Source: Pelosinus propionicus DSM 13327 (GTDB lineage: Bacteria > Bacillota > Negativicutes > DSM-13327). Taken from it: a stretch of DNA of 64,000 nucleotides. Below the pieces are notes generated by a model. That model worked only from the letters and a program-made list of their open reading frames with translations. It did not search any database and was not told the origin of the DNA. The stretch is from positions 1 to 64,000 of the forward strand of contig NZ_FOTS01000005.1 of the NCBI RefSeq assembly GCF_900114615.1. Direction: 5' to 3'. The translations under genes and the position numbers were made by a program. Positions 1-64,000 of the stretch are shown one piece after another. Position 1 is the first letter of the stretch, and every line of letters starts with the position of its first letter.

Positions 1-420
1 AACTTGTTGACTGGATCAGCGAGTGCTCTTGTGTTCCAAATTGGTGCGAATAAAGCACAGACTCTGACTGTTAAAATTGATTCCATGTCTGTTGGTGCTT
101 CAGCTTTAAACATTAGTGCAACTAGTGTTTCGACTACTATAGCTACTTCAAAAGCAATTTCATTGCTTGATGTAGCATTGAGTACCGTTTCTAGCCAACG
201 TGCTAATTTGGGTGCGATTCAGAATCGTTTGACTCACACTATCAACAACCTAGAAGTTGCATCGGAAAACTTAAGCTCTGCTCGTTCTAATTTGCAAGAT
301 ACTGATATGGCGAAAGAAATGGCTAACTACAGCAAACAGCAAGTATTGATTCAATCCGGTACTGCTATGCTGGCGCAAGCAAATCAGTCTTCACAATCAG
401 TTCTTAAATTATTACAGTAA
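1..420 (+). CDS. fliC: Flagellin, C-terminal part (5' end outside the window)
   Basis: Structural subunit of the flagellar filament, secreted by the flagellar export apparatus. The reading frame is already open at base 1, so the N-terminal D0/D1 region is missing. The visible end carries the conserved flagellin C-terminal helix region: a coiled segment with SQRANLGAIQNRL, then NLEVASENLSSARSNLQDTD, MAKEMANYSKQQVLIQSGTA, and a final QSVLKLLQ. Alanine, serine and threonine dominate the preceding part, as in the variable, surface-exposed and often O-glycosylated portion of flagellins. It is followed by a strong terminator, then flaG, fliD and fliS. The large sugar-biosynthesis island downstream makes this the probable glycosylation substrate, which is inference. 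Confidence 0.96.
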   Translation, partial: NLLTGSASALVFQIGANKAQTLTVKIDSMSVGASALNISATSVSTTIATSKAISLLDVALSTVSSQRANLGAIQNRLTHTINNLEVASENLSSARSNLQDTDMAKEMANYSKQQVLIQSGTAMLAQANQSSQSVLKLLQ

Positions 421-436
421 TTAGTATGAGTTAACG

Positions 437-464
437 ACCGGCCGGCATATGCCGGCCGGTTTTT
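437..464 (+). terminator. Rho-independent terminator after flagellin
   Basis: A perfect GC-rich palindrome (ACCGGCCGGCAT and its complement, 437-460) runs straight into TTTT. It lies 17 bases after the flagellin stop and 23 bases before flaG, so most flagellin transcripts should end here. Confidence 0.92.
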
Positions 465-487
465 AATAACAAAGGAAGGGTTGCCTT

Positions 488-808
488 ATGAAAATTGATC
501 GGGTTAACTCAGTTGAAGCGGTGCAAACAATAGAAAAAAAAATAGACAGTGTAAAAGCAAGTGAAACAAAATCTGCAGATGAGATAGATGTGTCTCAATT
601 AGATAAAGCAATTGATACGCTAAATAAAAAAGCAGAAAAAAATCATTATGATGTGCGGTTTTCTGTTTATAAGGATAGTAATCGTATCGTGATTGAAGTT
701 GTGGATAAAACAAATGATCAGGTAATATCTACATTTCCCCCGAAACAGATTCTTGAGATGGCGTTAATGGTCGACAAGGAATTTAAAGTATTAGATAAAA
801 AAATTTAG
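488..808 (+). CDS. flaG: FlaG family flagellar protein
   Basis: FlaG proteins are small flagellar factors linked to filament length and usually sit next to fliD. The 106-residue product has a polar, lysine-rich N-terminal half and the conserved C-terminal FlaG block: DVRFSVYKDSNRIVIEVVD, followed by VISTFPPKQILEMA. The start is supported by AAGGAAGGG 7 bases upstream. It lies between flagellin and fliD, 15 bases ahead of fliD, and is probably cotranscribed with it. Length and motif order match the family. Confidence 0.9.
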   Translation: MKIDRVNSVEAVQTIEKKIDSVKASETKSADEIDVSQLDKAIDTLNKKAEKNHYDVRFSVYKDSNRIVIEVVDKTNDQVISTFPPKQILEMALMVDKEFKVLDKKI

Positions 809-823
809 AAAGAAGGTGTAATA

Positions 824-2944
824 ATGGCTGTTTCTTCAACGTCCTCCACTTCACTTACACTGTCTACAACTACTTCTTCAGCGCTTGGCTCAACCCATTT
901 GAATTCTACGGTGGGGGGGCTAGACATTGATGCTTTGGTTAGTGCAACAATTGCTGCCAAAAGTTTACCTATTACTCTTATGCAAAATAAGAATGCAGTT
1001 CTGCAAGCGAAAATAAATGATTATACAACGATTAAAACAGCCTTAAAAACGCTGCAATATGCCGCTAAAGATTTGACATATGAAAGTGCTTTCTCGGGAC
1101 GAACAGCCACTTCGTCGAAGGAGGAGGTTGTAACTGCAAGTGCTACAAGCGGCGGTACTACTGGTAGTTATACCATTGAGGTTAAGAAACTGGCTACGAT
1201 AACGAGCAATGCAAGTTTAGCGATTGCAGCTACTGATGGCGCAGATTCTGATGGTACCAAAGCAACACTTACAGGAAGCGATTTAACTGGTACGGATCTC
1301 AATGCAGAAATAGATGGAACTACGATTAAAGCGGGCTCTTTTTATATCAATGGAAAAAGTATTGCTGTGACGACAACGGATACAATCAATACCATAGCGA
1401 ATAAGATTACGGCTTCGGGTGCTGGCGTGAAAGCAACTGTGGGTACGGATGGAAAAATTATTCTTGAACAGAAAACAGTGGGAGCTAGTGGGAAAATTAC
1501 ATTGGGTGAAGACACTACTGGATTTTTAACAGCTACTGGCTTAACTGCTTCTACCCTTGTTGCAGGAAAAGATGCTGTTCAGAAGCGGACATTAGATGAT
1601 GTGTACGGTGCGGGTGCAGTTGCAAAAGGATATTTCTCTATTAATGGAACTTTTTTTGCAGTTGATCCGTCTACTGATACAGTGGAGTCGATTGTCAAAA
1701 AGATAAATGCTTCTACGACCGCTGGAGTTTCAGCTTTCTTTGATTCGACTACGCACCAGATCTCTTTAACTTCAAAAACTGCTGGAGATGAAAAGATTGT
1801 TCTGGGAACTGATGGATCTGGAGGAACAGATAGCTCAAATTTTTTAGCTACGGTTGGATTGTTAAACGGTAGCGCAAGAGCTGTTGATGGTAAAGTTGCT
1901 GAAGTAACTGTAAATGGAGTAACGGTAACACCTGTTGATAATAAAATAACATTTCAGGGCAATACATTTAATTTAGTGGGTACTGGAACGTCTACTGTTA
2001 CGGTGAGCGATGATATCGATGCCATGGTAACCAAGGTACAAAATTTTATTACTGCTTATAATGCAGCGATGGATTCCATCATCTCCAAAGTAACAGAGAA
2101 GTCAGATTCTTCTTCAACAGATGCCTCTGTGGGCGATTTGTTTGGTGATTCTACTCTGCGGGGAATTGAACAAGCAATGAGAGACTATAGCTCAAAGGTT
2201 TTATCTTCTCAAGCCAGTACGATGCAGCAGCTTTCTCAAGTTGGTATTACGACTGGAAAAGCAGGTGTATATGATTTAGCACAAATCCAGAGTGGACACT
2301 TGGAATTGGATGCAACCAAACTACGGGCTGCTTTAGCATCTGATCCGAAAGCTGTACAGTCGCTTTTTGGTAATACAACCGTTAGTGTGGATTCTGAAGA
2401 AGTTGGTACTGGCAATGGAAGCGATAAAACATTTACTCTAAAATATGGTACTGATATTATCGGCGATCCTGTAATTAAGGTTAATGGTGTTAGTTATACG
2501 TTGGTCAAAGCCGCTGATATGAAAGATTACGCTACTTCTCCAAATGGTACGCAGACAAATGTACATCAATTTTCTTTCGATAGTACTACTGGAAAAATTA
2601 CGCTTAATACTGTTTTGACTTCCAGTGACGAGATTACTGCAGATTATGATTATGATGCTAGTTCTGGTAGCGGTGCGGGGATTTTCGTTCAAATGGGCTC
2701 GTTACTAACTAGTTATACTCAATATGGCGGTATGATTGATGCTATAATAGGGGATAAAGGAAACCTTGCGAAAGGAATTGCTTATAATAATGAGCGTATC
2801 ACCGATATGAAGTATCGTTTATCGCAAGAACAGGCGACTTTGTATACAAAGTACCATAATATGCAAACAACCTTGCAAGGACTTCAGTCTCAAGGGAGTT
2901 ATATTACTGCATTGCTTGCTAGTTTGACAAAAAGTAGCAGCTAA
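824..2944 (+). CDS. fliD: Flagellar filament capping protein FliD (HAP2)
   Basis: Forms the cap at the tip of the growing filament and folds incoming flagellin. The 706-residue product has the FliD N-terminal domain (about residues 28-115, with GGLDIDALVSATIAAKSLPI) and the C-terminal domain (about 370-690, with TKVQNFITAYNAAMDSI). The tail is a coiled coil, NNERITDMKYRLSQEQATLY, as expected for HAP2. At 706 residues it is clearly longer than the common 450-500-residue form. The extra length lies in Ser/Thr/Gly-rich central domains that may themselves be surface exposed. AGAAGGTG precedes the ATG. A stem-loop follows the stop. Confidence 0.94.
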   Translation: MAVSSTSSTSLTLSTTTSSALGSTHLNSTVGGLDIDALVSATIAAKSLPITLMQNKNAVLQAKINDYTTIKTALKTLQYAAKDLTYESAFSGRTATSSKEEVVTASATSGGTTGSYTIEVKKLATITSNASLAIAATDGADSDGTKATLTGSDLTGTDLNAEIDGTTIKAGSFYINGKSIAVTTTDTINTIANKITASGAGVKATVGTDGKIILEQKTVGASGKITLGEDTTGFLTATGLTASTLVAGKDAVQKRTLDDVYGAGAVAKGYFSINGTFFAVDPSTDTVESIVKKINASTTAGVSAFFDSTTHQISLTSKTAGDEKIVLGTDGSGGTDSSNFLATVGLLNGSARAVDGKVAEVTVNGVTVTPVDNKITFQGNTFNLVGTGTSTVTVSDDIDAMVTKVQNFITAYNAAMDSIISKVTEKSDSSSTDASVGDLFGDSTLRGIEQAMRDYSSKVLSSQASTMQQLSQVGITTGKAGVYDLAQIQSGHLELDATKLRAALASDPKAVQSLFGNTTVSVDSEEVGTGNGSDKTFTLKYGTDIIGDPVIKVNGVSYTLVKAADMKDYATSPNGTQTNVHQFSFDSTTGKITLNTVLTSSDEITADYDYDASSGSGAGIFVQMGSLLTSYTQYGGMIDAIIGDKGNLAKGIAYNNERITDMKYRLSQEQATLYTKYHNMQTTLQGLQSQGSYITALLASLTKSSS

Positions 2945-2954
2945 GTAAAAACAA

Positions 2955-2996
2955 TTTTTTAATTGGTCAACACAATTCGTTGGCCAATTAAAAATT
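2955..2996. terminator. A/T-rich stem-loop after fliD, possibly bidirectional terminator
   Basis: An 12-bp stem (TAATTGGTCAAC pairing with GTTGGCCAATTA, one G-U pair) with a 7-base loop is flanked by TTTTTT on the left and AAAAA on the right. It therefore looks like a terminator on either strand, though the U tract on the plus strand is poor. Confidence 0.5.
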
Positions 2997-3040
2997 AATA
3001 ATGTTCACTACTGTCTAGTTGTGTTAACCTGGAGGAAGAT

Positions 3041-3256
3041 ATGTGTAATTATTTGCATGAAGAAGTGCTCAAGTTGTTGGCTCAATATGAAACATCCTAT
3101 GCAAAGCCGATGAATTCGGGAGAGATTGGTGGGAGGTTAAAAGTAACACCTTCTTATATTCGCAGTCAATTAACTCAATTAGTGAAAATAAGAAAAGTAG
3201 GAGTCCGGAGAGGAAATGGCGGCGGTTATTACTTAATGAAAGAGGAGATACAGTAA
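3041..3256 (+). CDS. Small Rrf2-like winged-helix DNA-binding protein
   Basis: A 71-residue product that is little more than one winged helix-turn-helix. The sequence SGEIGGRLKVTPSYIRSQLT forms the helix-turn-helix, and RRGNGGGYYL matches the wing of Rrf2-type regulators. The C-terminal dimerisation helix and cysteine cluster of full Rrf2 proteins are absent, so an iron-sulfur sensor role is unlikely. GGAGGA lies 5 bases before the ATG. The stop overlaps the next start (TAATG). Position between fliD and the maf gene suggests a local regulator of late flagellar or glycosylation genes; that is inference. Confidence 0.65.
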   Translation: MCNYLHEEVLKLLAQYETSYAKPMNSGEIGGRLKVTPSYIRSQLTQLVKIRKVGVRRGNGGGYYLMKEEIQ

Positions 3257-3687
3257 TGCAAGCAGTGAATGAAAGTAAAATACAGATAGATGAGTTAGGT
3301 GTCCTGCTTGAGGACATGAAAGAGTATTTAGAGAAGGTTGAACAGGGATGCCAGGACTTGCCCAGCAAATTTCATATGGTTGATAAATCTGAGTCGCTTT
3401 TGGCATTGACACAAATTATGGAAGGGCTAGGTTACTATGAGAAACTCCTAAAGTCTGTAGGCGTATTATTGGCTATTGATTTTACGGAAATTTTGTACGA
3501 GAATACTTCAATAGCTTCACTCTTTGAACAATTTTGTCAATTTTTTACTGATATCTATCAAGCAACAGAGAATGAAGATTACTCTTTGCTGTCAGATACT
3601 GTAGAATATGACTTGTTGCCTGTTATAAATGTATCCCAAGGAATATTAGCTGTTGTGCAGGAACGCTATGCAGAAAGGGTTAGATAA
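3256..3687 (+). CDS. Unknown helical protein between fliD and maf
   Basis: Not recognised. The 143-residue product is acidic and predicted by eye to be mostly alpha-helical, with no signal peptide, cysteine pair or known catalytic motif. Its ATG overlaps the stop of the winged-helix gene (TAATG), and its 3' end overlaps the probable start of the maf gene. All three are therefore likely translated together. Because it is locked between fliD and a flagellin-modifying Maf protein, a chaperone or adaptor role for the filament export/glycosylation step is possible but unproven. Confidence 0.7.
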   Translation: MQAVNESKIQIDELGVLLEDMKEYLEKVEQGCQDLPSKFHMVDKSESLLALTQIMEGLGYYEKLLKSVGVLLAIDFTEILYENTSIASLFEQFCQFFTDIYQATENEDYSLLSDTVEYDLLPVINVSQGILAVVQERYAERVR

Positions 3688-5542
3688 ATTGATGTCAGAA
3701 GCAGACAATCGATGGGAAAAAGAAAATTGGGCCTTATTTAAGGAACGTTACAAGGTAGATAAGTTTACGACGGCCAATCAAGATAAAATTCAAGTTATTG
3801 AGAGCCGTGTCGGCATACCTACGGCAAAAGCTATGGCGCCTAACGGCAAATGGATATTTCTGCATAGTTCAATTGACCCGGTAAAAGAAGCTGAAAAAAT
3901 ATCGGCAACTGTTTCGACGGAACCTGGGAAAATTATTGTTGTATACGGATTCGCTCTGGGATATCTTGTCGAGGCTCTGTTAAAAATTGTGGACGAAAGG
4001 TCATTATTGTTCATTATTGAACCTGATCCTAATCTGTTTGTGGCAGCTATGAAGAGCCGCGATTTATGTCATCTTATATCTTCGGAGCGTATGTATATTC
4101 AAGTCAGTGATTCAGCTAACAAAATAAAAGCAAGCTTTTTTACGATTTATGATCCTGCCAAGTACAATGAAATTATTACCTTGGGATTGCCAGGTCATCA
4201 AAATGTATATACTGATTCCTATATTCAGTCTGTGGCATATGTAAAAGACATTGTCAATCTAAAATTGCTGAGTTTAGTAACGATGATTAAAATGGGTTCT
4301 AATTTTATTGTAAATTCTTTATTGAATTTGGTAGACTATTCTACTAATCCTGGTGTAGCCTCATTGTTTGGTCGTTGGGCAGGTTTACCGGTTATAATTG
4401 TATCAGCGGGACCTTCTTTAAACAAAAATATTCATTTATTAAAAGATGCAAAAGGGAAAGCTGCCATATTTGCTGTTGGAACTGCTGTCAAGGCATTGAA
4501 ACAATGGGATATTGAGCCGGATTTTATTTTCAGTATTGATCCTCACCCTCTTAATTATGAACACTTAAGAGGAGTGGATGTGGGAAATTCTGCTTTAATT
4601 GCTGATATACAATCTCATCATATGATTTTTGAAAATTATAAGGGGCCAATTTTCGTTTCAGGAGATGTGCCCGTATTAAGTTGGTTTGGTGATTCGATAG
4701 AAAAAAAAGGAAAAATAGAAAGTGGCGGTTCAGTAGCCAATACTGCTTTTTCAGCAGCATATAAAATGGGGGCAAATCCTATTATATTGGTAGGACAAGA
4801 CTTGGCTTATGGGCGAGATGGACATTCTCATGCTGCTGGGACGAATTATGCCGACAATATTTATTCTGGAGGTGAAAGTCGCGACTATTTCTTGGTAAAA
4901 GCCAATGATGGAGGAGAATTATTCACTGATCGTGCCTTCTATCAATTTCTTACTTTCTTTGAATCCTGGATAGAAAAATATCCTGAACGTGAATACATAA
5001 ATGCAACGGAAGGCGGAGCATTTATTCAAGGTACAAAAATCATGACTCTGCAAGAAGCATTAAATAGACACTGTCAGAAAAAAGTAGATGTTCAGACAAT
5101 GATTTGCGAAAGTCAGAATCAATTTCAAGTCCCAGCCCTAGAACCGATAATTGACATTCTAGAGATGCGTTTAAAAGATACATCGAAGACGATTAGCGAA
5201 GCAAAGAATGCTATCAAGCGTTTAAAACAATTGCAAAAAGCCTGTGAAAATAATCAATTGGAAAAAATGCAGCAACATTTAAAGGCAGTTGCTAAGATAT
5301 ACGAAAAATTTGAGAATGATGAGTCGATACGTGAAGTAGCAGAATGGTTTTCTCAACATGATTTGCATGGAGTTTTTACGCGTACTTATGAAGCGGGATA
5401 TTCAGATATGGATGACTATAGTGCTGCCATCGCAGATTATTCGATATATTACCAAAAAATTATCGATGGGTCTAAAGAAATTGAGGAATTGCTCCAGCGT
5501 TGTATTGAAAAATTTAGGAGGAAACATTTAAATGATAAATAA
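3668..5542 (+). CDS. maf: Motility accessory factor Maf-1 (DUF115, flagellin nonulosonic acid transferase family)
   Basis: Maf/DUF115 proteins are cytoplasmic and are required to attach pseudaminic or legionaminic acid to flagellin before export. The MptE-like catalytic core is clear: VIIVSAGPSLNKNIHLLKDA, then DFIFSIDPHPLNYEHL, then GGSVANTAFSAAYKMGANPI and VGQDLAYGRDGHSH. The N-terminal flank contains RWEKENWALFKERY, and the C-terminus is helical. I chose the ATG at 3668 because AGGA sits 5 bases upstream and because this gives the same N-terminal length as the paralogue at 13648. A TTG at 3653 and an ATG at 3692 are alternatives. It overlaps the preceding gene, and fliS overlaps its 3' end. 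Confidence 0.9.
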   Translation: MQKGLDKLMSEADNRWEKENWALFKERYKVDKFTTANQDKIQVIESRVGIPTAKAMAPNGKWIFLHSSIDPVKEAEKISATVSTEPGKIIVVYGFALGYLVEALLKIVDERSLLFIIEPDPNLFVAAMKSRDLCHLISSERMYIQVSDSANKIKASFFTIYDPAKYNEIITLGLPGHQNVYTDSYIQSVAYVKDIVNLKLLSLVTMIKMGSNFIVNSLLNLVDYSTNPGVASLFGRWAGLPVIIVSAGPSLNKNIHLLKDAKGKAAIFAVGTAVKALKQWDIEPDFIFSIDPHPLNYEHLRGVDVGNSALIADIQSHHMIFENYKGPIFVSGDVPVLSWFGDSIEKKGKIESGGSVANTAFSAAYKMGANPIILVGQDLAYGRDGHSHAAGTNYADNIYSGGESRDYFLVKANDGGELFTDRAFYQFLTFFESWIEKYPEREYINATEGGAFIQGTKIMTLQEALNRHCQKKVDVQTMICESQNQFQVPALEPIIDILEMRLKDTSKTISEAKNAIKRLKQLQKACENNQLEKMQQHLKAVAKIYEKFENDESIREVAEWFSQHDLHGVFTRTYEAGYSDMDDYSAAIADYSIYYQKIIDGSKEIEELLQRCIEKFRRKHLNDK

Positions 5543-5918
5543 TCCTTACGATCACTATAAAAAGATGCAGGTGGAGACAGCAAGTCAGGGCAGATTAATT
5601 ATTATGCTGTATGATGGGGTTTTGAAAAATTTGCGTAATGCTCAACAGTGCATCACCCACAAAGATATAAATGGTGCTCATCGTTTATTAATGAAAGCTC
5701 AGGATATTATAAAAGAATTAAATATTACATTGAATATGAATGCTGGTGAAATTGCTCAGAACTTGCGGAATTTATACTTGTATATGCTGCAGCGTTTAGT
5801 AGAGGCTAATGTTACTAAAGATACAGATAAGATTGCAGAGGTTATCGATCTGCTGTCAACTTTGAAAGAAGCCTGGGATTCTGTTATTTTAAAAAATAAG
5901 TCAGTTGTTGCGCCATAA
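5532..5918 (+). CDS. fliS: Flagellin export chaperone FliS
   Basis: FliS binds the C-terminal helices of flagellin in the cytoplasm and delivers it to the export gate. The 128-residue product has the family signature throughout: an N-terminal NPYDHYKKMQVETASQGRLI, then MLYDGVLKNLRNAQ, and a final four-helix bundle with LRNLYLYMLQRLVEAN. Length is typical. AGGAGGAAAC precedes the ATG, which lies inside the 3' end of the maf gene. Flagellin modification and chaperone binding are therefore translationally linked. Confidence 0.95.
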   Translation: MINNPYDHYKKMQVETASQGRLIIMLYDGVLKNLRNAQQCITHKDINGAHRLLMKAQDIIKELNITLNMNAGEIAQNLRNLYLYMLQRLVEANVTKDTDKIAEVIDLLSTLKEAWDSVILKNKSVVAP

Positions 5919-5940
5919 AAAAGACAGGGGGAATGGTATT

Positions 5941-6324
5941 ATGCAACAAGAAAATATTGAATTCCTTTATATCAAGCATTGTAATAATTTACGACGTTTA
6001 TCAATGGAGCAGCTTCAGGCTATTAAAGATGAACAAGGAAGTCGAGTTGCTGAATTAGCTGAGCAAAAGCAAATTGTAATGGATAGTCTTATTGCATTAC
6101 AAGAACAGATCGACATTAAAGATTGCCATACCGAAATTGGTGAGAAAGTAAAAGAAATATTGCAGCAAATTGCTATAAGTGAAAAGGAAAGTCAGCAAAT
6201 CATTAAAGAACGCTGTGCATCTATCAGTAAACAAATGCTAGCGAATCGTAAAGAAATGAATATTCAGGCTTATGAGGAAGCACCTTCTCAAACTCATGGG
6301 AATCTTTGTAATATAGAAAAGTGA
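5941..6324 (+). CDS. FliT-like flagellar chaperone (putative)
   Basis: A 127-residue, highly charged and fully helical protein directly after fliS, the usual place of FliT, the FliD chaperone. Sequence identity to FliT is not obvious by eye. The call rests on size, helical character (for example LSMEQLQAIKDEQGSRVAEL) and position. The ATG at 5941 is preferred over an upstream TTG at 5905 because AGGGGG lies about 10 bases before it. It is the last flagellar gene before the sugar genes start. Confidence 0.5.
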   Translation: MQQENIEFLYIKHCNNLRRLSMEQLQAIKDEQGSRVAELAEQKQIVMDSLIALQEQIDIKDCHTEIGEKVKEILQQIAISEKESQQIIKERCASISKQMLANRKEMNIQAYEEAPSQTHGNLCNIEK

Positions 6325-6354
6325 AATTTATAAATTAATCGTGGAAAGGACAGA

Positions 6355-7368
6355 ATGATGAATCTTATAGGGAAAAAGGTATTAGTAACTGGAGCAGATG
6401 GTTTTATCGGTTCCCATCTTACAGAGCAACTAGTGAGATTAGGATATGACGTAAGAGCATTTGTTTTATATAACTCATTTAATTCATGGGGATGGTTGGA
6501 TCAGGCTTCAACAGAGATTAAAGAGCATGTAGAAGTTTACACTGGAGATATTCGCGATCCTCATGGTGTGAAGACAGCAATGCAAGGATGTGATATAGTA
6601 TTACATTTGGCTGCTCTGATTGCTATACCCTATTCTTACCACTCGCCAGATACTTATGTAGATACAAATATTAAAGGAACGCTTAATATCCTACAAGCTG
6701 CGAGAGAGCTAGGAGTAGAAAAAGTTGTTCATACGTCTACGAGTGAAGTATATGGGACTGCGCGTTTTGTTCCTATTACGGAAGAACATCCTTTGCAAGG
6801 GCAGTCACCTTATTCGGCAACAAAAATTGGCGCAGATCAATTAGCAATGTCATTTTATCAGTCATTTAGTATGCCGATATCCATAATACGTCCTTTTAAC
6901 ACCTATGGACCACGCCAATCGGCCAGAGCAATCATACCTACTGTAATTACTCAGATTGCTTGTGGAAAACGGGAGATAAAGTTAGGAGCATTGCATCCTA
7001 CAAGGGATTTTAACTATGTAGCAGATACAGTAAGAGGCTTTATTTCAATGGCCCAATCGAAAGCTTCAATTGGTGAAGTTATCAATATTGGTAGCAATTA
7101 TGAAATATCTATCGGCGAAACAGTGAATCTTATTGCAGAAGTTATGGGAGAAAAGATTGATATTGTAACCGATGAAGCAAGGATGCGACCTGTTAACAGT
7201 GAAGTTGAGAGATTGTGGGCTGATAATACCAAGGCGAAAAAACTTCTTAATTGGGAACCTTTATATGGAAACAAAGAAGGATTTAAAAAGGGATTAGCTG
7301 AGACGATTGCATGGTTTACAAACAAAGATAATTTAAAAAACTACAAGTCTGATATTTATAATCTGTAG
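6355..7368 (+). CDS. legB: LegB-type NAD-dependent nucleotide-sugar 4,6-dehydratase
   Basis: Extended short-chain dehydrogenase of the LegB group. It makes the 4-keto-6-deoxy intermediate from NDP-GlcNAc at the start of legionaminic acid synthesis. The Rossmann motif TGADGFIGSHL lies at residues 12-22, and the active site has STSEVYG followed by YSATK. RPFNTYGPRQSARAIIP is typical of this family. LegC, LegG, LegI and LegH homologues follow within 6 kb in pathway order, which strongly supports the assignment over a generic epimerase. AAGGACAG precedes tandem ATGs. Confidence 0.88.
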   Translation: MMNLIGKKVLVTGADGFIGSHLTEQLVRLGYDVRAFVLYNSFNSWGWLDQASTEIKEHVEVYTGDIRDPHGVKTAMQGCDIVLHLAALIAIPYSYHSPDTYVDTNIKGTLNILQAARELGVEKVVHTSTSEVYGTARFVPITEEHPLQGQSPYSATKIGADQLAMSFYQSFSMPISIIRPFNTYGPRQSARAIIPTVITQIACGKREIKLGALHPTRDFNYVADTVRGFISMAQSKASIGEVINIGSNYEISIGETVNLIAEVMGEKIDIVTDEARMRPVNSEVERLWADNTKAKKLLNWEPLYGNKEGFKKGLAETIAWFTNKDNLKNYKSDIYNL

Positions 7369-7389
7369 TTAAATAGAAGGATGGATACT

Positions 7390-9513
7390 ATGGAAAAAAT
7401 TTTACTAGTGCTTGTAGGAAAAATAAAAAAAAGAGATCGATTTAGTAAATTATTACATGAATTTGAGCAAGAAGGCTATGCCGTTCATTTGTTTGAAGAT
7501 GAAAATCCGGCTAGTTTTGGTTTAGATACTCTAGAGAGTGCAGTAGGATACTTACAGCATCATTACGGTGGATTTGAATCCATTACAGTCATGGGGAATA
7601 ATAAGTCGCTTTTATTCGCTTGGTATCGTATGAAACATTCTACTATCAAAGAGTATTTACTGTACGTTGAGGAAGCCATTGGAACAGAAGATATGATAGT
7701 TAATGAGGATAAAGAAAAAATAATTGCCCTCAATGATTTTTCTGATCTTCAGATTACGGATGGTATGAAGTCAATTAAAATTATATTTGAAGATTGGGAT
7801 CATATTGTTTCGCTTATTGCGAATTATATTTTATATATTGCTCCTTATAAGAATGAAAAAATAACAGCCTCGTTGCATGATGATGCACCAACGGGATGGG
7901 ATGATATACTTGAAAGTAAATTATTCCAAGATATAATAACTTATCTTCACGGGAAATATAGTCTATCTATAGGTATTTTGTCGATTATTCTTGTTCCATT
8001 TGTCTATCATAAGATGAAGAACTCTGATATACTTGATTGTTTATTATATAATGCAGCGGAAGAATATGGGCGATTAGATTTTAATACTAGAATTAAAGTA
8101 ATAGATTATATTGAAGATCTGTTCCCTTATTTTACTCCACAGTGTCAAGTTTGTTTGCTGTCGCTTCTATATGAATCTACTCATGAAAAAAAATATATAT
8201 TACAAATGCTTGATAAAAAGTTATGTAATAAATTAACAATTCAAGAAAAATCAGCTACTTTCTGGAAAATTAAGAGTATGCTCTTTGTTGGGAAATTAGA
8301 ATTAACGATAGATGAACTAATTATTTTCAAACATTTTTATCAAGTTTGTGTCGATGAGATTGTGCAGCAGGTCCAGTTGCCTAAAACAAAACCAGTGGTC
8401 TTACGAAATAGGGATCGTATTGTTATTATTACAAGTCAGTTCTTGGGAATTGAGCATGCGCCCACTCGCAATGTACTGGATTATAGCCACAATTTGAAAA
8501 AAATGGGTAAGGAAGTCTTTATTATCAATTCTGCCGATATTTCATTTCCGCTTTACGAACCTTTAAAAGCCAAGCCCATTGAAAGTTATAATACTTTTAA
8601 TTACATAGAAATTGATAACGAGAATTATCCATTTTATCAGTCCAAAGCGGAAATGCCTAATTTTCAAGATATGCAAAAGATTATCGATCTAGTAGATGAT
8701 TTTAATCCGGAATTTGTGATTGCAGTCGGTGATTCTACCTTGGCAGCAGACGTGTGTAGTCATTTTATAGATGTAATAACCATTCCTTGTGGGGGAATTT
8801 TGCCAATCTATCCTAAAACTTACTGGGCGGTACCACGCAAGCCGCTGCCTAGTGATGAACAAGTTTTTCAAGCCTTTTCCATGGCGAAAGAACGAATTTT
8901 TTCAATCCATTATACTTTTATGAAAAAAGAAAAAGAAACTCAACTTGTGCGAAGAGATTTAGAACTTCCAGAGGATGCATTTATACTTTGTGTAGTTGGA
9001 AATAGACTCGATGTAGAAGTGACAGAAATATTTATTACAGAACTTGAAGATATCCTTCGGGAAGTCCCCCAAAGTTATATCCTATTTGTTGGCGTATATC
9101 CAAATTATAATGAGGTCATGCTCAAACATAGTTTGCTTAAGCAAAGATCCCATTATGCGGGGCGACGAAGCGATATTCAGTCTATTTATCCACTTTGTAA
9201 CGCTTATTTGAACCCTTTACGTCAAGGAGGAGCTACTTCAGGAGCAGAAGCTATGCTGGAAGGAATACCTATTATAACAAAACCACATGGTGATGTTTAT
9301 TATCAGTTGTGGTTGGAACAATCTTTTACGGATACAGCAGATATTATCACTTTCTTGCAAAGATGTATTGCAGATCCTGTTTTTTATCTAAAACAATGTA
9401 ATCATGCCAAGGCACTTGGTGAGAAGCTATTTAATACGGCTGGTATGATGCAAGAGGTGCTGTCTTATATGGGGAACTACCTGCGAATAGTGAAAGAAAG
9501 AGCTAACGATTAG
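7390..9513 (+). CDS. Large glycosyltransferase-like protein in the legionaminic acid operon
   Basis: The 707-residue product has an N-terminal half without recognisable motifs (about 1-340) and a C-terminal GT-B-like half. There ILFVGVYPNYNEVM and NPLRQGGATSGAEAMLEGIP resemble the nucleotide-sugar-binding end of family 4/41 glycosyltransferases. It may transfer a sugar to flagellin or to a nonulosonic acid; the acceptor cannot be read from sequence. The ATG at 7390 is preferred because AGAAGG abuts an ATG at 7381 but sits 9 bases before 7390. It interrupts the leg gene order between legB and legC. Confidence 0.7.
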   Translation: MEKILLVLVGKIKKRDRFSKLLHEFEQEGYAVHLFEDENPASFGLDTLESAVGYLQHHYGGFESITVMGNNKSLLFAWYRMKHSTIKEYLLYVEEAIGTEDMIVNEDKEKIIALNDFSDLQITDGMKSIKIIFEDWDHIVSLIANYILYIAPYKNEKITASLHDDAPTGWDDILESKLFQDIITYLHGKYSLSIGILSIILVPFVYHKMKNSDILDCLLYNAAEEYGRLDFNTRIKVIDYIEDLFPYFTPQCQVCLLSLLYESTHEKKYILQMLDKKLCNKLTIQEKSATFWKIKSMLFVGKLELTIDELIIFKHFYQVCVDEIVQQVQLPKTKPVVLRNRDRIVIITSQFLGIEHAPTRNVLDYSHNLKKMGKEVFIINSADISFPLYEPLKAKPIESYNTFNYIEIDNENYPFYQSKAEMPNFQDMQKIIDLVDDFNPEFVIAVGDSTLAADVCSHFIDVITIPCGGILPIYPKTYWAVPRKPLPSDEQVFQAFSMAKERIFSIHYTFMKKEKETQLVRRDLELPEDAFILCVVGNRLDVEVTEIFITELEDILREVPQSYILFVGVYPNYNEVMLKHSLLKQRSHYAGRRSDIQSIYPLCNAYLNPLRQGGATSGAEAMLEGIPIITKPHGDVYYQLWLEQSFTDTADIITFLQRCIADPVFYLKQCNHAKALGEKLFNTAGMMQEVLSYMGNYLRIVKERAND

Positions 9514-9580
9514 ATTTTATAACAGGGGGACGGCAAAAACTGTAATTGATTGATATAACTACAGAGCCGATATAAAAGTT

Positions 9581-10750
9581 ATGACAAAGAATAATTTTGA
9601 TACTTCAGCGATTATTGATGTCTTAAAAAAATGCTTGCCAGCAGGAAAAGCATCCATTGGTCTCCATGAACCTTGCTTTGCGGGTAATGAGTGGAAATAT
9701 GTGAAGGAGTGCCTTGATACTGGCTGGGTATCTTCTGTTGGTAAATATGTTGACCAGTTTGAAGAAAAATTGGCCGAATATACGGGCGCTAAGCGGGCGA
9801 TTGCAGTGGTCAATGGAACAGCTGCCTTGCATATTTCTCTTATGTTGACAGGGGTAGAAGCAGATGACGAAGTATTGGTTCCTGATTTAACATTTATTGC
9901 TACAGTAAATGCTATAACCTATTGTGGTGCAATTCCCCATTTTGTTGATGTTGAAGAACGTACAATGGGATTGGATCCAAATAAGTTGGCTGATTATTTG
10001 CTTGAAATTGCTGAGCTGCGTGGTACCGATTGCTTTAATCGACACACAGGTAGACGAATAAAGGCAGTTCTCCCAATGCATACCTTTGGGCATCCTGTTG
10101 ACCTTGATGCTCTGATTGAAGTTTGCCAAAAGTTTCATTTAGAATTAATTGAGGACGCTGCTGAATCTCTGGGATCTTCTTATAAAGGTCGTCATACAGG
10201 AAATTGGGGAAAATTATCAACGTTAAGCTTTAATGGTAATAAAACAATTACGACTGGTGGCGGTGGGGCTATTTTAACTAACGATGAAGAGTTAGGTAAA
10301 ATGGCTAAGTACATTACTACAACAGCTAAAGTTCCTCATAAATGGAACTTCTATCATAGCCAGATCGGTTATAATTATCGATTGCCAAATATTAATGCAG
10401 CGTTAGGATGTGCACAGCTGGAACAATTGCCCGACTTTTTGATAAGAAAAAGAGCTTTAGCTAAAAAATATATTGATGCTTTTTCTTCCGTGGCAGGAAT
10501 ACGTGTTTTTGAGGAGCCAGCATTTGCTCAAAGCAATTATTGGCTGAATGTATTAATGCTAGAAGATAATTGTAGAAAGTATCGTGATGATGTTCTCGCT
10601 GCTACGAATAACAACGGAATTATGACCCGGCCTGTTTGGATCTTAATGCATAAATTACCTATGTTTTCAAATTGTCCCAAAATGGATGTTCACGTAGCAG
10701 AAGATTTAGAAGCGCGAATCATTAATATTCCCAGCAGCGTATTCTTATGA
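9581..10750 (+). CDS. legC: LegC-type PLP-dependent aminotransferase
   Basis: A DegT/DnrJ/EryC1 aminotransferase that puts an amino group on C4 of the LegB product. The pyridoxal-phosphate lysine is visible as K221 in LSFNGNKTITTGGGGA, preceded by the phosphate/PLP-binding segment EDAAESLGSSYKG. VCQKFHLELIEDAAES and QSNYWLNVLML match the LegC subgroup rather than PseC. The 389-residue length fits. No good Shine-Dalgarno is seen before the ATG, which is unusual for this window. The next gene starts within its last codons, giving coupling. Confidence 0.88.
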   Translation: MTKNNFDTSAIIDVLKKCLPAGKASIGLHEPCFAGNEWKYVKECLDTGWVSSVGKYVDQFEEKLAEYTGAKRAIAVVNGTAALHISLMLTGVEADDEVLVPDLTFIATVNAITYCGAIPHFVDVEERTMGLDPNKLADYLLEIAELRGTDCFNRHTGRRIKAVLPMHTFGHPVDLDALIEVCQKFHLELIEDAAESLGSSYKGRHTGNWGKLSTLSFNGNKTITTGGGGAILTNDEELGKMAKYITTTAKVPHKWNFYHSQIGYNYRLPNINAALGCAQLEQLPDFLIRKRALAKKYIDAFSSVAGIRVFEEPAFAQSNYWLNVLMLEDNCRKYRDDVLAATNNNGIMTRPVWILMHKLPMFSNCPKMDVHVAEDLEARIINIPSSVFL

Positions 10751-10764
10751 AAGAGGCAGAATTA

Positions 10765-11937
10765 ATGAGAAATGGGCAAAGGAAAATTTGTGTAGTTACA
10801 GGAACTCGGGCAGAATACGGTCTGTTGTATCAATTAATGAAGAATATTATAATGGACGACCAATTACAGTTGCAGTTGGTCGTTACGGGGATGCATCTTT
10901 CTCCAGAATTTGGGCTGACATATAGAGAGATTGAAGCAGACGGCTTTACAATTGATGCAAAAGTAGAAATGTTATTGTCGAGTGACACTCCTGTAGGTAT
11001 TGCAAAGTCCATAGGGATGGGAGTCATTGGCTTTGCAGATGTACTTGATAGGCTGCAGCCTGACATTATAGTAGTATTAGGCGATCGCTACGAAATATTA
11101 GCAGCGGTGCAAGCTGCCTTGGTAGCTAGAATACCCATTGCACACATTGCTGGAGGAGATACAACGGAGGGGGCTTTTGATGAAGCCATCCGTCATAGTA
11201 TTACAAAAATGTCACATTTACATTTCGTAACAAATGAAATTTCGGCTAAAAGGGTCAAACAAATGGGTGAAGACCCAGAGCATATATATTGTGTTGGTAG
11301 TCCTAGTATTGATCAAATAAAAAGTCTACAACTATTTACAAAAGAAGAATTGGAAAAAGAACTGAATTTTAAATTTAAGTCTCGAAATATTTTAGTAACA
11401 TTTCACCCCGTTACCCTTGACCACCAGCATCCCGTGGAGCAGTTTCAGGAGATATTGGATGGTTTTGATTTCTTTGGCGAGGAGTTAGGAATTATATTTA
11501 CTAAACCAAACTCTGATACGTATGGTCGAACTTTAATCCAAATGATTGATGAATATGTTAGAAAACACCCTCGACATACATGTGCATATACCAATCTAGG
11601 ACAAAAACGCTACTTTAGTGTTATTGCACAAGTGGATGCTGTATTAGGTAATTCATCTAGCGGGATATATGAAGTTCCGTCTTTTAAAAAAGTAACCATA
11701 AATATAGGAGACAGACAGAAAGGACGTATTCTGGTCTCATCGGTAATAAATTGCTTGCCGCAAAGACAGGCGATCATTGATGCTATTGAACTCTCGTTTA
11801 CATTAGAATGTTCCGATGTTGTGAATCCATACGGTGATGGAACAAGTTCACAAAAAATCGTATCTATATTAAAAAATGATTTTGATAGAAATGAAGTAGT
11901 AAAAAAACATTTCTTTGAGGTGGATTGCTCAAAATGA
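10765..11937 (+). CDS. legG: LegG/NeuC-type hydrolysing NDP-sugar 2-epimerase
   Basis: Releases the nucleotide and inverts C2 to give the free 6-deoxy-mannosamine precursor for the nonulosonic acid synthase. The family signature is present from the N-terminus: VVTGTRAEYGLLYQL, then VVTGMHLSPEFGLTY, VVLGDRYEILAAVQAAL, HIAGGDTTEGAFDEAIRHSI and, near the end, GNSSSGIYEVPSF. The ATG at 10765 is used because GAAAGAGG lies about 8 bases upstream. An upstream ATG at 10747 overlaps legC. The stop codon overlaps the legI start (ATGA). Confidence 0.92.
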   Translation: MRNGQRKICVVTGTRAEYGLLYQLMKNIIMDDQLQLQLVVTGMHLSPEFGLTYREIEADGFTIDAKVEMLLSSDTPVGIAKSIGMGVIGFADVLDRLQPDIIVVLGDRYEILAAVQAALVARIPIAHIAGGDTTEGAFDEAIRHSITKMSHLHFVTNEISAKRVKQMGEDPEHIYCVGSPSIDQIKSLQLFTKEELEKELNFKFKSRNILVTFHPVTLDHQHPVEQFQEILDGFDFFGEELGIIFTKPNSDTYGRTLIQMIDEYVRKHPRHTCAYTNLGQKRYFSVIAQVDAVLGNSSSGIYEVPSFKKVTINIGDRQKGRILVSSVINCLPQRQAIIDAIELSFTLECSDVVNPYGDGTSSQKIVSILKNDFDRNEVVKKHFFEVDCSK

Positions 11938-13016
11938 ATCAAAACCAGAAGACTTATATTATAGCTGAGGCTGGGGTTAATCATAATGGTTCGTTGGAAC
12001 TGGCGATGCAGCTGGTTGATGTTGCAGCTGAATGTGGAGCTGATGCAGTAAAATTTCAGACATTCCAGGCGGAGAATTTAGTTGCAAAAGATGCTATAAA
12101 AGCAGATTACCAGAAGCGAACCACTGATAGGGAAGAATCTCAATTTGAAATGATTAAAAAATTGGAATTAGATGAAAGGGCTCATCATGAGTTAGCTCGG
12201 CATTGTGGTGTGCGAGGCATACAATTTTTATCTACTCCCTTCGATTTAGATAGTTTAGAATTATTAATGAATTTTGATATGCCATATATCAAAATTCCAT
12301 CAGGTGAAATTACCAATGGTCCGTTTTTACTAGAGATTGCTCGTACCAATAAACCTGTTATTCTATCCACGGGTATGAGTACATTAGGTGAGATTGAAAT
12401 GGCCTTAGGAGTATTAGCTTTTGGATACCTTGAAAGATGGGAATGTGCTAGTATTGAAGCTTTTCAAGAGGCTTATTCGTCAATAGAGGGACGCCAATTA
12501 TTGCAGCAAAAGGTAAGCCTAATGCATTGCACTACTGAGTACCCAGCTCCGTTTTCAGACGTGAATTTAAGAACGATAGATACTTTGAGGAGTGCTTTTA
12601 ATTTATCAATTGGTTTTTCCGATCATACGCCAGGTATTTCCGTTCCAATTGCGGCAGTGGCTCGAGGCGCGCTGCTTATTGAAAAACATTTTACATTAGA
12701 TTGTAACCTTCCTGGACCAGATCATAAGGCTTCTTTAGAACCAGTTCAATTAAAAGAAATGATTAAGGCAATACGGCAGATTGAGGAGGCGCTGGGCCAC
12801 TCCTTTAAGATTCCAGCACTTTCGGAGGTTAAAAATAAGGCTGTGGCTCGTAAAAGTTTGATCGCAAATCATATAATCCAAAAAGGTGAAAAATTCACGG
12901 TAGAGAATCTAACAGCAAAACGTCCTGGAATTGGACTTTCGCCAATGAATTATTGGGATTTATTGGGGAAGAATGCTAAACGAAAATATGAAATGGGTGA
13001 AAAGGTAGAATTATGA
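11934..13016 (+). CDS. legI: LegI/NeuB-type N,N'-diacetyllegionaminate synthase
   Basis: Condenses the free hexosamine with phosphoenolpyruvate to form the nine-carbon acid. It has the NeuB TIM-barrel motifs: IAEAGVNHNGSLELAMQLVD, GADAVKFQTFQAENLV, FLSTPFDLDSLELL, KIPSGEITNGPFL, SIGFSDHTPGI and EKHFTLDCNLPGPDHKASL. The C-terminal antifreeze-like SAF domain (about residues 295-360) contains ARKSLIANHIIQKGEKFT. The start at 11934 is chosen because of GAGGTGG about 10 bases upstream and the ATGA overlap with legG. It differs clearly from the second synthase at 40973, which is PseI-like. Confidence 0.93.
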   Translation: MNQNQKTYIIAEAGVNHNGSLELAMQLVDVAAECGADAVKFQTFQAENLVAKDAIKADYQKRTTDREESQFEMIKKLELDERAHHELARHCGVRGIQFLSTPFDLDSLELLMNFDMPYIKIPSGEITNGPFLLEIARTNKPVILSTGMSTLGEIEMALGVLAFGYLERWECASIEAFQEAYSSIEGRQLLQQKVSLMHCTTEYPAPFSDVNLRTIDTLRSAFNLSIGFSDHTPGISVPIAAVARGALLIEKHFTLDCNLPGPDHKASLEPVQLKEMIKAIRQIEEALGHSFKIPALSEVKNKAVARKSLIANHIIQKGEKFTVENLTAKRPGIGLSPMNYWDLLGKNAKRKYEMGEKVEL

Positions 13017-13645
13017 TACACCCCGTTATTGTGGTTGGTGCTGGAGGGCATGCAAAAGTAATAATTGATATGTTATTAGCATCCTCTGTTGAAATCATTG
13101 GCGCTACGGACTCTGATCTTCAAAAAAAAGGCAATCGGGTGTTAGGGATACCTATAATTGGTGACGATGAAGTTATCTTGCAATATAATCAGGAGAAGAT
13201 ATTTCTGGTTAATGGTATAGGCTCAATCGGATTACCAGTAGTTCGAACTCAAATTTTTCATCACTTTAAGCAGCTAGGTTATTCATTTCAAACGATAATC
13301 CACCCTTCTGCTATTCTGTCTTTGGAAGTTACAGTTGGAGAAGGCAGTCAGATTATGGCAGGAGCGATTATCCAGCCAGGGTGTCAAATTGGTGCAAATT
13401 CCATAATCAATACGGCAGCTACTGTGGATCATGATTGCGTAATTGGTTCTAATGTCCATTTGTCTCCTGGAACCACCCTTTCTGGTGGTGTTGGAATTGG
13501 AGATGGAGTGCATATTGGAACTGGTGCTGTTATTATTCAAGGAATTCAAATTGGCAAAGATAGCGTTGTAGGGGCAGGAGCAGTTGTCGTTAAAAATGTG
13601 GTAGAAAATACGAAAGTAATGGGTGTGCCAGCGCGGGAGGTATGA
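13013..13645 (+). CDS. legH: LegH/NeuD/PglD-type sugar O/N-acetyltransferase
   Basis: Acetylates the 4-amino group made by LegC, using acetyl-CoA. An N-terminal Rossmann-like sugar-binding part (VVGAGGHAKVIIDML) is followed by a left-handed beta-helix of hexapeptide repeats from about residue 95 (VTVGEGSQIMAGAIIQPGC). The catalytic histidine lies in NTAATVDHDCVIGSNVHLSP. The 210-residue length is normal for NeuD/PglD. The ATG overlaps the legI stop. The following maf gene starts a few bases from its stop, completing a tight leg-maf operon. Confidence 0.88.
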   Translation: MIHPVIVVGAGGHAKVIIDMLLASSVEIIGATDSDLQKKGNRVLGIPIIGDDEVILQYNQEKIFLVNGIGSIGLPVVRTQIFHHFKQLGYSFQTIIHPSAILSLEVTVGEGSQIMAGAIIQPGCQIGANSIINTAATVDHDCVIGSNVHLSPGTTLSGGVGIGDGVHIGTGAVIIQGIQIGKDSVVGAGAVVVKNVVENTKVMGVPAREV

Positions 13646-13647
13646 TC

Positions 13648-16537
<2,890 letters not shown>

Positions 16538-17701
16538 GTGAAATATATTCCATATGGTAGACAAGATATTAATCAGGCTGATATTGAAGCTGTAATTCAG
16601 GTTTTGCAGTCAGATTGGATAACCCAAGGACCCGCTATTGAGCAATTTGAAAGAAAAATAGCGGAGTATTGTGGTGCGAAATATGCCGTAGCGGTGAATA
16701 GTGCAACTTCCGCTTTACATATTGCATGCATGTCGGCTGGTCTTGGACCGGAAGATATATTGTGGACGTCACCAAATACCTTTGTTGCATCTGCTAATTG
16801 TGGCCGTTACTGCGGCGCAGCAGTTGATTTTGTAGATATTGATTTTCGTACCTATAATATGAGTGTTGAAAAATTAAAAGAGAAATTAATTAATGCTAAG
16901 ATAGAGGGGAAACTTCCTAAGGTAGTTGTCCCCGTACATTTCTCAGGGCAGTCTTGTGAAATGGATACGATTTTAATGCTTGCTAAAGAATATGGTTTTA
17001 CTGTTATTGAGGATGCTTCTCATGCTGTTGGCGGTAGTTATAAAGAGCAGAAAGTTGGCTCTTGTGTATATTCTGATATGACAGTTTTTAGCTTTCATCC
17101 CGTGAAAATAGTTACTACTGCCGAAGGTGGCATGGTGCTGACGAATAAGCGGGAACTTTATGAAAAACTTATCCGATTTCGCAGCCATGGCATTACTAGG
17201 GATCCTGAGTTGATGATCGGAGAGATTCATGGTCCTTGGTATTATCAGCAGATTGATTTGGGGTTTAATTATCGAATGACTGATATACAGGCAGCTTTAG
17301 GACTTAGCCAGATGGAACGATTGGATCAATTTGTGACGAAACGACATGCAGTAGCTGAGAAGTATAATAAGGAGCTACAAAATTTGCCAGTCGTATTACC
17401 ATGGCAACACCCAAATACATACTCAGCATACCATTTATATGTAATCTGCTTAGAGGAAAATAAAATAGTAAAAACTCATAAGCAGATATTTGAAGAACTG
17501 CGTGAAGCTGGAATAGGGGTAAATCTACATTATATTCCTGTGCATACGCAGCCTTATTATCGTCAATTGGGTTTTGAGTGGGGGGATTTCCCTGTTAGTG
17601 AATATTATTATTCGACAGCAATTAGTATTCCTATATATTCGGCGATGACGGATGCAGATCAAGATTACGTTATTAAAACTCTTAAAGAGGTTTTAGCATG
17701 A
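16538..17701 (+). CDS. pseC: PseC-type aminotransferase (UDP-4-amino-4,6-dideoxy-AltNAc forming)
   Basis: PLP-dependent transaminase that acts on the PseB product. The DegT fold is clear, with the lysine at about K190 in FSFHPVKIVTTAEGG and with IEDASHAVGGSYKEQKVGSC. YGRQDINQADIEAV at the N-terminus and NLHYIPVHTQPYYRQLGF near the C-terminus are PseC hallmarks. The GTG start directly abuts the pseB stop and is supported by GCAGGAG 9 bases upstream. The next gene starts in its stop codon (ATGA). Confidence 0.94.
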   Translation: MKYIPYGRQDINQADIEAVIQVLQSDWITQGPAIEQFERKIAEYCGAKYAVAVNSATSALHIACMSAGLGPEDILWTSPNTFVASANCGRYCGAAVDFVDIDFRTYNMSVEKLKEKLINAKIEGKLPKVVVPVHFSGQSCEMDTILMLAKEYGFTVIEDASHAVGGSYKEQKVGSCVYSDMTVFSFHPVKIVTTAEGGMVLTNKRELYEKLIRFRSHGITRDPELMIGEIHGPWYYQQIDLGFNYRMTDIQAALGLSQMERLDQFVTKRHAVAEKYNKELQNLPVVLPWQHPNTYSAYHLYVICLEENKIVKTHKQIFEELREAGIGVNLHYIPVHTQPYYRQLGFEWGDFPVSEYYYSTAISIPIYSAMTDADQDYVIKTLKEVLA

Positions 17702-18426
17702 AAATAGTAATTATCATACAAGCAAGAATGACGTCAACGCGTCTTCCAGGAAAAGTACTAAAAACTGTATTAGGTAAGCCATTACTGGAATACCAAATTG
17801 AGCGTCTTAGACGTATAAAATCAGCAGATGAGATTGTCATTGCTACTACTACCAATGATACGGATCAACCAATTGTCGATTTTTGTAATAGGCTTGAGTT
17901 ATCTCATTTTCGTGGGTCAGAAGAAGATGTACTGGCAAGGTACCATGGAGCTGCGGAAAAATACAATGTTGATGTTGTAGTAAGAATTACTTCGGACTGT
18001 CCTCTGATTGATCCCACAGTGTGTGAAAAAGCAATTAATTATTTTATAGAAAATCAGGACAAATATGATTATGTAAGGCTTGAACAATACCCCCGTGGGT
18101 TAGATGCCGAAGTGTTTTCTTTTAAAGTGTTAGACGAATGTTTTAGAGACGCTACGGACAAACCTGATAGGGAGCATGTCACTCCTTTTATTTATAGAAA
18201 TCCCGAACGGTATCGAGTAAAGTGTATAAACTGTGAAAAGGACTATAGTCATCATAGGTGGACAGTCGATGCTCCAGAAGATTTTGAACTGGTTAGACGG
18301 ATTATTGAAGGTCTGTATCCTGTTAAGAAAATGTTTGATTTTGTCGATGTATTAGATGTATTTGAAAAAAATCCCGATTGGTATTATATAAATGAAAAAG
18401 TACGGCAAAAGAAGTATGGAGAATAA
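17698..18426 (+). CDS. SpsF/PseF-like CMP-sugar cytidylyltransferase
   Basis: Member of the SpsF branch of the cytidylyltransferase superfamily, which in many pse operons supplies CMP activation. The nucleotide-binding loop IIQARMTSTRLPGKVLK lies at the N-terminus, followed by RITSDCPLIDP and HHRWTVDAPEDFELV. At 242 residues it has no extra PseG domain fused to it. Its start overlaps the pseC stop. Activation of pseudaminic acid is inferred from context; the spore-coat SpsF proteins show that other sugars are possible. A 137-base gap and a change to more A/T-rich sequence follow. Confidence 0.78.
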   Translation: MKIVIIIQARMTSTRLPGKVLKTVLGKPLLEYQIERLRRIKSADEIVIATTTNDTDQPIVDFCNRLELSHFRGSEEDVLARYHGAAEKYNVDVVVRITSDCPLIDPTVCEKAINYFIENQDKYDYVRLEQYPRGLDAEVFSFKVLDECFRDATDKPDREHVTPFIYRNPERYRVKCINCEKDYSHHRWTVDAPEDFELVRRIIEGLYPVKKMFDFVDVLDVFEKNPDWYYINEKVRQKKYGE

Positions 18427-18563
18427 AATGATAGTTATTTTTGCTGATTTCATTAATTATTTTTATACGCTGTAAATTTTTTCAAGAATCATTTACTGAA
18501 ATTTATAATTGAAAATATTAAAATAAGCATTTTAATAAATATTGACTTGAAGGGATTGATTAA

Positions 18564-19757
18564 GTGGAAAATGATAGAAAAGTTTTCAATAACGTCAACT
18601 ATATAAAAATGAAGTACTTTAAGCGAGAAGATTGGACTTGTCTTCAAGAATTAATAGATTTATCAGAACGTATTTTTTATGACTTCGAAAGTATTGATAA
18701 AAATATAGAAAATGAAATTATCATATTTGGTGCTGGCAGTGCAGGACAAAAACTATATCAGCTTTATAATAAGAACAATATAACTGTGCGGTATTTTTGT
18801 GACAATGATAAAAGTAAGCATAATATAAAGATTGATGGCGTTTCAGTAATTAGCCCTGAGCAGTTAGTTCAATTATCGCATCCATTTATAATTATAGCCT
18901 CAACCTATTGGTTGGAAATAGAGAAGCAAGTTATTGAATTAGGTTTACCATATAGTATTATAGATATTGATCAGGGATTCGGTGAAAAGCTTAATGATAT
19001 TAAAGAAAATTTAGAAAAATTATATGAAGTATATTCTTTGTTGAATGATGATAGATCGAGGTTTGTATTTCTTACTAGGCTAAAAGCAATAATAATTAAT
19101 GCGGAAGAATATTTAAATCTAGTGAGTGAAGGTAATGAATACTGGGCATTACCTCAGTTTGTTAACAATCCCAATGAAATTTTTGTTGATGCCGGTGCTT
19201 TTAATGGAGATACGGTAGATTCATTTCTATATAATAATGGAGGAAATTTTAAAAAGATTTATGCCTTTGAGCCTAATCATGAACAATTTGAAAATTTAAG
19301 AAACAAGACGAATTATTTTATGAGATGTTCCAAACTTCCGTTAAGTTCTATTGAATGTATACAAGCTGGTGTAGGAGAGAGGGATGAAACACTATCCTTT
19401 TATAAAAACGAAGGTGTACCTGCAGGAAGCACGTTTTATAAGGATTTCACTAAATTCTCATCTTGTAATATGATAGAAAATATTAGAATTTATGCACTCG
19501 ATAGTTATTTAAAAGATATTCCCATAACTTTACTTAAAGCAGATGTAGAAGGCTTCGAGTTGGCAATGTTGAAAGGTGCCCAAGATATTATATGTAAAGA
19601 ACGCCCTAGATTGGCAATCGCTATTTATCATAAACAAGAAGATTTATGGGAAATACCATTGTTTATTAAAAAACTTGTACCCGAATATAAAATGGCAATT
19701 AGACATCATGGCACAATACATTATTGGTTTGAGACTGTTTTGTATTGCTGGATTTAA
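18564..19757 (+). CDS. FkbM-family methyltransferase with N-terminal Rossmann-like domain
   Basis: Two-part protein of 397 residues. Residues about 50-140 form a GxGxxG nucleotide-binding-like domain (IIIFGAGSAGQKLYQLY, then YFCDNDKSKHN). Residues about 190-397 are an FkbM SAM-dependent O-methyltransferase (EIFVDAGAFNGDTVDSFL, IYAFEPNHEQFENL, LKADVEGFELAMLKGA). It probably methylates a sugar hydroxyl on the flagellar glycan. The same Rossmann-like module recurs at the C-terminus of three glycosyltransferases in the island. GTG start with AAGGGAT upstream. It is the first gene of the A/T-rich middle section. Confidence 0.82.
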   Translation: MENDRKVFNNVNYIKMKYFKREDWTCLQELIDLSERIFYDFESIDKNIENEIIIFGAGSAGQKLYQLYNKNNITVRYFCDNDKSKHNIKIDGVSVISPEQLVQLSHPFIIIASTYWLEIEKQVIELGLPYSIIDIDQGFGEKLNDIKENLEKLYEVYSLLNDDRSRFVFLTRLKAIIINAEEYLNLVSEGNEYWALPQFVNNPNEIFVDAGAFNGDTVDSFLYNNGGNFKKIYAFEPNHEQFENLRNKTNYFMRCSKLPLSSIECIQAGVGERDETLSFYKNEGVPAGSTFYKDFTKFSSCNMIENIRIYALDSYLKDIPITLLKADVEGFELAMLKGAQDIICKERPRLAIAIYHKQEDLWEIPLFIKKLVPEYKMAIRHHGTIHYWFETVLYCWI

Positions 19758-19849
19758 AATAGTGGTGATTCGGAAAATTATCGAGCGAATAATTTCCATG
19801 GAGTTTTCGGTAATGGACCTGGAGCATGTACCAAATATGGGAGGAAACA

Positions 19850-20545
19850 ATGAAAATTGCTATTATGCAACCATATTTTTTCCCTTACATCGGATATTTT
19901 CAGTTAATAAATGCTGTAGATGTATTTATTATTTATGATAATATTCAATATACGAAAAAAGGATGGATTAGTAGAAATCGTTTTTTGCAAAATGGAAAGG
20001 ATTCTTTGTTTTCCATTTCTCTAAAAAAGGATTCTGATTTTCTAGATGTGAGAGATCGGGTTATCGCGACTGAATTTAATAAGCAGAAGCTATTTAATCA
20101 AATAGTACAGGCATATAAAAAAGCGCCGTATTTTATGCAATTCATTCCTCTCTTTGAGAAGATATTGTTTAATGATGAAACTAATTTGTTTAAATTTATT
20201 TATTTCTCTATTCGAGAGATATGCAATATCCTCGAAATCAATACAGAAATTATAATCTCCTCTAATGTGGCGATAGATCATTCATTAAAGTCTCAAGAGA
20301 AGGTAATAGCTATTTGTAAAGAAAATGGTGCGGGCGTTTATGTAAATCCAATTGGTGGGCTAGAACTTTATTCAAAGGAATCATTCAGAGAGCATGGGAT
20401 AGATTTAAGATTTATTAAATCTAAATTGATTGAATACGAGCAATTTAATAATGTATTTTTTCCGTGGCTTTCGATTATTGATGTGATGATGTTTAACTCA
20501 AAAGAAGAAATAAAAGGGTATTTAGATTGTTATGATTTAATTTAA
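19850..20545 (+). CDS. WbqC family protein
   Basis: WbqC-like proteins occur in O-antigen and glycan clusters. Their reaction is not firmly established, although links to amide or acyl decoration of sugars are suspected. The family hallmark is the N-terminal IAIMQPYFFPYIGYFQLINA, followed by VDVFIIYDNIQYTKKGWISR and NRFLQNG. Near the end, YVNPIGGLELYSKESF and FFPWLSIIDVMMFN also fit. The ATG at 19850 is preceded by GGGAGGAAAC. An in-frame ATG at 19826 has no ribosome-binding site. 179 A/T-rich bases without a recognisable gene follow. Confidence 0.82.
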   Translation: MKIAIMQPYFFPYIGYFQLINAVDVFIIYDNIQYTKKGWISRNRFLQNGKDSLFSISLKKDSDFLDVRDRVIATEFNKQKLFNQIVQAYKKAPYFMQFIPLFEKILFNDETNLFKFIYFSIREICNILEINTEIIISSNVAIDHSLKSQEKVIAICKENGAGVYVNPIGGLELYSKESFREHGIDLRFIKSKLIEYEQFNNVFFPWLSIIDVMMFNSKEEIKGYLDCYDLI

Positions 20546-20724
20546 TATCCTCTAATGAATAGTACAATATATAAGAGAAATTTGATGAAAAAATGCAGAT
20601 AGCACCTTCTGCTTTAGTTTGATAAATAATTCGAATTGATGAATTATTTGTTTTTGATTAAAAAACCAAGTGCCTACAAGCTTGAAATTTAAAATGATTA
20701 ATGATATTTTAGGGGAAATGAAAA

Positions 20725-21468
20725 ATGAATACAAAAAGAAACTACAATAAGGAAATAGAAGATACTACAGATCATAAATATGCCTATAGTTTTGATTTGG
20801 ACGTGATGCATGGTTACATGATTAAATCATTTGAACCTTTTCTTAGAAAAGGAAATCTTCTTGAACTTGGGAGTTTCAAAGGCGATTTTACAAAAAGATT
20901 GTTACCTTATTTTGATGATATTACTTGCGTTGAGGCCTCAGATGAGGCTATTGAAATCGCCCAGGGAAAAATTGGGACCAAAGTTATCTTTATACATTCA
21001 CTTTTCGAGACGGTTACTCTTACAAATAAATACGATAACATTATATTAACTCACGTATTAGAACATCTTGATGATCCAGTTGCCCTCCTTAAACGAATAA
21101 ATGATGAATGGTTAGCTGATGATGGCAGATTATTCTTGGTCTGCCCAAATGCAAATGCTCCTTCAAGGCAAATAGCTGTAAAAATGGGTTTAATCACGCA
21201 TAACTCTGCTGTAACCCAAGCCGAAGTAGACCATGGGCATAGAATTACTTATACCTTCGATACTTTGGAAAGAGATGCCAAGCAAGCTGGTTTAAATGTG
21301 GTTCATCGCTCAGGCGTTTTTTTTAAAGCATTGGCGAATTTCCAATGGGATAGGTTGTTGGAAACTGATATTATTTCTCCGGAATATCTAGATGGGTGTT
21401 ATCAACTAGGACAGCAATATCCTGACTTATGCTCCAGTATTTTTCTTTTATGTAAAAAGAGAATATAA
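20725..21468 (+). CDS. Class I SAM-dependent methyltransferase
   Basis: 247-residue methyltransferase. Motif I is GNLLELGSFKGDFTKRLLP (about residues 47-65), the acidic loop is ITCVEASDEAIEIAQ, and motif IV/V is YDNIILTHVLEHLDDPVALL. Closest in style to UbiG/Coq3-type methyltransferases of glycan clusters, so sugar O- or N-methylation is likely. It is related to the protein at 21631, and a damaged copy of a similar gene lies at 26763-26928. GGGGAAATG precedes the ATG. Confidence 0.83.
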   Translation: MNTKRNYNKEIEDTTDHKYAYSFDLDVMHGYMIKSFEPFLRKGNLLELGSFKGDFTKRLLPYFDDITCVEASDEAIEIAQGKIGTKVIFIHSLFETVTLTNKYDNIILTHVLEHLDDPVALLKRINDEWLADDGRLFLVCPNANAPSRQIAVKMGLITHNSAVTQAEVDHGHRITYTFDTLERDAKQAGLNVVHRSGVFFKALANFQWDRLLETDIISPEYLDGCYQLGQQYPDLCSSIFLLCKKRI

Positions 21469-21469
21469 A

Positions 21470-21634
21470 TACTTTAATAGAGGGTTTATACCTGCTTTTC
21501 GCTCAAGGCTCAATGCACCAAAGCATGATTGGGAAAATACAATGAGATTCTTGAAAAATAAAGGTTTGAGATTTTTTAATTCCTGCAAAAAGAAGGATGC
21601 GATAGAAAATGTTGAAAGGTTCGAACTAATATGA
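21470..21634 (+). pseudogene. Possible gene remnant in the gap between two methyltransferase genes
   Basis: A plus-strand frame stays open for about 54 codons and ends in a TGA that overlaps the next ATG (ATGA). That is the coupling style of intact genes in this island. The peptide is rich in basic and aromatic residues (RGFIPAFRSRLNAPKHDW) and has no start codon with a ribosome-binding site. It may be the 3' scar of a deleted gene, or chance. Confidence 0.28.
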
Positions 21635-22353
21635 AAAATGAATTAGATGAACATGTTATAGCATATGAAGGTAAAACGATCTACGATTTTGATAATGAAA
21701 TTTTGCTAAATTGGTATCCAAGAAGAATTATTGAGCTTACCAAAGAGACGGACTCAATTTTGGAATTGGGTCTTGGGCATGGATTTACAGCTCATATTTT
21801 TTCGAAAATTTATAAAAAATATTGTGTTTTAGAAGGATCTCCTGCTGTTATAAAAAATTTTAGGAAAAATTTTTCCAATTGTGAACTTCAAATTATTGAA
21901 ACATATTTCGAGTCTTTTAAAAGTAATGAGAAATTTGATGTTATTGTAATGGGATTTATTTTAGAACATGTAGAAAATCCTGTTCGAATATTGAATCATT
22001 TTAAACAATTTTTATCTCCTAATGGGAAAATATTTATAGCTGTTCCCAATGCAGAAGCGATGAATAGACGATTAGGAAGGTACGCGGGGTTTTTAGCTGA
22101 TATGCAGGAATTATCGCAAAATGATCTTGATCTAGGTCATAAAAGATTTTATACAGTTGATAGCTTGAAAAAAGAGATGAAGGATACAGGTTTCTCAATA
22201 GAAAGAATTGAAGGAATCTATCTAAAGCCTTTTACAACTTCTCAAATTCTATCTTTGAATTTGGATAAGAAAGTTATTGAAGGACTGTGTGAAATGGGTA
22301 TTAATTATCCAGAATTATCTTGTGGGATTCTAGCTGAAGGGAAAATAAAATGA
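21631..22353 (+). CDS. Class I SAM-dependent methyltransferase
   Basis: 240-residue methyltransferase with motif I SILELGLGHGFTAHIFSK, then EGSPAVIKNFRKNF, VIVMGFILEHVENPVRILNH and a post-core IFIAVPNAEAMNRRLGRY. It resembles the neighbour encoded at 20725, including the LEH(L/V) and PNA.A motifs, and probably methylates another position of the same or a related sugar. Its stop overlaps the next gene's start (ATGA), tying it to the epimerase/ATP-grasp/phosphoesterase group that follows. No convincing Shine-Dalgarno precedes the ATG. Confidence 0.83.
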   Translation: MKNELDEHVIAYEGKTIYDFDNEILLNWYPRRIIELTKETDSILELGLGHGFTAHIFSKIYKKYCVLEGSPAVIKNFRKNFSNCELQIIETYFESFKSNEKFDVIVMGFILEHVENPVRILNHFKQFLSPNGKIFIAVPNAEAMNRRLGRYAGFLADMQELSQNDLDLGHKRFYTVDSLKKEMKDTGFSIERIEGIYLKPFTTSQILSLNLDKKVIEGLCEMGINYPELSCGILAEGKIK

Positions 22354-23201
22354 AAACAATTGCAGTAGTCGGAGGGACATCTTCACTAGCAAAATATTTA
22401 ATACCAGCTTTATCTAAGAAAAATGCAGTTATTTCTTTAGGGCGAAAAGATTGTGATTTATATTGTGATTTGCAAGATGATTTAGAATCAATGGTTATAC
22501 CTGCTGATACTGATGTTGTTGTTCATATTGCTGCGGCTTTTAATGGTAAGACGGATGAGGAAATTATTAAAACAGAAGAAATAAACGCTATTGGAACATT
22601 GAAAATTTGTATGGCTGCAAAAAAAGCTAATGTAAAGCATCTAATTTTAATTTCTTCCCAATCTGTAGTTTTGAGTGAAGAGTCTTTATATTATAGTATC
22701 TATAGTATAGCAAAACGCCATGCAGAGGAATTAGCTACGTATTATTGTCGGTTGAATCATTTACCTTTAGCTATTTTAAGGCCATCTCAAATATATGATG
22801 ACAAAGGTCATTTTAGGAAACACCAGCCTTTGATATTCTTGATGGCTGATCATGCTGAAAAAGGTAGTAACATAGAGATCTATGGAAGAAATGATGCATT
22901 ACGTAATTATATTCATGTAGAAGATTTTGTGGAAATTATACTTCGTACAATAGATAAGAATTGTGAAGGTATATATTCTTGTAATTATCCTAAAGATGTT
23001 ACATTAAGCGAAATAGCAAAAACTGCACAATTAAGTTTTAATAATGGTGGAGATATTGTTTTTCTTCATGACAAGCCCAATATTCCTGATAATATTTTTG
23101 ATAATCAAATAGAATTATATGAGAAAATCGATTTTTATCCACAAATTGATATTGCAACTGGAATGGAAAGAATTGTTGAGTATCGAAAGAGTAGGGTATG
23201 A
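22350..23201 (+). CDS. NAD-dependent sugar epimerase/dehydratase (SDR)
   Basis: Extended SDR protein of 283 residues. The N-terminus is IAVVGGTSSLAKYLIPAL, a slightly degenerate glycine motif. SSQSV and YSIYSIAKRHAEELA supply the Ser and the YxxxK-type catalytic pair, and RPSQIYDDKG follows. The substrate is unknown. Start and stop overlap both neighbours. It is directly followed by an ATP-grasp gene; the same two activities occur fused in the protein at 37234, suggesting a shared pathway. Confidence 0.78.
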   Translation: MKTIAVVGGTSSLAKYLIPALSKKNAVISLGRKDCDLYCDLQDDLESMVIPADTDVVVHIAAAFNGKTDEEIIKTEEINAIGTLKICMAAKKANVKHLILISSQSVVLSEESLYYSIYSIAKRHAEELATYYCRLNHLPLAILRPSQIYDDKGHFRKHQPLIFLMADHAEKGSNIEIYGRNDALRNYIHVEDFVEIILRTIDKNCEGIYSCNYPKDVTLSEIAKTAQLSFNNGGDIVFLHDKPNIPDNIFDNQIELYEKIDFYPQIDIATGMERIVEYRKSRV

Positions 23202-24175
23202 TGAAAAATATTCTTGTAAGTGGTGCTAGTGGTATTGTCGGTTATGGTATTTTAAAATCTTTACGACAAGGTGTGGAAAAATTTAATCTGATCGGAACTA
23301 CGATTTATTCTGATTCTATTGCACTGGCTTTTTGTAATATTTTTGAACAAGCACCCATGACCAATGATCCTGGTTACATTGATTGGTTATGTCATATTAT
23401 AAAAAAACATAATGTGGATATGATTATTCCCGGGATTGAAGCAGATATGTATAAATGGCGAGACAATAAAGAATTTATTGAAAGATCAGGAACTAAGATT
23501 CTGTTGAATAATATTGAGCTTATTGATGTATGTAAAGATAAATGGCTCTTTTATGAGGAATTGAAAAAAAACCACTCTTTACTAGCGATAGAATCAAGAA
23601 TTGAGGGTGATTTTTCTAATTTTAAAAATGATTTTGGATTACCTTTTTTATTGAAGCCAAGACGAGGTTTTGCATCAAAGGGTATTGTAAAAGTTGATTC
23701 GAAGGATATTTTTGATTTACATAAAGAAAACTTAGGTGTTGTTTTAATGGCGCAGCCAATAGTCGGTAGTAATGAAGATGAATATACAACTTCAGCATTT
23801 TTTGATAATAAGAGTGTTTTGCATTCCTATATGACATTGAGAAGAAAATTATCTAATGAGGGTTTTACTGAGAAAGCTCAAGTCACTAATCTTGCAGGAA
23901 TTGAAGAAGCGATCAAGGAATTGGCGCTCATTTTCAAACCTATTGGCCCTACAAATTTCCAATTTAGAGTAGACAACAATAAATTAAAGTTACTTGAAAT
24001 TAACCCAAGGATTTCTTCGGCGACTTCAATAAGAGCAGCTTTTGGCTATAATGAATCTAAGATGAGTGTCGAATATTTCTTAAATGATAAAGTGCCTGAT
24101 CAGCCGGTTATCAAATCAGGTGTAGCTATTAGGTATATAGAGGAGCATATCGTTTATGATAGGGATAATTTCTGA
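23198..24175 (+). CDS. ATP-grasp ligase (carbamoyl-phosphate-synthase-like)
   Basis: 325-residue protein with a pre-ATP-grasp Rossmann part (ILVSGASGIVGYGILKSL, then VDMIIPGIEADMY) and an ATP-grasp core. In the core, FLLKPRRGFASKGIVKV binds ATP, and KLKLLEINPRISSATSIRAA carries the metal ligands. Such enzymes join a carboxylate to an amine, thiol or sugar amino group. Here it could put an amino-acid-like or acyl group on a sugar; that is inference. It overlaps the upstream epimerase and the downstream phosphoesterase genes by a few codons. Confidence 0.8.
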   Translation: MMKNILVSGASGIVGYGILKSLRQGVEKFNLIGTTIYSDSIALAFCNIFEQAPMTNDPGYIDWLCHIIKKHNVDMIIPGIEADMYKWRDNKEFIERSGTKILLNNIELIDVCKDKWLFYEELKKNHSLLAIESRIEGDFSNFKNDFGLPFLLKPRRGFASKGIVKVDSKDIFDLHKENLGVVLMAQPIVGSNEDEYTTSAFFDNKSVLHSYMTLRRKLSNEGFTEKAQVTNLAGIEEAIKELALIFKPIGPTNFQFRVDNNKLKLLEINPRISSATSIRAAFGYNESKMSVEYFLNDKVPDQPVIKSGVAIRYIEEHIVYDRDNF

Positions 24176-24830
24176 TATTCATGGTAATTATACTGCTTTG
24201 CTGGAAGTCTTGAATTCGTTGGATGCAATGGGGATTAAAGATATTTATTGCTTAGGTGATGTTGTTGGATATTATTCGCAAATAAATGAATGTTGTGTTG
24301 AATTGAGAAAAAGAGATATTAAATGTATTATGGGTAATCATGACTGGTATATGGTAGCTAAAAGTTTTTGCCCAAGGTCAAATAGTGTTAATGATTGTAT
24401 GAAGTATCAACGAACGGTAATTGCAAAAGAAAATTTTGATTGGCTTTCTTCTTTGCCAATCTTTCGTAACATTCAAGGAATATCAATGGTCCATGGTGGT
24501 TGGTGTGACCCTATTGATGAATATTTAGACCCGCAAGAAGAATATTTTGCTAGGATTACTGGCAAATATTTTATGTCTGGCCATACTCATATACAAGCAA
24601 TAAGAAAATTTGGTGATAAAATTTATTGTAATCCAGGATCTGTTGGACAACCTAGGGATAATAATCCAGAATCTGCGTTTGCGACATTTGATGGGGAAAA
24701 TTTTTTCCTTCATCGGGTTAAGTATGATGTTGATCAGGTTGGAAAGCTGATGGATAAGGCAGGGTTTAGCGGATATTATTATGGATGTTTAAAAACTGGT
24801 TCTAGGAATTTGCAGTGGGCGGAGGAATAA
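24156..24830 (+). CDS. Calcineurin-like metallophosphoesterase
   Basis: 224-residue phosphoesterase of the YfcE/MJ0936 type. Metal-binding motifs appear in order: IGIISDIHGNYTAL (DxH), YCLGDVVGYY (GD), IMGNHDWYM (GNHD), MVHGGW, and FMSGHTHIQAI (GHTH). CNPGSVGQPRD near the end is also typical. No signal peptide, so it acts in the cytoplasm, perhaps on a phosphosugar or nucleotide-sugar intermediate. It overlaps the ATP-grasp gene by 20 bases and lies 1 base before the first glycosidase-fold gene. Confidence 0.85.
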   Translation: MIGIISDIHGNYTALLEVLNSLDAMGIKDIYCLGDVVGYYSQINECCVELRKRDIKCIMGNHDWYMVAKSFCPRSNSVNDCMKYQRTVIAKENFDWLSSLPIFRNIQGISMVHGGWCDPIDEYLDPQEEYFARITGKYFMSGHTHIQAIRKFGDKIYCNPGSVGQPRDNNPESAFATFDGENFFLHRVKYDVDQVGKLMDKAGFSGYYYGCLKTGSRNLQWAEE

Positions 24831-24831
24831 A

Positions 24832-25800
24832 ATGTTTAGGTGGGAAAAAAAGGGAGTAATTTTTAATCCTATTGAAATTGAGGATAGACCTCAATGGATG
24901 TTTGAATATGCTCAAGCCCCTTGTGTATTGAAATTCGCTGATTTTATACGAGTATATTTTAGTTGTCGGCCTACAAGAGATTGCAATGGACAATGTGTAA
25001 GTTATTCTGCTTATGTTGATTTAGATAGAAAAGACTTATTTAAAATAGTAAATTTAGCCCAAAAGCCTATTTTGGAACTTGGCGAAAGAGGCTGTTTTGA
25101 TGAATTTGGTATTTATCCCATATCTGTAATTCGAGATGGGGATGATGTTAGGGCTTACTATACAGGTCATACAAGGTGTGAAAGTGTTCCTTTTGATACA
25201 GCAATAGGTTTAGCAATTAGTAAGGATTATGGACAAATTTTTGAAAGAGTTGGGCGTGGTCCAGTATTGTCATCTTCTTTAGATGAGCCATTTGTACTGA
25301 GTGGCCCTAAAATTAGAAAATTTAATGAAATGTATTATCTGTTTTACATAACGGGTAAAAAATGGATTGAAGCAAATGGAAGAAAAGAAGTAGTATATAA
25401 AATTCGAATGGCAATATCCAAGGATGGTATTAGCTGGAATAAACTAAATAAAAATATTATTGAAGAAAAATGGGGCGATCATGAAGTTCAAGCCAGTCCT
25501 GATGTATTTTTTAATAATGGCAAATATCATATGTTCTTTTGTTATATGCTTACTCCAGATTTCCGCTATGATAAACAAAAAAGTTATCGTATAGGTTATG
25601 CTTCATCAGTTGATTTAATTAATTGGGAAAGAGATGATTCGAAAGCAGGCATTGATGTTTCGCAAGCTGGTTTTGATAATGAAATGATTGCATATCCTCA
25701 TGTATTTGAACTTGACGGAAAAATTTATATGTTGTATTTAGGTAATGAGGTAGGGAGATATGGGTTTGCTCTTGCAGAACTTAGAGGAGAATTAGATTAA
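24832..25800 (+). CDS. Five-bladed propeller glycosidase-like protein, copy 1 (GH43/GH130-like)
   Basis: 322-residue protein with the repeated blade pattern of GH43/GH62/GH130-type proteins: FIRVYFSCRPTRD, VRAYYTGHT, TAIGLAISKDYGQIFERVG and NGKYHMFFCYM. It has no signal peptide, so hydrolysis of external polysaccharide is unlikely. A cytoplasmic phosphorylase, transglycosidase or sugar-binding role is more plausible. A tandem paralogue follows with an overlapping stop/start (TAATG). Both have a RDD motif near the C-terminus (NWERDDSKAGIDVSQAGFD) and the ending YGFALAEL. Confidence 0.72.
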   Translation: MFRWEKKGVIFNPIEIEDRPQWMFEYAQAPCVLKFADFIRVYFSCRPTRDCNGQCVSYSAYVDLDRKDLFKIVNLAQKPILELGERGCFDEFGIYPISVIRDGDDVRAYYTGHTRCESVPFDTAIGLAISKDYGQIFERVGRGPVLSSSLDEPFVLSGPKIRKFNEMYYLFYITGKKWIEANGRKEVVYKIRMAISKDGISWNKLNKNIIEEKWGDHEVQASPDVFFNNGKYHMFFCYMLTPDFRYDKQKSYRIGYASSVDLINWERDDSKAGIDVSQAGFDNEMIAYPHVFELDGKIYMLYLGNEVGRYGFALAELRGELD

Positions 25801-26753
25801 TGAAATGGCGGAAAATGGGGCAGATCTTTAGTTTTGAAGATTTTAATTTTAGAAAAGAATTTGTTAGTCACTCTCAATCACCTCAGGCGGTAGTTTTTGA
25901 TGATTATGTTCGAATTTATTTTTCAACAAGGCAAAAGAGTGAAAATGGGAAATTTTTAAGTAAAGTACAGTTTATAGATTTTGATAAATCTTTTACGAAA
26001 ATTATAAACCAATCCACTAAAGAGGTTATCAAACTGGGTGAATTAGGAACATTTAATGAACATGGTATTTTCCCTTTTAACCCTGTTAAATATAAAAATA
26101 AAATTTGTGCATATACTACGGGCTGGACCAGAAGATCTTCTGTTGATGTCGATTCAGGCATAGGACTTGCTATAAGCCATGATGGCGGAGAATCTTTTGA
26201 AAAAATGGGTGACGGCCCTGTTTTGTCTACTTCATTGAATGAACCTTTTTTGGTTTGTGATGGTTTTGTCAGAGTTTTTAACGATATGTTTCATATGTGG
26301 TACATTTATGGTACCGAGTGGAAGGTTTTTGAGCAAAATCAAGAGCCAGAGAGGACATATGTTATAGGTCACGCAACATCTGTTGATGGGATTAATTGGG
26401 TTAAAGAAGGTCGACAAATTATAGAGTCTAAGTATGATGGCGAGTGCCAAGCATTACCATCAATTATACAAATTGGTAGTAGATATCATATGTATTTTTG
26501 TTGTCGAAATTCTTATGATTTTAGAAAGAATCCCCAAAATTCATACAGGCTTGGATACGCATATTCTGATGACTTAATAAATTGGATTAGGGACGATGAA
26601 AATGTAGGTATTGAAGTTTCAAAGACTGGTTGGGATTCAGAAATGATGTGTTACCCGCATATTTTTGAAATGGATAATGAAATTTATATGCTATACAATG
26701 GAAATGAATTTGGGAGATATGGTTTTGGTTTAGCAAAACTAGAAGAAATATGA
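25800..26753 (+). CDS. Five-bladed propeller glycosidase-like protein, copy 2 (GH43/GH130-like)
   Basis: 317-residue tandem paralogue of the preceding protein. Matching blocks occur in the same order: DDYVRIYFSTRQKSENGKF, GTFNEHGIFPFNPV, GIGLAISHDGGESFEKMGDG, RYHMYFCCRNSYDFRKN, and INWIRDDENVGIEVSKTGWD. The retained acidic positions and tryptophans suggest that both copies are active, possibly as a heterodimer or on two sugars. The ATG overlaps the upstream TAA. A degraded methyltransferase remnant follows immediately. Confidence 0.72.
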   Translation: MKWRKMGQIFSFEDFNFRKEFVSHSQSPQAVVFDDYVRIYFSTRQKSENGKFLSKVQFIDFDKSFTKIINQSTKEVIKLGELGTFNEHGIFPFNPVKYKNKICAYTTGWTRRSSVDVDSGIGLAISHDGGESFEKMGDGPVLSTSLNEPFLVCDGFVRVFNDMFHMWYIYGTEWKVFEQNQEPERTYVIGHATSVDGINWVKEGRQIIESKYDGECQALPSIIQIGSRYHMYFCCRNSYDFRKNPQNSYRLGYAYSDDLINWIRDDENVGIEVSKTGWDSEMMCYPHIFEMDNEIYMLYNGNEFGRYGFGLAKLEEI

Positions 26754-26762
26754 AGATGAATC

Positions 26763-26928
26763 ATGCAAAAAAATTATAAACAAGAGATAGAAGATCAAAC
26801 ATCATATCGTCAGAAGGGATTGAGATCCTTGCATAATATTGCAATCTTATCTTGATTTACTGTCTGAGCTTTCTGATGACCCTGTAAGGGTTTTAAAAGG
26901 TAGAATTAATGATGAGTTGGTTATCTGA
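26763..26928 (+). pseudogene. Remnant of a methyltransferase gene (internal deletion and frameshift)
   Basis: The first 14 or so codons, MQKNYKQEIEDQTSY, match the start of the intact methyltransferase at 20725 (RNYNKEIEDTTDHKY). After a TGA at 26853 and in another frame, LSDDPVRVLKGRINDEL matches the intact protein's LDDPVALLKRINDEW. About 90 intervening codons, including SAM-binding motif I, are gone. This is a clear scar of gene loss or recombination. Confidence 0.75.
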
Positions 26929-26954
26929 TAAATTTAATATGAGGAGAAACTACT

Positions 26955-28085
26955 ATGACTCAACATAAAGCATTTGAACAACCCATATATGTAACGCGAC
27001 CATTGTTACCTAATTTATCAGAAATTCATGTCAAGTTGGAAGAAGTATGGCAGTCGCAATGGTTGACTAATATAGGAAAGCAACATAAGCAACTGGAAAA
27101 GAGAACTACTGAAGTTTTAAAAGTGCCATATTTATCACTGTTTAATAACGGAACAATAGGACTTATAACGGCTTGCCAAAGTCTGCGTTTACAAGGAGAA
27201 GTGATTACTACTCCGTTTACTTTTGCAGCAACGCCACATGTTTTAATGTGGAATAATATTAAACCAATTTTTTGTGATATTGATCCAATTACTATGAATA
27301 TCGATGCTGATAAGATAGAGTCTATGATTACGCCACAAACCACGGGGATTCTACCAGTACATGTATTTGGAACTCCTTGCGATGTTGAAAAAATTCAGGA
27401 AGTCGCTGACCGATATGGACTGAAAATAGTATATGATGCGGCACATGCCTTTGGTGTGGAAATCAATGGTGTCGGTATTGGAAATTTTGGGGATATTTCT
27501 ATGATGAGCTTTCATGCAACGAAACTTTTTCATACAGTTGAAGGGGGAGCTTTGACTTATAGGGATAAGCACCTAAAAGACAGGATTGATTTATTGAAAA
27601 ATTTTGGCATAAAGGGCCAGGAAGAAGTGGTCATGCCTGGGATTAATGGGAAAATGAATGAAATACAGGCGGCTATAGGGCTTGTAGTCCTCAATTATAT
27701 CGAAGAAGAAAGAAGAAAACGAGCTATTTTAATTGACACCTATCGAAGGTGCCTTATGGATGTAGAGGGGATTAGCTTTTTATCTGATATTGCTGGTGTG
27801 AAAAGCAATAGTCAGTACTTTGTAATGAGAATCAGTGAAAAAATATTTGGTCGCTCACGTAATTATGTCTATGATGAATTTATGAAATATAATGTATTTA
27901 CTAGAAAATATTTTTATCCATTATGTAGCGAGTATACATGTTATCGTCATTTGCCATCATCTTCTATGGTTAATTTGCCTGTTGCACATAAGGTAGTGCA
28001 AGAAGTTTTGTCTATGCCTTTATATGGAGAACTTACAGTGAATGAAGTTGAAAAAATTTGTGATATTTTAAAGTCATTTCAATAG
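26955..28085 (+). CDS. DegT/DnrJ/EryC1 family sugar aminotransferase
   Basis: 376-residue PLP-dependent aminotransferase or dehydratase. The lysine is at about K190 in MSFHATKLFHTVEGGAL, preceded by IVYDAAHAFGVEINGV. PFTFAATPHVLMWNNIKP is the usual substrate-pocket segment. It differs from LegC and PseC elsewhere in the island, so a third amino sugar (for example a VioA/FdtB-type product) is implied. GAGGAGAAAC precedes the ATG. It is separated from its neighbours by over 100 bases on the 3' side. Confidence 0.87.
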   Translation: MTQHKAFEQPIYVTRPLLPNLSEIHVKLEEVWQSQWLTNIGKQHKQLEKRTTEVLKVPYLSLFNNGTIGLITACQSLRLQGEVITTPFTFAATPHVLMWNNIKPIFCDIDPITMNIDADKIESMITPQTTGILPVHVFGTPCDVEKIQEVADRYGLKIVYDAAHAFGVEINGVGIGNFGDISMMSFHATKLFHTVEGGALTYRDKHLKDRIDLLKNFGIKGQEEVVMPGINGKMNEIQAAIGLVVLNYIEEERRKRAILIDTYRRCLMDVEGISFLSDIAGVKSNSQYFVMRISEKIFGRSRNYVYDEFMKYNVFTRKYFYPLCSEYTCYRHLPSSSMVNLPVAHKVVQEVLSMPLYGELTVNEVEKICDILKSFQ

Positions 28086-28196
28086 GCAAAGGGGAATGGC
28101 TTTTGATAAATTGCTTGAAACTGTTTTAAATCCGATACTGATAAAGCTATATTAAACAATAAACTATGTTGGATTTTTTAAAAAGAGAGGTGAATT

Positions 28197-29363
28197 ATGA
28201 TGAAAGTAAGTGTAGTAGTGCCAACGTATAATCATGAAAAGTATATTGCAGTATGCTTAGATAGTATTTTGTGCCAAAATACTAATTTTGATTATGAAAT
28301 TTTAATCGGTGAAGATGATTCTTCTGATGGTACAAGAGATATTGTGAAAAAGTATGTACGAGATTATCCATCGAAAATAAAAGCCTTTTATACTGATAGG
28401 AAGCATGTTAGTTATTTTGCTGGGCATCCAAATGGCGGTGATAACTTTATAAATTTACTGAAAAATGCATCAGGAGAATATATATCTTTGTGTGATGGGG
28501 ACGATTATTGGACAAATAATTCAAAATTACAACAGCAAGTGGATTTCTTGGATAAAAACTCTGACTTTTCGATTTGCTTTCATAATGCAATTCGAACAGA
28601 TGGAACTGAACATGTGTTATATTCACAGATAGAAGACATACTTAAAAGTGGTAAAGCGTTTTTTGAATTAGAGGATTTATTAAAAAGTAACTTTATACCC
28701 ACAGCTTCTGTTGTATTTCGCAATAAGTTAATTGGGGAGTTACCTGATTGGTATTTTAAGTTTGCATTTGGTGATTGGTCGTTACATATTTTGAACGCAA
28801 TGCATGGAAAGATAAAGTATATTGATGAACCTATGTCAGTTTATCGGATACATAATTCATCGTCATGGTCAAGTAAGAATCTGGAATATAGATATAAATC
28901 TATGATGGATTTCCAGTTCTTTATAAATCGTTTTTTTGATTTTGCATATGATGATGTTATTAAAGAAAGTATTATTAAGAATAACGTTTATTTTATAAAA
29001 GAATTTGAAGCTTTACGTAGGGCATTCGAAGCTCCAAAAGATTTTCTTGAGCTGCTAAAAAAAATAAGTAAAAAAAAAATAGTGGTGTTTGGCATCGGAA
29101 GTTGCGGTCAGAAAATACATCGACTCCTTCCAGTACAAGTGAGTTATTTCTCAGATAATGATTCGCTCAAGTGGGGGCAAACGGTTTCTGGGATTGTGAT
29201 CAAAGATCCATTAGAAATTGCTAAGGAAAAAAAAGATGAGTTAGCCATTTTGATATGCAGCACCTATTGTACGGAAATAGCTGAGCAATTGACGGAAATG
29301 GGATTTGAAGAAAATGAACATTATTGGAATTTATATTCAACACATAAGTGGTTATTCGAATAA
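28197..29363 (+). CDS. Family 2 glycosyltransferase with C-terminal Rossmann-like domain
   Basis: 388-residue protein. The N-terminal GT-A domain (about 1-250) shows VSVVVPTYNHEKYIAVCLDS, then GEDDSSDGTRDIVKKY and the metal-binding SLCDGDDYWT. Residues about 293-388 form the island's recurrent Rossmann-like module (KIVVFGIGSCGQKIHRLL, then YFSDNDSLKWGQ, and ILICSTYCTEIAEQL). No membrane segments, so it acts in the cytoplasm. AAAGAGAGGTG precedes tandem ATGs. Confidence 0.85.
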   Translation: MMKVSVVVPTYNHEKYIAVCLDSILCQNTNFDYEILIGEDDSSDGTRDIVKKYVRDYPSKIKAFYTDRKHVSYFAGHPNGGDNFINLLKNASGEYISLCDGDDYWTNNSKLQQQVDFLDKNSDFSICFHNAIRTDGTEHVLYSQIEDILKSGKAFFELEDLLKSNFIPTASVVFRNKLIGELPDWYFKFAFGDWSLHILNAMHGKIKYIDEPMSVYRIHNSSSWSSKNLEYRYKSMMDFQFFINRFFDFAYDDVIKESIIKNNVYFIKEFEALRRAFEAPKDFLELLKKISKKKIVVFGIGSCGQKIHRLLPVQVSYFSDNDSLKWGQTVSGIVIKDPLEIAKEKKDELAILICSTYCTEIAEQLTEMGFEENEHYWNLYSTHKWLFE

Positions 29364-29404
29364 AATTTCGGTGGCTTGAATTTTGGATATAGGAGCTGAG
29401 TGGT

Positions 29405-30328
29405 ATGAGATGCTTAGTTTTAGGTGGAGATGGATTTATTGGTTCCTATATTGTTGAACAGTTATTGATACAAAAACATCAAGTTACTGTGTATAAACGC
29501 CCGAATACATTGCCGAAAAATCTAAATCATATTAAAGATAACATAAATTTTATATATGGCGATTTCCGCACAGAAAATGATTTTACTTCTTTGTTGAGTG
29601 ATATTGATTGGGTTTTTCATGTAATTTGTACAACTTTGCCAGCTAATGAAAATGCGATATCTGATATTGAAGAAAATGTTATACCAACGCTAAGACTTCT
29701 TGAGGCTTGCCGAGAAGTGGATGTTCAAAAAATCATTTTTGTGTCCTCGGGTGGAACCGTTTATGGGCCTAGTGATGAAATCGGTATGAGTGAAGACCAT
29801 CTGACAAATCCTATTTGTGCGTATGGTGTGCAAAAACTTATGATTGAAAAGTATCTGAATTTATTTCAGCATTTATATGGAGTGGATTATGCAGTGATGC
29901 GAGTGGCAAACCCTTATGGGGAACGCCAGAATCCTTTAAAGCCCCAAGGAGCAATTGCAGCTTTTATAGCGCGAGCAATTTTGGGACAAAGAATTGAAAT
30001 TTGGGGAGATGGCAGTGTTGTGCGGGACTTTCTCCATGTTTCAGATGTAGCAAAAGCAGCAGTAAAAATTGCGGAATATATGGGGCAAGAAAAAGTTTTT
30101 AATATAGGTAGTGGTTTGGGGTACTCTTTAAATGAAGTAATTGATTGTATTGAGAGTGTTATTGGCGAAAAGGTAAATAAAAATTTTAGACTGGAAAGAA
30201 AGCAAGATGTTCCGTTTAATGTATTGGATATTTCTAAGACAGAAACTTATCTAGGGTGGAAACCGGAAGTGACTATTGAAGATGGAATAGAACGAGTGGT
30301 AAGGGAGTGGATAGTTAAGTTTAGATGA
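29405..30328 (+). CDS. NAD-dependent nucleotide-sugar epimerase (UDP-glucose 4-epimerase-like)
   Basis: 307-residue extended SDR. It has LVLGGDGFIGSYIVEQLL at the NAD site, FVSSGGTVYGPSDEIGMSE at the active site, YGVQKLMIEKYL as the YxxxK motif, then RVANPYGERQNPLKPQGAI and FNIGSGLGYSLNEVI. It is most like WbpP/GalE-type 4-epimerases, but the substrate cannot be deduced. The stop overlaps an upstream in-frame ATG of the next gene. Confidence 0.84.
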   Translation: MRCLVLGGDGFIGSYIVEQLLIQKHQVTVYKRPNTLPKNLNHIKDNINFIYGDFRTENDFTSLLSDIDWVFHVICTTLPANENAISDIEENVIPTLRLLEACREVDVQKIIFVSSGGTVYGPSDEIGMSEDHLTNPICAYGVQKLMIEKYLNLFQHLYGVDYAVMRVANPYGERQNPLKPQGAIAAFIARAILGQRIEIWGDGSVVRDFLHVSDVAKAAVKIAEYMGQEKVFNIGSGLGYSLNEVIDCIESVIGEKVNKNFRLERKQDVPFNVLDISKTETYLGWKPEVTIEDGIERVVREWIVKFR

Positions 30329-30381
30329 AATTTAACAGTGGACGTATTAGTGAACATCCTATACTAATAAAGGGGGCAAAT

Positions 30382-32853
30382 ATGCAATTTAATTATCAGC
30401 AACAACCTGGGCGGACATTGATAAATCGAAATCTTATAATAGACGATAAGGAACCACTAATGACAATAATAACGCCTTATTACAATGCAGGAAAATTTAT
30501 ACGTCAAACAGCCAATTGCGTATTTAATCAAACTTTCCCTTATTATGAATGGATTATTGTAAATGATGGTTCAACAAATAAAGAAGATGTAGATGTATTA
30601 GATTTATTAGTTCAAGAGGATAGTAGAGTAAAAGTATTTCATAAAGAAAATGGTGGACCAGGGTCAGGAAGAAATATGGCAATACGAGAGAGTACGACAG
30701 GGCTAATTGTCATTCTTGATGCAGATGATCTAATTGATCCTACTTATTTAGAATGTGCGTATTTTACTTTACAGACTAATCCGGATGCTCAGTGGTGTTA
30801 TTCAGATTCAGTGGGTTTTAATAAAGCAGAGCATTTGTGGAAATATCCGTTTATTACAGAAAGATTAAAGAAAAATAATTTTTTATTGTCAATTGCGGTT
30901 ATAAGAAAAAGCGCATTAGCCAAGGTTGGTTTATATGATGAACGAGTAAAACATGCTTATGAAGATTGGCATTTATGGTTAAAGCTTTTAAAAGAAGGTA
31001 TGTATCCAGTTCATATGAACTATTATGGAACATGGTACAGAAAATCTGATGATGGTGTATATGGACAAGTTAACAATGATGAGGGAAAATATGGAAAGGC
31101 TATTGAATTTGTTAAAGAAGTATCCAAGTTTGTTGATGATACAATAAAAGCTATTGAATATCCATTAGCTAATAATAATAATTTTAAAAAGCCGGTCAGC
31201 TGGACCTGGGATAAGAAAGCTATACTTGGAGATGAAAAATGTAAAATTTTAATGATAATACCATGGATGACTGTAGGTGGAGCTGATAGTTATAATTTAG
31301 ATTTAGTTGCAAACATTGATAAAAGTAAGTTTGAAGTGTCGATTATTACGACAATACCTTCCCAGTCAGAATGGCGTCAAAAGTTTGAAGAACATGTTAC
31401 TGATATTTTTGACTTAAGCACTTTTTTGCATGTAGAAAATTGGTGTGCTTTTATACATTATTTTATAAAATCAAGAGGTATTGATATTGTTATGATATCC
31501 AATAGTTATTATGGGTATTATTTAATTCCTTGGTTAAGAAAGGAGTTCCCTAATATATCTATTGTAGATTGCTTACATATGGAAGAATGGTATTGGCGGT
31601 CAGGGGGCTATGCAAGAACATCTGGTGTTTTGGGAGATATATTAGATAGGTCCTATGTATCTACAGAACATTTAAAAACATTAATGGTTGAATATTTTAA
31701 GAGAAATGAAACTGAGATTAAAGTAATAAAAAGTGGTGTAGATGAAAAATATTTTGATCCTGCTATAATAAAGGCTGGAGAAATTAAAGCTGAAGTAGGA
31801 ATATCTTTTGAGGAGCCAGTTGTATTGTATCTTTGCAGAATGCATCAGCAAAAGAGACCTTTTTTGATGATTGATATTGCTGAGGAGCTAAGGAAGCGAA
31901 TTCAAAATGTAAAATTCTTTGCAGTTGGTAATGGTCCAGAATTGGGGCTGCTAAAAAGTGAAGTTAGAAAAAGAGAAATGGAAAATACCTTACATTTTTT
32001 TGGAACTAGAACTGACTTACCAAAGTTTTATAAAGATAGTGATGTAACATTAATTTGTTCTATAAAAGAAGGGATAGCTGTTATTACTTATGAATCATTG
32101 GCAATGGGCGTACCTGTTGTAAGTTCAGACGTAGGGGCGCAACGAGAATTGATTGATGATACAGTTGGTTGTGTTTTACCGATAATGCAAGAGGAAGAAA
32201 AAGATTTTGCGGATATTCATTATAGTGAAATTGAGATATTACAATATGTGGATGCCATAGAAGAAATACTTAAAGATAAGGTGAAGTATGGGGAAATGCA
32301 GAAGGAATGTCGATTAAAGATTCTTGAAAACCATACAAAAACAATTTTTATAAATACGTGGCAAAAAGAATTTCTGAAACTGAAGTCGGGGTATTGGAAG
32401 GGAAAAAGAGAAAAATTAAATGAAGTATTTAAATTAATCCCTAATTTAGCAGACGATTATTTTACTATCTTTCTAGAAATGAATTTGGCAGAATTTCAGT
32501 ATAGCGCAATGTCTGTAAGGCTTAGACCAATAGAAGAGTTTATTGATAAAGCTAAAAATCGTCAGGTATTTATTTGGGGAGCAAGTAATGGCGGCAAGAA
32601 AACGTTGGATCATTTAAGGAATGCCAATATTAGTGGTACTGTGGCATTTATTGATAATGATCCCAATAAAGCAGGATCATTGTTTTGTGAATTACCTGTA
32701 TATTCACCAAAGGTACTTGAAGAATTACTTGTGGAAGACAAGAAACCATTTGTATTTATTGGCTCAATGTATGTAGAATCAATCAAATCTAGCTTAGAAA
32801 ATATAGGACTTAAAGCAAATGTTGATTTTGCCGATTGTTTATATATTTTATGA
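30382..32853 (+). CDS. Bifunctional glycosyltransferase: GT2 + GT4 + Rossmann-like tail
   Basis: 823-residue, three-part protein. Residues about 20-250 are a GT-A family 2 domain (MTIITPYYNAGKFIRQTANC, NDGSTNKEDVDVLD, VILDADDLID). Residues about 280-670 are a GT-B family 4 domain (MIIPWMTVGGADSYNLDLVA, VLYLCRMHQQKRPFLMIDIA, and SIKEGIAVITYESLAMGVPV). The final 95 residues repeat the island's GxGxxG module (QVFIWGASNGGKKTLDHL, AFIDNDPNKAG). It probably adds two consecutive sugars. The ATG at 30382 has AAAGGGGG 5 bases upstream; a start at 30325 overlaps the previous stop but lacks a clear ribosome-binding site. Confidence 0.85.
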   Translation: MQFNYQQQPGRTLINRNLIIDDKEPLMTIITPYYNAGKFIRQTANCVFNQTFPYYEWIIVNDGSTNKEDVDVLDLLVQEDSRVKVFHKENGGPGSGRNMAIRESTTGLIVILDADDLIDPTYLECAYFTLQTNPDAQWCYSDSVGFNKAEHLWKYPFITERLKKNNFLLSIAVIRKSALAKVGLYDERVKHAYEDWHLWLKLLKEGMYPVHMNYYGTWYRKSDDGVYGQVNNDEGKYGKAIEFVKEVSKFVDDTIKAIEYPLANNNNFKKPVSWTWDKKAILGDEKCKILMIIPWMTVGGADSYNLDLVANIDKSKFEVSIITTIPSQSEWRQKFEEHVTDIFDLSTFLHVENWCAFIHYFIKSRGIDIVMISNSYYGYYLIPWLRKEFPNISIVDCLHMEEWYWRSGGYARTSGVLGDILDRSYVSTEHLKTLMVEYFKRNETEIKVIKSGVDEKYFDPAIIKAGEIKAEVGISFEEPVVLYLCRMHQQKRPFLMIDIAEELRKRIQNVKFFAVGNGPELGLLKSEVRKREMENTLHFFGTRTDLPKFYKDSDVTLICSIKEGIAVITYESLAMGVPVVSSDVGAQRELIDDTVGCVLPIMQEEEKDFADIHYSEIEILQYVDAIEEILKDKVKYGEMQKECRLKILENHTKTIFINTWQKEFLKLKSGYWKGKREKLNEVFKLIPNLADDYFTIFLEMNLAEFQYSAMSVRLRPIEEFIDKAKNRQVFIWGASNGGKKTLDHLRNANISGTVAFIDNDPNKAGSLFCELPVYSPKVLEELLVEDKKPFVFIGSMYVESIKSSLENIGLKANVDFADCLYIL

Positions 32854-33071
32854 AAAATGCTCCACACATTATTGTATAGGGAACGACAATGTATGTCAGT
32901 CTTATGAAGGGATCTCCTGCCAGGTTACTGGAAGTATTATTATCTAAATCGACATTAAAGAATATAAATATTGTCTTTGTTTTTTAAAGAAAATCAAGAT
33001 TAATGTCAATGGCTGGTATGTATTAATGTGAGAAAATATTGAATTGCTGTGTTCTAAAGGAGGTCTATATC

Positions 33072-33719
33072 ATGAGTTATTCATATAATAAGTGTATTAG
33101 CTTAGGTCTAAATTGTGAAGTCTCATTTCAAGTCCAAAGAAGTATGAAAAATTTTGAATCTTATTTTCTCTCTTGGGCATTTCTTTATTCATTTGAGGGC
33201 TTACTTAAAGTGTTAGCTGAAATGGAGAAAATTTTTAACTGTGATTTAGAACCCCATGGGACGAATATGTTTCTAATTAAGGAATATTCTATCGCATTTC
33301 ATGGAAAAGCAAATATTGACTCCATTCGATTAAGTAATGGAAAGTTAGATGAAGTTATGCTAAAGGATGTTAAAGATGAATTGATTAGCAGACAGTTATA
33401 TTTAGCTGACAAATTTCGCAAAACTTTGAATTCTGGAGAAAAGATATTACTTATTATAAAACCTAATCCAGGTATAGTTGATGTGACAGCATTTGAAGTA
33501 AAGAATTACTCTTTACAAATAAGAGAACTTCTATCTAATAAATATCCCAATAGTGACTTTGATTTATTAGTGCTGCAGGAAGAACAACATTTTGAAACAG
33601 ATTGGAATGAACCTAGAATATTCAATAGGTATATAAGCAAATTTGCTCCTATTCCCAAAGCGAATGAAGCTGATGTTGAGAGTTGGAATAAAATATTTTC
33701 GGAGTTTAAATGTATATAA
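33072..33719 (+). CDS. DUF1796 family putative papain-like cysteine peptidase
   Basis: 215-residue protein with the DUF1796 opening CISLGLNCEVSFQVQR, in which the cysteine of LGLNCE is the predicted nucleophile, followed by FLSWAFLYSFEGLL and SIAFHGKANIDS with a candidate histidine. No signal peptide. Such proteins often occur among glycosyltransferases; an acyltransferase or deacylase role is as likely as peptide cleavage. AAAGGAGG lies 8 bases before the ATG at 33072, which rules out the upstream TTG at 33039. The 218 bases before it hold no recognisable gene. Confidence 0.75.
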   Translation: MSYSYNKCISLGLNCEVSFQVQRSMKNFESYFLSWAFLYSFEGLLKVLAEMEKIFNCDLEPHGTNMFLIKEYSIAFHGKANIDSIRLSNGKLDEVMLKDVKDELISRQLYLADKFRKTLNSGEKILLIIKPNPGIVDVTAFEVKNYSLQIRELLSNKYPNSDFDLLVLQEEQHFETDWNEPRIFNRYISKFAPIPKANEADVESWNKIFSEFKCI

Positions 33720-33838
33720 CGTGTTACATATAGTTTTAAGGATTCACTTGCTCTTAGATAAAAAAAATTTCTTTCGTATAGAATATAGGTAAATAATGTT
33801 GGAAAGCGAATTAATGAAGTTTTGAAAAGAGGTTACTT

Positions 33839-35389
33839 GTGGAGGAGAAAAGAAAACGTCTTGGAATAGTGACATATGGAATGCTAGGTGGAGGCATAGA
33901 AGTATTTATCTTAAATCTTGGTGTATATTTCCAAAAACGCGAGTTTGATGTAACGATAATTACTACAGAAATTCCAGGTGCTTGGTTTCATTGGATTGAA
34001 AAGTATGGCCTTAAGGAACTGCATATTGAAGGACTAGGTTATCATTCGCCTGCCCAGCATGTGAGAAAAGTGGCTTCAGCATTATATGATGGTCAATTTG
34101 ATGTTCTCATTCTTAATCATGCACGCTTTGCTCAGGCAGGATTGGGGATGGGAAAAACTTCTCCGGTGGTTATTCCTGTAGTAAATAGTACAAATGAGTT
34201 TTTTGCGCAAATGAGTGCTTATAAATCTGATCTATGTGAGTCTGTTGTTGCGGTAAGTCCAGCTGTAGCCCAAATCGCTTACCGTAGTGGTATAAAGTGT
34301 CCGGTGGAAGTCATTCTAAATGGGGTAGCTTGGCCAGAGATGGACGTCCAGGTTATTAGTCGTAATTATGAGCAGCGTGAGTTAAAACTTTTGTATGCAG
34401 GACGAGTACGTGACGAGCAAAAAGGTGTTTTTTTACTGCCGGAAATTATAAAAAGACTAGTAGCAAATGATGTAAAATTAACTCTGGATATTGTGGGAGA
34501 CGGACCTGATCTGATCGAATTGCAAAAACGGTTTAAGGAATATAATTTGGAAGATCATATTAAATACTGGGGGAATGTGGAAGTAGCTGTTTTACATAAA
34601 ATTATGAGGGCAGATCATGTATTGCTTTTTCCTTCTTACTACGAGGGATTGCCACTTATGCCGATGGAGGCAAGTTTGTGTGGATGTGTGTCGGTGGCTT
34701 CATTCTTAGAAGGAATCACAGATGATATGATCACAGATGGACAAAATGGCTTTTTGGTGAAGTGCGGTGATATTGGAGAATTTTGTAGATGTATTGAGCT
34801 GCTGTACAATGATCGGGGTTTATTGCGAAAGGTGAGCGACGAGGCGTTGAATTATGCAACCAATAACTTTACATTAGATATAATGGGGCAACAATATTAT
34901 GACCTGATTACTAGAGCGATAAATAACCAAAGAGTAGTTGATAAAAGTAACAATATTAATGATGAGAGGATAATTCCTTTTATTTCAGGATCGCCTATTG
35001 AAAGTGTGGAATTTTATAACCGCCAATGGGTGCAAGGTTTTGAACAAGATTGCTTTATAACGAAGAAGTTTAATTGTAAGAAAGTAGCTATTTACGGGAC
35101 TTTAAGAAATGGATTATACTTTCTTTTTGATTTGCGAAATACAGGTGCAGAAGTGATGACATTTATAGATAGTAATAAAGAATTGCACGGTAAATCTTTG
35201 AACGGAATATCAATAAATGGGCTAAGGTGGCTGGATGATAATTATGATACAATTGATGCCGTGTTGATATCGATAGAAAGCCAAGAAGATGAGAAAGTAA
35301 AAGAAGAATTGATCAAAAAATATGCCAGGACGGGATTAGCAATTTATACATGGAAAGAATTGTTGAATGCATCTCAAGCTGATTTGTGA
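33839..35389 (+). CDS. Family 4 glycosyltransferase with C-terminal Rossmann-like domain
   Basis: 516-residue protein. The GT-B part (about 1-370) starts with VTYGMLGGGIEVFILNLG, has LLYAGRVRDEQKGVFLLPEI in the donor domain and FPSYYEGLPLMPMEASLCG as the EX7E motif. Residues about 410-516 are a diverged copy of the recurrent module (KVAIYGTLRNGLYFLFDL, TFIDSNKELHG, AVLISIESQEDEKV). GTG start with AAAGAGGT a few bases upstream. It begins the second, less A/T-rich half of the glycosyltransferase section. Confidence 0.85.
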   Translation: MEEKRKRLGIVTYGMLGGGIEVFILNLGVYFQKREFDVTIITTEIPGAWFHWIEKYGLKELHIEGLGYHSPAQHVRKVASALYDGQFDVLILNHARFAQAGLGMGKTSPVVIPVVNSTNEFFAQMSAYKSDLCESVVAVSPAVAQIAYRSGIKCPVEVILNGVAWPEMDVQVISRNYEQRELKLLYAGRVRDEQKGVFLLPEIIKRLVANDVKLTLDIVGDGPDLIELQKRFKEYNLEDHIKYWGNVEVAVLHKIMRADHVLLFPSYYEGLPLMPMEASLCGCVSVASFLEGITDDMITDGQNGFLVKCGDIGEFCRCIELLYNDRGLLRKVSDEALNYATNNFTLDIMGQQYYDLITRAINNQRVVDKSNNINDERIIPFISGSPIESVEFYNRQWVQGFEQDCFITKKFNCKKVAIYGTLRNGLYFLFDLRNTGAEVMTFIDSNKELHGKSLNGISINGLRWLDDNYDTIDAVLISIESQEDEKVKEELIKKYARTGLAIYTWKELLNASQADL

Positions 35390-35433
35390 AATTACCTTAG
35401 AATGAATTCATAAATGACAGGAGAGCAGTATAT

Positions 35434-36636
35434 ATGAATAAGTTCACAACACATGCATCTAGAGTCGTTTCAGCAGTGGTGCCTGTCTATAATGCAGCCG
35501 CTTATATTCGTGAGACGATCGAGAGTTTACTGCGACAAGAAGAGCCTCTTGGTGAAATTATCATCGTTGATGATGGCAGTAGTGACAATACCTGTGAAAT
35601 AGTTGAGAAAGTGGCTGCGACAGACTCAAGATTGAAATTGTGTAGGCTCCCTTATAATCAGGGAGTATCCGCCGCGCGGAATTTTGGTATCCAGGTATCA
35701 AATGGTGAGTGGATATTGTTTTTAGATGGGGATGATATTGCCGACGAGAGGTTGTTAATAAGGCAATTGAGCCATGTGCGACAGCTCAGTGAAGAGGGAT
35801 ACGGTGACGTTATTCTTGTTCACAGTGCCTATCAGCAAATAGATGAAATAGGTAATAAAATTAATGGTATTACGCGCTGGAAACAAGTATATCCTCAGGA
35901 AATATTGGGTTACTTTTTATTGCGAAATCACATTATTACTACATCTGGTGTATTGGCATACAAAAAAGTTCTAATGCAAACAGGTGGTTTTAATCCAAAA
36001 TTGCACTATGCAGAAGATTGGGATCTATGGCTTCGATTGGCGCAGAAAGGCGGATTTGGTTATGTAGATGAGCCGCTTGTATTTGTGCGTCGGCATAGCG
36101 AAAATACTTCAAAATCAGTGACAACAGGATTACAAGGGGAACAATGTGTTCTGAATCAATATAACATAGAATTGATTAAAACCGCGATTTTCCGACGAGA
36201 TCTACCATGGGAAGTCAATTCTGCAGATTATGCTGCAATGCTTTTTCGTTTAGATAAGTGGGAGGACGGTTATCATTTTTTAGAACAAGCGCTTGGAATT
36301 AATGCTGGATTTTCCACGGGACACTTTCTAAAGGGATTGTATTATGTAAAAAATCAGGAATGGCTAAATGCAAGACAGAGTTTTGAACAAACGCTGATGC
36401 TGGATGAACAACATGGTGCTGCTCTAAATAATTTAGGGGCATTGCTGGCAGCGAAAATGAGAACAAATGAAGCCCTATATTGTTTAAATAGAGCTTTAGA
36501 AATCTTTCCAGGTTACTTAGATGCAAAACGTAATATAGAACTATTATCAAATATGAACGGCAAAAGTCTCAATTATGATGAATTGCATTTTACATGGCGG
36601 GAGTTAAGACCAGTTTTGCTTGCTTATTCTGAATAG
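35434..36636 (+). CDS. Family 2 glycosyltransferase with C-terminal TPR repeats
   Basis: 400-residue protein. The GT-A domain (about 8-240) has VSAVVPVYNAAAYIRETIES, VDDGSSDNTCEIVEKV and the metal-binding LFLDGDDIADERL. Residues about 280-375 contain TPR-like repeats (SFEQTLMLDEQHGAALNNLG, then NEALYCLNRALEIFPGYLDA). TPR-bearing glycosyltransferases often act on protein substrates, so direct action on flagellin or a glycoprotein is possible. AGGAGAGC precedes the ATG. Confidence 0.85.
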   Translation: MNKFTTHASRVVSAVVPVYNAAAYIRETIESLLRQEEPLGEIIIVDDGSSDNTCEIVEKVAATDSRLKLCRLPYNQGVSAARNFGIQVSNGEWILFLDGDDIADERLLIRQLSHVRQLSEEGYGDVILVHSAYQQIDEIGNKINGITRWKQVYPQEILGYFLLRNHIITTSGVLAYKKVLMQTGGFNPKLHYAEDWDLWLRLAQKGGFGYVDEPLVFVRRHSENTSKSVTTGLQGEQCVLNQYNIELIKTAIFRRDLPWEVNSADYAAMLFRLDKWEDGYHFLEQALGINAGFSTGHFLKGLYYVKNQEWLNARQSFEQTLMLDEQHGAALNNLGALLAAKMRTNEALYCLNRALEIFPGYLDAKRNIELLSNMNGKSLNYDELHFTWRELRPVLLAYSE

Positions 36637-36665
36637 CATAATTGCACTACAATGGGAGAAACGTG

Positions 36666-37247
36666 ATGAAGAGTTATAAATGCCTAAAGTTTGACCGATA
36701 TGTTTCGGAGAATTATACATTGCTACCTGTTCGTGAGCAGGACATTATGCTGATTAAGGACTGGCGTAATTCGCAGCTAGACGTTCTTCGCCAAAAGTAC
36801 ATTTTGACAGAGGAAATGCAGCGCGGCTATTTCGAAACAGTAGTTTGGCCTTCTTTTGAATTGGAACAGCCGCAGCAGCTTTTATTCAGTTTCCTTAAGC
36901 AGGATGTTTGCATCGGTTATGGCGGGATCGTTCATATTAGTTGGGAAGATCGGCGAGGAGAAGTCTCCTTTTTGCTGAATTCAGAACGTGTGTCAGCTTC
37001 TAATGTGTACCATCAAGATTTTCTATCATTTTTAAACTTGATTAAACAAGTAGCTTACGAAGGGCTTAGTTTTAATCGTCTGTTTACTGAAACATTTGAT
37101 ATTAGACCATTTCATATTTCAATTTTAGAAGAAGCGGGTTTTCTTTGCGAGGGTCGTATGAAGCAGCATGTCTACTTGAATGACGCCTTTGTTGATTCGG
37201 TACTTCATGGGCATATAAGGGGGTATGATAATAGTGTGGACAAATAA
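36666..37247 (+). CDS. GNAT-family acetyltransferase (PseH candidate)
   Basis: 193-residue GNAT-like protein: LLPVREQDIMLIKDWRNSQ at the N-terminus is the typical start of PseH/RimJ-type sugar or protein acetyltransferases. CIGYGGIVHISWEDRRGEVS forms the beta-strand core, and HISILEEAGFLCEGRMKQH is the usual C-terminal signature. It is the only free-standing GNAT in the island, so it could be the PseH step of pseudaminic acid synthesis, which is otherwise unassigned. It sits 19 kb from pseBC, so this is inference. The ATG at 36666 follows GGGAGAA. Confidence 0.68.
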   Translation: MKSYKCLKFDRYVSENYTLLPVREQDIMLIKDWRNSQLDVLRQKYILTEEMQRGYFETVVWPSFELEQPQQLLFSFLKQDVCIGYGGIVHISWEDRRGEVSFLLNSERVSASNVYHQDFLSFLNLIKQVAYEGLSFNRLFTETFDIRPFHISILEEAGFLCEGRMKQHVYLNDAFVDSVLHGHIRGYDNSVDK

Positions 37248-39144
37248 ACGAGTTTTTATTAGCGGTGGCAACGGTGTGATCGGGAGGGAGCTTGTTAAAA
37301 AGCTTCACGAGCAAGGGGCCACAATTTTTGTTGGTGATTTAAAACCCTTTTCGTCCGATCTTCCGCAGGATATTATGTATCGTCAAGGTGATTTGAATTA
37401 TGTAACACCACAAGAAATCTTAAGTTTCAAGCCGGAATATTTTTTCCATTTAGCTGCAACATTTGAGCGTTCGATAGAAACCTATGAATTCTGGGAAGAG
37501 AATTTTTGGCACAATGTCAAGCTGAGCAATCACTTAATGTCGATTATGAAAGATTGTCCTACTTTGAAACGGGTTATATTTGCTTCTAGCTATCTAATAT
37601 ATGATCAGAGTTTATATCAATTTGATACCCCTCAAGATAGGGCATGCCGATTAACTGAAACTGCTTGTATCAGTCCGCGGAATTTAACAGGAATGGCCAA
37701 ATTGATGCATGAAGTGGAATTGGGATTTTTAAGTGAATTTAATCAAGAGCAATTTAGTGTGGTAACGCCACGTATTTATCGCGTATATGGTAAGGGCTCT
37801 CGAGATGTCATTTCACGATGGACTCGAATGCTCTTAGCAGGTGAGACCATAAAAGTATACGGGCAGGAGGGGATATTTGACTATATTTATGCTGGAGATG
37901 TAGCAGAAGGGCTAGTTCGTTTGGCCGATTCATCTGTGCAGGGAGTGGTGAACTTAGGCAAAGATCATGCACGTAAAGTAAGAGAAGTATTGGACGTTTT
38001 TAAGAACTATTTTCCGGAGATGAAAACGGAATTCATGGCAGAGCACACTCATTTTGAAGCATCACAGGCTAATATGGACTATATGTATGAACAAGTGAAT
38101 TGGATACCAACTGTTGAAATTGAGGACGGGATTCGTATGTTGGTGGAATATGAACGAAATGTCCTAAATAACCAAGAAATTACTAAAAAGAAAAAAGCTA
38201 ATGTTTTATTAACTAGCGCCTCGAGAAAAGTGCCACTCCTTCAAGCTCTGAAAAAAGCCATGCAAAAAGTAGGATCCTATAGTCAATTAATCGCTGCGGA
38301 TAGTGATGAGTCGTGCCTGGCTCGATATTTTGCTGACGATTTCTGGCATATGCCATCGTTGGACAGGATGACTGATGATAAGTTGATTTATGAACTCACA
38401 GCTAGAAATGTAAGAGTTGTTGTGCCTTCCCGTGATGGTGAACTTATCTTTTGGAGTACACGTAAGGAGTGGCTAGGTCAGCATGGTATTCAAGTTATGG
38501 TATCAGATTTGACTGCTGTTGAGTATTGTCTTGATAAACTTAAGTTTTATGAATTTTGTTGTAAACACGATATTCCGGCCATTATGACAACTGATCAATT
38601 GGAGAATTTAGATGCTGAAAGGTATGTGGTAAAGGATCGCTATGGAGCTGGTTCGCAGAATATAGGAATAAATCTTACGCGGACAGAGGTGCAGCAACAT
38701 GCGGTTAAACTTAAACAACCTATTTTTCAGTCCTACATAGAAGGGCGAGAGTATAGCATTGATGTTTATGTAGACCGTACAGGACAAAGCAAAGGCCTAG
38801 TGTGCCGTTCTCGAGACCAAATTGTCAACGGTGAGTCCCAAATAACAACAATCATACATGATGAGCGACTGGAACGGCTTTGTGGGGAATATGTTACAAA
38901 ATTACAACTTTATGGACATGTAGTATTACAATTGATTATAGACATGCAGCAGAAGGTTCATTTAATTGAATGTAATTCTCGTTTCGGTGGCGCATCTACT
39001 CTTGGACTGGCTGCTGGAGTAGATAGTTTCTTTTGGTTTTTGTTGGAAGCAAGTGGACAAGATATTAGTTCGTATCCATTTCTAAAAACAAATCGCATTC
39101 TTTGCCAAGTTCGATACTTGTCAGATGTTGTATTGGATATATAG
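37234..39144 (+). CDS. Fusion of SDR epimerase and ATP-grasp ligase
   Basis: 636-residue two-enzyme fusion. Residues about 1-305 are an extended SDR (RVFISGGNGVIGRELVKKL, then RVIFASSYLIYDQSLY). Residues about 325-636 are an ATP-grasp enzyme with its own Rossmann pre-domain (NVLLTSASRKVPLLQALKKA, DRYGAGSQNIGINL, VHLIECNSRFGGASTLGLAA). The same pair exists as separate neighbouring genes at 22350 and 23198. A GTG at 37234 is used because AAGGGGG is 10 bases upstream but only 1 base from the ATG at 37225. It overlaps the GNAT gene. Confidence 0.84.
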   Translation: MWTNKRVFISGGNGVIGRELVKKLHEQGATIFVGDLKPFSSDLPQDIMYRQGDLNYVTPQEILSFKPEYFFHLAATFERSIETYEFWEENFWHNVKLSNHLMSIMKDCPTLKRVIFASSYLIYDQSLYQFDTPQDRACRLTETACISPRNLTGMAKLMHEVELGFLSEFNQEQFSVVTPRIYRVYGKGSRDVISRWTRMLLAGETIKVYGQEGIFDYIYAGDVAEGLVRLADSSVQGVVNLGKDHARKVREVLDVFKNYFPEMKTEFMAEHTHFEASQANMDYMYEQVNWIPTVEIEDGIRMLVEYERNVLNNQEITKKKKANVLLTSASRKVPLLQALKKAMQKVGSYSQLIAADSDESCLARYFADDFWHMPSLDRMTDDKLIYELTARNVRVVVPSRDGELIFWSTRKEWLGQHGIQVMVSDLTAVEYCLDKLKFYEFCCKHDIPAIMTTDQLENLDAERYVVKDRYGAGSQNIGINLTRTEVQQHAVKLKQPIFQSYIEGREYSIDVYVDRTGQSKGLVCRSRDQIVNGESQITTIIHDERLERLCGEYVTKLQLYGHVVLQLIIDMQQKVHLIECNSRFGGASTLGLAAGVDSFFWFLLEASGQDISSYPFLKTNRILCQVRYLSDVVLDI

Positions 39145-39217
39145 ACTAAATATAACTGTAAACTTTTCGATAAAGAAAGACATTTTCGTTTTGATAGCCA
39201 AAATGGAGGAGTACTAA

Positions 39218-40135
39218 ATGGAGCACAAATATGAAATATTCTGGAATTGCGATGGACATACAGTTATTGATTGTCAAAGTTGTGGATTCAAGCATGTCTA
39301 TCCATTACCAAATCAAAATGAGGTAGATAAGCTTTACAAAGAATCTTATCATACTGATATAAAACCCTTTCCTTACGATATATTTACCGAAGAGCAGATA
39401 AAAGAAACTAAAAATCAAGTAATGATGGATGAAACATATCGAAGTATATATGATAAAGTAGTTGAATTAAAAAAAGATCCTTATCAAGATATAGTAGATA
39501 TCGGATGTGGTAATTTCTTATTAGCATATTTCTTTAAAAGTAAAGGGTGGGCAGAGTACTGTATTGAGCCGAGTAAGGATGCTGCGATTTATCTGGAGCG
39601 ATTTGGTCTTACTGTGATGAATCGGACGCTTGAAGAAGTCGATACTACACAATTTCAAAACGTATCGTTTGTAAATTTGCGATTTGTTTTAGAGCATCTT
39701 ACGGATCCATTAGAAGCTTTGCAAAAAGTTTATCAAATTTTATCACCTGGTGGAATAATACGAATTTGTGTGCCAAACGATTTTAGTGAAGGCCATTTAG
39801 CATATATGAAACATTTCCAGGAAAGACCTAGATGGGTTTGCTTACCTGATCATATTAATTACTTCAATTTCGACTCTCTGAACAGGTTGTTAACTAAAGT
39901 TGGATTCAATGAAGTATATCGGACAACTGATTTTCCTTTAGAGTTATTGCTAATGGGCGGTATAAATTATTATGATAGTGAGGTACAGCACCAGAAAGTT
40001 GGTCCCTTTATTGCAAATTTTCAAGGATCATTAATGAGTATAGACAGAAGAGAAATATTAAATAATTTTTATGATTCAATAGCGAAGGTGGGTTTTGGTA
40101 GAACGGTACATATGTATGCAATTAAACCTCTATAA
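39218..40135 (+). CDS. SAM-dependent methyltransferase with N-terminal zinc-binding segment
   Basis: 305-residue protein. The N-terminus has a C-x9-CQSCGF pattern followed by HVYPLPNQNEVDKLY, as in sugar C-methyltransferase-like proteins with a zinc-binding head. The core is DIVDIGCGNFLLAYFFKSKG (motif I), then EPSKDAAIYLERFG and VNLRFVLEHLTDPLEAL. Only part of the usual four-cysteine zinc site is visible. It probably methylates a sugar in the flagellar glycan. TGGAGGAG precedes the ATG. 128 bases without a recognisable gene follow. Confidence 0.8.
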   Translation: MEHKYEIFWNCDGHTVIDCQSCGFKHVYPLPNQNEVDKLYKESYHTDIKPFPYDIFTEEQIKETKNQVMMDETYRSIYDKVVELKKDPYQDIVDIGCGNFLLAYFFKSKGWAEYCIEPSKDAAIYLERFGLTVMNRTLEEVDTTQFQNVSFVNLRFVLEHLTDPLEALQKVYQILSPGGIIRICVPNDFSEGHLAYMKHFQERPRWVCLPDHINYFNFDSLNRLLTKVGFNEVYRTTDFPLELLLMGGINYYDSEVQHQKVGPFIANFQGSLMSIDRREILNNFYDSIAKVGFGRTVHMYAIKPL

Positions 40136-40263
40136 GTAGGATAATGTTTATTAAGTATAAAATTTACTGATTGTGCTTGGAATGATAGAGTGATTTTAAT
40201 TAATTAGCTTAAGCAAGTTATCAAGAAATCTATTTATTACGATACTTATATAGGGTGATAATA

Positions 40264-40944
40264 ATGGTCATAGTATTTGATCTTGACGATACACTTTATG
40301 ATGAAATCACATTTGTGCAAAGCGGCTTTAAAGCAGTAGCTAAGCATTTATTTGAAACCTATGCTGTGCCTATTTCAGTTAGCTATTTATTTATGCTTGA
40401 GCATTTACAGTTAGGTAGAGGCAAAATCTTTGATGATACTCTTCAACATTTTGGTGTGTTCTCAAAGAAGGAAGTTGTACGGTGTGTTACTGTTTATCGT
40501 AGTCATGTTCCTAAGATACATTTATATGATGATACTGCAAGGTGTCTACAGCGATTCAGCAATGTCCCCATGTACATTGTCACTGATGGCAATAAACTAG
40601 TGCAAAAAAATAAATTGGTAGCATTGGGACTTTACCAACGTGTTAAATTTTGTTTTATCACCCATCGATATGGTATAAAAAATGCGAAGCCCTCGCCGCA
40701 TTGTTTCTTGAAAATATGTGAGAGAGAAAAGACTGAACCTCGAGAAGTTGTATATATTGGGGACAATCCTCATAAGGACTTTGTTAAGATCAAGGCATTA
40801 GGCTTTAAAACTGTACGCATGATGCGAGGCTATTTTAAAGATGTTGTGAAGTCTTCTGAATTTGAGGCTCATTTTCAAATTCGGTCTTTGGATGAATTAA
40901 ATAATGAATTCTTGAGTAAGGTATTTGAGGCTCAAGACGTGTAA
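40264..40944 (+). CDS. HAD-superfamily hydrolase
   Basis: 226-residue haloacid dehalogenase-type phosphatase. It has motif I VFDLDDTLYDE with the nucleophile aspartate, motif II MYIVTDGNK, motif III lysine in NAKPSPHCFLKI and motif IV VYIGDNPHKDF. A role as sugar-phosphate or nonulosonate-phosphate phosphatase is plausible because pseI follows 28 bases later. The ATG at 40264 follows AGGGTGAT; a GTG at 40255 lies inside that site and is less likely. Confidence 0.83.
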   Translation: MVIVFDLDDTLYDEITFVQSGFKAVAKHLFETYAVPISVSYLFMLEHLQLGRGKIFDDTLQHFGVFSKKEVVRCVTVYRSHVPKIHLYDDTARCLQRFSNVPMYIVTDGNKLVQKNKLVALGLYQRVKFCFITHRYGIKNAKPSPHCFLKICEREKTEPREVVYIGDNPHKDFVKIKALGFKTVRMMRGYFKDVVKSSEFEAHFQIRSLDELNNEFLSKVFEAQDV

Positions 40945-40972
40945 AGGTTATTTATGAGGAGAGGCTAATAAA

Positions 40973-42022
40973 ATGCAGTCGATTAAAATTGAACATTATA
41001 CCATTGGCAGAGAACAGCAGCCGCTTATCATTGCGGAAATGTCAGGAAATCATAACCAATCACTAGACCGTGCTTTAGCTATTGTAGATGCCGCAGCTGA
41101 TTGTGGAGTACAAGCATTAAAACTGCAGACATATACCGCAGATACAATGACAATTGATAGTGATGAAGGAGAATTCTTTATTGATGATCCTAATAGTCTA
41201 TGGAAGGGAAATTCTCTTTATAAGCTGTATCAGCAGGCTTATACACCTTGGGAATGGCATAAACCGATTTTTGATCGTTGCCAGGAACATGGCATTCTTG
41301 GCTTTAGCACTCCTTTTGATGAAAGTGCGGTTGATTTTCTTGAATCTCTTGATGTACCCTGTTATAAAATTGCTTCTTTTGAAATGACAGATTTGCCTTT
41401 GATTCGCAAAGTGGCAGCCACAGGAAAGCCCATGATCATATCTACGGGTATGGCAACAGTGGCAGAAATTGATGAGACAGTACGGGTTGCAAGACAGTCC
41501 GGATGCCAGAAGCTTATTCTGCTCAAATGTACAAGCACCTATCCTGCGGCGCCAACAAATACCAATCTAATGACAATTCCCCATATGGGGAAATTATTTG
41601 ATTGTCAAGTTGGATTATCTGATCATACTATGGGGATCGGTGCGTCGATAGCTAGTGTTGCATTAGGTGCTACTATTATTGAAAAGCACTTTACGCTGTC
41701 AAGGAGTGATGGAGGAGTGGATTCAGCCTTTTCTTTAGAACCGCCAGAGATGAAAGCAATGGTTACAGAGTGTAAGCGGGCTTTTCAGGCATTAGGGCAA
41801 ATCACTTATGGTCCTATGAAAGAAGAAGAATTATCATTGCACCATCGACGCTCTTTATATGTAGTGGAGGATATACGAAAAGGGGAATTTTTCACTAAAA
41901 AAAACGTAAGAGCGATTCGACCGGGTTTAGGCTTACCAACAAAATATCTGGATATTGTTATTGGAAGGAAAGCTCAACAAAATGTGAGCCGAGGGACTCC
42001 TGTCAGTTGGGATTTTCTGTAG
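40973..42022 (+). CDS. pseI: PseI-type pseudaminic acid synthase
   Basis: Second nonulosonic acid synthase. It condenses the 2,4-diacetamido-6-deoxy-altrose with phosphoenolpyruvate. Motifs: LIIAEMSGNHNQSLDRALAI, GVQALKLQTYTADTMTID, LGFSTPFDESAVDFLE, CYKIASFEMTDLPLI, CTSTYPAAPTNTNL, EKHFTLSRSDGGVDSAFSLE. The C-terminal SAF domain has RRSLYVVEDIRKGEFFT. The MSGNHN and DSAFS motifs separate PseI from NeuB/LegI, so it complements pseB and pseC 24 kb upstream. GAGGAGAGG precedes the ATG. Confidence 0.93.
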   Translation: MQSIKIEHYTIGREQQPLIIAEMSGNHNQSLDRALAIVDAAADCGVQALKLQTYTADTMTIDSDEGEFFIDDPNSLWKGNSLYKLYQQAYTPWEWHKPIFDRCQEHGILGFSTPFDESAVDFLESLDVPCYKIASFEMTDLPLIRKVAATGKPMIISTGMATVAEIDETVRVARQSGCQKLILLKCTSTYPAAPTNTNLMTIPHMGKLFDCQVGLSDHTMGIGASIASVALGATIIEKHFTLSRSDGGVDSAFSLEPPEMKAMVTECKRAFQALGQITYGPMKEEELSLHHRRSLYVVEDIRKGEFFTKKNVRAIRPGLGLPTKYLDIVIGRKAQQNVSRGTPVSWDFL

Positions 42023-42083
42023 AGTTAAACTTGTAGTAAGTATATTGTTTAAATGCCTAATTATGGAGATAGGAGTTTTATAA

Positions 42084-43268
42084 ATGAACGGCAGAGTTTT
42101 ACTATTTAAAGGACAATCTCGATATAATGTAGTTCGAGATTTTATTGATGACTTAGCTGCAGCCTTTAATGAACTGGGGAAGGAAACTTTAGTTGTAGAT
42201 TTGTCTTTAGAAAGTCATACCCCCCAAGTTATTCAAGAGGCTTTTAGTAAAGAATGTGCTTTTGCATGCGGGTTTAACTTAAATGGTTGTGATCTTGGAT
42301 TTGGTCAGGAGGGAATAAAGTTTCTTCAGGACGTTGGGATTCCTTATGTTGGAATGCTCGTTGATAATCCATTATATCATTTTGATAAGTTTCGCTTTAT
42401 TAATGCGGTTGGCATGCCAGAAAATTTTGTTATTACATGTGTGGACAAATATCATTTGGAACTGATGAAGTGTTGCAGCAAGATTAGCTTTAGTGCTTTT
42501 TTACCTCATGCAGGATCTTGTGCAGCTCAGGCAGATCGATTTAAGGATATGGATCGAAGAAGTAAGGATATTGTTTTTTGTGGATCGTATAGTAAACCTA
42601 GTATTTCATGGGCTAATAGTGGTGCCGATTTTTTACTGGATGATGTTGCAGAATGTATGTTAAGTACAGAAAATATCCAGGTTCAAGATGCTTTACAGGA
42701 GGTGCTAAAGGCAAGGAATTATACTCTAAGTCCAGAATTTTTTCAACGACTATTATGCTTATCAGTCCATGTTGATTATTATGTTAGAAGTATACGGCGT
42801 GGGAAGTTAATCAGCGAATTGGCTAAGTTAGGGGCAAGTTTAAACATATATGGAAACGGATGGGAAGATCTGTCTTGTACAAAAACAATTAATGTTCATA
42901 AGGCAGTAAATTTTCAAGAAGCATTGTTACTTATGGCAGATGCAAAAATTACCCTCAATCTTGTGAATTCCTTTTCATATGGTTCTCATGAACGAGTTTT
43001 TTCTGCGATGCTTAACGGTTCAGTTGCTTTGACGGATTCAAATGGGTATTGGCGTGATGAGTTTGAACAAGATAAGGAGATAGTGACTTATTCGACTTTA
43101 AAGGTAGATGAATTGCCACAAGTAACTGCAACGTTGTTGGCAGATATACCTCGTCTTAATTCTATTGCTGAGGCTGGACAGAAAAAAGTCGAGCAAAATC
43201 ATACGTGGAAAGCACGTGCTCAAGAGATTATTAAACTTGTTCAGATGTTGGACGGAATTAGTCAATAG
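42084..43268 (+). CDS. CgeB/DUF3880-like glycosyltransferase
   Basis: 394-residue GT-B-like protein. The N-terminal half has FKGQSRYNVVRDFIDDLA and IPYVGMLVDNPLYHFDKF, typical of the DUF3880 domain. The C-terminal half has LNLVNSFSYGSHERVFSAML and EQNHTWKARAQEIIKLVQ, typical of CgeB-type spore-maturation glycosyltransferases. Located between pseI and the CMP-sugar genes, it may use one of the nonulosonic acids or a tailoring sugar. GGAGATAGGAG precedes the ATG. Confidence 0.78.
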   Translation: MNGRVLLFKGQSRYNVVRDFIDDLAAAFNELGKETLVVDLSLESHTPQVIQEAFSKECAFACGFNLNGCDLGFGQEGIKFLQDVGIPYVGMLVDNPLYHFDKFRFINAVGMPENFVITCVDKYHLELMKCCSKISFSAFLPHAGSCAAQADRFKDMDRRSKDIVFCGSYSKPSISWANSGADFLLDDVAECMLSTENIQVQDALQEVLKARNYTLSPEFFQRLLCLSVHVDYYVRSIRRGKLISELAKLGASLNIYGNGWEDLSCTKTINVHKAVNFQEALLLMADAKITLNLVNSFSYGSHERVFSAMLNGSVALTDSNGYWRDEFEQDKEIVTYSTLKVDELPQVTATLLADIPRLNSIAEAGQKKVEQNHTWKARAQEIIKLVQMLDGISQ

Positions 43269-43330
43269 ATATTTACATTTTTAATACAGATAAAATGAAG
43301 TGATTTGTGGGTGACAGGAGAGGTAAGAGG

Positions 43331-44380
43331 ATGAATGAATGGAAGCAAATATTGATAAAGCAAGACGTAACAATACATGATACTCTTCGTATCATAGACT
43401 CCAGTGCGATGCAGATAGCATTAGTTGTTGATGAGGAAAATCGTTTATTGGGAACTGTAACAGATGGAGATATACGTCGCGGTATATTAAAAGGAATTCA
43501 TTTAGAGGATCCTGTCAAAAATATCATGAACCCTCATCCAACCGTCGCTAAGTCTTACGAGCGTCGAGATATTGTATTGGCTGTTATGAAGTTGAAACGC
43601 TTAAATCATATACCAGTTTTAGATGATGATGGACGAGTTATTAATGTAGAGACCTTACAGGATTTACTGCAGACAGACGTAAAAGAAAATATTGTGGTTC
43701 TGATGGCTGGAGGACTAGGAACTAGGTTGCGTCCCTTGACGAATGAATGCCCCAAGCCTCTTTTGAAAGTGGGAGGAAAGCCCGTTCTAGAAACGATTCT
43801 TGAGAATTTTATGGAATATGGGTTTCGAAAATTCTATTTATCGGTGAATTATAAAGCAGACATGATTAAAGAGTATTTCGGCGATGGAAGTCGCTGGGGA
43901 ATTGAAATCCATTACATTTATGAGGATAAGCAATTGGGAACAGCAGGAGCTTTAAGTCTGCTGCCTGAGGAAACAGAACAACCAATATTGGTGATGAATG
44001 GTGACTTATTAACGAAGGTGAATTTTCAGCAGCTTCTTGATTTTCATAGTGTACATCAAGCACAGGCTACAATGTGTGTGCGAGAATATCAATTTCAAGT
44101 CCCTTATGGTGTTGTAAAGTTAGAACAAAACCGTTTGACAGGCATTGATGAAAAACCAGTTCAACGTTTTTTTGTGAATGCTGGTATCTATGTACTTGAC
44201 CCTAAAGTGTTGAGACTTATTCCGAAAAACGAGTTTTTCGATATGCCTACTTTGTTCAAAAATATTTTTGATCAAGATGGAGAGACAACAGCTTTCCCGA
44301 TTAGAGAATATTGGATGGATATTGGTCAGGTCAATGACTATGAACGAGCCAATATTGAATTTGAAGAGGTATTCGGATGA
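43331..44380 (+). CDS. ptmE: CBS-domain sugar-1-phosphate nucleotidyltransferase (PtmE-like)
   Basis: 349-residue protein. Two CBS domains (about 8-115: IALVVDEENRLLGTVTDGDI, HIPVLDDDGRVINVETL) precede a nucleotidyltransferase (about 120-349: VLMAGGLGTRLRPLTNECPK, then MNGDLLTKVNFQQLL). This architecture is that of PtmE of Campylobacter, which makes GDP-glucosamine for the legionaminic acid pathway. That would fit LegB taking a GDP-linked substrate. The ATG at 43331 follows GAGAGGT; an upstream GTG at 43307 lacks a site. The stop overlaps the next start. Confidence 0.85.
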   Translation: MNEWKQILIKQDVTIHDTLRIIDSSAMQIALVVDEENRLLGTVTDGDIRRGILKGIHLEDPVKNIMNPHPTVAKSYERRDIVLAVMKLKRLNHIPVLDDDGRVINVETLQDLLQTDVKENIVVLMAGGLGTRLRPLTNECPKPLLKVGGKPVLETILENFMEYGFRKFYLSVNYKADMIKEYFGDGSRWGIEIHYIYEDKQLGTAGALSLLPEETEQPILVMNGDLLTKVNFQQLLDFHSVHQAQATMCVREYQFQVPYGVVKLEQNRLTGIDEKPVQRFFVNAGIYVLDPKVLRLIPKNEFFDMPTLFKNIFDQDGETTAFPIREYWMDIGQVNDYERANIEFEEVFG

Positions 44381-45066
44381 TTCACGGCAAAAGCGTTTTA
44401 GCCATTATTCCAGCGCGGGGAGGATCAAAAGGAATTCCAGGGAAAAATACGATTGATGTTGCTGGCAAGCCACTGATTGCTTGGACAATTGAAGCTGCCA
44501 AAGCTTCAAAATACATCGACCGTCTTATTCTTTCCTCTGATGATGATCAAATTATTAATGTAGCTGCTCAGTGGGGATGCGAGTCTCCATTTAAGCGGCC
44601 AGACGAATTGTCTCAGGATGATACTCCGGGCATTGCACCTGTTTTACATGCATTGTCAATGGTGCCTATATTTGATTTTATAGTTTTATTGCAGCCAACT
44701 TCCCCTTTGCGTAGAACAATTGATATTGATGGCTGCATTGAACGGTGCATTACTCAGCAAGCTAATTGCTGCGTTTCGGTTACGCAACAGGATAAAAGTC
44801 CTTTTTGGATGTATTATATTGCTCCAGATGGATTATTAGAACCGGTTGTCCCTACTCATGATCAGGTAGCTGTCCGGCGTCAGGATTTACCCGTTGTTTA
44901 TGCCCTAAATGGTGCTGTATATGTTGCTTGTTGCGAGTGGTTGCTAGCTACAAAATCTTTTTTATCAAAAGAGACCATTGCCTATCCCATGCCTAAGGAA
45001 TACTCAGTAGATATTGATTCATGGATGGATTTGCAATTAGCAAGATTATTGCTGAAAGTAACATAA
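44377..45066 (+). CDS. legF: LegF/NeuA-type CMP-nonulosonic acid cytidylyltransferase
   Basis: 229-residue CMP-sugar synthetase. IIPARGGSKGIPGKNTIDVA is the P-loop-like CTP-binding motif. LSSDDDQIINVAAQWG, LLQPTSPLRRTIDIDGCIE and YSVDIDSWMDLQLARLLL also match NeuA/LegF/PtmB. It gives the activated sugar used by a Maf transferase. It overlaps ptmE (ATGA), so this pair provides the first and last steps of the legionaminic route while legBCGIH lie over 30 kb upstream. 160 bases without a gene follow. Confidence 0.9.
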   Translation: MIHGKSVLAIIPARGGSKGIPGKNTIDVAGKPLIAWTIEAAKASKYIDRLILSSDDDQIINVAAQWGCESPFKRPDELSQDDTPGIAPVLHALSMVPIFDFIVLLQPTSPLRRTIDIDGCIERCITQQANCCVSVTQQDKSPFWMYYIAPDGLLEPVVPTHDQVAVRRQDLPVVYALNGAVYVACCEWLLATKSFLSKETIAYPMPKEYSVDIDSWMDLQLARLLLKVT

Positions 45067-45226
45067 TGCATTAAATGTAGAGATAGGAGATTGAGTTACT
45101 AAAATCAAAATGCAAAAGTTATGCCTTATAGCCGCTTAGTGGAAGTTACTTTCACTTGATTGTGGCATACTTCTCCATATAGTAAAAGCGAGTTCGTGTA
45201 AGTTTGGGGTAAGGGAAGGTGAGACA

Positions 45227-46339
45227 ATGAAAATATGTTTATGCATGATCGTGAAGGATGAAGAAAAGTACTTGAAAACTGCTCTGACTAGTGCATTGAA
45301 ATTGGCTGATACGGCTGTGGTCGTTGATACTGGCTCCAATGATAAGACAATGGATATTTTAAGAGAGTTTGGCGAGCGGGTTGAGATACGGCATTTTCAA
45401 TGGATTAATGATTTTTCAGCAGCAAGAAATTATTCTCTTGAAGGTATCAATGCGGATTGGATATTAGTAATGGATGCAGATCAACGGCTAATTTGTGATG
45501 CAAAAGCGATACGAGAGATGCTAGCTAATAGTACTGCAGAAGGTTATGATATTGTGGAAGAATCGCACATGGGTGGAGGCGCTAAGTCAAAAACCATGGC
45601 ATATGTCAAGTTATTTAGAAATAAGGGATATCAGTATCATAGAGCTGTTCATGAGCAATTGAATATTAATCAGTCTGCCGTTGAAAGCTTACAAGAGTCG
45701 ATCTGCAAAATTATTCACTATGGATATTTAGAACAAAATATGAAAGAGAAAAACAAGGCTAAAAGGAATCTAGATATTTTGCTGACCGAATTGAAGAAGA
45801 ATCCGCAAGATGATTTTCTCTATTTCCATATTGGTGCTACCTATGGTGCCATGGAAGAGTATCAAAGGTCTCTGGAATATTATTTTAAGTGTCTGGAATT
45901 AAAACAAGAAATAGGTTTTAGTAACTTTCATTTTAATTTAATTAAACGCATTGCCCTCAATTATTTGATGCTAGAAGAATTTGATGAGTGTCGAAGATTT
46001 ATTGATAAAATCTTGACGAATAAAAACTGTGAAGAATTTGTTGATTTATTTTTTATCAAAGGTCTTTGCTTTAAAGCACAAAAAAGGCATGAAGAGGCTG
46101 TGCAAATCTTTAGTTATTGTTTAAAAATTGGTGAAACAGGTGATTTTCCAACGGTATATGGGAGGGGGAGCTTTTTAGCAAAGCTTGAACTTGCACGGAT
46201 TTATGCCAACACAGGTAAGGTTAACTTAGCAGCAAGTACCTATGAAGAAGCTCTACAAGATTCACATAACCAATATAAAGAAGGAATGGACGAGTATAAG
46301 AACTTCTTAAGTGAGAAGGGGTTGCTTTGTACTTCTTAA
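45227..46339 (+). CDS. Family 2 glycosyltransferase with TPR domain (SunS-like architecture)
   Basis: 370-residue protein. The short GT-A domain (about 1-130) has ICLCMIVKDEEKYLKTALTS, VVDTGSNDKTMDILREFG, FSAARNYSLEGINADWILVM and a DAD metal site. Residues about 180-360 contain TPR-like helices (FLYFHIGATYGAMEEYQRSL, and KLELARIYANTGKVNLAAST). This layout is seen in glycosyltransferases acting on proteins or peptides, such as SunS. It is the last gene of the glycosylation island and ends in a strong terminator. AAGGTGAG precedes the ATG. Confidence 0.87.
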   Translation: MKICLCMIVKDEEKYLKTALTSALKLADTAVVVDTGSNDKTMDILREFGERVEIRHFQWINDFSAARNYSLEGINADWILVMDADQRLICDAKAIREMLANSTAEGYDIVEESHMGGGAKSKTMAYVKLFRNKGYQYHRAVHEQLNINQSAVESLQESICKIIHYGYLEQNMKEKNKAKRNLDILLTELKKNPQDDFLYFHIGATYGAMEEYQRSLEYYFKCLELKQEIGFSNFHFNLIKRIALNYLMLEEFDECRRFIDKILTNKNCEEFVDLFFIKGLCFKAQKRHEEAVQIFSYCLKIGETGDFPTVYGRGSFLAKLELARIYANTGKVNLAASTYEEALQDSHNQYKEGMDEYKNFLSEKGLLCTS

Positions 46340-46345
46340 TGATAA

Positions 46346-46384
46346 ATGCAAGTCTTAATATTTTTTATTGAGACTTGCATTTTA
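46346..46384 (+). terminator. Terminator at the right end of the glycosylation island
   Basis: ATGCAAGTCT pairs with AGACTTGCAT around an A/T-rich loop and is followed by TTTTACTT. The 3' arm overlaps the -35 element of the next promoter, so the two units are packed back to back. Confidence 0.8.
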
Positions 46385-46403
46385 CTTCTAATAAGCTTAT
46401 AAT
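46375..46403 (+). promoter_or_regulatory. Sigma-A promoter of the leader RNA/zinc-ribbon gene
   Basis: TTGCAT at 46375-46380, a 17-base spacer and TATAAT at 46398-46403. Transcription should begin near 46410, leaving about 270 bases of leader before the ATG of the zinc-ribbon gene. Confidence 0.75.
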
Positions 46404-46409
46404 ATAGGT

Positions 46410-46660
46410 TAAGAACCTATTGCTTAGGTCTGTGGTTGAAAGTCGAGGCCAGTCGCAGGCGAAACGATCCACATAAGGAGTCCAAAGCGGCTCTGAGCAT
46501 GGTGCGGTTTAGGGGTAAGTCCTGCCGAGTTATTAGCTACGTCAGCTAGATTCGAGAGTGGTAGTAGTGAGGAGATTGATTTCTTATTAGCGAACCTTCC
46601 AGCAGGCGGGTGTGGGGGCAAAGACCAGGTCAGCTAAGCAGTGTGGTCCTTTAGAATTCA
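46410..46660 (+). ncRNA. Candidate structured RNA or long leader, family not identified
   Basis: This stretch has higher G/C than the surrounding gaps and no plausible plus-strand reading frame. Its ends can pair: TGCTTAG (46421-46427) with CTAAGCA (46634-46640), and just inside GGTCT (46427-46431) with AGACC (46622-46626, sharing a base at the junction). That closes a domain of about 220 nt. Purine-rich internal loops such as GAAAGTCGAGGCC and GGCGAAACGATCC look conserved-RNA-like. It starts right after a strong promoter and has no terminator before the zinc-ribbon gene. It lacks the core motifs of RNase P RNA, tmRNA and 4.5S RNA. It could be an uncatalogued regulator or a known Rfam class I do not recognise. 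Confidence 0.55.
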
Positions 46661-46681
46661 TAAGGTGAGGGGATTTCTTTA

Positions 46682-46975
46682 ATGGCTTTTCAGGACAAAA
46701 CTCTAAAATGTAAGGACTGTGGCGTAGATTTTGTGTTTACAGCAGGAGAACAGGAGTTTTACGCAGAAAAGGGATTTGAAAATGAGCCTGCACGTTGTCG
46801 CGAGTGTCGCGATGCAAAAAAACGCAGTCGCGAGGGCGGAGAACGTCAATCATCGCAACGAGAAATGCATGAGGTGGTTTGTGCTGGATGTGGTATTACT
46901 ACACAAGTGCCATTTAAGCCTCGTAATGATAGACCGGTTTATTGTCGGGAATGTTTTACAGCACAAAGATCATAA
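46682..46975 (+). CDS. Small double zinc-ribbon protein
   Basis: 97-residue protein with two zinc ribbons. The first has CKDCGVDFVFTAGEQEF and CRECRDAKKR. The second has CAGCGITTQVPFKPRNDRPV and YCRECF. This matches the probable zinc-ribbon (zf-trcl/CxxC-x-CxxC) family, which is widespread in anaerobes and of unknown function; nucleic-acid or ribosome binding is suspected. The middle is basic and arginine/serine rich. GAGGGG precedes the ATG. Its long leader RNA and its own terminator indicate an independently regulated single gene. Confidence 0.85.
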   Translation: MAFQDKTLKCKDCGVDFVFTAGEQEFYAEKGFENEPARCRECRDAKKRSREGGERQSSQREMHEVVCAGCGITTQVPFKPRNDRPVYCRECFTAQRS

Positions 46976-46984
46976 GTACGCAGC

Positions 46985-47013
46985 ACTCGGATGAGAAATC
47001 ATCCGAGTTTTTT
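46985..47013 (+). terminator. Terminator after the zinc-ribbon gene
   Basis: ACTCGGATGA pairs perfectly with TCATCCGAGT around GAAA, followed by six T residues. Confidence 0.93.
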
Positions 47014-47100
47014 GTTTGTTCCTTAAGAAGCTGATTGTGAACGGTTAATTGTGGGCGCTTTGTTAAAATAAAAATATTGTTAAATATTCCTGTAAAATCA

Positions 47101-47130
47101 TTGACTAAATATGCATAAATAATGTATAAT
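47101..47130 (+). promoter_or_regulatory. Promoter of the first amino-acid-binding protein gene
   Basis: TTGACT, an 18-base spacer and TATAAT. The spacer contains an imperfect A/T palindrome (TGCATAAATAATGTA) that could be an operator. The sequence from TTGACTAAATAT onward closely resembles the promoter at 48021. Confidence 0.8.
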
Positions 47131-47167
47131 TATAAAGAAATTAAGGATGTACGCAGGAGGATTATAT

Positions 47168-47941
47168 ATGTCAAAGAAATTTATGTCGTTACTAATGATT
47201 GTGGTGCTGATTGCATCATTTGGATTGGTTGGATGCAGTAAAGAGGGAGGATCCACTGCCAAAGTATTGAAAGTGGGTACCGATGCAGGTTTTGCTCCAT
47301 TTGAGTTTCAAGATGAAAAGTCCAAAGAATATGTGGGTTTTGATATGGATTTGATTAAAGCCTTAGGTAAACAAATGGGTTATGAAGTACAAATTCAAAA
47401 TATGAATTTTGATGGATTGATTCCTGGTTTAGAAGCAAATAACATTGATGCAATTGCTTCTGGTATGACGATAACAGAGGCTAGAAAGCAAAAAGTGAAT
47501 TTTACGAAGCCGTATTATCAAGCTGGATTAACTATCGTAGTGAAAAGTGAAAATAATTCGATTAAGAACTTTAAAGATTTAGAAGGCAAGAAAATTGCAG
47601 TGCAGATTGGCACTACTGGCGCTGCAGAAGCTAAGAAAATTAAAGATGCGCAAGTTCGTGAGTTTAATAATGCTCCAGAAGCATTTATGGAATTAAAAGC
47701 TGGCGGTGTAGATGCCGTTGTGAATGATAAACCTGTTAATGAATATTATATTGCCCAATCGGGAAGCAAAGATGCCAAAGCTGTTGGCGAACCTTTGCAG
47801 GCTGAAGAATATGGGATTGCCGTTGCCAAGAAGAACACTGAGCTGGCAGGTAAATTAGATAAAGCTCTTGATGAGCTGAAAAAGAATGGCGAATATGAAA
47901 AAATATACGTAAAATGGTTTGGTAAAAAACCTGCAATATAA
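47168..47941 (+). CDS. Amino-acid ABC transporter substrate-binding lipoprotein, copy 1
   Basis: 257-residue family 3 solute-binding protein. A signal peptide with a lipobox (FGLVGC) lies at the N-terminus, then KVGTDAGFAPFEFQDE, YVGFDMDLIKALGKQMGYEV, a SGMTITEARKQKVNFTKPYY block and the second-lobe VQIGTTGAAEAKKI. It binds polar amino acids outside the cytoplasmic membrane. The ATG at 47168 has GCAGGAGG 7 bases upstream; an ATG at 47147 precedes this site and is rejected. It is one of three tandem paralogues with one permease/ATPase pair about 3 kb downstream. Confidence 0.93.
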   Translation: MSKKFMSLLMIVVLIASFGLVGCSKEGGSTAKVLKVGTDAGFAPFEFQDEKSKEYVGFDMDLIKALGKQMGYEVQIQNMNFDGLIPGLEANNIDAIASGMTITEARKQKVNFTKPYYQAGLTIVVKSENNSIKNFKDLEGKKIAVQIGTTGAAEAKKIKDAQVREFNNAPEAFMELKAGGVDAVVNDKPVNEYYIAQSGSKDAKAVGEPLQAEEYGIAVAKKNTELAGKLDKALDELKKNGEYEKIYVKWFGKKPAI

Positions 47942-47968
47942 ATTAAGAAAAGTATAATGTATACATAG

Positions 47969-47998
47969 AGGGACAGGGTGAAAACCCAGTCCCTTTTT
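47969..47998 (+). terminator. Terminator after binding-protein gene 1
   Basis: AGGGAC with GTCCCT encloses a second stem (GGGT/ACCC) and is followed by TTTTT. The gene is thus separated from the next paralogue. Confidence 0.9.
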
Positions 47999-48020
47999 GT
48001 TATATTTCAATAAAAAAGTA

Positions 48021-48050
48021 TTGACTAAATATCCAATGCCTATGTATAAT
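48021..48050 (+). promoter_or_regulatory. Promoter of the second amino-acid-binding protein gene
   Basis: TTGACT, an 18-base spacer and TATAAT, with the same TTGACTAAATAT start as the promoter at 47101. Just downstream, TAACATT-AC-AATGTTA (48054-48069) is a perfect palindrome at the expected transcription start and is a good operator candidate. Confidence 0.8.
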
Positions 48051-48095
48051 TATTAACATTACAATGTTACAAAAAATATCTGGGAGGAAATGAAA

Positions 48096-48863
48096 ATGTC
48101 TAAAAAAATACTATCCTTGTTCGTTGTTGGGATATTTATCCTGTCGTTAGGTTTAGTCGGGTGTGGTAAGCAGGAGGCTAAGCCTGCTAAAGTGTTGAAA
48201 GTAGGATCGGAAGCTGCTTTTGCCCCCTTTGAGTTTCAAGATGAGAGTACAAAAGAATATGTAGGTTTTGATATTGATTTAATTAAAGCCATTGGTAAAC
48301 AAATGGGTGCGGAAGTGCAGATTCAAAATATGGGATTTGATGGATTGATTCCTGGTTTAGAAGCTAACAGTATTGATTTGGCTATTTCAGGAATGACGAT
48401 TACAGAAGAACGTGCCAAAAAAGTAAGCTTTTCTAAGCCTTATTATAAATCAGGTTTGACGATGGTTGTAAAAAGTGATAATACCAGTATTAAGTCTTTC
48501 AAAGATTTAGAAGGTAAAAAGATTGCTGTTCAATTAGGAACTACTGGTGCAGATGAAGCTAAAAAAGTAAAAGATGCCCAAATTCGTGAATTTAATAGCG
48601 CCCCAGAAGCTTTTTTAGAGCTCAAAGCTGGTGGTGTTGATGCCGTTGTAAATGATAAACCAGTTAATGAGTATTATATTGCTAAAACGGGCGGTAATGA
48701 TGCTAAAATGGTTGGTGAACCTCTAACTGCTGAAGATTATGGTATTGCGGCTTCAGGTAAGAATAAAGAGTTAATTGCTCAAGTTGACAAAGCAATAGAA
48801 GAATTAAAAAAGAATGGCGAATATGAAAAAATTTACGTAAAATGGTTTGGTAAAAAGCCGTAA
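48096..48863 (+). CDS. Amino-acid ABC transporter substrate-binding lipoprotein, copy 2
   Basis: 255-residue paralogue of the preceding protein, with lipobox LGLVGC, KVGSEAAFAPFEFQDE, GFDIDLIKAIGKQMGAEV, SGMTITEERAKKVSFSKPYY and the shared ending GEYEKIYVKWFGKKP. GGGAGGAA lies 8 bases before the ATG at 48096 and directly abuts the one at 48090, so 48096 is preferred. Conservation with copy 1 is high along the whole length, showing recent duplication. Differences in the ligand lobe (DAGFAPF versus EAAFAPF) may alter specificity. Confidence 0.93.
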   Translation: MSKKILSLFVVGIFILSLGLVGCGKQEAKPAKVLKVGSEAAFAPFEFQDESTKEYVGFDIDLIKAIGKQMGAEVQIQNMGFDGLIPGLEANSIDLAISGMTITEERAKKVSFSKPYYKSGLTMVVKSDNTSIKSFKDLEGKKIAVQLGTTGADEAKKVKDAQIREFNSAPEAFLELKAGGVDAVVNDKPVNEYYIAKTGGNDAKMVGEPLTAEDYGIAASGKNKELIAQVDKAIEELKKNGEYEKIYVKWFGKKP

Positions 48864-48884
48864 TTTAAATTATCGTACAAATAG

Positions 48885-48923
48885 ACATGGGAGCGTTTAT
48901 GACTAAACGTTTCCATGTTTTTT
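48885..48923 (+). terminator. Terminator after binding-protein gene 2
   Basis: A 15-bp stem (ACATGG, a mismatch, then AGCGTTTA against TAAACG and CCATGT) with a 4-base loop runs into TTTTTT. Confidence 0.9.
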
Positions 48924-48961
48924 ATGTGTGTATTGCGTTATGAAAAAAGCAACATTAATCT

Positions 48962-49028
48962 GTCATTGCGAGCATAGCGAAGTAATCTCTTGTTTGCTAA
49001 AAGATTGCTTCACTCTGTTCGCAATAAC
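48962..49028. repeat. Imperfect palindromic intergenic repeat, copy A
   Basis: GTCATTGCGAGCATAGCGAA begins the left arm, and AGATTGCTTCACTCTG with TTCGCAATAAC forms the right arm. The same element recurs at 62486-62552. The form (CATTGCGAGC...GCTTCGCTCGCAATGAC) resembles the small palindromic repeats scattered in many bacterial genomes. The 314-base gap holds only this, a terminator and a promoter. Confidence 0.8.
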
Positions 49029-49106
49029 AAAGGAGAACGTCAATAGTTTTATTACGCGAAGAGTGGACATTTAACAGCATGTTTACCTTAAAAACACAAA
49101 AAATGC

Positions 49107-49134
49107 TTGATGATTCAGAAAAAAGATGTAAAAT
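49107..49134 (+). promoter_or_regulatory. Promoter of the third amino-acid-binding protein gene
   Basis: TTGATG, a 16-base spacer and TAAAAT. It is weaker than, and unrelated in flanking sequence to, the two promoters of the other copies, so expression may differ. Confidence 0.55.
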
Positions 49135-49177
49135 AGTAGAAGGTAAAGAAAACGAGTTGTTATAGGAGGGTATTGGA

Positions 49178-49957
49178 TTGTCTAAAAAAATGCTTGGTTT
49201 AATGGTAGTTGGAATTTTGGTATTATCCTTGGGTTTAGTGGGCTGCGGCCAAAAGCCTGCAGATACTAACAAGGCTAAAGTATTAAAAATTGGTGCAGAG
49301 ATGACGTTTCCACCTTTTGAATTCCAGGAAGAAGGCAATAAAGAATATGTTGGCTTTGACATGGATTTGGCAAAAGCAGTGGCAAAACAAATGGGCTATA
49401 CGACAGAAATTCAAAACATTGGTTTTGACGGATTGATTCCTGCTTTGGAAGCAGGCAATATTGATATGATTGTTTCGGGTATGAGTATTACAGAAGAGCG
49501 CAGTAAAAAAATAGCGTTTTCTAAGCCATACTATAAATCAGGATTGTCCATCGTGGTTAAAGGGGACAACAATTCGATTACTAACTTTAAAGATTTGGAA
49601 GGTAAAAGAATTGCTGTACAAATTGGTACTACAGGTGCAGAAGAAGCTAGAAAAATAAAAGATGCAAAGGTACGGGAGTACAACAGTAATTCCGAAGCAT
49701 ATATGGAACTGAAAGCTGGCGGCGTAGACGCTGTAGTAAATGATTTGCCGGTAAATGAATATTACTTAACAAAAAGTGGCGAGAAAAATGCTAAAATCGT
49801 CGGCGATATCATGAATGCCGAAGAATATGGCATGGCTGTAACCAAGAAAAATACGGAACTGGTAGAAAAAGTAAATAAGGCAATCGATGAATTAAAGAAA
49901 AATGGTGAATATGAAAAAATTTATGTAAAATGGTTTGGTAAAAAACCACAATTATAA
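49178..49957 (+). CDS. Amino-acid ABC transporter substrate-binding lipoprotein, copy 3
   Basis: 259-residue paralogue with lipobox LGLVGC, KIGAEMTFPPFEFQEE, GFDMDLAKAVAKQMGYTT, SGMSITEERSKKIAFSKPYY and the ending GEYEKIYVKWFGKKP. The TTG start is 6 bases after TAGGAGGG, and no ATG fits. The aromatic pocket residue differs (TFPPFEF instead of AFAPFEF), which suggests another ligand than copies 1 and 2. It ends before a convergent outer-membrane protein gene, so it is not cotranscribed with the permease. Confidence 0.93.
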   Translation: MSKKMLGLMVVGILVLSLGLVGCGQKPADTNKAKVLKIGAEMTFPPFEFQEEGNKEYVGFDMDLAKAVAKQMGYTTEIQNIGFDGLIPALEAGNIDMIVSGMSITEERSKKIAFSKPYYKSGLSIVVKGDNNSITNFKDLEGKRIAVQIGTTGAEEARKIKDAKVREYNSNSEAYMELKAGGVDAVVNDLPVNEYYLTKSGEKNAKIVGDIMNAEEYGMAVTKKNTELVEKVNKAIDELKKNGEYEKIYVKWFGKKPQL

Positions 49958-49967
49958 AAAAATGAAG

Positions 49968-50000
49968 AGGCTGTCTCAATTGATATTTGAGGCAGCCTTT
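49968..50000. terminator. Stem-loop between convergent genes
   Basis: AGGCTGTCTCAA pairs with TTGAGGCAGCCT (one G-U pair) and is followed by a T-rich, interrupted tail. It probably ends the upstream binding-protein transcript and may also serve the minus-strand gene. Confidence 0.7.
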
Positions 50001-50027
50001 GCTATTTCTTTACTATACAAGAGGAAA

Positions 50028-50612
50028 CTATATCCCAAACATAACGTTTGAATCATCTCCAGCATCTTCTTTGTTAATGCCTCCCATATTGAAGCGATAG
50101 GATAAACCCCAATAAAAGCCATCACATTTTTTATCGTTAAACTTCCCAACTCGGTAAGTAAAATTGGTTTTCAAATCATCAGTCAGCTTATAGCTTAATC
50201 CAATTTGTGATTCGCGGAAATGACTGCCGATAACTTGGGAAGCGTAGTAATCCCAGTCTTCATTCAAAATACCGGTAGTTGCTGCTCCCAAAAAAGATTT
50301 GTTATGAGAATTCATTTCTGCATTGCCTACAATAAAACGAGAGCTAGGACCAAAGTTGAATTGTGCATAGGTTTCATTAACCTTGTATCCAGCGGAACGC
50401 CAATTTGTCTTTTCGAACCCAACTGTTAGTGTATGTGTAATTTTATAATCAAAGTTGTAATTATTCCCACTATCACTACTGTTGTGGATCATGAAGTCTA
50501 CGTTTAAATCTCCGGTTTCTAAATTTTTAACTGGAGCAGCCATTGCAGTGCCAAGCATTAAGTATGTACAAAAAAAAGATACGATTGCTGTTTTCGTTTT
50601 TTTCTTCAACAT
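50028..50612 (-). CDS. Putative outer-membrane beta-barrel protein
   Basis: 194-residue protein with a clear Sec signal peptide (basic KKKTKTA, hydrophobic core, cleavage near GTAMAAP). The mature part alternates polar and aromatic residues in short strands (THTLTVGFEKTNW, ETYAQFNFGPSSRF, GLSYKLTDDLKTNFTYRVG, YWGLSYRFNMGG) and ends in FGI. This is the look of a small outer-membrane barrel and implies a diderm envelope. No specific family recognised. AGGAGGG precedes the ATG on the minus strand. It is transcribed against all its neighbours. Confidence 0.72.
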   Translation of the reverse strand: MLKKKTKTAIVSFFCTYLMLGTAMAAPVKNLETGDLNVDFMIHNSSDSGNNYNFDYKITHTLTVGFEKTNWRSAGYKVNETYAQFNFGPSSRFIVGNAEMNSHNKSFLGAATTGILNEDWDYYASQVIGSHFRESQIGLSYKLTDDLKTNFTYRVGKFNDKKCDGFYWGLSYRFNMGGINKEDAGDDSNVMFGI

Positions 50613-50832
50613 AAAAAATCCCTCCTAAATATTTTGATAAACTTTCAATTAAAATAATTATCGCTGTTTATTTTTGTTTTTTGCTTTGAAAATAAAAAAA
50701 GCTGCTTTAAGTCAGACTAGTTTACATCTATTGTATCTTTGTAGATTCTTTGTTTTGTTATTTAAAGGGGGATATAGTGCAGAACCTTAAGGAACCTCGT
50801 ATTTCAAAGATTGTATAGCACTTTGCTGAGGA

Positions 50833-50861
50833 TTGACAGCGTTGCTCTATGTGTTTATAAT
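50833..50861 (+). promoter_or_regulatory. Perfect consensus sigma-A promoter of the permease/ATPase operon
   Basis: TTGACA, exactly 17 bases, and TATAAT. The rest of the 305-base gap (50613-50917) holds the divergent start of the outer-membrane protein gene and A/T-rich sequence in which I see no gene. Confidence 0.9.
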
Positions 50862-50917
50862 CATAGTGTTGCGTTATTATATATGCATACATATTTTTTG
50901 AATTAAGGGTGAAGACT

Positions 50918-51583
50918 ATGAACTTTGATTTTGATTTAATTGTGCGTTCCTTTCCCCTTTTGTTAGTCGGTGCAGGGGTAACGGTGCAAATTACAGCATT
51001 TAGCGTGAGTCTGGGTTTGCTAATTGGTATGTTTGTTGGAATTGCACGTTTATCCAATACTTGGATTATTAAAGCATTAGCTGCAGTGTACGTCGATTTT
51101 ATTCGCGGTACACCATTGCTCGTGCAGATTTTTCTTATTTACTTTGCACTGCCGATTATTGTAGGACAGAGGATTGATCCATTTATTGCTGCAATTACTG
51201 CTTGCAGTATTAACAGCGGCGCCTACGTTGCAGAAATTTTTCGCGGCGGAATTCAGTCCATTGACAAAGGACAGATGGAAGCAGGACGTTCTCTAGGTAT
51301 GACTTGGGGACAGACTATGCGCCATATTATATTACCGCAAGCTTTTAAACGCATCATCCCGCCTTTGGGCAATGAATTTATTGCAATGATGAAAGATTCT
51401 TCTTTAGTATCGGTAATTGGTTTTGAAGAGCTTACGAGAAGAGGGCAGTTAATTATTGCTCGGACCTACGGGTCTTTTGAAATATGGTTATCTGTTGCTT
51501 TTATTTATTTGATTATGACCTTCACGATTTCACGTTTGGTAGATTACTTGGAGCGGAGGTACAAAATCGATGATCGACATTAA
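50918..51583 (+). CDS. Polar amino-acid ABC transporter permease
   Basis: 221-residue HisM/GlnP-type inner-membrane subunit with about five membrane spans. It has [20 protein letters not shown] at the start, [19 protein letters not shown] as the family signature, and the EAA loop [20 protein letters not shown]. It works with the ATPase that follows and presumably accepts cargo from the three binding proteins upstream. AAGGGTG is 6 bases before the ATG at 50918; a GTG at 50909 lies in that site. It overlaps the ATPase gene by 14 bases. Confidence 0.93.
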
Positions 51584-52289
51584 AAATGTGCATAAACATT
51601 TTGGTAAACTTCATGTTTTAAAAGGAATTAATGCTCATATTGCTGAAAAAGAAGTTGTCGTTATTATAGGACCGAGTGGTTCAGGTAAGAGTACCTTGCT
51701 CCGCTGCATTAACTATTTAGAAGAGCCAACAGAGGGCGAAATTGTAGTAGATGGCATTCCTCTTACAAATCAGGCCAATATTAACAAAGTGCGGGAAGAA
51801 GTAGGAATGGTTTTTCAGCGCTTTAATTTATTTCCGCACAAATCAGTATTGGAAAATATCATCTTGGCGCCAATGACTGTGCGAAAAACACCGAAGTCTG
51901 AGGCGATTAAAATAGCTCAAGATTTACTGGTTAAGGTTGGACTAGCTGATAAAGAACATGCTTATCCAGAACAGTTGTCAGGTGGACAGCAGCAGCGGGT
52001 TGCAATTGCCAGAGCTTTGGCTATGAAGCCTAAAATCATGCTATTCGATGAACCAACTTCTGCACTGGATCCGGAAATGGTTAAAGAAGTACTGGATGTT
52101 ATGAAATCCTTAGCTCATGAGGGGATGACAATGGTAATTGTTACTCATGAAATGGGCTTTGCCCGCGAAGTTGGGGATCGAGTTCTTTTTATGGATGAAG
52201 GACGTCTTGTAGAAGAAGGTTCGCCAGAAGAGATTTTTACTCATGCCAAAGAGGAACGAACGAAATCATTTTTATCTAAAATATTGTAA
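51570..52289 (+). CDS. glnQ: Polar amino-acid ABC transporter ATP-binding protein (GlnQ-like)
   Basis: 239-residue ABC ATPase. Walker A is [13 protein letters not shown], the Q-loop is [19 protein letters not shown], the signature is [20 protein letters not shown], Walker B is [13 protein letters not shown], and the switch histidine is in [15 protein letters not shown]. Full length, with the typical PAAT-family subtype. Translation is coupled to the permease gene. The exact amino acid cannot be deduced; glutamine, arginine and cystine are the usual options. Confidence 0.95.
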
Positions 52290-52329
52290 GAAAAAGGATG
52301 ATTTATATATAAATTCCAGGCTGTGTGAT

Positions 52330-52358
52330 TTGACACACATATCCAGGAATGTTATACT
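52330..52358 (+). promoter_or_regulatory. Cold-shock gene promoter with overlapping inverted repeat
   Basis: TTGACA, 17 bases, TATACT. An inverted repeat TGTGTG-ATTT-GACACACA (52322-52339) covers the -35 element and could bind a repressor. The transcript would carry a 5' leader of about 50 bases. Confidence 0.82.
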
Positions 52359-52417
52359 TTAGTTAGTGGTCACGTGGTTGGCCTCAGTTTATTGTTTATT
52401 TTAGGAGGAGTTTCATA

Positions 52418-52615
52418 ATGATTGGTAAAGTAAAATGGTTTAGTTCTGAAAAAGGCTATGGTTTCCTTGAAAGAGAAGATGGTGGCGATGTATTCGTACA
52501 TTTCTCAGCAATTCAAGATCAAGGCTTCAAAACTTTAACTGAAGGTCAACAAGTTGAGTTTGACATTGTTGATGGCGCACGTGGACCGCAAGCAGCTAAC
52601 GTTGCTAAAGCTTAA
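52418..52615 (+). CDS. Cold-shock protein (CspA family)
   Basis: 65-residue single-stranded nucleic-acid-binding protein that melts RNA structure. It has the RNP1 motif KGYGFLER and RNP2 motif VFVHFSAI in a single cold-shock domain beginning [14 protein letters not shown]. Length is typical. It has a strong ribosome-binding site (AGGAGGAG), its own promoter and its own terminator, so it is monocistronic. Confidence 0.97.
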
Positions 52616-52633
52616 TAGATTTTGAGCAAATAT

Positions 52634-52659
52634 ACCCGGCTATTATAGCCGGGTTTTTT
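52634..52659 (+). terminator. Terminator after the cold-shock gene
   Basis: ACCCGGCTA pairs with TAGCCGGGT around TTA and is followed by TTTTTT. Confidence 0.95.
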
Positions 52660-52667
52660 GATTATAT

Positions 52668-52710
52668 AAACCCTTTGCGTACTTTGCGCCTTTGTGGCTC
52701 AGTCCGTTTT
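52668..52710. repeat. Single arm of a CTTTGCG/CTCTGTG-type intergenic repeat
   Basis: CCTTTGCGTACTTTGCGCC and TTTGTGGC form a run of related CTTTGCG-like units. It resembles the right arm of the inverted repeat at 60314-60394 (CCTCTGCGTCCTCTGTGCC, CTCTGTGGTT). No left arm is visible here. Confidence 0.5.
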
Positions 52711-52842
52711 ATACTTAGAAGAAGCGGCAGCTCCTCTTAAGTGTTAGCATATATAATTATCGAAATAGTTTAAATTTATAAAGGACTTTAGTATCTCTAT
52801 GGAGAATAATACTTATATGACACTGAAAGGAGATGGGCGATT

Positions 52843-53373
52843 ATGGCAATCATCGTACGAGGCAAAAATATTGAAATTACGCCAGCACTAAAGGAGTATG
52901 TAGTAAAACGCACAAGTAAGATTACAAAATACTTCGATACTCTAGGAGAAATTACAGCTATTTTAGCTGTAGAAAAAGGTCGCCATATTATTGAATTGAC
53001 TGTGCCGGTTAATGGTATGATTCTCAGAGGCGAGGAAGCCACTGCTGATATGTATACTTCCATTGATTTAGTTGTAGACAAAATTGAAAAACAAATTGAA
53101 AAATATAAAACTAAAATTTCCCGCCGCATGAAAGCAGGTGCTTTTAAAGGGGAATTAGTGGCAGCTACAGCTGCTCCAGAAGTCGAAGAGCTGCATGTTG
53201 TGAAGACGAAGCGATTTGCTGTTAAACCGATGGATATTGAAGAGGCTATTTTACAGATGAATCTTGTCAATCATGATTTTTATGTATTTAGCAATTCAGA
53301 AACCGAAGAGGTTAATGTAGTATACCGCCGCAAAGATGGGCGATATGGCTTGATCGAACCTGATTTTAACTAA
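52843..53373 (+). CDS. hpf: Long-form ribosome hibernation promoting factor
   Basis: 176-residue HPF/RaiA. The N-terminal ribosome-binding domain (about 1-100) begins IIVRGKNIEITPALKEYVVK and has YTSIDLVVDKIEKQIEKYK. The C-terminal dimerisation domain (about 120-176) has VVKTKRFAVKPMDIEEAILQ and YRRKDGRYGLIEP. The long form alone can pair 70S ribosomes into 100S dimers. AAAGGAGATG precedes the ATG. In many Firmicutes hpf is followed directly by secA and prfB; here a hydrogenase operon lies between. Confidence 0.96.
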   Translation: MAIIVRGKNIEITPALKEYVVKRTSKITKYFDTLGEITAILAVEKGRHIIELTVPVNGMILRGEEATADMYTSIDLVVDKIEKQIEKYKTKISRRMKAGAFKGELVAATAAPEVEELHVVKTKRFAVKPMDIEEAILQMNLVNHDFYVFSNSETEEVNVVYRRKDGRYGLIEPDFN

Positions 53374-53429
53374 GATAGATATTGTTTAAGGTTAGTTAAA
53401 ATAAAGAAATAGTGCAGAGTTAAAGAGTA

Positions 53430-53487
53430 AGCACAAGGTAAACCAGATGAAATATGTTTCATCTGCGTTTACTTTGTGCTTTTTTTA
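53430..53487 (+). terminator. Terminator after hpf
   Basis: A long hairpin: AGCACAAGGTAAACCAGATGAA pairs, with small mismatches, to the arm ending TTTACTTTGTGCT and then runs into TTTTTT. Confidence 0.92.
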
Positions 53488-53508
53488 TATAATGCCAAGT
53501 GGTTAACA

Positions 53509-53535
53509 CCCCCTTTTCTGCCATTATGAAGGGGG
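53509..53535 (+). promoter_or_regulatory. Leader hairpin immediately before the hydrogenase ribosome-binding site
   Basis: CCCCCTT pairs perfectly with AAGGGGG around a 13-base loop. The stem ends directly next to AAGGAGGA, the Shine-Dalgarno of the hydrogenase gene. A role in translation control or mRNA stability is possible. It lacks a U tract, so it is not a terminator. Confidence 0.5.
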
Positions 53536-53551
53536 AAGGAGGAATAATACT

Positions 53552-55093
53552 ATGGGGATATTTACGGAAAAGACAAGCACGTTATCACGGAGAAAGTTCT
53601 TTAAATTGCTTGGAGGCATAGGGATGACGGGGGCTGCTGCTTCTATATCTGGCTGTACTACTGAAGCGGTTGGAGGAAAAGGATGGATACCTGGGCAGTA
53701 TCAAGTACCTGGGAATTGGCCGGTGAAGGTTAAAGGACGTATCCCGATTGATCCTCAAAACCCATCTATTGTGAGGGATGATCAAAAATGCATTTTGTGC
53801 GGTCAGTGTTTGGATGTTTGTGAGAAAGTGCAGACGGTCTACGGATATTATGATTTGCCGATAAAAAAAGATATTACCTGTGTGCACTGTGGACAGTGTG
53901 CCTTGTGGTGCCCAACGGCATCAATTAAAGAAAGGGACGATATTCAAAGTGTACTGCGAGTATTAGACGATTCTAATATGCATGTTATCATTCAAACAGC
54001 TCCTGCAACTCGTGTTTCCCTTGGGGAAGAGTTTGGCCTGCCGCCCGGCAGCATAGTAGAAGGACAGCAGGTTGCCGCTCTTAAAAAGTTAGGTTTTGAT
54101 TCCGTATTTGATACAAATTTTAGCGCAGATATAACAATATTGGAAGAGGCGGCAGAGCTGTTGAATCGTTTAGAGCAAAGTAATATCTTACCGCAGTTTA
54201 CCTCCTGCTGCCCAGGATGGGTAAAATTCTGCGAATACTATTATCCTGATTTACTATCCCATCTATCCTCTGTGAAGTCTCCCCAGCAAATTTTAGGGGC
54301 TTTGGCAAAGACGTATTACAGTGAAAGAGTTGGAATAGCACCTGAAAATATTGTTTCTGTGGCTGTTATGCCTTGTACTGCAAAAAAGTTTGAGTGCCAG
54401 CGACCGGAAATGAATTCTGCTGGGCGAATCATTGGAAATCCTCGAATTCGTGACGTGGATTTTATATTAACGACTAGAGAATTAGCGAGTTTAATGAAAT
54501 TGCGAAAGATTGATCTCAATGGTTTGGACAATGAAGCATATGATCAGTTGATGGGAGAAAGCAGTGGGGCAGGTGTCATTTTTGGTGCTACTGGAGGAGT
54601 AATGGAAGCGGCTGTTCGTTCTCTTTATTTTTTGGTCAGCAAACAGCGTCCACCTGAGCAGCTGCTTGAGCTTAATGCTGTGCGAGGTCTTGATGGTGTC
54701 AAGGAAGCTGAGGTTATCATTCCGGGCAAAGGAAGCCTGAAAGTTGCAGTTTGTCATGGGTTAAAGAATGCCAGAATGATTTTGGAAAAGGTTCGTGCGG
54801 GCAATTCCCCTTGGAGCTTTATTGAATTTATGGGCTGCGCAGGAGGATGCATTGGCGGTGGTGGTCAGCCTCGAACGTCCTTAGCGTCTGCGGATGAAGT
54901 CAGGCGAGCGCGCATGGCTAGCCTCTACAATTTAGATGGCAGAGTATATAGAAAAAGAGCTAGCTTTGAAAATCAGAAAGTTCAAAATTTATATAAAGAA
55001 TATCTTGGTCATCCGGGGAGTGAACTTGCCGAAACATTATTACATACTCATTATATCGATCGTGCTAAAGATCTAACGATCAGAAAGAAATGA
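53552..55093 (+). CDS. Tat-exported [FeFe]-hydrogenase with lipobox
   Basis: 513-residue hydrogenase. The N-terminus has a twin-arginine motif (SRRKFFKLL, residues 12-20), a hydrophobic stretch and a lipobox-like SISGC with Cys35. Two [4Fe-4S] motifs follow (C80/C83/C86/C90 and C110/C113/C116/C120). All three H-cluster motifs are intact: TSCCPGW (217-223), MPCTAKKFE (273-281) and FMGCAGGCIGGGGQP (426-440). FGATGGVMEAAVRS is also typical, and a C-terminal small-subunit-like segment (FENQKVQNLYKEYLG) completes it. The enzyme therefore acts outside the cytoplasmic membrane, with the iron-sulfur and membrane subunits encoded next. This suggests H2 uptake coupled to quinone. GGAGGA precedes the ATG. 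Confidence 0.92.
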   Translation: MGIFTEKTSTLSRRKFFKLLGGIGMTGAAASISGCTTEAVGGKGWIPGQYQVPGNWPVKVKGRIPIDPQNPSIVRDDQKCILCGQCLDVCEKVQTVYGYYDLPIKKDITCVHCGQCALWCPTASIKERDDIQSVLRVLDDSNMHVIIQTAPATRVSLGEEFGLPPGSIVEGQQVAALKKLGFDSVFDTNFSADITILEEAAELLNRLEQSNILPQFTSCCPGWVKFCEYYYPDLLSHLSSVKSPQQILGALAKTYYSERVGIAPENIVSVAVMPCTAKKFECQRPEMNSAGRIIGNPRIRDVDFILTTRELASLMKLRKIDLNGLDNEAYDQLMGESSGAGVIFGATGGVMEAAVRSLYFLVSKQRPPEQLLELNAVRGLDGVKEAEVIIPGKGSLKVAVCHGLKNARMILEKVRAGNSPWSFIEFMGCAGGCIGGGGQPRTSLASADEVRRARMASLYNLDGRVYRKRASFENQKVQNLYKEYLGHPGSELAETLLHTHYIDRAKDLTIRKK

Positions 55094-55146
55094 TTTGAGG
55101 CGTAGCTGCTTTTCAAGAGGCTGTTTTTTATGAATGGAGGAGGACG

Positions 55147-56004
55147 ATGATGACGAAAGGCATTTTAGTGGATATCCCTAAATGCATAGGCTGTGGCAGT
55201 TGCACGGTAGCTTGCAAATTATGGAATCAGGTGGACTTTGATGATCGATATCCTTCTAGTGGGAAGGAAGCAGTCTTGAGTGATAAGAATTGGACGATTA
55301 TCGTATCTTGTGAAGTGATAGATAAGGAGAGTCGTCCTGCTTGGCGTTTTATAAAGCAGCAATGCTTGCACTGTCAGCAGCCTGCCTGTGTTTCTGCGTG
55401 TTTTTCTAAGGCACTGCAGAAAAATAGTGATGGGGCAGTTGTATATTATCCTCATTTATGTGTGGGCTGTCGTTACTGTATGGTGGCTTGCCCTTTTGAT
55501 ATTCCTCGATATGAATGGGATAAGACATTTCCATTAGTAACCAAGTGTCAAATGTGCTCAATACGGATTAGCCAAGGAGAAGCTCCAGTGTGTGTGATGG
55601 TTTGCCCAACAGGTGCCATAGAATTTGATGAACGCGATTCTTTGTTAAAGAAGGCACAAGCTAAAATGAATAAGGATTCAAATTATATAAGAGGTATCTA
55701 CGGAGAAAAAGAAGTTGGTGGAACAGGATGGCTGTATATCTCTGATATTGCTTTTGATCAGTTGGGATTTAAAACAAATCTGGGAAGTGATTCGTTGCCT
55801 ATTTATAGTCATAATTATCTAAAGTATATACCAGGCATAGCTGTCATTTGGGGGATGGTGCTAACAGTCCTGTATTATTACAGTAAACGAAAAAAAGAGC
55901 TGTTAACTAAAAATCAGGAATTAGAAGATAGTAGTGATAATAAACAGGAAAAGGAAGTTATTCGGGAAAAATCATTTGAAACGTCAAAGGATAAGCATAA
56001 CTAA
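55147..56004 (+). CDS. HybA/DmsB-like four-cluster ferredoxin with C-terminal membrane anchor
   Basis: 285-residue electron-transfer subunit. Cysteine motifs in order are CIGCGSCTVAC (13-23), CLHCQQPACVSAC, CVGCRYCMVACPFD and CQMC...CVMVCPTG, fitting four [4Fe-4S] clusters. A single membrane span at about 225-245 (IPGIAVIWGMVLTVLYYY) is followed by a highly charged tail. It has no signal peptide of its own, so if it works outside the membrane it would have to be co-exported with the Tat-dependent hydrogenase as a hitchhiker. It would pass electrons from the hydrogenase to the NrfD-like protein. GGAGGAGGACG precedes the ATG. Confidence 0.9.
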   Translation: MMTKGILVDIPKCIGCGSCTVACKLWNQVDFDDRYPSSGKEAVLSDKNWTIIVSCEVIDKESRPAWRFIKQQCLHCQQPACVSACFSKALQKNSDGAVVYYPHLCVGCRYCMVACPFDIPRYEWDKTFPLVTKCQMCSIRISQGEAPVCVMVCPTGAIEFDERDSLLKKAQAKMNKDSNYIRGIYGEKEVGGTGWLYISDIAFDQLGFKTNLGSDSLPIYSHNYLKYIPGIAVIWGMVLTVLYYYSKRKKELLTKNQELEDSSDNKQEKEVIREKSFETSKDKHN

Positions 56005-56039
56005 CGTTGCTCTTGTTACGAACCTACGCTTATCCTTTG
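55985..56039 (+). terminator. 12-bp perfect inverted repeat at the 3' end of the ferredoxin gene
   Basis: CAAAGGATAAGC (55985-55996) pairs with GCTTATCCTTTG (56028-56039), then TTTATAG. The left arm lies in the last codons of the ferredoxin gene. It could act as a partial terminator that lowers expression of the membrane subunit, or as an mRNA-stabilising stem. Confidence 0.6.
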
Positions 56040-56092
56040 TTTATAGTTAGTGGTTTTCTAAGAAAATTGCATGATGATTAGGAGGAAGAACA

Positions 56093-57244
56093 ATGAAAAA
56101 TGACTTTTTACCTTGGCGGTTTACGATTACCAAGCCTCGTATGATGTTGCTGTTTTTGGCGGCTGTAAGTACAGCGATTATTGTTTTCCGCTTAATTACA
56201 GGGTTTGGTCTGGTAACCAATTTGAATGACAATCATCCATGGGGTTTTTGGATTGCTTTTGACGTTCTTGCAGGTGTAGCTTTGGCTGGAGGCGGATATT
56301 CTACGGCATTAATTGTTCATATTCTGCATCAAGAGCAATACATATCTGTGGCAAGAAGCGCACTTTTAACATCTTTATTTGGATATATCTTAGTAATGGC
56401 TGGTTTGTTTTTAGACATTGGCCAATGGTTTAATTTCTGGCGGCCTTTTGTATCTTGGGGGCATTCTTCAGTACTTTTCGAAGTATTTTGGTGTCTTTCC
56501 ATTTATACGACGATTCAAATTCTAGAATTCGGCGAAATTGTTACGGAGCGAGTTGGTGTAAAGTTTCATGCATGGATGAAAAAACTAATGCCTATCCTAT
56601 TGATTGTGGGAGTGATTTTTCCCACGTTGCATCAAAGTTCTCTTGGAGGGCTATTTCTAATTGCTGTATATAAGTTATATCCTTTATGGTGGTCAAGCTT
56701 TATCCCTATTTTCTTCCTATTATCTTCATTTTTTGTTGGTCCGGCGATGATTTGTGTAGAATCCATTATAGCCGGCAGAGCCTTTAACCACGATATTTCA
56801 ACATCTGTACTGCATGGCTTAGCCAAAATTAGCAGCTGCGCAATGATTCTTTATTTCGTATTGAAAATATATGATCTTTCTGAAAGGGGAATCTTAAGAT
56901 TGATGTTTACTGGCAATATAGAAGGTAATATATTTTTAATTGAAATGATAGCTGGTATTATTCTTCCGGTTGGCATTGTTTTTAGTAAATGGGGTATTAC
57001 TAAAAAAGGTTTATTATCATATGGGCTGTTGGTTAGCGGCGGCGTAATTCTTAACCGTTTAAGCATTGTATTTATTGGCTTGTCCAAGCCAGGACAAGGT
57101 AGTTATCTTCCTACTGTATGGGAAGTATTAACTAGTCTTGGTTTGGTGGCTATTGGCTGTTTGGCCTACTGTTTTATTGTAGAAAACTTTCGTATCTTTG
57201 CGGATAAAGATAATAAGAAAATATACTTAAAGAATTCAGCATAG
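56093..57244 (+). CDS. NrfD/HybB-like quinone-reactive membrane subunit
   Basis: 383-residue integral membrane protein with about ten hydrophobic spans. Family features include the early span MMLLFLAAVSTAIIVFRLI, the HPWGFWIAFDVLAGVALAGG segment near the first periplasmic loop, and LFLDIGQWFNFWRPF. These match NrfD/HybB/PsrC proteins, which exchange electrons between a four-cluster ferredoxin and menaquinone. It completes a hydrogenase-ferredoxin-membrane module. GGAGGAAGAAC precedes the ATG. Confidence 0.9.
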   Translation: MKNDFLPWRFTITKPRMMLLFLAAVSTAIIVFRLITGFGLVTNLNDNHPWGFWIAFDVLAGVALAGGGYSTALIVHILHQEQYISVARSALLTSLFGYILVMAGLFLDIGQWFNFWRPFVSWGHSSVLFEVFWCLSIYTTIQILEFGEIVTERVGVKFHAWMKKLMPILLIVGVIFPTLHQSSLGGLFLIAVYKLYPLWWSSFIPIFFLLSSFFVGPAMICVESIIAGRAFNHDISTSVLHGLAKISSCAMILYFVLKIYDLSERGILRLMFTGNIEGNIFLIEMIAGIILPVGIVFSKWGITKKGLLSYGLLVSGGVILNRLSIVFIGLSKPGQGSYLPTVWEVLTSLGLVAIGCLAYCFIVENFRIFADKDNKKIYLKNSA

Positions 57245-57273
57245 AATGCTAACATGCTTTTTTGATTTACTGA

Positions 57274-57483
57274 TTAGGATAAGAGTTCCAGGCGACGATT
57301 TGTTACAAGTTCGCTAAGGGTTGCGGTATCCAATTCTCTGGCCTTACGTGCGAATTCTTCGCGGGTAAAGATTTTTTTGTCAATAAGTAAATCAATTAAT
57401 ACTGTGATTGCTAAGGTATTCTTATAATCCGTATCTTTTAAGTCTGCAATTTGTCCAATTACGTTGATCGAGTTTAGTTGCAA
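57274..57483 (-). CDS. Small conserved-looking protein, function unknown
   Basis: 69-residue acidic, helical protein. The segment DKKIFTREEFARKARELD, followed by LSELVTNRRLELL, has the look of a small Firmicute protein family, but I do not recognise a function. The TTG start is supported by AAGGAGG 7 bases upstream on the minus strand. It is convergent with the hydrogenase operon and divergent from secA. Confidence 0.65.
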   Translation of the reverse strand: MQLNSINVIGQIADLKDTDYKNTLAITVLIDLLIDKKIFTREEFARKARELDTATLSELVTNRRLELLS

Positions 57484-57652
57484 GGTAATTCCTCCTTAAA
57501 ATAAAAAACGATTCTATAGTCTCAGGTATTCCCATTTTATGAGTAATTTATACTTAAAAAATGATTCTCTGCGCCCCTGATGGTTCCTTTTTTATTACTT
57601 TTTCCATATAAAGATGATTGCTTGCTGTGAGGCAAGTCTTTCTTTATTTACT

Positions 57653-57681
57653 TTGACTTATGTATTATCTTTTGATAAAAT
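57653..57681 (+). promoter_or_regulatory. Probable secA promoter
   Basis: TTGACT, 17 bases, TAAAAT. The 272-base gap otherwise contains a short hairpin (CTTGC...GCAAG, 57621-57636) and no recognisable gene. Confidence 0.7.
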
Positions 57682-57755
57682 TTAGAATTAGGCATATACT
57701 GTAAACTAACAGAAGTTTTTTACGTATGCGCTAACTTTTAAGGAGTTGATACCAG

Positions 57756-60284
57756 GTGTTTAAGTTTCTAAGAAATCTCTTTGGTGATGATAATGAAAAA
57801 GAAATAAAACGAATGATGAAATATGTGGAAGAAGTGAATACATTTGAGTCTGCCATGCATAAATTAAGCGACATTTCACTGTCTGCTAAGACTGGTGAGT
57901 TTAAACGTCGTTTAGAAAACGGCGAGACTTTGGATGACATTTTGCCAGAGGCATTTGCTGTTGTGAGGGAAGCTTCTCGCCGTGTGCTGGGCATGAGACA
58001 TTTTGACGTTCAGCTGTTAGGCGGTATTACGCTGCATGAAGGTAATATTGCTGAGATGCGTACAGGGGAAGGTAAAACTCTTGTAGGTACGCTGGCTACA
58101 TATCTCAATGCTTTGACAGGTAAAGGTGTCCATGTCGTTACCGTTAATGATTATCTGGCGAAACGTGATAGTGAATGGATGGGCAAGGTTTACCGCTTTT
58201 TAGGTCTAACAGTTGGATTGATTGTACACGGTCTGGATTTTGTTGATCGTAAACAGGCGTATCATGCTGATATTACCTATGGTACGAATAATGAATTTGG
58301 TTTTGACTATCTGCGGGATAATATGGTTATTTATGCAGAACAAATGGTACAACGTCCACTAAACTATGCCATTGTGGATGAAGTGGATAGTATTTTAATT
58401 GATGAAGCGCGTACGCCTCTCATCATTTCTGGACCAGGGGAAAAATCAACGGAGCTATACCATGTCTTAGCAAGAATTACACCGAAGTTAAAAGAAGGCG
58501 AAGATTATACGGTGGATGAAAAGACTCGCACCGTAGCACCAACGGAAAGTGGTATTGCAAAAGCAGAAAAACTCCTTGGAATCACCAATTTATATGACCA
58601 TGCGAATATTGAAATGTCTCATCATTTTAATCAGGCATTAAAAGCTAAGGGATTAATGAAGCGAGATCGGGATTACGTGGTAAAAGACGGAGAAGTCGTC
58701 ATTGTAGATGAATTTACAGGACGTTTAATGTTTGGTCGCCGTTATTCTGATGGTCTGCATCAGTCTATTGAGGCAAAAGAAGGGGTAAAAGTAGAACGAG
58801 AAAGTCAAACGTTAGCTTCGATTACCTTCCAAAATTATTTCCGTATGTATAACAAATTGTCTGGCATGACAGGTACTGCGAAAACAGAAGAGGCAGAATT
58901 CCGAAAGATTTATAAGCTTGACGTTATCACCATACCGACCAATAAGGAAGTAAGCCGTACAGATCTGCCAGATGTGATTTATAAAACGACTAAAGCAAAA
59001 TATAGAGCTGTAGTCAATTCCATTGTAGAGCGCCATGCGAAAGGACAGCCGGTATTGGTAGGCACGACCTCCATTGTGCAGTCAGAGCATTTGAGCGATA
59101 TGTTAAAAAAGAAAGACGTGCCTCATAATGTGTTAAATGCCAAATATCATGAAATGGAAGCCCAGATTATTGCTCAAGCCGGGCAGCCGGGAGCCGTGAC
59201 TATTGCTACGAATATGGCAGGTCGTGGTACAGATATCGTGTTAGGCGAAGGCGTGGCTGAGTTAGGAGGACTTCATATTATTGGTACCGAGCGGCATGAA
59301 AGCCGTCGTATCGATAACCAGCTGCGTGGTCGTGCTGGCCGTCAGGGAGATCCTGGGTCTTCCCACTTCTACCTATCATTGGAAGATGATTTAATGCGTT
59401 TATTTGGTTCCGATAATATTGCAGCGATTATGGATAAATTGGGAATGGAAGAAGATGAGCCCATTGAGCATAGCTTAATTACTCGTTCCATTGAACAGGC
59501 CCAGAAGAAAGTCGAAGGCCGTAATTTTGACATGCGTAAACATGTATTAGAATATGATGATGTAATGAACCAGCAGCGGGAAGTCATTTATGGACAGCGT
59601 CGGCAAATTTTAACGGGCGAAGATATGAAAGAAAATATCTTCCATATGATTGAAAAACTGATTAATCGCGGTATGGAATTGTTTGCTGACGAAAAATTGT
59701 ATCCCGAAGATTGGAATACACAAGGTCTGGTTGAATACTGCGAAGATATTTTTGCTCCAGAAGGTCAGTTAAAAGCAGAGGAGCTTGGTAATCTAAGCCG
59801 CACTGAACTGCAGGAAGAATTGCTCAAAGTAGCAACCGATTCCTATAATGCTCGTGAAGCTTTATTTGGTTCTGTCAATATGCGGGAAATGGAAAAGGTT
59901 GTTATGCTGAAAGTGGTTGATTCCAAGTGGATGGAACATTTGGATGCCATGGATATGCTGCGAGAAGGGATTAGTCTTAGATCTTATGGTCAGCGCGATC
60001 CGCTGATTGAATATAAGATTGAGGCTTATGACATGTTCCAGCAGCTGATTGATATTATTCAGGAAGATATTGTGAAATATATCTATCGAGTCAATATTGT
60101 TGCTCCTCCTGAAGATCGCTTGCAGCAGGCTCATGCTAGTCATGCTAGTCATGATGATGAAGAAGAGGCTAAAGAACCTAAAGCGCAGCAGCCGATTGTC
60201 AATGCAGAACAAATTGGCCGTAATGACTTATGCCCATGCGGTTCAGGCCAAAAATACAAAAAATGTTGCGGTGTTAATAAGTAG
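57756..60284 (+). CDS. secA: Protein translocase motor SecA
   Basis: 842-residue ATPase that drives secretory proteins through SecYEG. Walker A is [20 protein letters not shown], and the DEAD-like box is [20 protein letters not shown]. The preprotein-crosslinking domain, the second nucleotide-binding fold ([35 protein letters not shown]) and the helical scaffold follow. The C-terminal zinc motif [14 protein letters not shown] is intact, preceded by a linker with [12 protein letters not shown] encoded by a short direct repeat. GTG start with AAGGAG 10 bases upstream. Confidence 0.98.
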
Positions 60285-60313
60285 GTAGAAGAGGGCGCGA
60301 GACTAGGAAACGG

Positions 60314-60394
60314 AACCGCAGAGAACACAGAGAACACAGAGAAAGAAACCTGAGGATGTAAATATTCCTCTGCGTCCTCTGTGCCTCTGTGGTT
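60314..60394. repeat. Inverted repeat of CTCTGTG units between secA and prfB
   Basis: The left arm AACCGCAGAGAACACAGAG with a second AACACAGAG pairs with the right arm of CCTCTGCGTCCTCTGTGCC and TCTGTGGTT. The left arm contains a 9-base tandem repeat (GAGAACACA twice). It resembles intergenic repeats common in some anaerobe genomes; one arm of a related element lies at 52668. It may also cap the secA transcript. Confidence 0.7.
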
Positions 60395-60461
60395 AAAAAT
60401 CGTTCCTTTTTTTGCAGACTTCATGTTTTAAAATACTTTTATTTTATTGGAGTTGATACAG

Positions 60462-61563
60462 TTGTTGTTAGAAGATTTGCGTGTACAGATTGCTGCTTTT
60501 GAACAAAAATTAGTTGAAGTGAGGGCTTCTCTTTGACGTTGCCGGCAAAGAAGAGCGTATTTCCTTATTAGAAGATACAATGGGGGGGCCAGGTTTTTGG
60601 GATGATCCTGACAAAGCACAAAAGGTTGCTCAGGAACTCAATGCATTGAAAGATGGTGTGGCTCAGTTTGAGCAGTTATCCACGACCTATGAGGATCTAA
60701 GTTTATTATGGCAAATGGGTATGGAAGAAAAAGATGAAAGCATCTACCCGGAAGTTCTGGAAGCCGTTGATAAAATGACTAAGGATATTGAAAGGTTGGA
60801 AGTAGCTTTAATGCTTTCAGGAGAACATGACGGCAGCAATGCCATACTAACACTCCATGCCGGTGCTGGCGGTACAGAGGCTCAGGATTGGGCCCAAATG
60901 CTGCTGCGAATGTATGTCCGTTGGGCAGAGAAAAATGGCTATAAAGTAGAGACGATGGATTTCTTAGCAGGTGACGAAGCTGGAGTGAAAAGTGCTACTA
61001 TTTTAGTCTCTGGCTTAAATGCTTACGGGTATTTAAAATCAGAAAAAGGAGTACATCGTCTAGTACGTATTTCTCCATTTGATGCCAGCGGCCGTCGTCA
61101 TACTTCTTTTGCTGCTGTAGATGTTATGCCTGAAATTGATGATAATGTAGACATTGATATTAATATGGCTGATGTACGTGTAGACACCTATCGTGCTAGC
61201 GGGGCGGGTGGTCAGCACATTAACAAAACAGATTCTGCCGTACGTATGACACATGTTCCAACGGGTGTTGTAGTGCAGTGTCAGACCCAGCGTTCTCAGA
61301 TCAAAAATCGTGAACAATGTATGAAAATGCTGCGGGCTAAATTATATGAATTAGAACGTCAGAAACAGGAAAATATAAAAAATGAGCTTGGTGGCGATTA
61401 TCAGGCCATTGAGTGGGGCAGCCAGATTCGTTCTTATGTTTTTCATCCTTACAATATGGTAAAAGATCATCGTACAAACGCGGAAACTGGCAATGTTCAC
61501 GCCGCCATGGATGGTGATCTTGGCATTTTCATTGAGGCGTATTTAAAACAAGGGAAGAAGTAA
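60462..61563 (+). CDS. prfB: Peptide chain release factor 2 with programmed +1 frameshift
   Basis: RF2 terminates translation at UGA and UAA. Translation starts at TTG 60462 (GGAG 9 bases upstream), reads LEDLRVQIAAFEQKLVEVRA and meets an in-frame UGA at 60534-60536. A +1 shift then continues DVAGKEERISLLEDTMGGPG to the stop at 61563. Downstream motifs are HAGAGGTEAQDWAQMLLRMY (domain 2), the GGQ loop ASGAGGQHINKTDSAVR, and the peptide-anticodon region. The total of about 366 residues is normal. It follows secA, as in many Firmicutes. Confidence 0.96.
60519..60537 (+). promoter_or_regulatory. prfB autoregulatory frameshift site
   Basis: An internal Shine-Dalgarno-like GTGAGGG precedes the slippery CTT TGA C. 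When RF2 is scarce, ribosomes pause at UGA and shift +1 onto the downstream frame. This is the classic RF2 feedback loop. Confidence 0.95.
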
Positions 61564-61611
61564 GCTGATATCTTTATGTTTCTGTGATTTAAAAATAAGG
61601 AGGCGTATCCT

Positions 61612-62301
61612 GTGACAAAGGGTTTGCGTCTTGTAATTGTGGTATTGTTGTTAGCAGTTGCTAGTGAGGTGTTTCTGCCAATGATACTATCAGATATTGT
61701 AGCCAAAGGAATGAGGGGACTGGTAGGTAGTGAGCAAGTGACAGCTGCGTTGACTAAACGTCCAGCTCTCTTCATGCTGGGTGGTAAATTTGATAATATT
61801 ACCGTTAAAGCTCAGCAGGCTAAAGCGGATAAGCTAGTATTTGATGATATGAGCATTGTATTAAAAGATGCCCAGTTGGATATGGGAGCACTCGTTACTC
61901 GTCGTTTGGTTGCTTTTCAGTCCATTGGTGATGTAGAGATTCGGGGTACAGTAACTCAAGATGAATTGGCTAGGTATTTAAATCAAACCGTTAAAGGGGT
62001 TAAGAATGCCGTAGTTGATATTCAATCCGATAAAATAAAAGCCAGCAGCAGCTTTGCTTTAGGAGGCTTTGCCAATGTGGCTGTTAGTTTAGAAGGCAAG
62101 ATTGTAGGTGACGGACAAAAGATCAAGTTTGTTACGGACCGATTTCTGCTGAATAATCGAATGACTGGTAATTTGGGAGGATCTCTTTTAACAGAGATTC
62201 CTTTGGTCGATCTGAATAAGCTGCCTTTTCATGTAAATGTTCGTGACATTGTAATGGAAAACGGGAAAGTGATTTTATATCTAGATAATCGTTCACACTA
62301 G
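61612..62301 (+). CDS. DUF2993/LmeA-like lipid-binding envelope protein
   Basis: 229-residue protein with an N-terminal signal anchor (LVIVVLLLAVASEVFLPMIL) and a beta-rich body. It contains the LmeA/DUF2993 pattern: GGKFDNITVKAQQAKADKL, MSIVLKDAQLDMGALVTRR, and RFLLNNRMTGNLGGSLL near the end. LmeA relatives bind phospholipids in the cell envelope, so a role in the periplasm of a diderm is plausible. GTG start with AAGGAGG 8 bases upstream. It lies 48 bases after prfB and may be cotranscribed with it. Confidence 0.8.
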   Translation: MTKGLRLVIVVLLLAVASEVFLPMILSDIVAKGMRGLVGSEQVTAALTKRPALFMLGGKFDNITVKAQQAKADKLVFDDMSIVLKDAQLDMGALVTRRLVAFQSIGDVEIRGTVTQDELARYLNQTVKGVKNAVVDIQSDKIKASSSFALGGFANVAVSLEGKIVGDGQKIKFVTDRFLLNNRMTGNLGGSLLTEIPLVDLNKLPFHVNVRDIVMENGKVILYLDNRSH

Positions 62302-62399
62302 TGTATTAGCTGCACTAAAACCATTACATCATTTAGTACATTTCTTATTCTTACGACATGCAAGCGAAGGAATGAGGCATTAGGGTGGAGGCTGTACGA

Positions 62400-62423
62400 G
62401 CCCTTGATAGGGCAATTTTTTTT
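62400..62423 (+). terminator. Terminator downstream of the DUF2993 gene
   Basis: GCCCT pairs with AGGGC around TGAT and is followed by AATTTTTTTT. The stem is short but the U tract is strong. It lies about 100 bases after the stop. Confidence 0.8.
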
Positions 62424-62485
62424 GCAATTACAAATGCTGTACAATGCATCCCGTCCCTTTTATCCGATTAAAATAATATTGATCT

Positions 62486-62552
62486 GTCATTTCGAGCATA
62501 GCGAAGCAATCTTCTGTCTGCTAAGAGATTGCTTCACTATGTTTGCAATGAT
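62486..62552. repeat. Imperfect palindromic intergenic repeat, copy B
   Basis: GTCATTTCGAGCATAGCGAA at the left, and AGATTGCTTCACTATG with TTTGCAATGAT at the right. It matches copy A at 48962 base for base at most positions, including the inner CTAA. The 429-base gap 62302-62730 holds this, the terminator above and A/T-rich sequence in which I see no gene. Confidence 0.8.
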
Positions 62553-62730
62553 GAAAAAGCACATTTGTATTTTTTCTTATGGCGCACAGTTTTTTATAAA
62601 AATTATCCTTAAAAAGCAGGATATTGGAGTGTTCTGCCAGAATATGATGAAGTTGCATAAAGTATTGCAACTAGGGGTTACAATAGTGTTTATATGACCG
62701 TATTTGATAGATAAGGTGGGATAGATTGTT

Positions 62731-64000
62731 TTGAGAGAGTTTAAGTATAATAAGATATTATTACTGTGCATCGTCATCGGTCTAGCAGCAGCTTTAACCA
62801 TTGTCTGGCAGCGCCATAAAATAGAAGAAAGCAGCACGATCATTGAGATGGTTATGGAGTATGAAGATGTTGTGGAATTGGCTCAGCTTGAGGGAGTTCC
62901 GACTGACCATGTAATGCAGCGCATGAAAGAAGCTGGAATTACTTCTCTGGCGGTATATGAGACTACACTGGAGAAATTAAATAAAAGCGGCAAGGTAGCT
63001 GTTTTGTCGGGTGCCCAATTGATGCAGCAGTATTATACAGGCATGCAGGGAGATGTAGTTTGGCGTAACTTGATAGAAACAGGCCGCATTCAAGCAGAAG
63101 ATGTTTATGTTGTTGGACGTGATCCGCAAGTTTTTGCGGAAGTAAAGGAAGATCTAATTGAAAGGTTAAGCCCTGAGAGAGTAACAGTCCTTGACAGCCA
63201 GCGTCAGATTTTAGCTGTGAAAGCAAATTATGAAAAAGTAGTAAAATGGAATCTTGGCTTGCCCTCCGATGAAATGCGGTATGTATCTGGCCAAGGATTT
63301 TATATAGTAGCAAGGCCGAGCAATTATACTAAAGTGGAAAAAGAAAATGTAGAAGGCGTATTCGACCGATTGTCAGGGATTGAAAATGTTTCTGCACTGA
63401 TATTTGTTGGTGATGAGGCTTTGGGGTATCCTGATTTGCTGCCTTTGACTTTGGAGAAGGTCAAAGGCAAACAACTGACATTAGGGTTAATTGAACATCC
63501 TTTGCAATTGCAATTTTTTAAACAAGAGGGACTTGTCCCTATGGCTATCGCTAATGATTACAAAGCAGCTCGTGTATATGTGATTCCTAAAGATGAACAA
63601 CCTAAATTAAAATCAGCCGAAGCAGTACAGCGTTGGATTGTAACGGATCAAGAACGCAATATACGCATTAATCTGCTTCGAAAATATGATAAAGCAGAAC
63701 CAGGTAAAACTCTTTTAGAAACGAATTTGGAGTATGTAGCCAATGTGAGAGATGGCCTAATTGCCAGTGGTTTTTCTATTGGTAAAGCTGGAGTCTTTCA
63801 TCCCTATTTTCCTAATATCTTTTTATTAGTGGCAATTACAGTTGGAGCTGTGGCTGCGGGAGTATTATTTTTATCTTTAGTGCGTCCGTTTCCTGTCGGC
63901 TATCAATATGCATTATTTCTTTTACTCTCTCTTGTCTTTGCATTTCCCTTGCTAAAAGGCAGTGGCAATGCAGTGCGTCAGGCAGTAGCTTTATGTAGTG
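62731..64000 (+). CDS. DUF5693 family membrane protein (3' end outside the window)
   Basis: The frame is open from a TTG at 62731 to the window end, giving 423 residues so far. An N-terminal anchor (ILLLCIVIGLAAALTIVW) is followed by a soluble domain with VVELAQLEGVPTDHVMQRMK, MKEAGITSLAVYETTLEKLN, YVVGRDPQVFAEVKEDL and LPLTLEKVKGKQLTLGLIEH. From about residue 355 multiple membrane spans begin (IFLLVAITVGAVAAGVLFLS). This is the DUF5693 layout of Firmicutes; in many genomes such a gene precedes csaB, a cell-wall pyruvyl transferase. AAGGTGGG lies 11 bases upstream of the start, which is a little far, and no better start is seen. Confidence 0.82.
   Translation, partial: MREFKYNKILLLCIVIGLAAALTIVWQRHKIEESSTIIEMVMEYEDVVELAQLEGVPTDHVMQRMKEAGITSLAVYETTLEKLNKSGKVAVLSGAQLMQQYYTGMQGDVVWRNLIETGRIQAEDVYVVGRDPQVFAEVKEDLIERLSPERVTVLDSQRQILAVKANYEKVVKWNLGLPSDEMRYVSGQGFYIVARPSNYTKVEKENVEGVFDRLSGIENVSALIFVGDEALGYPDLLPLTLEKVKGKQLTLGLIEHPLQLQFFKQEGLVPMAIANDYKAARVYVIPKDEQPKLKSAEAVQRWIVTDQERNIRINLLRKYDKAEPGKTLLETNLEYVANVRDGLIASGFSIGKAGVFHPYFPNIFLLVAITVGAVAAGVLFLSLVRPFPVGYQYALFLLLSLVFAFPLLKGSGNAVRQAVALCS

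Follow-up and report, generated by a model that had tools for sequence, protein, structure and literature searches.

The window analyzed here is a stretch of 64,000 nucleotides from Pelosinus propionicus DSM 13327, in which positions 19850–28085 carry, on the forward strand, a run of genes in the order WbqC-MT1-MT2-SDR-ATP-grasp-phosphoesterase-GH-A-GH-B-AT. The first gene encodes a WbqC protein (PF08889; 19850..20545, likely starting at the ATG at 19850 and not at 19826), which we propose to be an amino-acid:amino-sugar ligase with a class I aminoacyl-tRNA synthetase (aaRS)-like fold. It is followed by genes for MT1 (20725..21468), a class I SAM methyltransferase belonging to the core, and MT2 (21631..22353; Methyltransf_23), a diverged MT1 paralogue with 26% identity. 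The SDR (22350..23201; Epimerase, NAD epimerase/dehydratase type), the ATP-grasp ligase (23198..24175; PylC-like_N/ATPgrasp_Ter, PRK12767-type), which is a proposed amide-forming cap ligase, and the metallophosphoesterase (24156..24830; Metallophos_2) come next. GH-A (24832..25800) and GH-B (25800..26753) are both GH32/130/43-like, and the run closes with AT (26955..28085), a DegT/DnrJ/EryC1 aminotransferase that is DesI/VioA-like and a proposed dTDP-4-amino-4,6-dideoxyhexose synthase. A family 2 glycosyltransferase (28197..29363, same strand) is a possible partner outside the core; a related protein adjoins the cassette in a minority of loci.

An earlier note on this DNA had described the six genes from MT2 to GH-B as a cassette joined by start/stop overlaps. 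An ORF check found all six at the positions it gave, and their Pfam families agree. Four junctions do overlap (MT2/SDR and SDR/ATP-grasp by 4 nt, ATP-grasp/phosphoesterase by 20 nt, and GH-A/GH-B by 1 nt), but the phosphoesterase and GH-A genes are separated by a 1-nt gap. The GC content is 0.30–0.34 over 18–34 kb and about 0.385 upstream of it, which suggests that the low-GC stretch is a separate insert. Genes for flagellin, FliD, FliS, two MptE-like proteins, and Pse and Leg functions lie near the cassette. The SDR and ATP-grasp domain pair also occurs as one fused protein at 37225–39144.

A scan of approximately 85,000 species for GH-A relatives gave 251 encoding stretches, and the core AT-WbqC-GH-A-GH-B-GNAT-MT1 recurs in 85 loci. 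GH-A is present in all 85, GH-B in 83, WbqC in 81, MT1 in 79 (mostly 69–79% identical to the window MT1), and AT and GNAT in 71 each; about five loci have GNAT-MT1 fusions. Thus the most conserved companions in other loci are WbqC, MT1, and AT, which flank the six genes in the window, whereas MT2 has distant matches (29%) in only two of the 85 loci and is essentially specific to the window. The conserved unit is therefore AT-WbqC-GH-A-GH-B-MT1 plus one cap enzyme and not the six genes, and the claim that these form a self-contained set, which leaves out WbqC, MT1, and AT and includes the local MT2, was rejected. The cassette occurs in many unrelated bacteria and has probably spread among them horizontally. 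In other genomes, it was also found within polysaccharide loci.

GH-A and GH-B are paralogues with 46–47% identity, and neither sequence has an evident membrane segment or, in agreement with the earlier note, an evident signal peptide. The GH-A model (pLDDT 95.6) is a complete five-bladed propeller; its top structural match is BT_0996 (PDB 5mt2; Z 29.0 over 290 residues, 18% identity), and GH130 structures match with Z of about 28 and about 15% identity. Against PF04041 (GH130; gathering cut-off 26), GH-A scored 24.9 bits and GH-B 31.1 bits; against PF04616 (GH43), GH-A scored 21.9 bits, under the cut-off of 32.2, and GH-B was not listed. The Asp of the EDPR motif (D109 in 7fip), which we take to be the GH130 proton donor, is kept in all 84 GH-B sequences (D154 in the window) but is replaced by Gly (79/86) or Ser (7/86) in GH-A, and GH-A was therefore not filed as a GH130 member. 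Many charged and aromatic residues are invariant across phyla in both proteins, including Arg residues. We also weighed whether the propellers play a glutaminyl-cyclase-like role and found no support for this. A 324-aa protein encoded beside WbqC in E. coli A25 was checked as a GH-A relative and is not one. Relatives of the pair are currently annotated as "glycosylase" or "hypothetical protein," and we found no biochemistry on the pair in the literature searched.

The window WbqC is a clear family member (235.8 bits against a Pfam cut-off of 21.3), and the literature searched held no functional paper on, or chemistry assigned to, this family. Sequence searches turned up no relative with a solved structure, and Foldseek gave no match at E ≤ 0.001. 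The WbqC model (pLDDT 94.8; plasmid-derived rows were left out of the structure-model alignments) nevertheless aligned with the class I lysyl-tRNA synthetase (LysRS) 1irx over 176 residues (Z 11.8, rmsd 2.7), followed by other class I aaRSs and HUP enzymes with Z of about 7 and below. The predicted structure thus resembles a Rossmann/HUP catalytic fold of the class I aaRS kind. The HIGH-like site reads P-Y-I-G-Y, in which Y-x-G-Y is invariant, and no clear KMSKS motif was seen. For AT, the best solved relative is 2po3, and it scored 297.8 bits with the DesI model TIGR04427 (cut-off 650) and 213 bits with PseC (cut-off 423.5). The E. coli O121 cluster carries rfbB-rfbA-AT-WbqC-GNAT consecutively; its AT is 60–63% identical to cassette ATs, its WbqC 38–41% identical to cassette WbqCs (38% to the window copy), and its GNAT homologous to cassette GNATs (30–34%). 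The window AT has just 43–46% identity to the ATs of E. coli O121 and A25 (43% to that of O121), so its sugar could be another isomer. An RmlB above the cut-off is encoded on another contig of the genome.

Using 63 GNAT-length queries (E < 1e-3), we detected no GNAT in the window and no cassette GNAT in the five loci with the ATP-grasp ligase or in six loci with a formyltransferase. The latter enzyme is confined to its six loci among the 85 and is PurN-like (137–148 bits, compared with 23–27 bits for sugar-N-formyltransferase). The order SDR-ATP-grasp-phosphoesterase-GH-A-GH-B is found with the same spacing in L015, L016, and L065, and ATP-grasp-phosphoesterase-GH-A in L077; these loci are from four phyla other than that of the window, indicating that the arrangement is not due to chance. 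The earlier note had asked whether its gene string occurs in other genomes, and the genes do co-occur. The SDR-ATP-grasp-phosphoesterase set is thus an optional, putative cap module that replaces GNAT. Its ligase scored 219.9 bits with NF009402 (cut-off 218), and conserved residues are common to all five cassette copies; its phosphoesterase scored 72.1 bits with Metallophos_2 and has intact catalytic metal ligands (D7, H9, D35, N61, H113, H143, and H145 conserved). When either enzyme was searched singly in plasmids, only relatives near 30% identity appeared. In L011 and L012, another ATP-grasp protein takes the place of WbqC.

Loci group by cap type in the GH-A tree, where those with the ATP-grasp ligase form a single clade, so that GNAT was replaced in few events and not in eleven. 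The GH-B tree neither backs nor rejects the grouping (p = 0.29), which weakens the statement that GH-A alone tracks the cap; moreover, the cap gene adjoins GH-A in the variants, and linkage alone could account for the pattern. MT1 rejects one history for the ATP-grasp loci (p = 0.001), indicating that the module travelled with GH-A and not with the whole cassette.

We consider it fairly probable that the cassette is a cytoplasmic route to a dTDP-linked 4-amino-6-deoxysugar bearing an amino acid and an exchangeable cap; the earlier suggestion of a cytoplasmic sugar-tailoring set is supported. Judging from its family and from O121, AT would convert dTDP-4-keto-6-deoxyglucose, supplied by RmlA and RmlB encoded elsewhere, to a dTDP-4-amino-4,6-dideoxyhexose. 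WbqC may then activate an amino acid, which would be glycine in O121, and join it to the 4-amino group of the sugar, and the cap enzyme would acylate the free amine of the aminoacyl group, a GNAT adding acetyl and a PurN-like transferase formyl. In the window, where GNAT is replaced, the SDR-ATP-grasp-phosphoesterase module may make and attach a different acyl or aminoacyl cap. MT1, together with MT2 in the window, would add methyl groups, and GH-A and GH-B would act in the cytoplasm on the capped, phosphate-linked sugar, with GH-A matched to the cap. For this pair, we tentatively prefer transfer or phosphorolysis of the GH130/GT108 type to hydrolysis of external polysaccharide. The finished sugar would go onto flagellin or a surface glycan; from the location of the genes, flagellin is a plausible candidate target of the window cassette.

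Some of these steps may be read otherwise. Instead of the N-cap, the ATP-grasp, phosphoesterase, and SDR proteins might provide a precursor of another kind, for instance a carbamoyl or phosphorylated group located on a different hydroxyl, and GNAT would then be absent through a lineage accident. The module is known from just five GH-A loci of one clade, PRK12767 proteins are a broad group with no assigned specificity, and in L065 a further acetyltransferase, of the hexapeptide type, lies between GH-B and MT1. However, the module occupies the slot beside GH-A that other variants fill with a formyltransferase or a different GNAT, none of its loci retains the cassette GNAT, and it came with GH-A, so that this reading seems somewhat unlikely. 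GH-A and GH-B could also be noncatalytic and serve to bind sugar or as a scaffold, or they could act as a hydrolase that proofreads by removing uncapped sugar. When one member of a paralogue pair is degenerate, the two often form noncatalytic, scaffold-type complexes, and the missing donor Asp of GH-A fits such a role, but the donor in every GH-B, the invariant residues of both proteins, and two viral-collection loci in which the supposedly degenerate GH-A stands without a GH-B match speak against it; we regard this, too, as a tentative possibility.

The cassette is flanked on both sides by NeuB, NeuC-type, PseB/PseC-like, and cytidylyltransferase genes, and its six genes might belong to this pseudaminic/legionaminic acid route. 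This is very unlikely, given that the cassette stands alone on Rhizobium plasmids without Pse/Leg-type genes, that AT scores higher with DesI than with PseC, and that the GC fall suggests a separate insert. The propellers resemble GH130 and GH43, which would fit an ordinary catabolic operon that breaks down mannosides or arabinan and was mistaken for a biosynthetic one, but AT, WbqC, acyltransferase, and methyltransferase neighbors in the 85 loci, as well as a GH-A under both Pfam cut-offs and lacking the donor, make this highly improbable. Returning to the capped amino-sugar route, a more specific version, in which WbqC is a tRNA-synthetase-derived amino-sugar ligase acting in a PurD/PurN-like manner with interchangeable caps and GH-A/GH-B are a new GH130-fold family of cytoplasmic nucleotide-sugar transferases, one of them cap-dedicated, that pass on the completed sugar, is speculative and rather unlikely as a whole.

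These results give the widespread WbqC family a testable job tied to a published glycan structure and reveal, over many phyla, a cytoplasmic glycosidase-fold pair that cannot degrade external polysaccharide. A constant core with an exchanged cap enzyme (acetyl, formyl, or ATP-grasp product) would be a way to diversify surface antigens and flagellin glycans. The parts are of known kinds, and their combination appears to be undescribed: the gene composition was not found in the literature searched, and the six genes fall under none of the NCBIfam equivalog pathways. The earlier note's remark that no described pathway has this composition is nevertheless too strong, given that the AT-WbqC-GNAT part corresponds to the O121 genes one by one and in the same order.

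BT_0996 is a Bacteroides glycoside hydrolase, for which we know of no biosynthetic neighbors. The viosamine and anthrose dTDP-Qui4N pathways (VioA, DesI) use the same kind of aminotransferase, with later N-acylation and O-methylation; to our knowledge, neither WbqC nor a GH pair has been described in them. PurD and PurN place glycine on an amino sugar and then formylate it, PurN acting on the glycyl amide carried on the sugar, and PurN-like and ATP-grasp proteins occur in cassette variants, but the sugar differs and WbqC is not an ATP-grasp enzyme. WbqC shares its overall fold with the catalytic domain of class I LysRS but has no detectable sequence similarity to it, an altered HIGH motif, and no tRNA-binding domains. 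Pantothenate synthetase, a HUP-fold amide ligase, also has an overall fold like that of WbqC, and MshC is another HUP-fold amide ligase. GH130 mannoside phosphorylases and the dual GT108 enzymes have a five-bladed propeller like that of GH-A, and GH-B keeps the GH130 donor Asp, whereas GH-A lacks this Asp and falls under the family cut-off, and the cassette has no mannan context. GT108, a GH130-fold glycosyltransferase-phosphorylase, is a precedent for transfer by a propeller (PMC8950772). The O-antigen of E. coli O121 contains N-acetylglycyl-Qui4N, 4-(N-acetylglycyl)amino-4,6-dideoxyglucose (PMC3210612). In this Shigella-like cluster, no GH-A/GH-B, ATP-grasp module, or methyltransferase is annotated, and AT-WbqC-GNAT sits within a larger O-antigen locus; by contrast, these three genes occur in the same order as in the cassette, each is homologous to its counterpart, and rfbB-rfbA point to the same origin from dTDP-glucose.

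The six open reading frames that the earlier note had grouped were found on the forward strand at 21,631-26,753. They encode a methyltransferase (MT2, 21,631-22,353), an SDR, an ATP-grasp protein, a metallophosphoesterase and the propeller proteins GH-A (24,832-25,800) and GH-B (25,800-26,753). Four junctions overlap by 4, 4, 20 and 1 nt, and a 1-nt gap separates the phosphoesterase from GH-A. Pfam assigned the first four proteins to Methyltransf_23, Epimerase, PylC-like_N/ATPgrasp_Ter and Metallophos_2, and GH-A and GH-B (46-47% identical) gave weak GH32/GH130/GH43 matches. Because GH-A and GH-B begin directly with MFRWEKKG and MKWRKMG, they lack a signal peptide, as had been claimed.

A tblastn search of plasmids detected GH-A genes of 64% identity in Rhizobium leguminosarum, each followed by GH-B, in the order AT-WbqC-GHA-GHB-GNAT-MT-GT (AT, aminotransferase; GNAT, N-acetyltransferase), and this order was identical in Tateyamaria. 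In two Rhizobium loci (L007 and L008), the seven genes of the cassette stand by themselves on a large plasmid, outside any polysaccharide locus. Scanning 84,980 species genomes yielded 251 GH-A relatives, of which 80 were kept. With proteins of the window and of Rhizobium as tblastn queries, 85 loci were screened; GH-A was detected in 85, GH-B in 83, WbqC in 81, the methyltransferase MT1 in 79, and AT and GNAT in 71 each, usually in the order AT-WbqC-GHA-GHB-GNAT-MT1 with intergenic gaps of tens of bases. The grouped genes other than MT2 do co-occur elsewhere, but the unit had been drawn without WbqC (19,850-20,545), MT1 (20,725-21,468) and AT (26,955-28,085), which adjoin the six genes in the window.

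Record titles place the cassette in Bacteroidota, Pseudomonadota, Bacillota, Actinomycetota, Elusimicrobiota, Verrucomicrobiota and others, and isolates carrying it include Rhizobium, Paenibacillus, Mycolicibacterium, Methylobacter and Mucilaginibacter. Many loci are metagenome bins, and single phylum assignments are not all safe, since L053 and L054 share an identical GH-A and a near-identical neighborhood in bins of different phyla, reflecting recent transfer or mis-binning. Two viral-collection contigs (L090 and L091) carry a WbqC-GHA-MT1 core without a GH-B match. The cassette was absent from all seven congeners and present in 2 of 398 phylum genomes, one of them the window's own; this rarity among near relatives and the fall in GC content (0.30-0.34 across 18-34 kb versus about 0.385 upstream) are consistent with acquisition.

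In loci without the GNAT, other acylating enzymes adjoin GH-A. Six loci encode a Formyl_trans_N protein, which was absent from all other fetched loci; the two tested scored 137-148 bits against a PurN model but 23-27 bits against a dTDP-4-amino-4,6-dideoxyglucose formyltransferase model. Five loci (the window, L015, L016, L065 and L077) encode the ATP-grasp-phosphoesterase pair, preceded in four by the SDR. The cassette GNAT was undetectable in these 11 loci with 63 GNAT-length queries, and L014 and L053/L054 have GNATs of another type instead. The raw Fisher p for this exclusivity was 5e-13, although the loci are not independent: in the GH-A trees, the ATP-grasp loci group in a single clade (support 93 and 0.96 in two trees), and the formyltransferase loci make up a separate one. 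One common history of the ATP-grasp loci was rejected by MT1 (p 0.001) but not by GH-B (p 0.29); together with the GH-A clade, these trees indicate that the ATP-grasp module travels with GH-A and separately from MT1, which may reflect functional matching or mere linkage. GNAT-MT1 fusions, present in about five loci, suggest that the cap and methylation steps are coupled. In L022, L039, L055 and L068, the two appear as a natural fusion in a single ORF of about 400 aa; L033 and L060 show the fusion by read-through.

The GH-A model is a five-bladed propeller whose top structural match was BT_0996 (Z 29.0), with GH130 enzymes at Z about 28. By HMMER alignment, D109 of 7fip, in the EDPR motif holding the GH130 proton donor, corresponds to G158 of GH-A and D154 of GH-B; this column is Gly/Ser in 86/86 GH-A and Asp in 84/84 GH-B proteins. 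Many Arg and other polar positions are invariant in both proteins. Single-copy relatives at greater distance (about 33% identity) lie beside WbqC, methyltransferase and acetyltransferase genes in L101 and L103, and beside GNAT and AT in L102. GH130 comprises phosphorylases and hydrolases, and GT108 enzymes of the same fold are glycosyltransferase-phosphorylases (PMC8950772). Given this shared fold, we favor a phosphate-linked capped sugar as the probable substrate of GH-A and GH-B, with low confidence in the exact reaction.

The WbqC model (pLDDT 94.8) matched class I lysyl-tRNA synthetase 1irx (Z 11.8, 176 residues), followed at Z about 7 by other class I synthetases and by enzymes of the HUP fold, pantothenate synthetase among them; Foldseek by itself yielded no significant match, and no sequence relative was found among solved structures. 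We infer that its invariant Y-x-G-Y occupies the HIGH position. In L011 and L012, which lack WbqC and keep GNAT, its slot holds a 399-aa ATP-grasp protein with an L-amino-acid-ligase-like C-terminal domain. The synthetase-like fold, the motif and this replacement fit, without proving, a predicted amino-acid ligase. The best solved relative of the window AT was 2po3, the 4-aminotransferase DesI, and RmlB is encoded elsewhere in the genome.

The surrounding island contains two MptE-like (PF01973) proteins (3653-5542 and 13,642-15,543), of a kind known from flagellin-glycosylating Maf factors, adjoined by genes for flagellin, FliD and FliS. The regions 6355-18,426 and 40,973-45,066 appear to encode routes to two nonulosonic acids, with PseB/PseC-like, cytidylyltransferase and Leg-type genes and two NeuB homologues. 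At 37,225-39,144, a 639-aa SDR-PylC-like/ATP-grasp fusion unites the two domains that the cassette encodes in separate genes, with only about 20% identity; a methyltransferase, a HAD phosphatase and a NeuB homologue follow. At 47,147-49,957, three similar solute-binding proteins of the amino-acid ABC type stand in tandem, with one permease and ATPase after them.

The earlier note's observation held, and so, for the most part, did its intuition of an undescribed sugar-tailoring set; its unit, pathway logic and role for the middle genes did not. The cassette parts are relatives of known families; the core, exchangeable cap and propeller pair as a whole appear undescribed, no description having been found in the literature searched. 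In E. coli O121 RM8352, rfbB-rfbA-AT-WbqC-GNAT are consecutive. N-Acetylglycyl is one of the N-acyl groups on 4-amino-4,6-dideoxyglucose, for which the O121 structure is cited (review, PMC3210612). In the simplest reading, taken from O121, AT would form the amino sugar, WbqC would add glycine and GNAT would add acetyl. The O121 AT shares 60-63% identity with the cassette ATs nearest to it and is further from the window AT (43%), and the O121 WbqC and GNAT share 38-41% and 30-34% (71 hits) identity, respectively, with their cassette counterparts.

Follow-up and report, generated by a model that had tools for sequence, protein, structure and literature searches.

Many bacteria decorate their flagella and capsules with nonulosonic acids, and we know of no assigned genes for many of the derivatives of these sugars. 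The window analyzed here, a stretch of 64,000 nucleotides from Pelosinus propionicus, twice encodes an SDR followed by an ATP-grasp enzyme, once as two separate genes near 22 kb and once as a single protein near 37 kb. Two questions arise, namely which step of sugar synthesis the fused protein might carry out, and whether the separate pair is its counterpart. The genes concerned are the following.

15518-16537, + strand, PseB (TIGR03589, 546 bits, over the cut-off)
16538-17701, + strand, PseC (TIGR03588, 569 bits, over the cut-off)
22350-23201, + strand, separate SDR (Pfam Epimerase, 9e-25; YxxxK present, NAD motif without its third Gly)
23198-24175, + strand, separate ATP-grasp protein of the PRK12767.1-1 type (NF009402, 219.9 bits, cut-off 218)
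24156-24830, + strand, calcineurin-like phosphoesterase, its gene overlapping that of the 22-kb ATP-grasp protein
36642-37247, likely start 36666, + strand, GNAT-fold protein (Pfam Acetyltransf_4, 1e-16), overlapping the fusion gene
37225-39144, + strand, fused SDR-like and PRK12767-type ATP-grasp protein of 639 aa (SDR about 1-318, ATP-grasp about 319-639)
37225-38178, + strand, SDR-like domain of the fusion, with an intact NAD motif and Thr155 instead of the catalytic Tyr of YxxxK
38179-39144, + strand, ATP-grasp domain of the fusion, retaining the core residues of the fold
39218-40135, + strand, SAM methyltransferase, of a family found near the ATP-grasp gene in 33 of 79 related loci
40255-40944, + strand, HAD phosphatase, the constant partner of the fusion-type ATP-grasp family
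40973-42022, + strand, PseI pseudaminic acid synthase (TIGR03586, 509.9 bits, cut-off 340)
44377-45066, + strand, PseF-like cytidylyltransferase (TIGR03584, 148 bits, below its cut-off of 205.7)

As outlined in the portion of PMC7591256 that treats it, the canonical pseudaminic pathway runs PseB-PseC-PseH-PseG-PseI-PseF, equivalent to FlmA, FlmB, FlmH, FlmD, NeuB and FlmC in Caulobacter, and RkpO of Sinorhizobium is a PseG homologue. The window resembles it in having PseB, PseC, PseI, a PseF-like gene and a flagellar setting (FliD and two Maf-type genes), but contains neither PseG nor PseH by the curated cut-offs, and has instead a GNAT protein that lacks the CoA loop, the SDR-ATP-grasp fusion and the HAD phosphatase.

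The open reading frame of the fusion begins at 37225, the start given previously (37234) being internal. Residues 10-245 match Pfam Epimerase and residues 327-589 match PylC-like_N/ATP-grasp_3. The fusion is no artefact, since the same SDR-ATP-grasp reading frame recurs in 35 of 80 related loci; in Methanolobus (L100; loci are cited by our numbers) the two genes are adjacent but separate. The initial annotation had proposed that the two activities act in sequence, and at 37 kb they very probably do work together, although the pair at 22 kb is not a counterpart. An alignment of 38 fused-type SDR sequences (a 39th row was gapped) has the GxxGxxG NAD motif and Lys159 in all 38 and the catalytic Tyr of YxxxK in none, its place being taken by T (25), C (11) or V (2). 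That this SDR is conserved in roughly half of the loci suggests that it has a chemical role of its own, which lies outside the model proposed below and counts against it. The ATP-grasp core residues are likewise retained across the family (K152, N266 and R268 in 80/80, K120 and E264 in 79/80). The best NCBIfam match of the fused ATP-grasp domain is PRK12767.1-4 (NF009405), at 168.1 bits and thus below the cut-off of 390, and the nearest solved structure, both by sequence (5.6e-30) and by fold, is PDB 2pn1, a carbamoyl phosphate synthase-like protein of Exiguobacterium that differs in having no SDR.

Across bacteria and one archaeon, the gene order around the fusion-type ATP-grasp is PseG, a GNAT-like protein, or GNAT-like plus SDR-like proteins, followed by ATP-grasp, HAD and PseI. 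The HAD phosphatase lies directly downstream of the ATP-grasp in 71 of the 79 scorable loci (L103 alone was dropped from the 80), usually with PseI also there, and occurs in no other 1.5-kb bin save for 1 of 71 at 1.5-3 kb; its catalytic Asp pair is present in 70 of 70 aligned sequences. ATP-grasp is also fused to HAD (L007-L009), to PseG (L006) and to GNAT (L005). This operon of seven to eight genes occurs in Bacillota and Bacteroidota, in several phyla of proteobacteria, in other phyla and in the archaeon; in L040, L071 and L100 it is minimal, with no additional candidate genes.

The GNAT-like protein occupies the slot of PseG in these operons. Its AlphaFold model (pLDDT 95.6) is close to H. 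pylori PseH (4ri1, Z 21.4), but the acyl-CoA pyrophosphate loop is absent throughout the aligned family, and the PseH profile TIGR03585 did not match the window GNAT (36666-37244) at 1e-3. By comparison, a true PseH of the same phylum, encoded beside PseG in L127, keeps the loop and scores 103.2 bits (cut-off 93.1). Among the 80 rows of the tree (the window and L006 were added; L103, whose ATP-grasp frame was not recovered, and L105, a fragment, were dropped), 52 had the GNAT, 18 had PseG, 10 had neither, and none had the GNAT together with an intact PseG. The same division was seen genome-wide: none of the 34 GNAT-type genomes had a PseG over its cut-off, and all 14 genomes with PseG at the locus had one, as did L088; L066 had no PseG in the genome and no GNAT at the locus. 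The window's own genome had no PseG over the cut-off of 153.55, the best match (32.3 bits) covering the C-terminal part only, and L036 carries a PseG remnant with two stops beside its GNAT-SDR-ATP-grasp genes. When corrected for kinship, the GNAT/PseG exclusion was not significant: starred branches supplied three independent pairs for the sign test, and although each of them went the expected way, this was too few (p 0.25). PseH passed its curated cut-off in 1 of 50 genomes; weak PseH-like GNATs were present in 45 of the 50, and a PseH encoded elsewhere in the genome could therefore act in trans.

To our knowledge, no GNAT without the CoA loop has been described as a hydrolase. Other candidates for the missing PseG were considered and rejected. 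NeuC, another UDP-sugar hydrolase, is encoded in Pelosinus (the window and L033), L034 and L090, but as a general substitute it occurs in only 6 of 50 genomes, across both types. A hidden distant PseG is disfavored because the matches below the cut-off span only the C-terminal half of the protein, the L036 remnant apart. The SDR on its own was rejected as the substitute, since genomes whose loci have the GNAT fused to the ATP-grasp, or beside a standalone one, lack the SDR genome-wide and also lack PseG (n=7 for PseG: L034, L049, L082, L083, L084, L089, L090). Other conserved unlabelled genes were also rejected as the missing hydrolase: apart from a TylF-like methyltransferase of 250 aa (31 loci) and genes specific to Hymenobacter, none was widespread.

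We hold with moderate confidence that the fusion serves as ligase in a variant of the pseudaminic-type nonulosonate pathway, in which ATP-grasp and HAD stand in for PseH, and the GNAT, with or without the SDR, for PseG. At 37 kb the most likely chemistry is that a carboxylate is ligated to an amino sugar, with putative substrates as follows. PseB and PseC would produce a UDP-4-amino sugar, and the ATP-grasp would activate a carboxylate with ATP and couple it to that amine, at C7 in the finished sugar, replacing PseH. The acid would probably be phosphorylated, with 3-phosphoglycerate or phosphoserine as the favorites; its phosphate would be removed by the HAD, and the acyl group may be capped by the neighboring methyltransferases. 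Holding the UDP-sugar acceptor and, in place of PseG, releasing the free sugar would fall to the GNAT-like protein together with the SDR-like domain, and PseI and PseF would complete that sugar for flagellin. SDR plus ATP-grasp had been described as foreign to any standard nonulosonic pathway, which is true of the standard pathway itself, but the combination is a member of a recurrent variant of it.

The pathway version with two enzymes substituted is widespread and apparently undescribed; our literature search for a pathway without PseG, or for PseG in Hymenobacter, found no report, most subscription journals being outside its coverage. More tentatively, we suggest that UDP-GlcNAc is converted to pseudaminic-type sugars by a second route, itself widespread, in which a GNAT that does not bind CoA (joined in many lineages by the Tyr-less SDR) replaces PseG and ATP-grasp plus HAD replace PseH, yielding a non-acetyl N7 group (for example glyceroyl or seryl) and involving a new kind of UDP-releasing enzyme. 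If the variant pathway is right, a family that so far carries only the annotation carbamoyl phosphate synthase-like gains a pathway and a step, the operon offers an alternative to PseH and PseG that can be tested, and the question is raised of how UDP is released where PseG is absent.

Parts of this arrangement have precedents. In the C. jejuni capsule, according to the portion of PMC11800379 that describes them, the amidoligase Cj1438C and the HAD phosphatase Cj1435 follow a ligase-plus-phosphatase logic. Both systems combine an ATP-grasp ligase and a HAD with a sugar and a phosphorylated partner, which for our loci is presumed from the HAD adjacency. They differ in that, as described there, Cj1438C is a TupA-like ATP-grasp, the carboxylate is borne by the sugar and there is no nonulosonate synthase, while the window has a PRK12767-type enzyme near PseI. 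ATP-grasp genes also lie within flagellin glycan loci, as in the window, in C. difficile type B (CDR20291_0245; PMC5207246) and Shewanella (SfmE, SO_3265; PMC3765264), and mutants of both are reported in these sources to have altered glycans. The descriptions quoted from the two sources set them apart, as ATP-grasp_4-type proteins with no SDR fusion or HAD-PseI order mentioned.

The strongest alternative, which we consider rather unlikely, is that the SDR-like domain of the fusion still works as an epimerase, acting on a 4-keto or 4-amino UDP-sugar by Thr or Cys chemistry. The product of the GNAT-SDR operons would then be a pseudaminic acid stereoisomer, and ATP-grasp and HAD would perform a separate tailoring step. 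The invariant NAD motif and Lys159 and the Thr or Cys in place of Tyr are consistent with this, fold comparison places UDP-sugar epimerases and GDP-mannose 3,5-epimerase first, and the SDR is tied strictly to the locus (found elsewhere in 0 of 32 genomes that lack it there; 4 of 4 controls were detected). However, GNAT-ATP-grasp operons without the SDR share PseI, HAD and the absence of PseG, and no residues specific to either type were found in PseI between PseG-type and GNAT-type loci. HAD and ATP-grasp showed no clean switch either (in this comparison group 2 was limited to three of its Hymenobacter rows).

We regard as still less probable that the ATP-grasp amidates a sugar carboxylate, such as the one at C1 in the nonulosonate, using an amine that bears a phosphate (serinol phosphate or ethanolamine phosphate, for instance), which the HAD then removes. 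Cj1438C and Cj1435 are described as acting in this way on glucuronate in the part of PMC11800379 that covers them, and HAD is the constant partner here too. On the other hand, the gene order and the fusions in L006 (PseG) and L005 (PseH-like GNAT) pair the ATP-grasp with enzymes that act before PseI, at which point the sugar carboxylate does not yet exist, and the TupA-like family of Cj1438C was not among the Pfam matches of the fused protein at 1e-3.

It is improbable, too, that GNAT-like, SDR-like and ATP-grasp proteins together simply acetylate the sugar in the ordinary way, only with a CoA site of unusual form, the missing UDP hydrolase being a housekeeping enzyme and nothing having been replaced. 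The GNAT fold is indeed very close to those of the CoA-binding SpeG and PseH (Z about 22), but the family-wide loss of a loop that the true PseH of L127 keeps, and the failure of the window GNAT to match its profile, are against it.

Our preferred reading of the fusion leaves the pair at 22 kb to be explained. The reported adjacency and fusion are real, as the two 22-kb reading frames share 4 bp and the same two folds are joined, in the same order, in the fused protein; the claim that one mirrors the other does not stand. A single clade of the window 22-kb ATP-grasp and the fusion family was rejected (p-AU 0.000378), and the best NCBIfam subfamilies differ (PRK12767.1-1 versus PRK12767.1-4). 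Identity is 22.7% for the ATP-grasp parts (E 7e-15) and 20.5% for the SDRs (E 2e-6), and the SDRs have opposite motif losses, the 22-kb protein keeping YxxxK and losing the third NAD Gly, and the fused one keeping the NAD motif and losing the Tyr. It is thus very improbable that both are one SDR-then-ATP-grasp module, separate once and fused once, even though one clade for the SDR halves was not rejected (p-AU 0.244, in a tree with long branches), and we reject the pair as the unfused counterpart on the subfamily matches, the low identity and the ATP-grasp tree. Judged from sequence, the likeness appears to be no more than that of two members of two large superfamilies, at the level of fold, and serves as a caution that two look-alike fold pairs within one cluster need not form one module. 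The 22-kb SDR had no further relatives at 1e-20 in 398 genomes of the phylum, and the relatives of the 22-kb ATP-grasp have as neighbors a phosphoesterase, PseI or WbqC, not an SDR. This ATP-grasp is best read as a second, separate ligase that belongs to a different subfamily and has an unrelated phosphatase of its own; homologues of the phosphoesterase adjoin its relatives in L027, L029, L030, L032 and L121.

The window (G+C content of 37%) contains a flagellar glycan island, with the genes listed below; a metagenome bin of the same genus, Pelosinus, is G066 (contig CAMKSY010000024.1).
824-2944: FliD
3653 and 13642: two MptE/Maf-type genes
6355, 9581, 10747, 11925 and 13013: a legionaminic-type set, LegB, LegC, NeuC, NeuB and NeuD, respectively
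15518: PseB
16538: PseC
40973: PseI, >20 kb beyond PseB and PseC
44377: PseF-like gene, also >20 kb beyond PseB and PseC
Adjoining the PseF-like gene is a sugar nucleotidyltransferase fused to CBS domains (43307-44380), retained in the other Pelosinus (locus L033). An ORF of 226 amino acids at 33039-33719, amid glycosyltransferase genes, has no Pfam match.

The initial annotation read separate SDR and ATP-grasp genes near 22 kb as the mirror of a fusion at 37 kb, with activities working in sequence. Both gene sets are real, the SDR gene (22350-23201) overlapping the ATP-grasp gene (23198-24175) and the fusion (37225-39144) encoding 639 amino acids. Cooperation of the SDR-like domain with ATP-grasp at 37 kb is supported; the mirror relationship is not, since the ATP-grasp halves belong to separate clades and the SDR halves show opposite motif losses. 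Pairwise identity between the 22-kb and fused proteins is 20.5% for the SDR and 22.7% for the ATP-grasp halves. The 22-kb ATP-grasp passes the NF009402 cut-off of 218 (219.9), and the nearest NCBIfam family of the fused one is NF009405. When 42 ATP-grasp rows were placed in a tree, the protein from 22 kb fell inside a 12-row clade, designated AG (support 100/100), and a single clade uniting it with the fusion family was rejected (p-AU 0.0004); for the SDRs, whose tree has long branches, a single clade of both gave a p-AU of 0.24. The 22-kb SDR keeps YxxxK (Y-S-I-A-K) and has lost the final Gly of its NAD motif, whereas the fused SDR keeps the NAD motif and has lost the catalytic Tyr. No SDR partner was found beside the ATP-grasp among the AG relatives examined, and the sole SDR-type gene in the vicinity, in L030, lies past the phosphoesterase. 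AG relatives are adjoined by WbqC (L019, L020, L021, L023, L024, L117, L119, L120) or by a calcineurin-like phosphoesterase, mostly with PseI (L027, L029, L030, L032, L121). The window likewise has a phosphoesterase gene (24156-24830) here, which overlaps the 22-kb ATP-grasp gene and is directly followed by tandem GH32/GH130-like proteins (24832-25800 and 25800-26753; mutual identity ~41-44% where compared).

With the ATP-grasp of the fusion as query, a single scan covering 84,980 species genomes yielded 80 loci. What they reveal is a recurrent variant of the pseudaminic pathway that lacks PseH and often PseG. The SDR-ATP-grasp ORF occurred as in the window in 35 of the 80 loci, ATP-grasp was fused to GNAT, a protein of PseH-like fold, in eight, and it was unfused with PseG in the locus in 17. 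A class search gave further fusion partners: PseG (L006), HAD phosphatase (L007-L009) and a PLP decarboxylase-like domain (L011), the last fusion adjoining a NeuB-type synthase (genome G184). A true Rosetta pair does exist, though outside this window: in Methanolobus (L100) SDR and ATP-grasp are encoded by two adjacent genes. The compact operon L040 comprises PseB, PseC, PseF, GNAT, SDR-ATP-grasp, HAD and PseI; no additional candidate genes were found in such operons (L040, L071, L100).

GNAT and PseG are mutually exclusive. The tree comprised 80 rows, made up of L006, the window and 78 loci from the scan; of these rows, 52 had GNAT without intact PseG, 18 had PseG without GNAT, 10 had neither and none had both. 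On starred branches, the ATP-grasps closest to that of the window are preceded by any of three domains: SDR, GNAT (L034) or PseG (L006). After correction for kinship, three supported independent pairs were left, all in the expected direction (p 0.25). In L036 (Desulfobulbaceae), the GNAT-SDR-ATP-grasp genes are immediately preceded by an apparent PseG remnant (4084-4398), an ORF of 104 amino acids whose profile match contains two stops. PseG and PseH were searched genome-wide for 50 of the 80 loci. PseG exceeded its cut-off in none of 34 GNAT-type genomes, in all 14 PseG-locus genomes, and in the genome of L088 and not that of L066; none did so in the window's own genome. PseH exceeded its cut-off in one of 50, with weaker matches at 1e-5 in 45. 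NeuC was considered as a general PseG substitute and rejected, being found in only 6 of 50 genomes.

In the fused SDR domain, all 38 sequences retain the catalytic Lys as well as GxxGxxG, with Thr (25), Cys (11) or Val (2) at the catalytic Tyr position. The fusion model (pLDDT 90.5) has a pTM of 0.59, so its domain arrangement is uncertain; its top PDB matches were 2pn1 and UDP-sugar epimerases. The GNAT model (pLDDT 95.6) lies near SpeG and H. pylori PseH (4ri1, Z 21.4), and the alignment of the family lacks the CoA pyrophosphate loop. A conventional PseH of the same phylum, beside PseG and PseI in L127, retains the loop and scores above the PseH cut-off.

The constant partner was the HAD phosphatase, ≤1.5 kb downstream of ATP-grasp in 71/79 loci; as an internal control, other distance bins gave 0/67 and 0/69 upstream and 1/71 at 1.5-3 kb. 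Both of its catalytic Asp residues were intact in 70/70. Methyltransferases of the type at 39218 were close to ATP-grasp in 33/79 loci and TylF-like ones, with a Pfam match slightly under cut-off, in 31/79; both occurred together in 25/79.

PseG-type loci contain PseB, PseC, PseG, PseI and PseF-like genes and lack PseH. On the simplest reading, therefore, ATP-grasp and HAD would stand in for PseH and acylate the 4-amino group. The presence of HAD suggests a phosphorylated acid, dephosphorylated after ligation. The same order is described in the cited account of C. jejuni Cj1438C and Cj1435, where serinol or ethanolamine phosphate is joined to glucuronate and the phosphate trimmed afterwards (PMC11800379). 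Since C. jejuni flagellin is reported to bear di-O-methylglyceroyl pseudaminic acid (PMC3068675), phosphoglycerate, methylated later, is an attractive guess for the donor acid. No PseI residues specific to GNAT-type loci were found, so these loci are expected to yield a free sugar of the same kind; GNAT, with or without SDR, occupies the position of PseG and, we infer, may release UDP.

No published description of this operon was found in the open-licence literature. Shewanella SfmE (PMC3765264) and C. difficile 0245 (PMC5207246) are flagellin-locus ATP-grasp genes that alter the glycan, their chemistry left undefined there; C. difficile type B flagellin is described as bearing an N-acylated amino sugar that carries a peptide-like cap (PMC5207245).

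Among 398 Bacillota genomes, the only strong members of this GNAT family were the window's and the GNAT-ATP-grasp fusion L125. The next best match (L126, genome G599; 81 bits) apparently misses the CoA loop; ATP-grasp was not found within the 3.5 kb examined, and the gene's immediate neighbours are a NeuB-type synthase and a methyltransferase.

Follow-up and report, generated by a model that had tools for sequence, protein, structure and literature searches.

A predicted Tat-exported [FeFe]-hydrogenase with HybA- and HybB-like partners encoded between hpf and secA in a Sporomusaceae-type bacterium

The stretch of DNA analyzed in this work, 64,000 nucleotides long and hereafter referred to as the window, harbors between hpf (52843-53373) and secA three tandem plus-strand genes, which span positions 53552-57244 (53552-55093, 55147-56004, and 56093-57244 in the ORF listing), are separated by gaps of 53 and 88 bases, and are each preceded by a GGAGG-type ribosome-binding site. 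A long plus-strand hairpin followed by a T-run (53430..53486, with a terminator-like match at 53444-53465) lies after hpf and represents a probable terminator parting this gene from the hydrogenase operon. The short gaps, the hairpin closing hpf upstream, and the position of secA downstream suggest that the trio, coding for a hydrogenase, a ferredoxin, and a HybB-like protein, is probably transcribed as a single unit.

According to profile and domain matches, the first gene (53552..55093, plus strand, as are all the features described below for the trio) codes for a HydA-like [FeFe]-hydrogenase of 513 aa, predicted to be exported, which scores above the cut-off for group A [FeFe]-hydrogenases (TIGR02512, 482.7 bits vs. 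405.95). Its N-terminus, MGIFTEKTSTLSRRKFFKLLGGIGMTGAAASISGC, contains a Tat signal with the motif SRRKFFK and the lipobox ISGC (53552..53656), the two arginines corresponding to residues 13-14 (bases 53588-53593) and the lipobox cysteine to Cys35 (bases 53654-53656). The sequence then includes two [4Fe-4S] motifs, C80-C83-C86-C90 and C110-C113-C116-C120 (53789..53914), an H-cluster domain with FTSCCPGW, MPCTAK, and FMGCAGGC (PF02906, 53981..54862), and, fused at the C-terminal end, an iron-hydrogenase small-subunit domain (PF02256, residues 448-504, 54893..55063). The best-scoring NCBIfam relative is the profile of the NADH-dependent group A6, which is matched only from position 133 of 571; indeed, the protein lacks the N-terminal region of that family and carries the Tat signal and the lipobox in its place. 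Among solved structures, the HydA chains of electron-bifurcating enzymes rank at the top (435 and 408 bits), and the Desulfovibrio enzyme scores 395 bits. An NADH-linked or bifurcating HydABC was rejected on the basis of this late-starting A6 match, which leaves no room for an N-terminal [2Fe-2S] domain, and of the neighbors, which are hpf and secA and not genes for flavin/NADH subunits. A sensory hydrogenase was also rejected, no sensor domain being found in the family and domain matches of the protein, and a frameshifted or hybrid reading of the locus was considered and rejected as well.

The second gene (55147..56004) codes for a HybA/HmcB-like protein of 285 aa with four [4Fe-4S] clusters, as assigned from profile and domain matches; it is nearest to HmcB (263.5 bits) and HybA (190.5 bits), both scores lying under the curated equivalog cut-offs. 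A signal peptide is absent from its start, MMTKGILVDIPKCIGC, which leads directly into the first cluster motif. Close to the other end, a hydrophobic stretch, LKYIPGIAVIWGMVLTVLY (residues ~225-243, 55819..55875), is followed by the positively charged YYSKRKKE and is predicted to form an N-out/C-in anchor. Its hydropathy is borderline (1.62) and falls near that of E. coli HybA (1.82), yet values in relatives range from 0.78 to 1.69, so that a role of this C-tail as membrane anchor is likely but not certain; its position and charged end are conserved.

The third gene (56093..57244) codes for an integral membrane protein of 383 aa, which profile and domain matches and alignment assign to HybB/HmcC/NrfD-like quinone modules (E 4e-79 to HybB), and it is the only NrfD-family match that a family search found in the assembly. 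Aligned with E. coli HybB over the full length, it shares 124 of 378 residues; a sequence comparison with solved structures gave no match. The NrfD-family residues that a review assigns to quinone binding and to the proton route from the cytoplasm (PMC8076601), several of which are needed for activity in QrcD and HybB according to mutation (PMC13059093; PMC8076601), are largely retained. In HybB numbering, Ser129, Arg89, Tyr99, Tyr141, and His184 are kept in all 27 NrfD-like members, and Asp58, Glu133, and Glu148 in 26 of the 27; in its own numbering, the window protein has D57, S126, E130, R88, Y98, Y138, E145, and H180, as well as R322 of the outer path, and the HybB residues S105, S190, T63, and H85 are not kept. 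The three proteins therefore agree with the original prediction, which had described a hydrogenase with a twin-arginine signal and a lipobox-like Cys35, a HybA-like ferredoxin devoid of a signal, and an NrfD/HybB-like third protein.

When a collection of 84,980 genomes was scanned once, 79 loci were kept, 30 of which have an exported-type N-terminus and 49 no signal. The 30 exported-type loci belong to Sporomusaceae, Desulfotomaculum-type genera, and Desulfosporosinus. The twin arginines are kept in 29 of them and the lipobox cysteine in all; two loci are cut by a contig end, and in 26 of the remaining 28, testable for partners, genes for HybA-like and HybB-like proteins lie directly downstream in the same order. 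Such partners were found near none of the 49 loci without signal. Thus, the Tat signal and the HybA/HybB partners go together, and the figures (29/30, 30/30, and 26/28) argue that this is not a chance observation. In the phylogenetic tree, the exported proteins are grouped apart from the paralogs encoded in the same genome as the window, and an unsignalled Lachnospiraceae protein (L042) falls inside the group. Constraining the exported proteins to one clade was not rejected (AU p 0.295), so that export may have arisen only once.

Some loci depart from this pattern. The closest relative outside the genus (L007:5644-7176; L113 is probably the same assembly) reads TRLNFLK, which is not a twin-arginine motif and reflects either degeneration of the Tat motif or a faulty assembly, and retains the lipobox and the partners. 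In Sporomusa sp. KB1 (L011:1399-7485), an [FeFe]-hydrogenase of the exported clade has no HybA/HybB pair nearby and follows a Tat-bearing molybdenum enzyme of the DMSO reductase family, a DmsB-like ferredoxin, a TorD/DmsD-like chaperone, and a rhodanese. A Peptococcaceae MAG from buffalo cecum (L032:5980-7521) carries a lone Tat-lipoprotein [FeFe]-hydrogenase with unrelated neighbors on both sides.

As for the site itself, a close homologue exists in three of ten genomes of the family. The seven genomes without it (L115, L116, L118-L121, and L123) have hpf followed, after ~0.5-1.1 kb, by secA, and the window (53374-57755) and genome G004 carry the operon at exactly that place; the sequence before secA is still recognizably the same in the seven operon-less genomes. 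In the more distant L007 and L035, hpf likewise lies just upstream of hydA. An old residence of the operon with repeated loss fits these data best, even though a repeated gain at the hpf-secA site may also have occurred.

The gene content of the genome was then considered family by family. The original prediction implied export of a folded enzyme after maturation in the cytoplasm and had proposed a genome search for HydEFG and Tat; this search revealed a single TatC, whose gene is immediately preceded by a TatA-like one, and HydE, HydF, and HydG at separate places, none adjoining the operon. Family searches also detected MqnC of the futalosine route to menaquinone and gave no match above cut-off for MenD in the genome; the related S. 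ovata has been reported to have ubiquinone rather than menaquinone, a point against menaquinone as the acceptor. The genome includes two [NiFe]-hydrogenases, each adjoining a cytochrome-b-like gene and one of them with a Tat signal on the small subunit, as well as other [FeFe] proteins, one of which is located inside a formate-dehydrogenase-type cluster; hence, the exported hydrogenase would be one of several H2 routes. The second, divergent [NiFe]-hydrogenase (L127:842-3932, contig C115) has a small subunit that, as read, shows no evident Tat signal; the cytochrome-b-like gene beside it has the opposite orientation, and HydE is on the same contig. The formate-related cluster (L124:575-6262, contig C61) embeds a second HydA, two HycB-like ferredoxins, a MoaA-like gene, and an FdhF-like formate dehydrogenase, and is of the formate-hydrogenlyase or CO2-reductase type.

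As judged from sequence, the trio very likely encodes a Tat-exported, outward-facing, membrane-bound H2:menaquinone oxidoreductase. In such a system, the H-cluster would be inserted in the cytoplasm by HydE/F/G, and the enzyme, folded around the cluster, would bind the signal-less ferredoxin, so that the pair would cross the membrane via TatA/C, the ferredoxin being a hitchhiker. A lipid attached to Cys35 would then tether the hydrogenase, and the C-tail would do so for the ferredoxin; with H2 oxidized outside, the electrons would travel along the clusters of the hydrogenase and then the four of the ferredoxin before reaching a quinone at the HybB-like subunit. Uptake of the quinone protons from the cytoplasmic side, demonstrated for QrcABCD, would lead to a proton motive force if it also takes place in this system. 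Export of the folded enzyme, hitchhiking of the ferredoxin, and transfer to quinone, as originally proposed, represent the best reading and are supported as a prediction, since the genome encodes Tat, HydE/F/G, and mqnC and the third protein retains most of the quinone-site and proton-path positions of HybB. The host is probably two-membraned, and in a two-membrane cell the lipid anchor could sort the hydrogenase to either membrane, including the outer one.

A different question concerns the direction in which this complex usually works. Given a proton motive force, H2 release from menaquinol would be possible, as in E. coli hydrogenase-2, and the complex might serve mainly as a redox valve, in which menaquinol and the proton motive force would drive the reduction of protons outside. 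HybB-type modules are indeed reversible, PMC13059093 quotes H2 evolution from glycerol by a Hyd-2 variant of E. coli, and [NiFe]-hydrogenases beside cytochrome-b-like genes are already available for uptake. However, electron transfer from H2 to menaquinone is strongly downhill, and release requires that H2 be low and the proton motive force large; we therefore regard release as a rather unlikely main function, albeit one to be taken seriously.

Other explanations concern the partner and the location of the enzyme. The exported hydrogenase might deliver electrons to some other redox protein outside, soluble or metal-reducing, with the HybA/HybB pair reduced to an anchoring role or to a second outlet; the two exported relatives without such a pair nearby (L011 and L032) are in agreement with this idea, but the window and 26 of the 28 exported relatives that could be tested conserve the pair, with the quinone-site residues intact, which makes it highly improbable. 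We give somewhat more credit, while still considering it doubtful, to the related idea that the hydrogenase is a plug-in H2 electrode with a swappable partner, which would be either HybA/HybB, leading to quinone, or, in Sporomusa sp. KB1, a Tat-exported molybdenum enzyme reached directly outside without quinone. Finally, the N-terminus might fail to function as a Tat signal, in which case the enzyme would act inside the cell, as the RL in place of RR in the close relative L007 could suggest; nevertheless, the SRRxFFK-type motif, the h-region, and the lipobox are kept across genera, and the homologous cytosolic enzymes have instead an N-terminal extension bearing further clusters, which renders this explanation extremely unlikely.

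The predicted outward-facing H2:menaquinone oxidoreductase shares a HybA-like ferredoxin and a HybB-like quinone subunit with E. coli hydrogenase-2 (HybOABC), from which it differs in that the catalytic subunit is [FeFe] rather than a pair of [NiFe] large and small subunits, and in that HybA of E. coli itself bears a Tat signal whereas the window ferredoxin has none. With the periplasmic HydAB of Desulfovibrio it has in common the same catalytic domains and (in the window, predicted) export; in HydAB, a separate small subunit bears the Tat signal and a soluble cytochrome serves as partner, whereas in the window the small-subunit domain and the Tat signal are on one chain and the partner is the HybA/HybB pair. 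HydA2B2C2 of Sporomusa ovata is likewise a predicted periplasmic, membrane-linked [FeFe]-hydrogenase, with a different arrangement, the Tat signal being on HydB2 and the anchor being a cytochrome b (PMC9430772).

The closest precedent is a 2024 study of tail-anchored Tat substrates, whose Figure 4 presents the module, with a signal peptidase II site and a proposed co-export with the hydrogenase, in Desulfotruncus alcoholivorax, Desulforamulus hydrothermalis, and Proteus (PMC10924467). That module and the window share a hydrogenase with Tat and signal peptidase II features, a signal-less ferredoxin with a C-tail (in the window, of borderline hydropathy and only a likely membrane anchor), and a HybB-like partner; the window differs in its Sporomusaceae-type host, in having hydE/F/G away from the operon, and in its site between hpf and secA. 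Moreover, two earlier genome reports describe, in passages that do not name the partner proteins, Tat-bearing, membrane-associated [FeFe]-hydrogenases in D. ruminis (2012; Desru_3431-3433 and 0447-0445; PMC3569383) and D. gibsoniae (2014; Desgi_0926-0928; PMC4148979), which, like the window, have three genes and a predicted outward-facing membrane enzyme; in D. ruminis the anchor is described as an uncleaved signal helix and not a lipid (PMC3569383). The novelty that the original prediction had implied for the pairing of an exported [FeFe]-hydrogenase with HybA/HybB thus does not hold, the module and the hitchhiker idea being already in PMC10924467, with PMC3569383 and PMC4148979 as earlier genome reports. 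The locus is a further case of a published module, the principle of which is not new.

The locus remains interesting for the taxonomic range of the module, for a host that probably has two membranes, and for the exceptional relatives in which the hydrogenase is not paired with HybA/HybB. The module of sulfate reducers and Proteus extends to Sporomusaceae-type bacteria, in which H2 oxidation on the outer side with transfer to quinone is relevant to energy conservation in quinone-containing anaerobes. An [FeFe] enzyme exported folded would also allow Tat proofreading to be examined with respect to H-cluster maturation, and the Sporomusa sp. KB1 operon points to a possible direct coupling of H2 to a molybdenum enzyme.

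Two further features were noted in the window. A short reading frame, MQLNSINVIGQIADLKDTDYKNTLAITVLIDLLIDKK..., is located on the minus strand at 57280-57495, before secA, and the DNA of this interval is recognizable also in relatives without the operon. At 48090-52289, two near-duplicate solute-binding lipoproteins of the amino-acid type are encoded upstream of ABC permease and ATPase genes.
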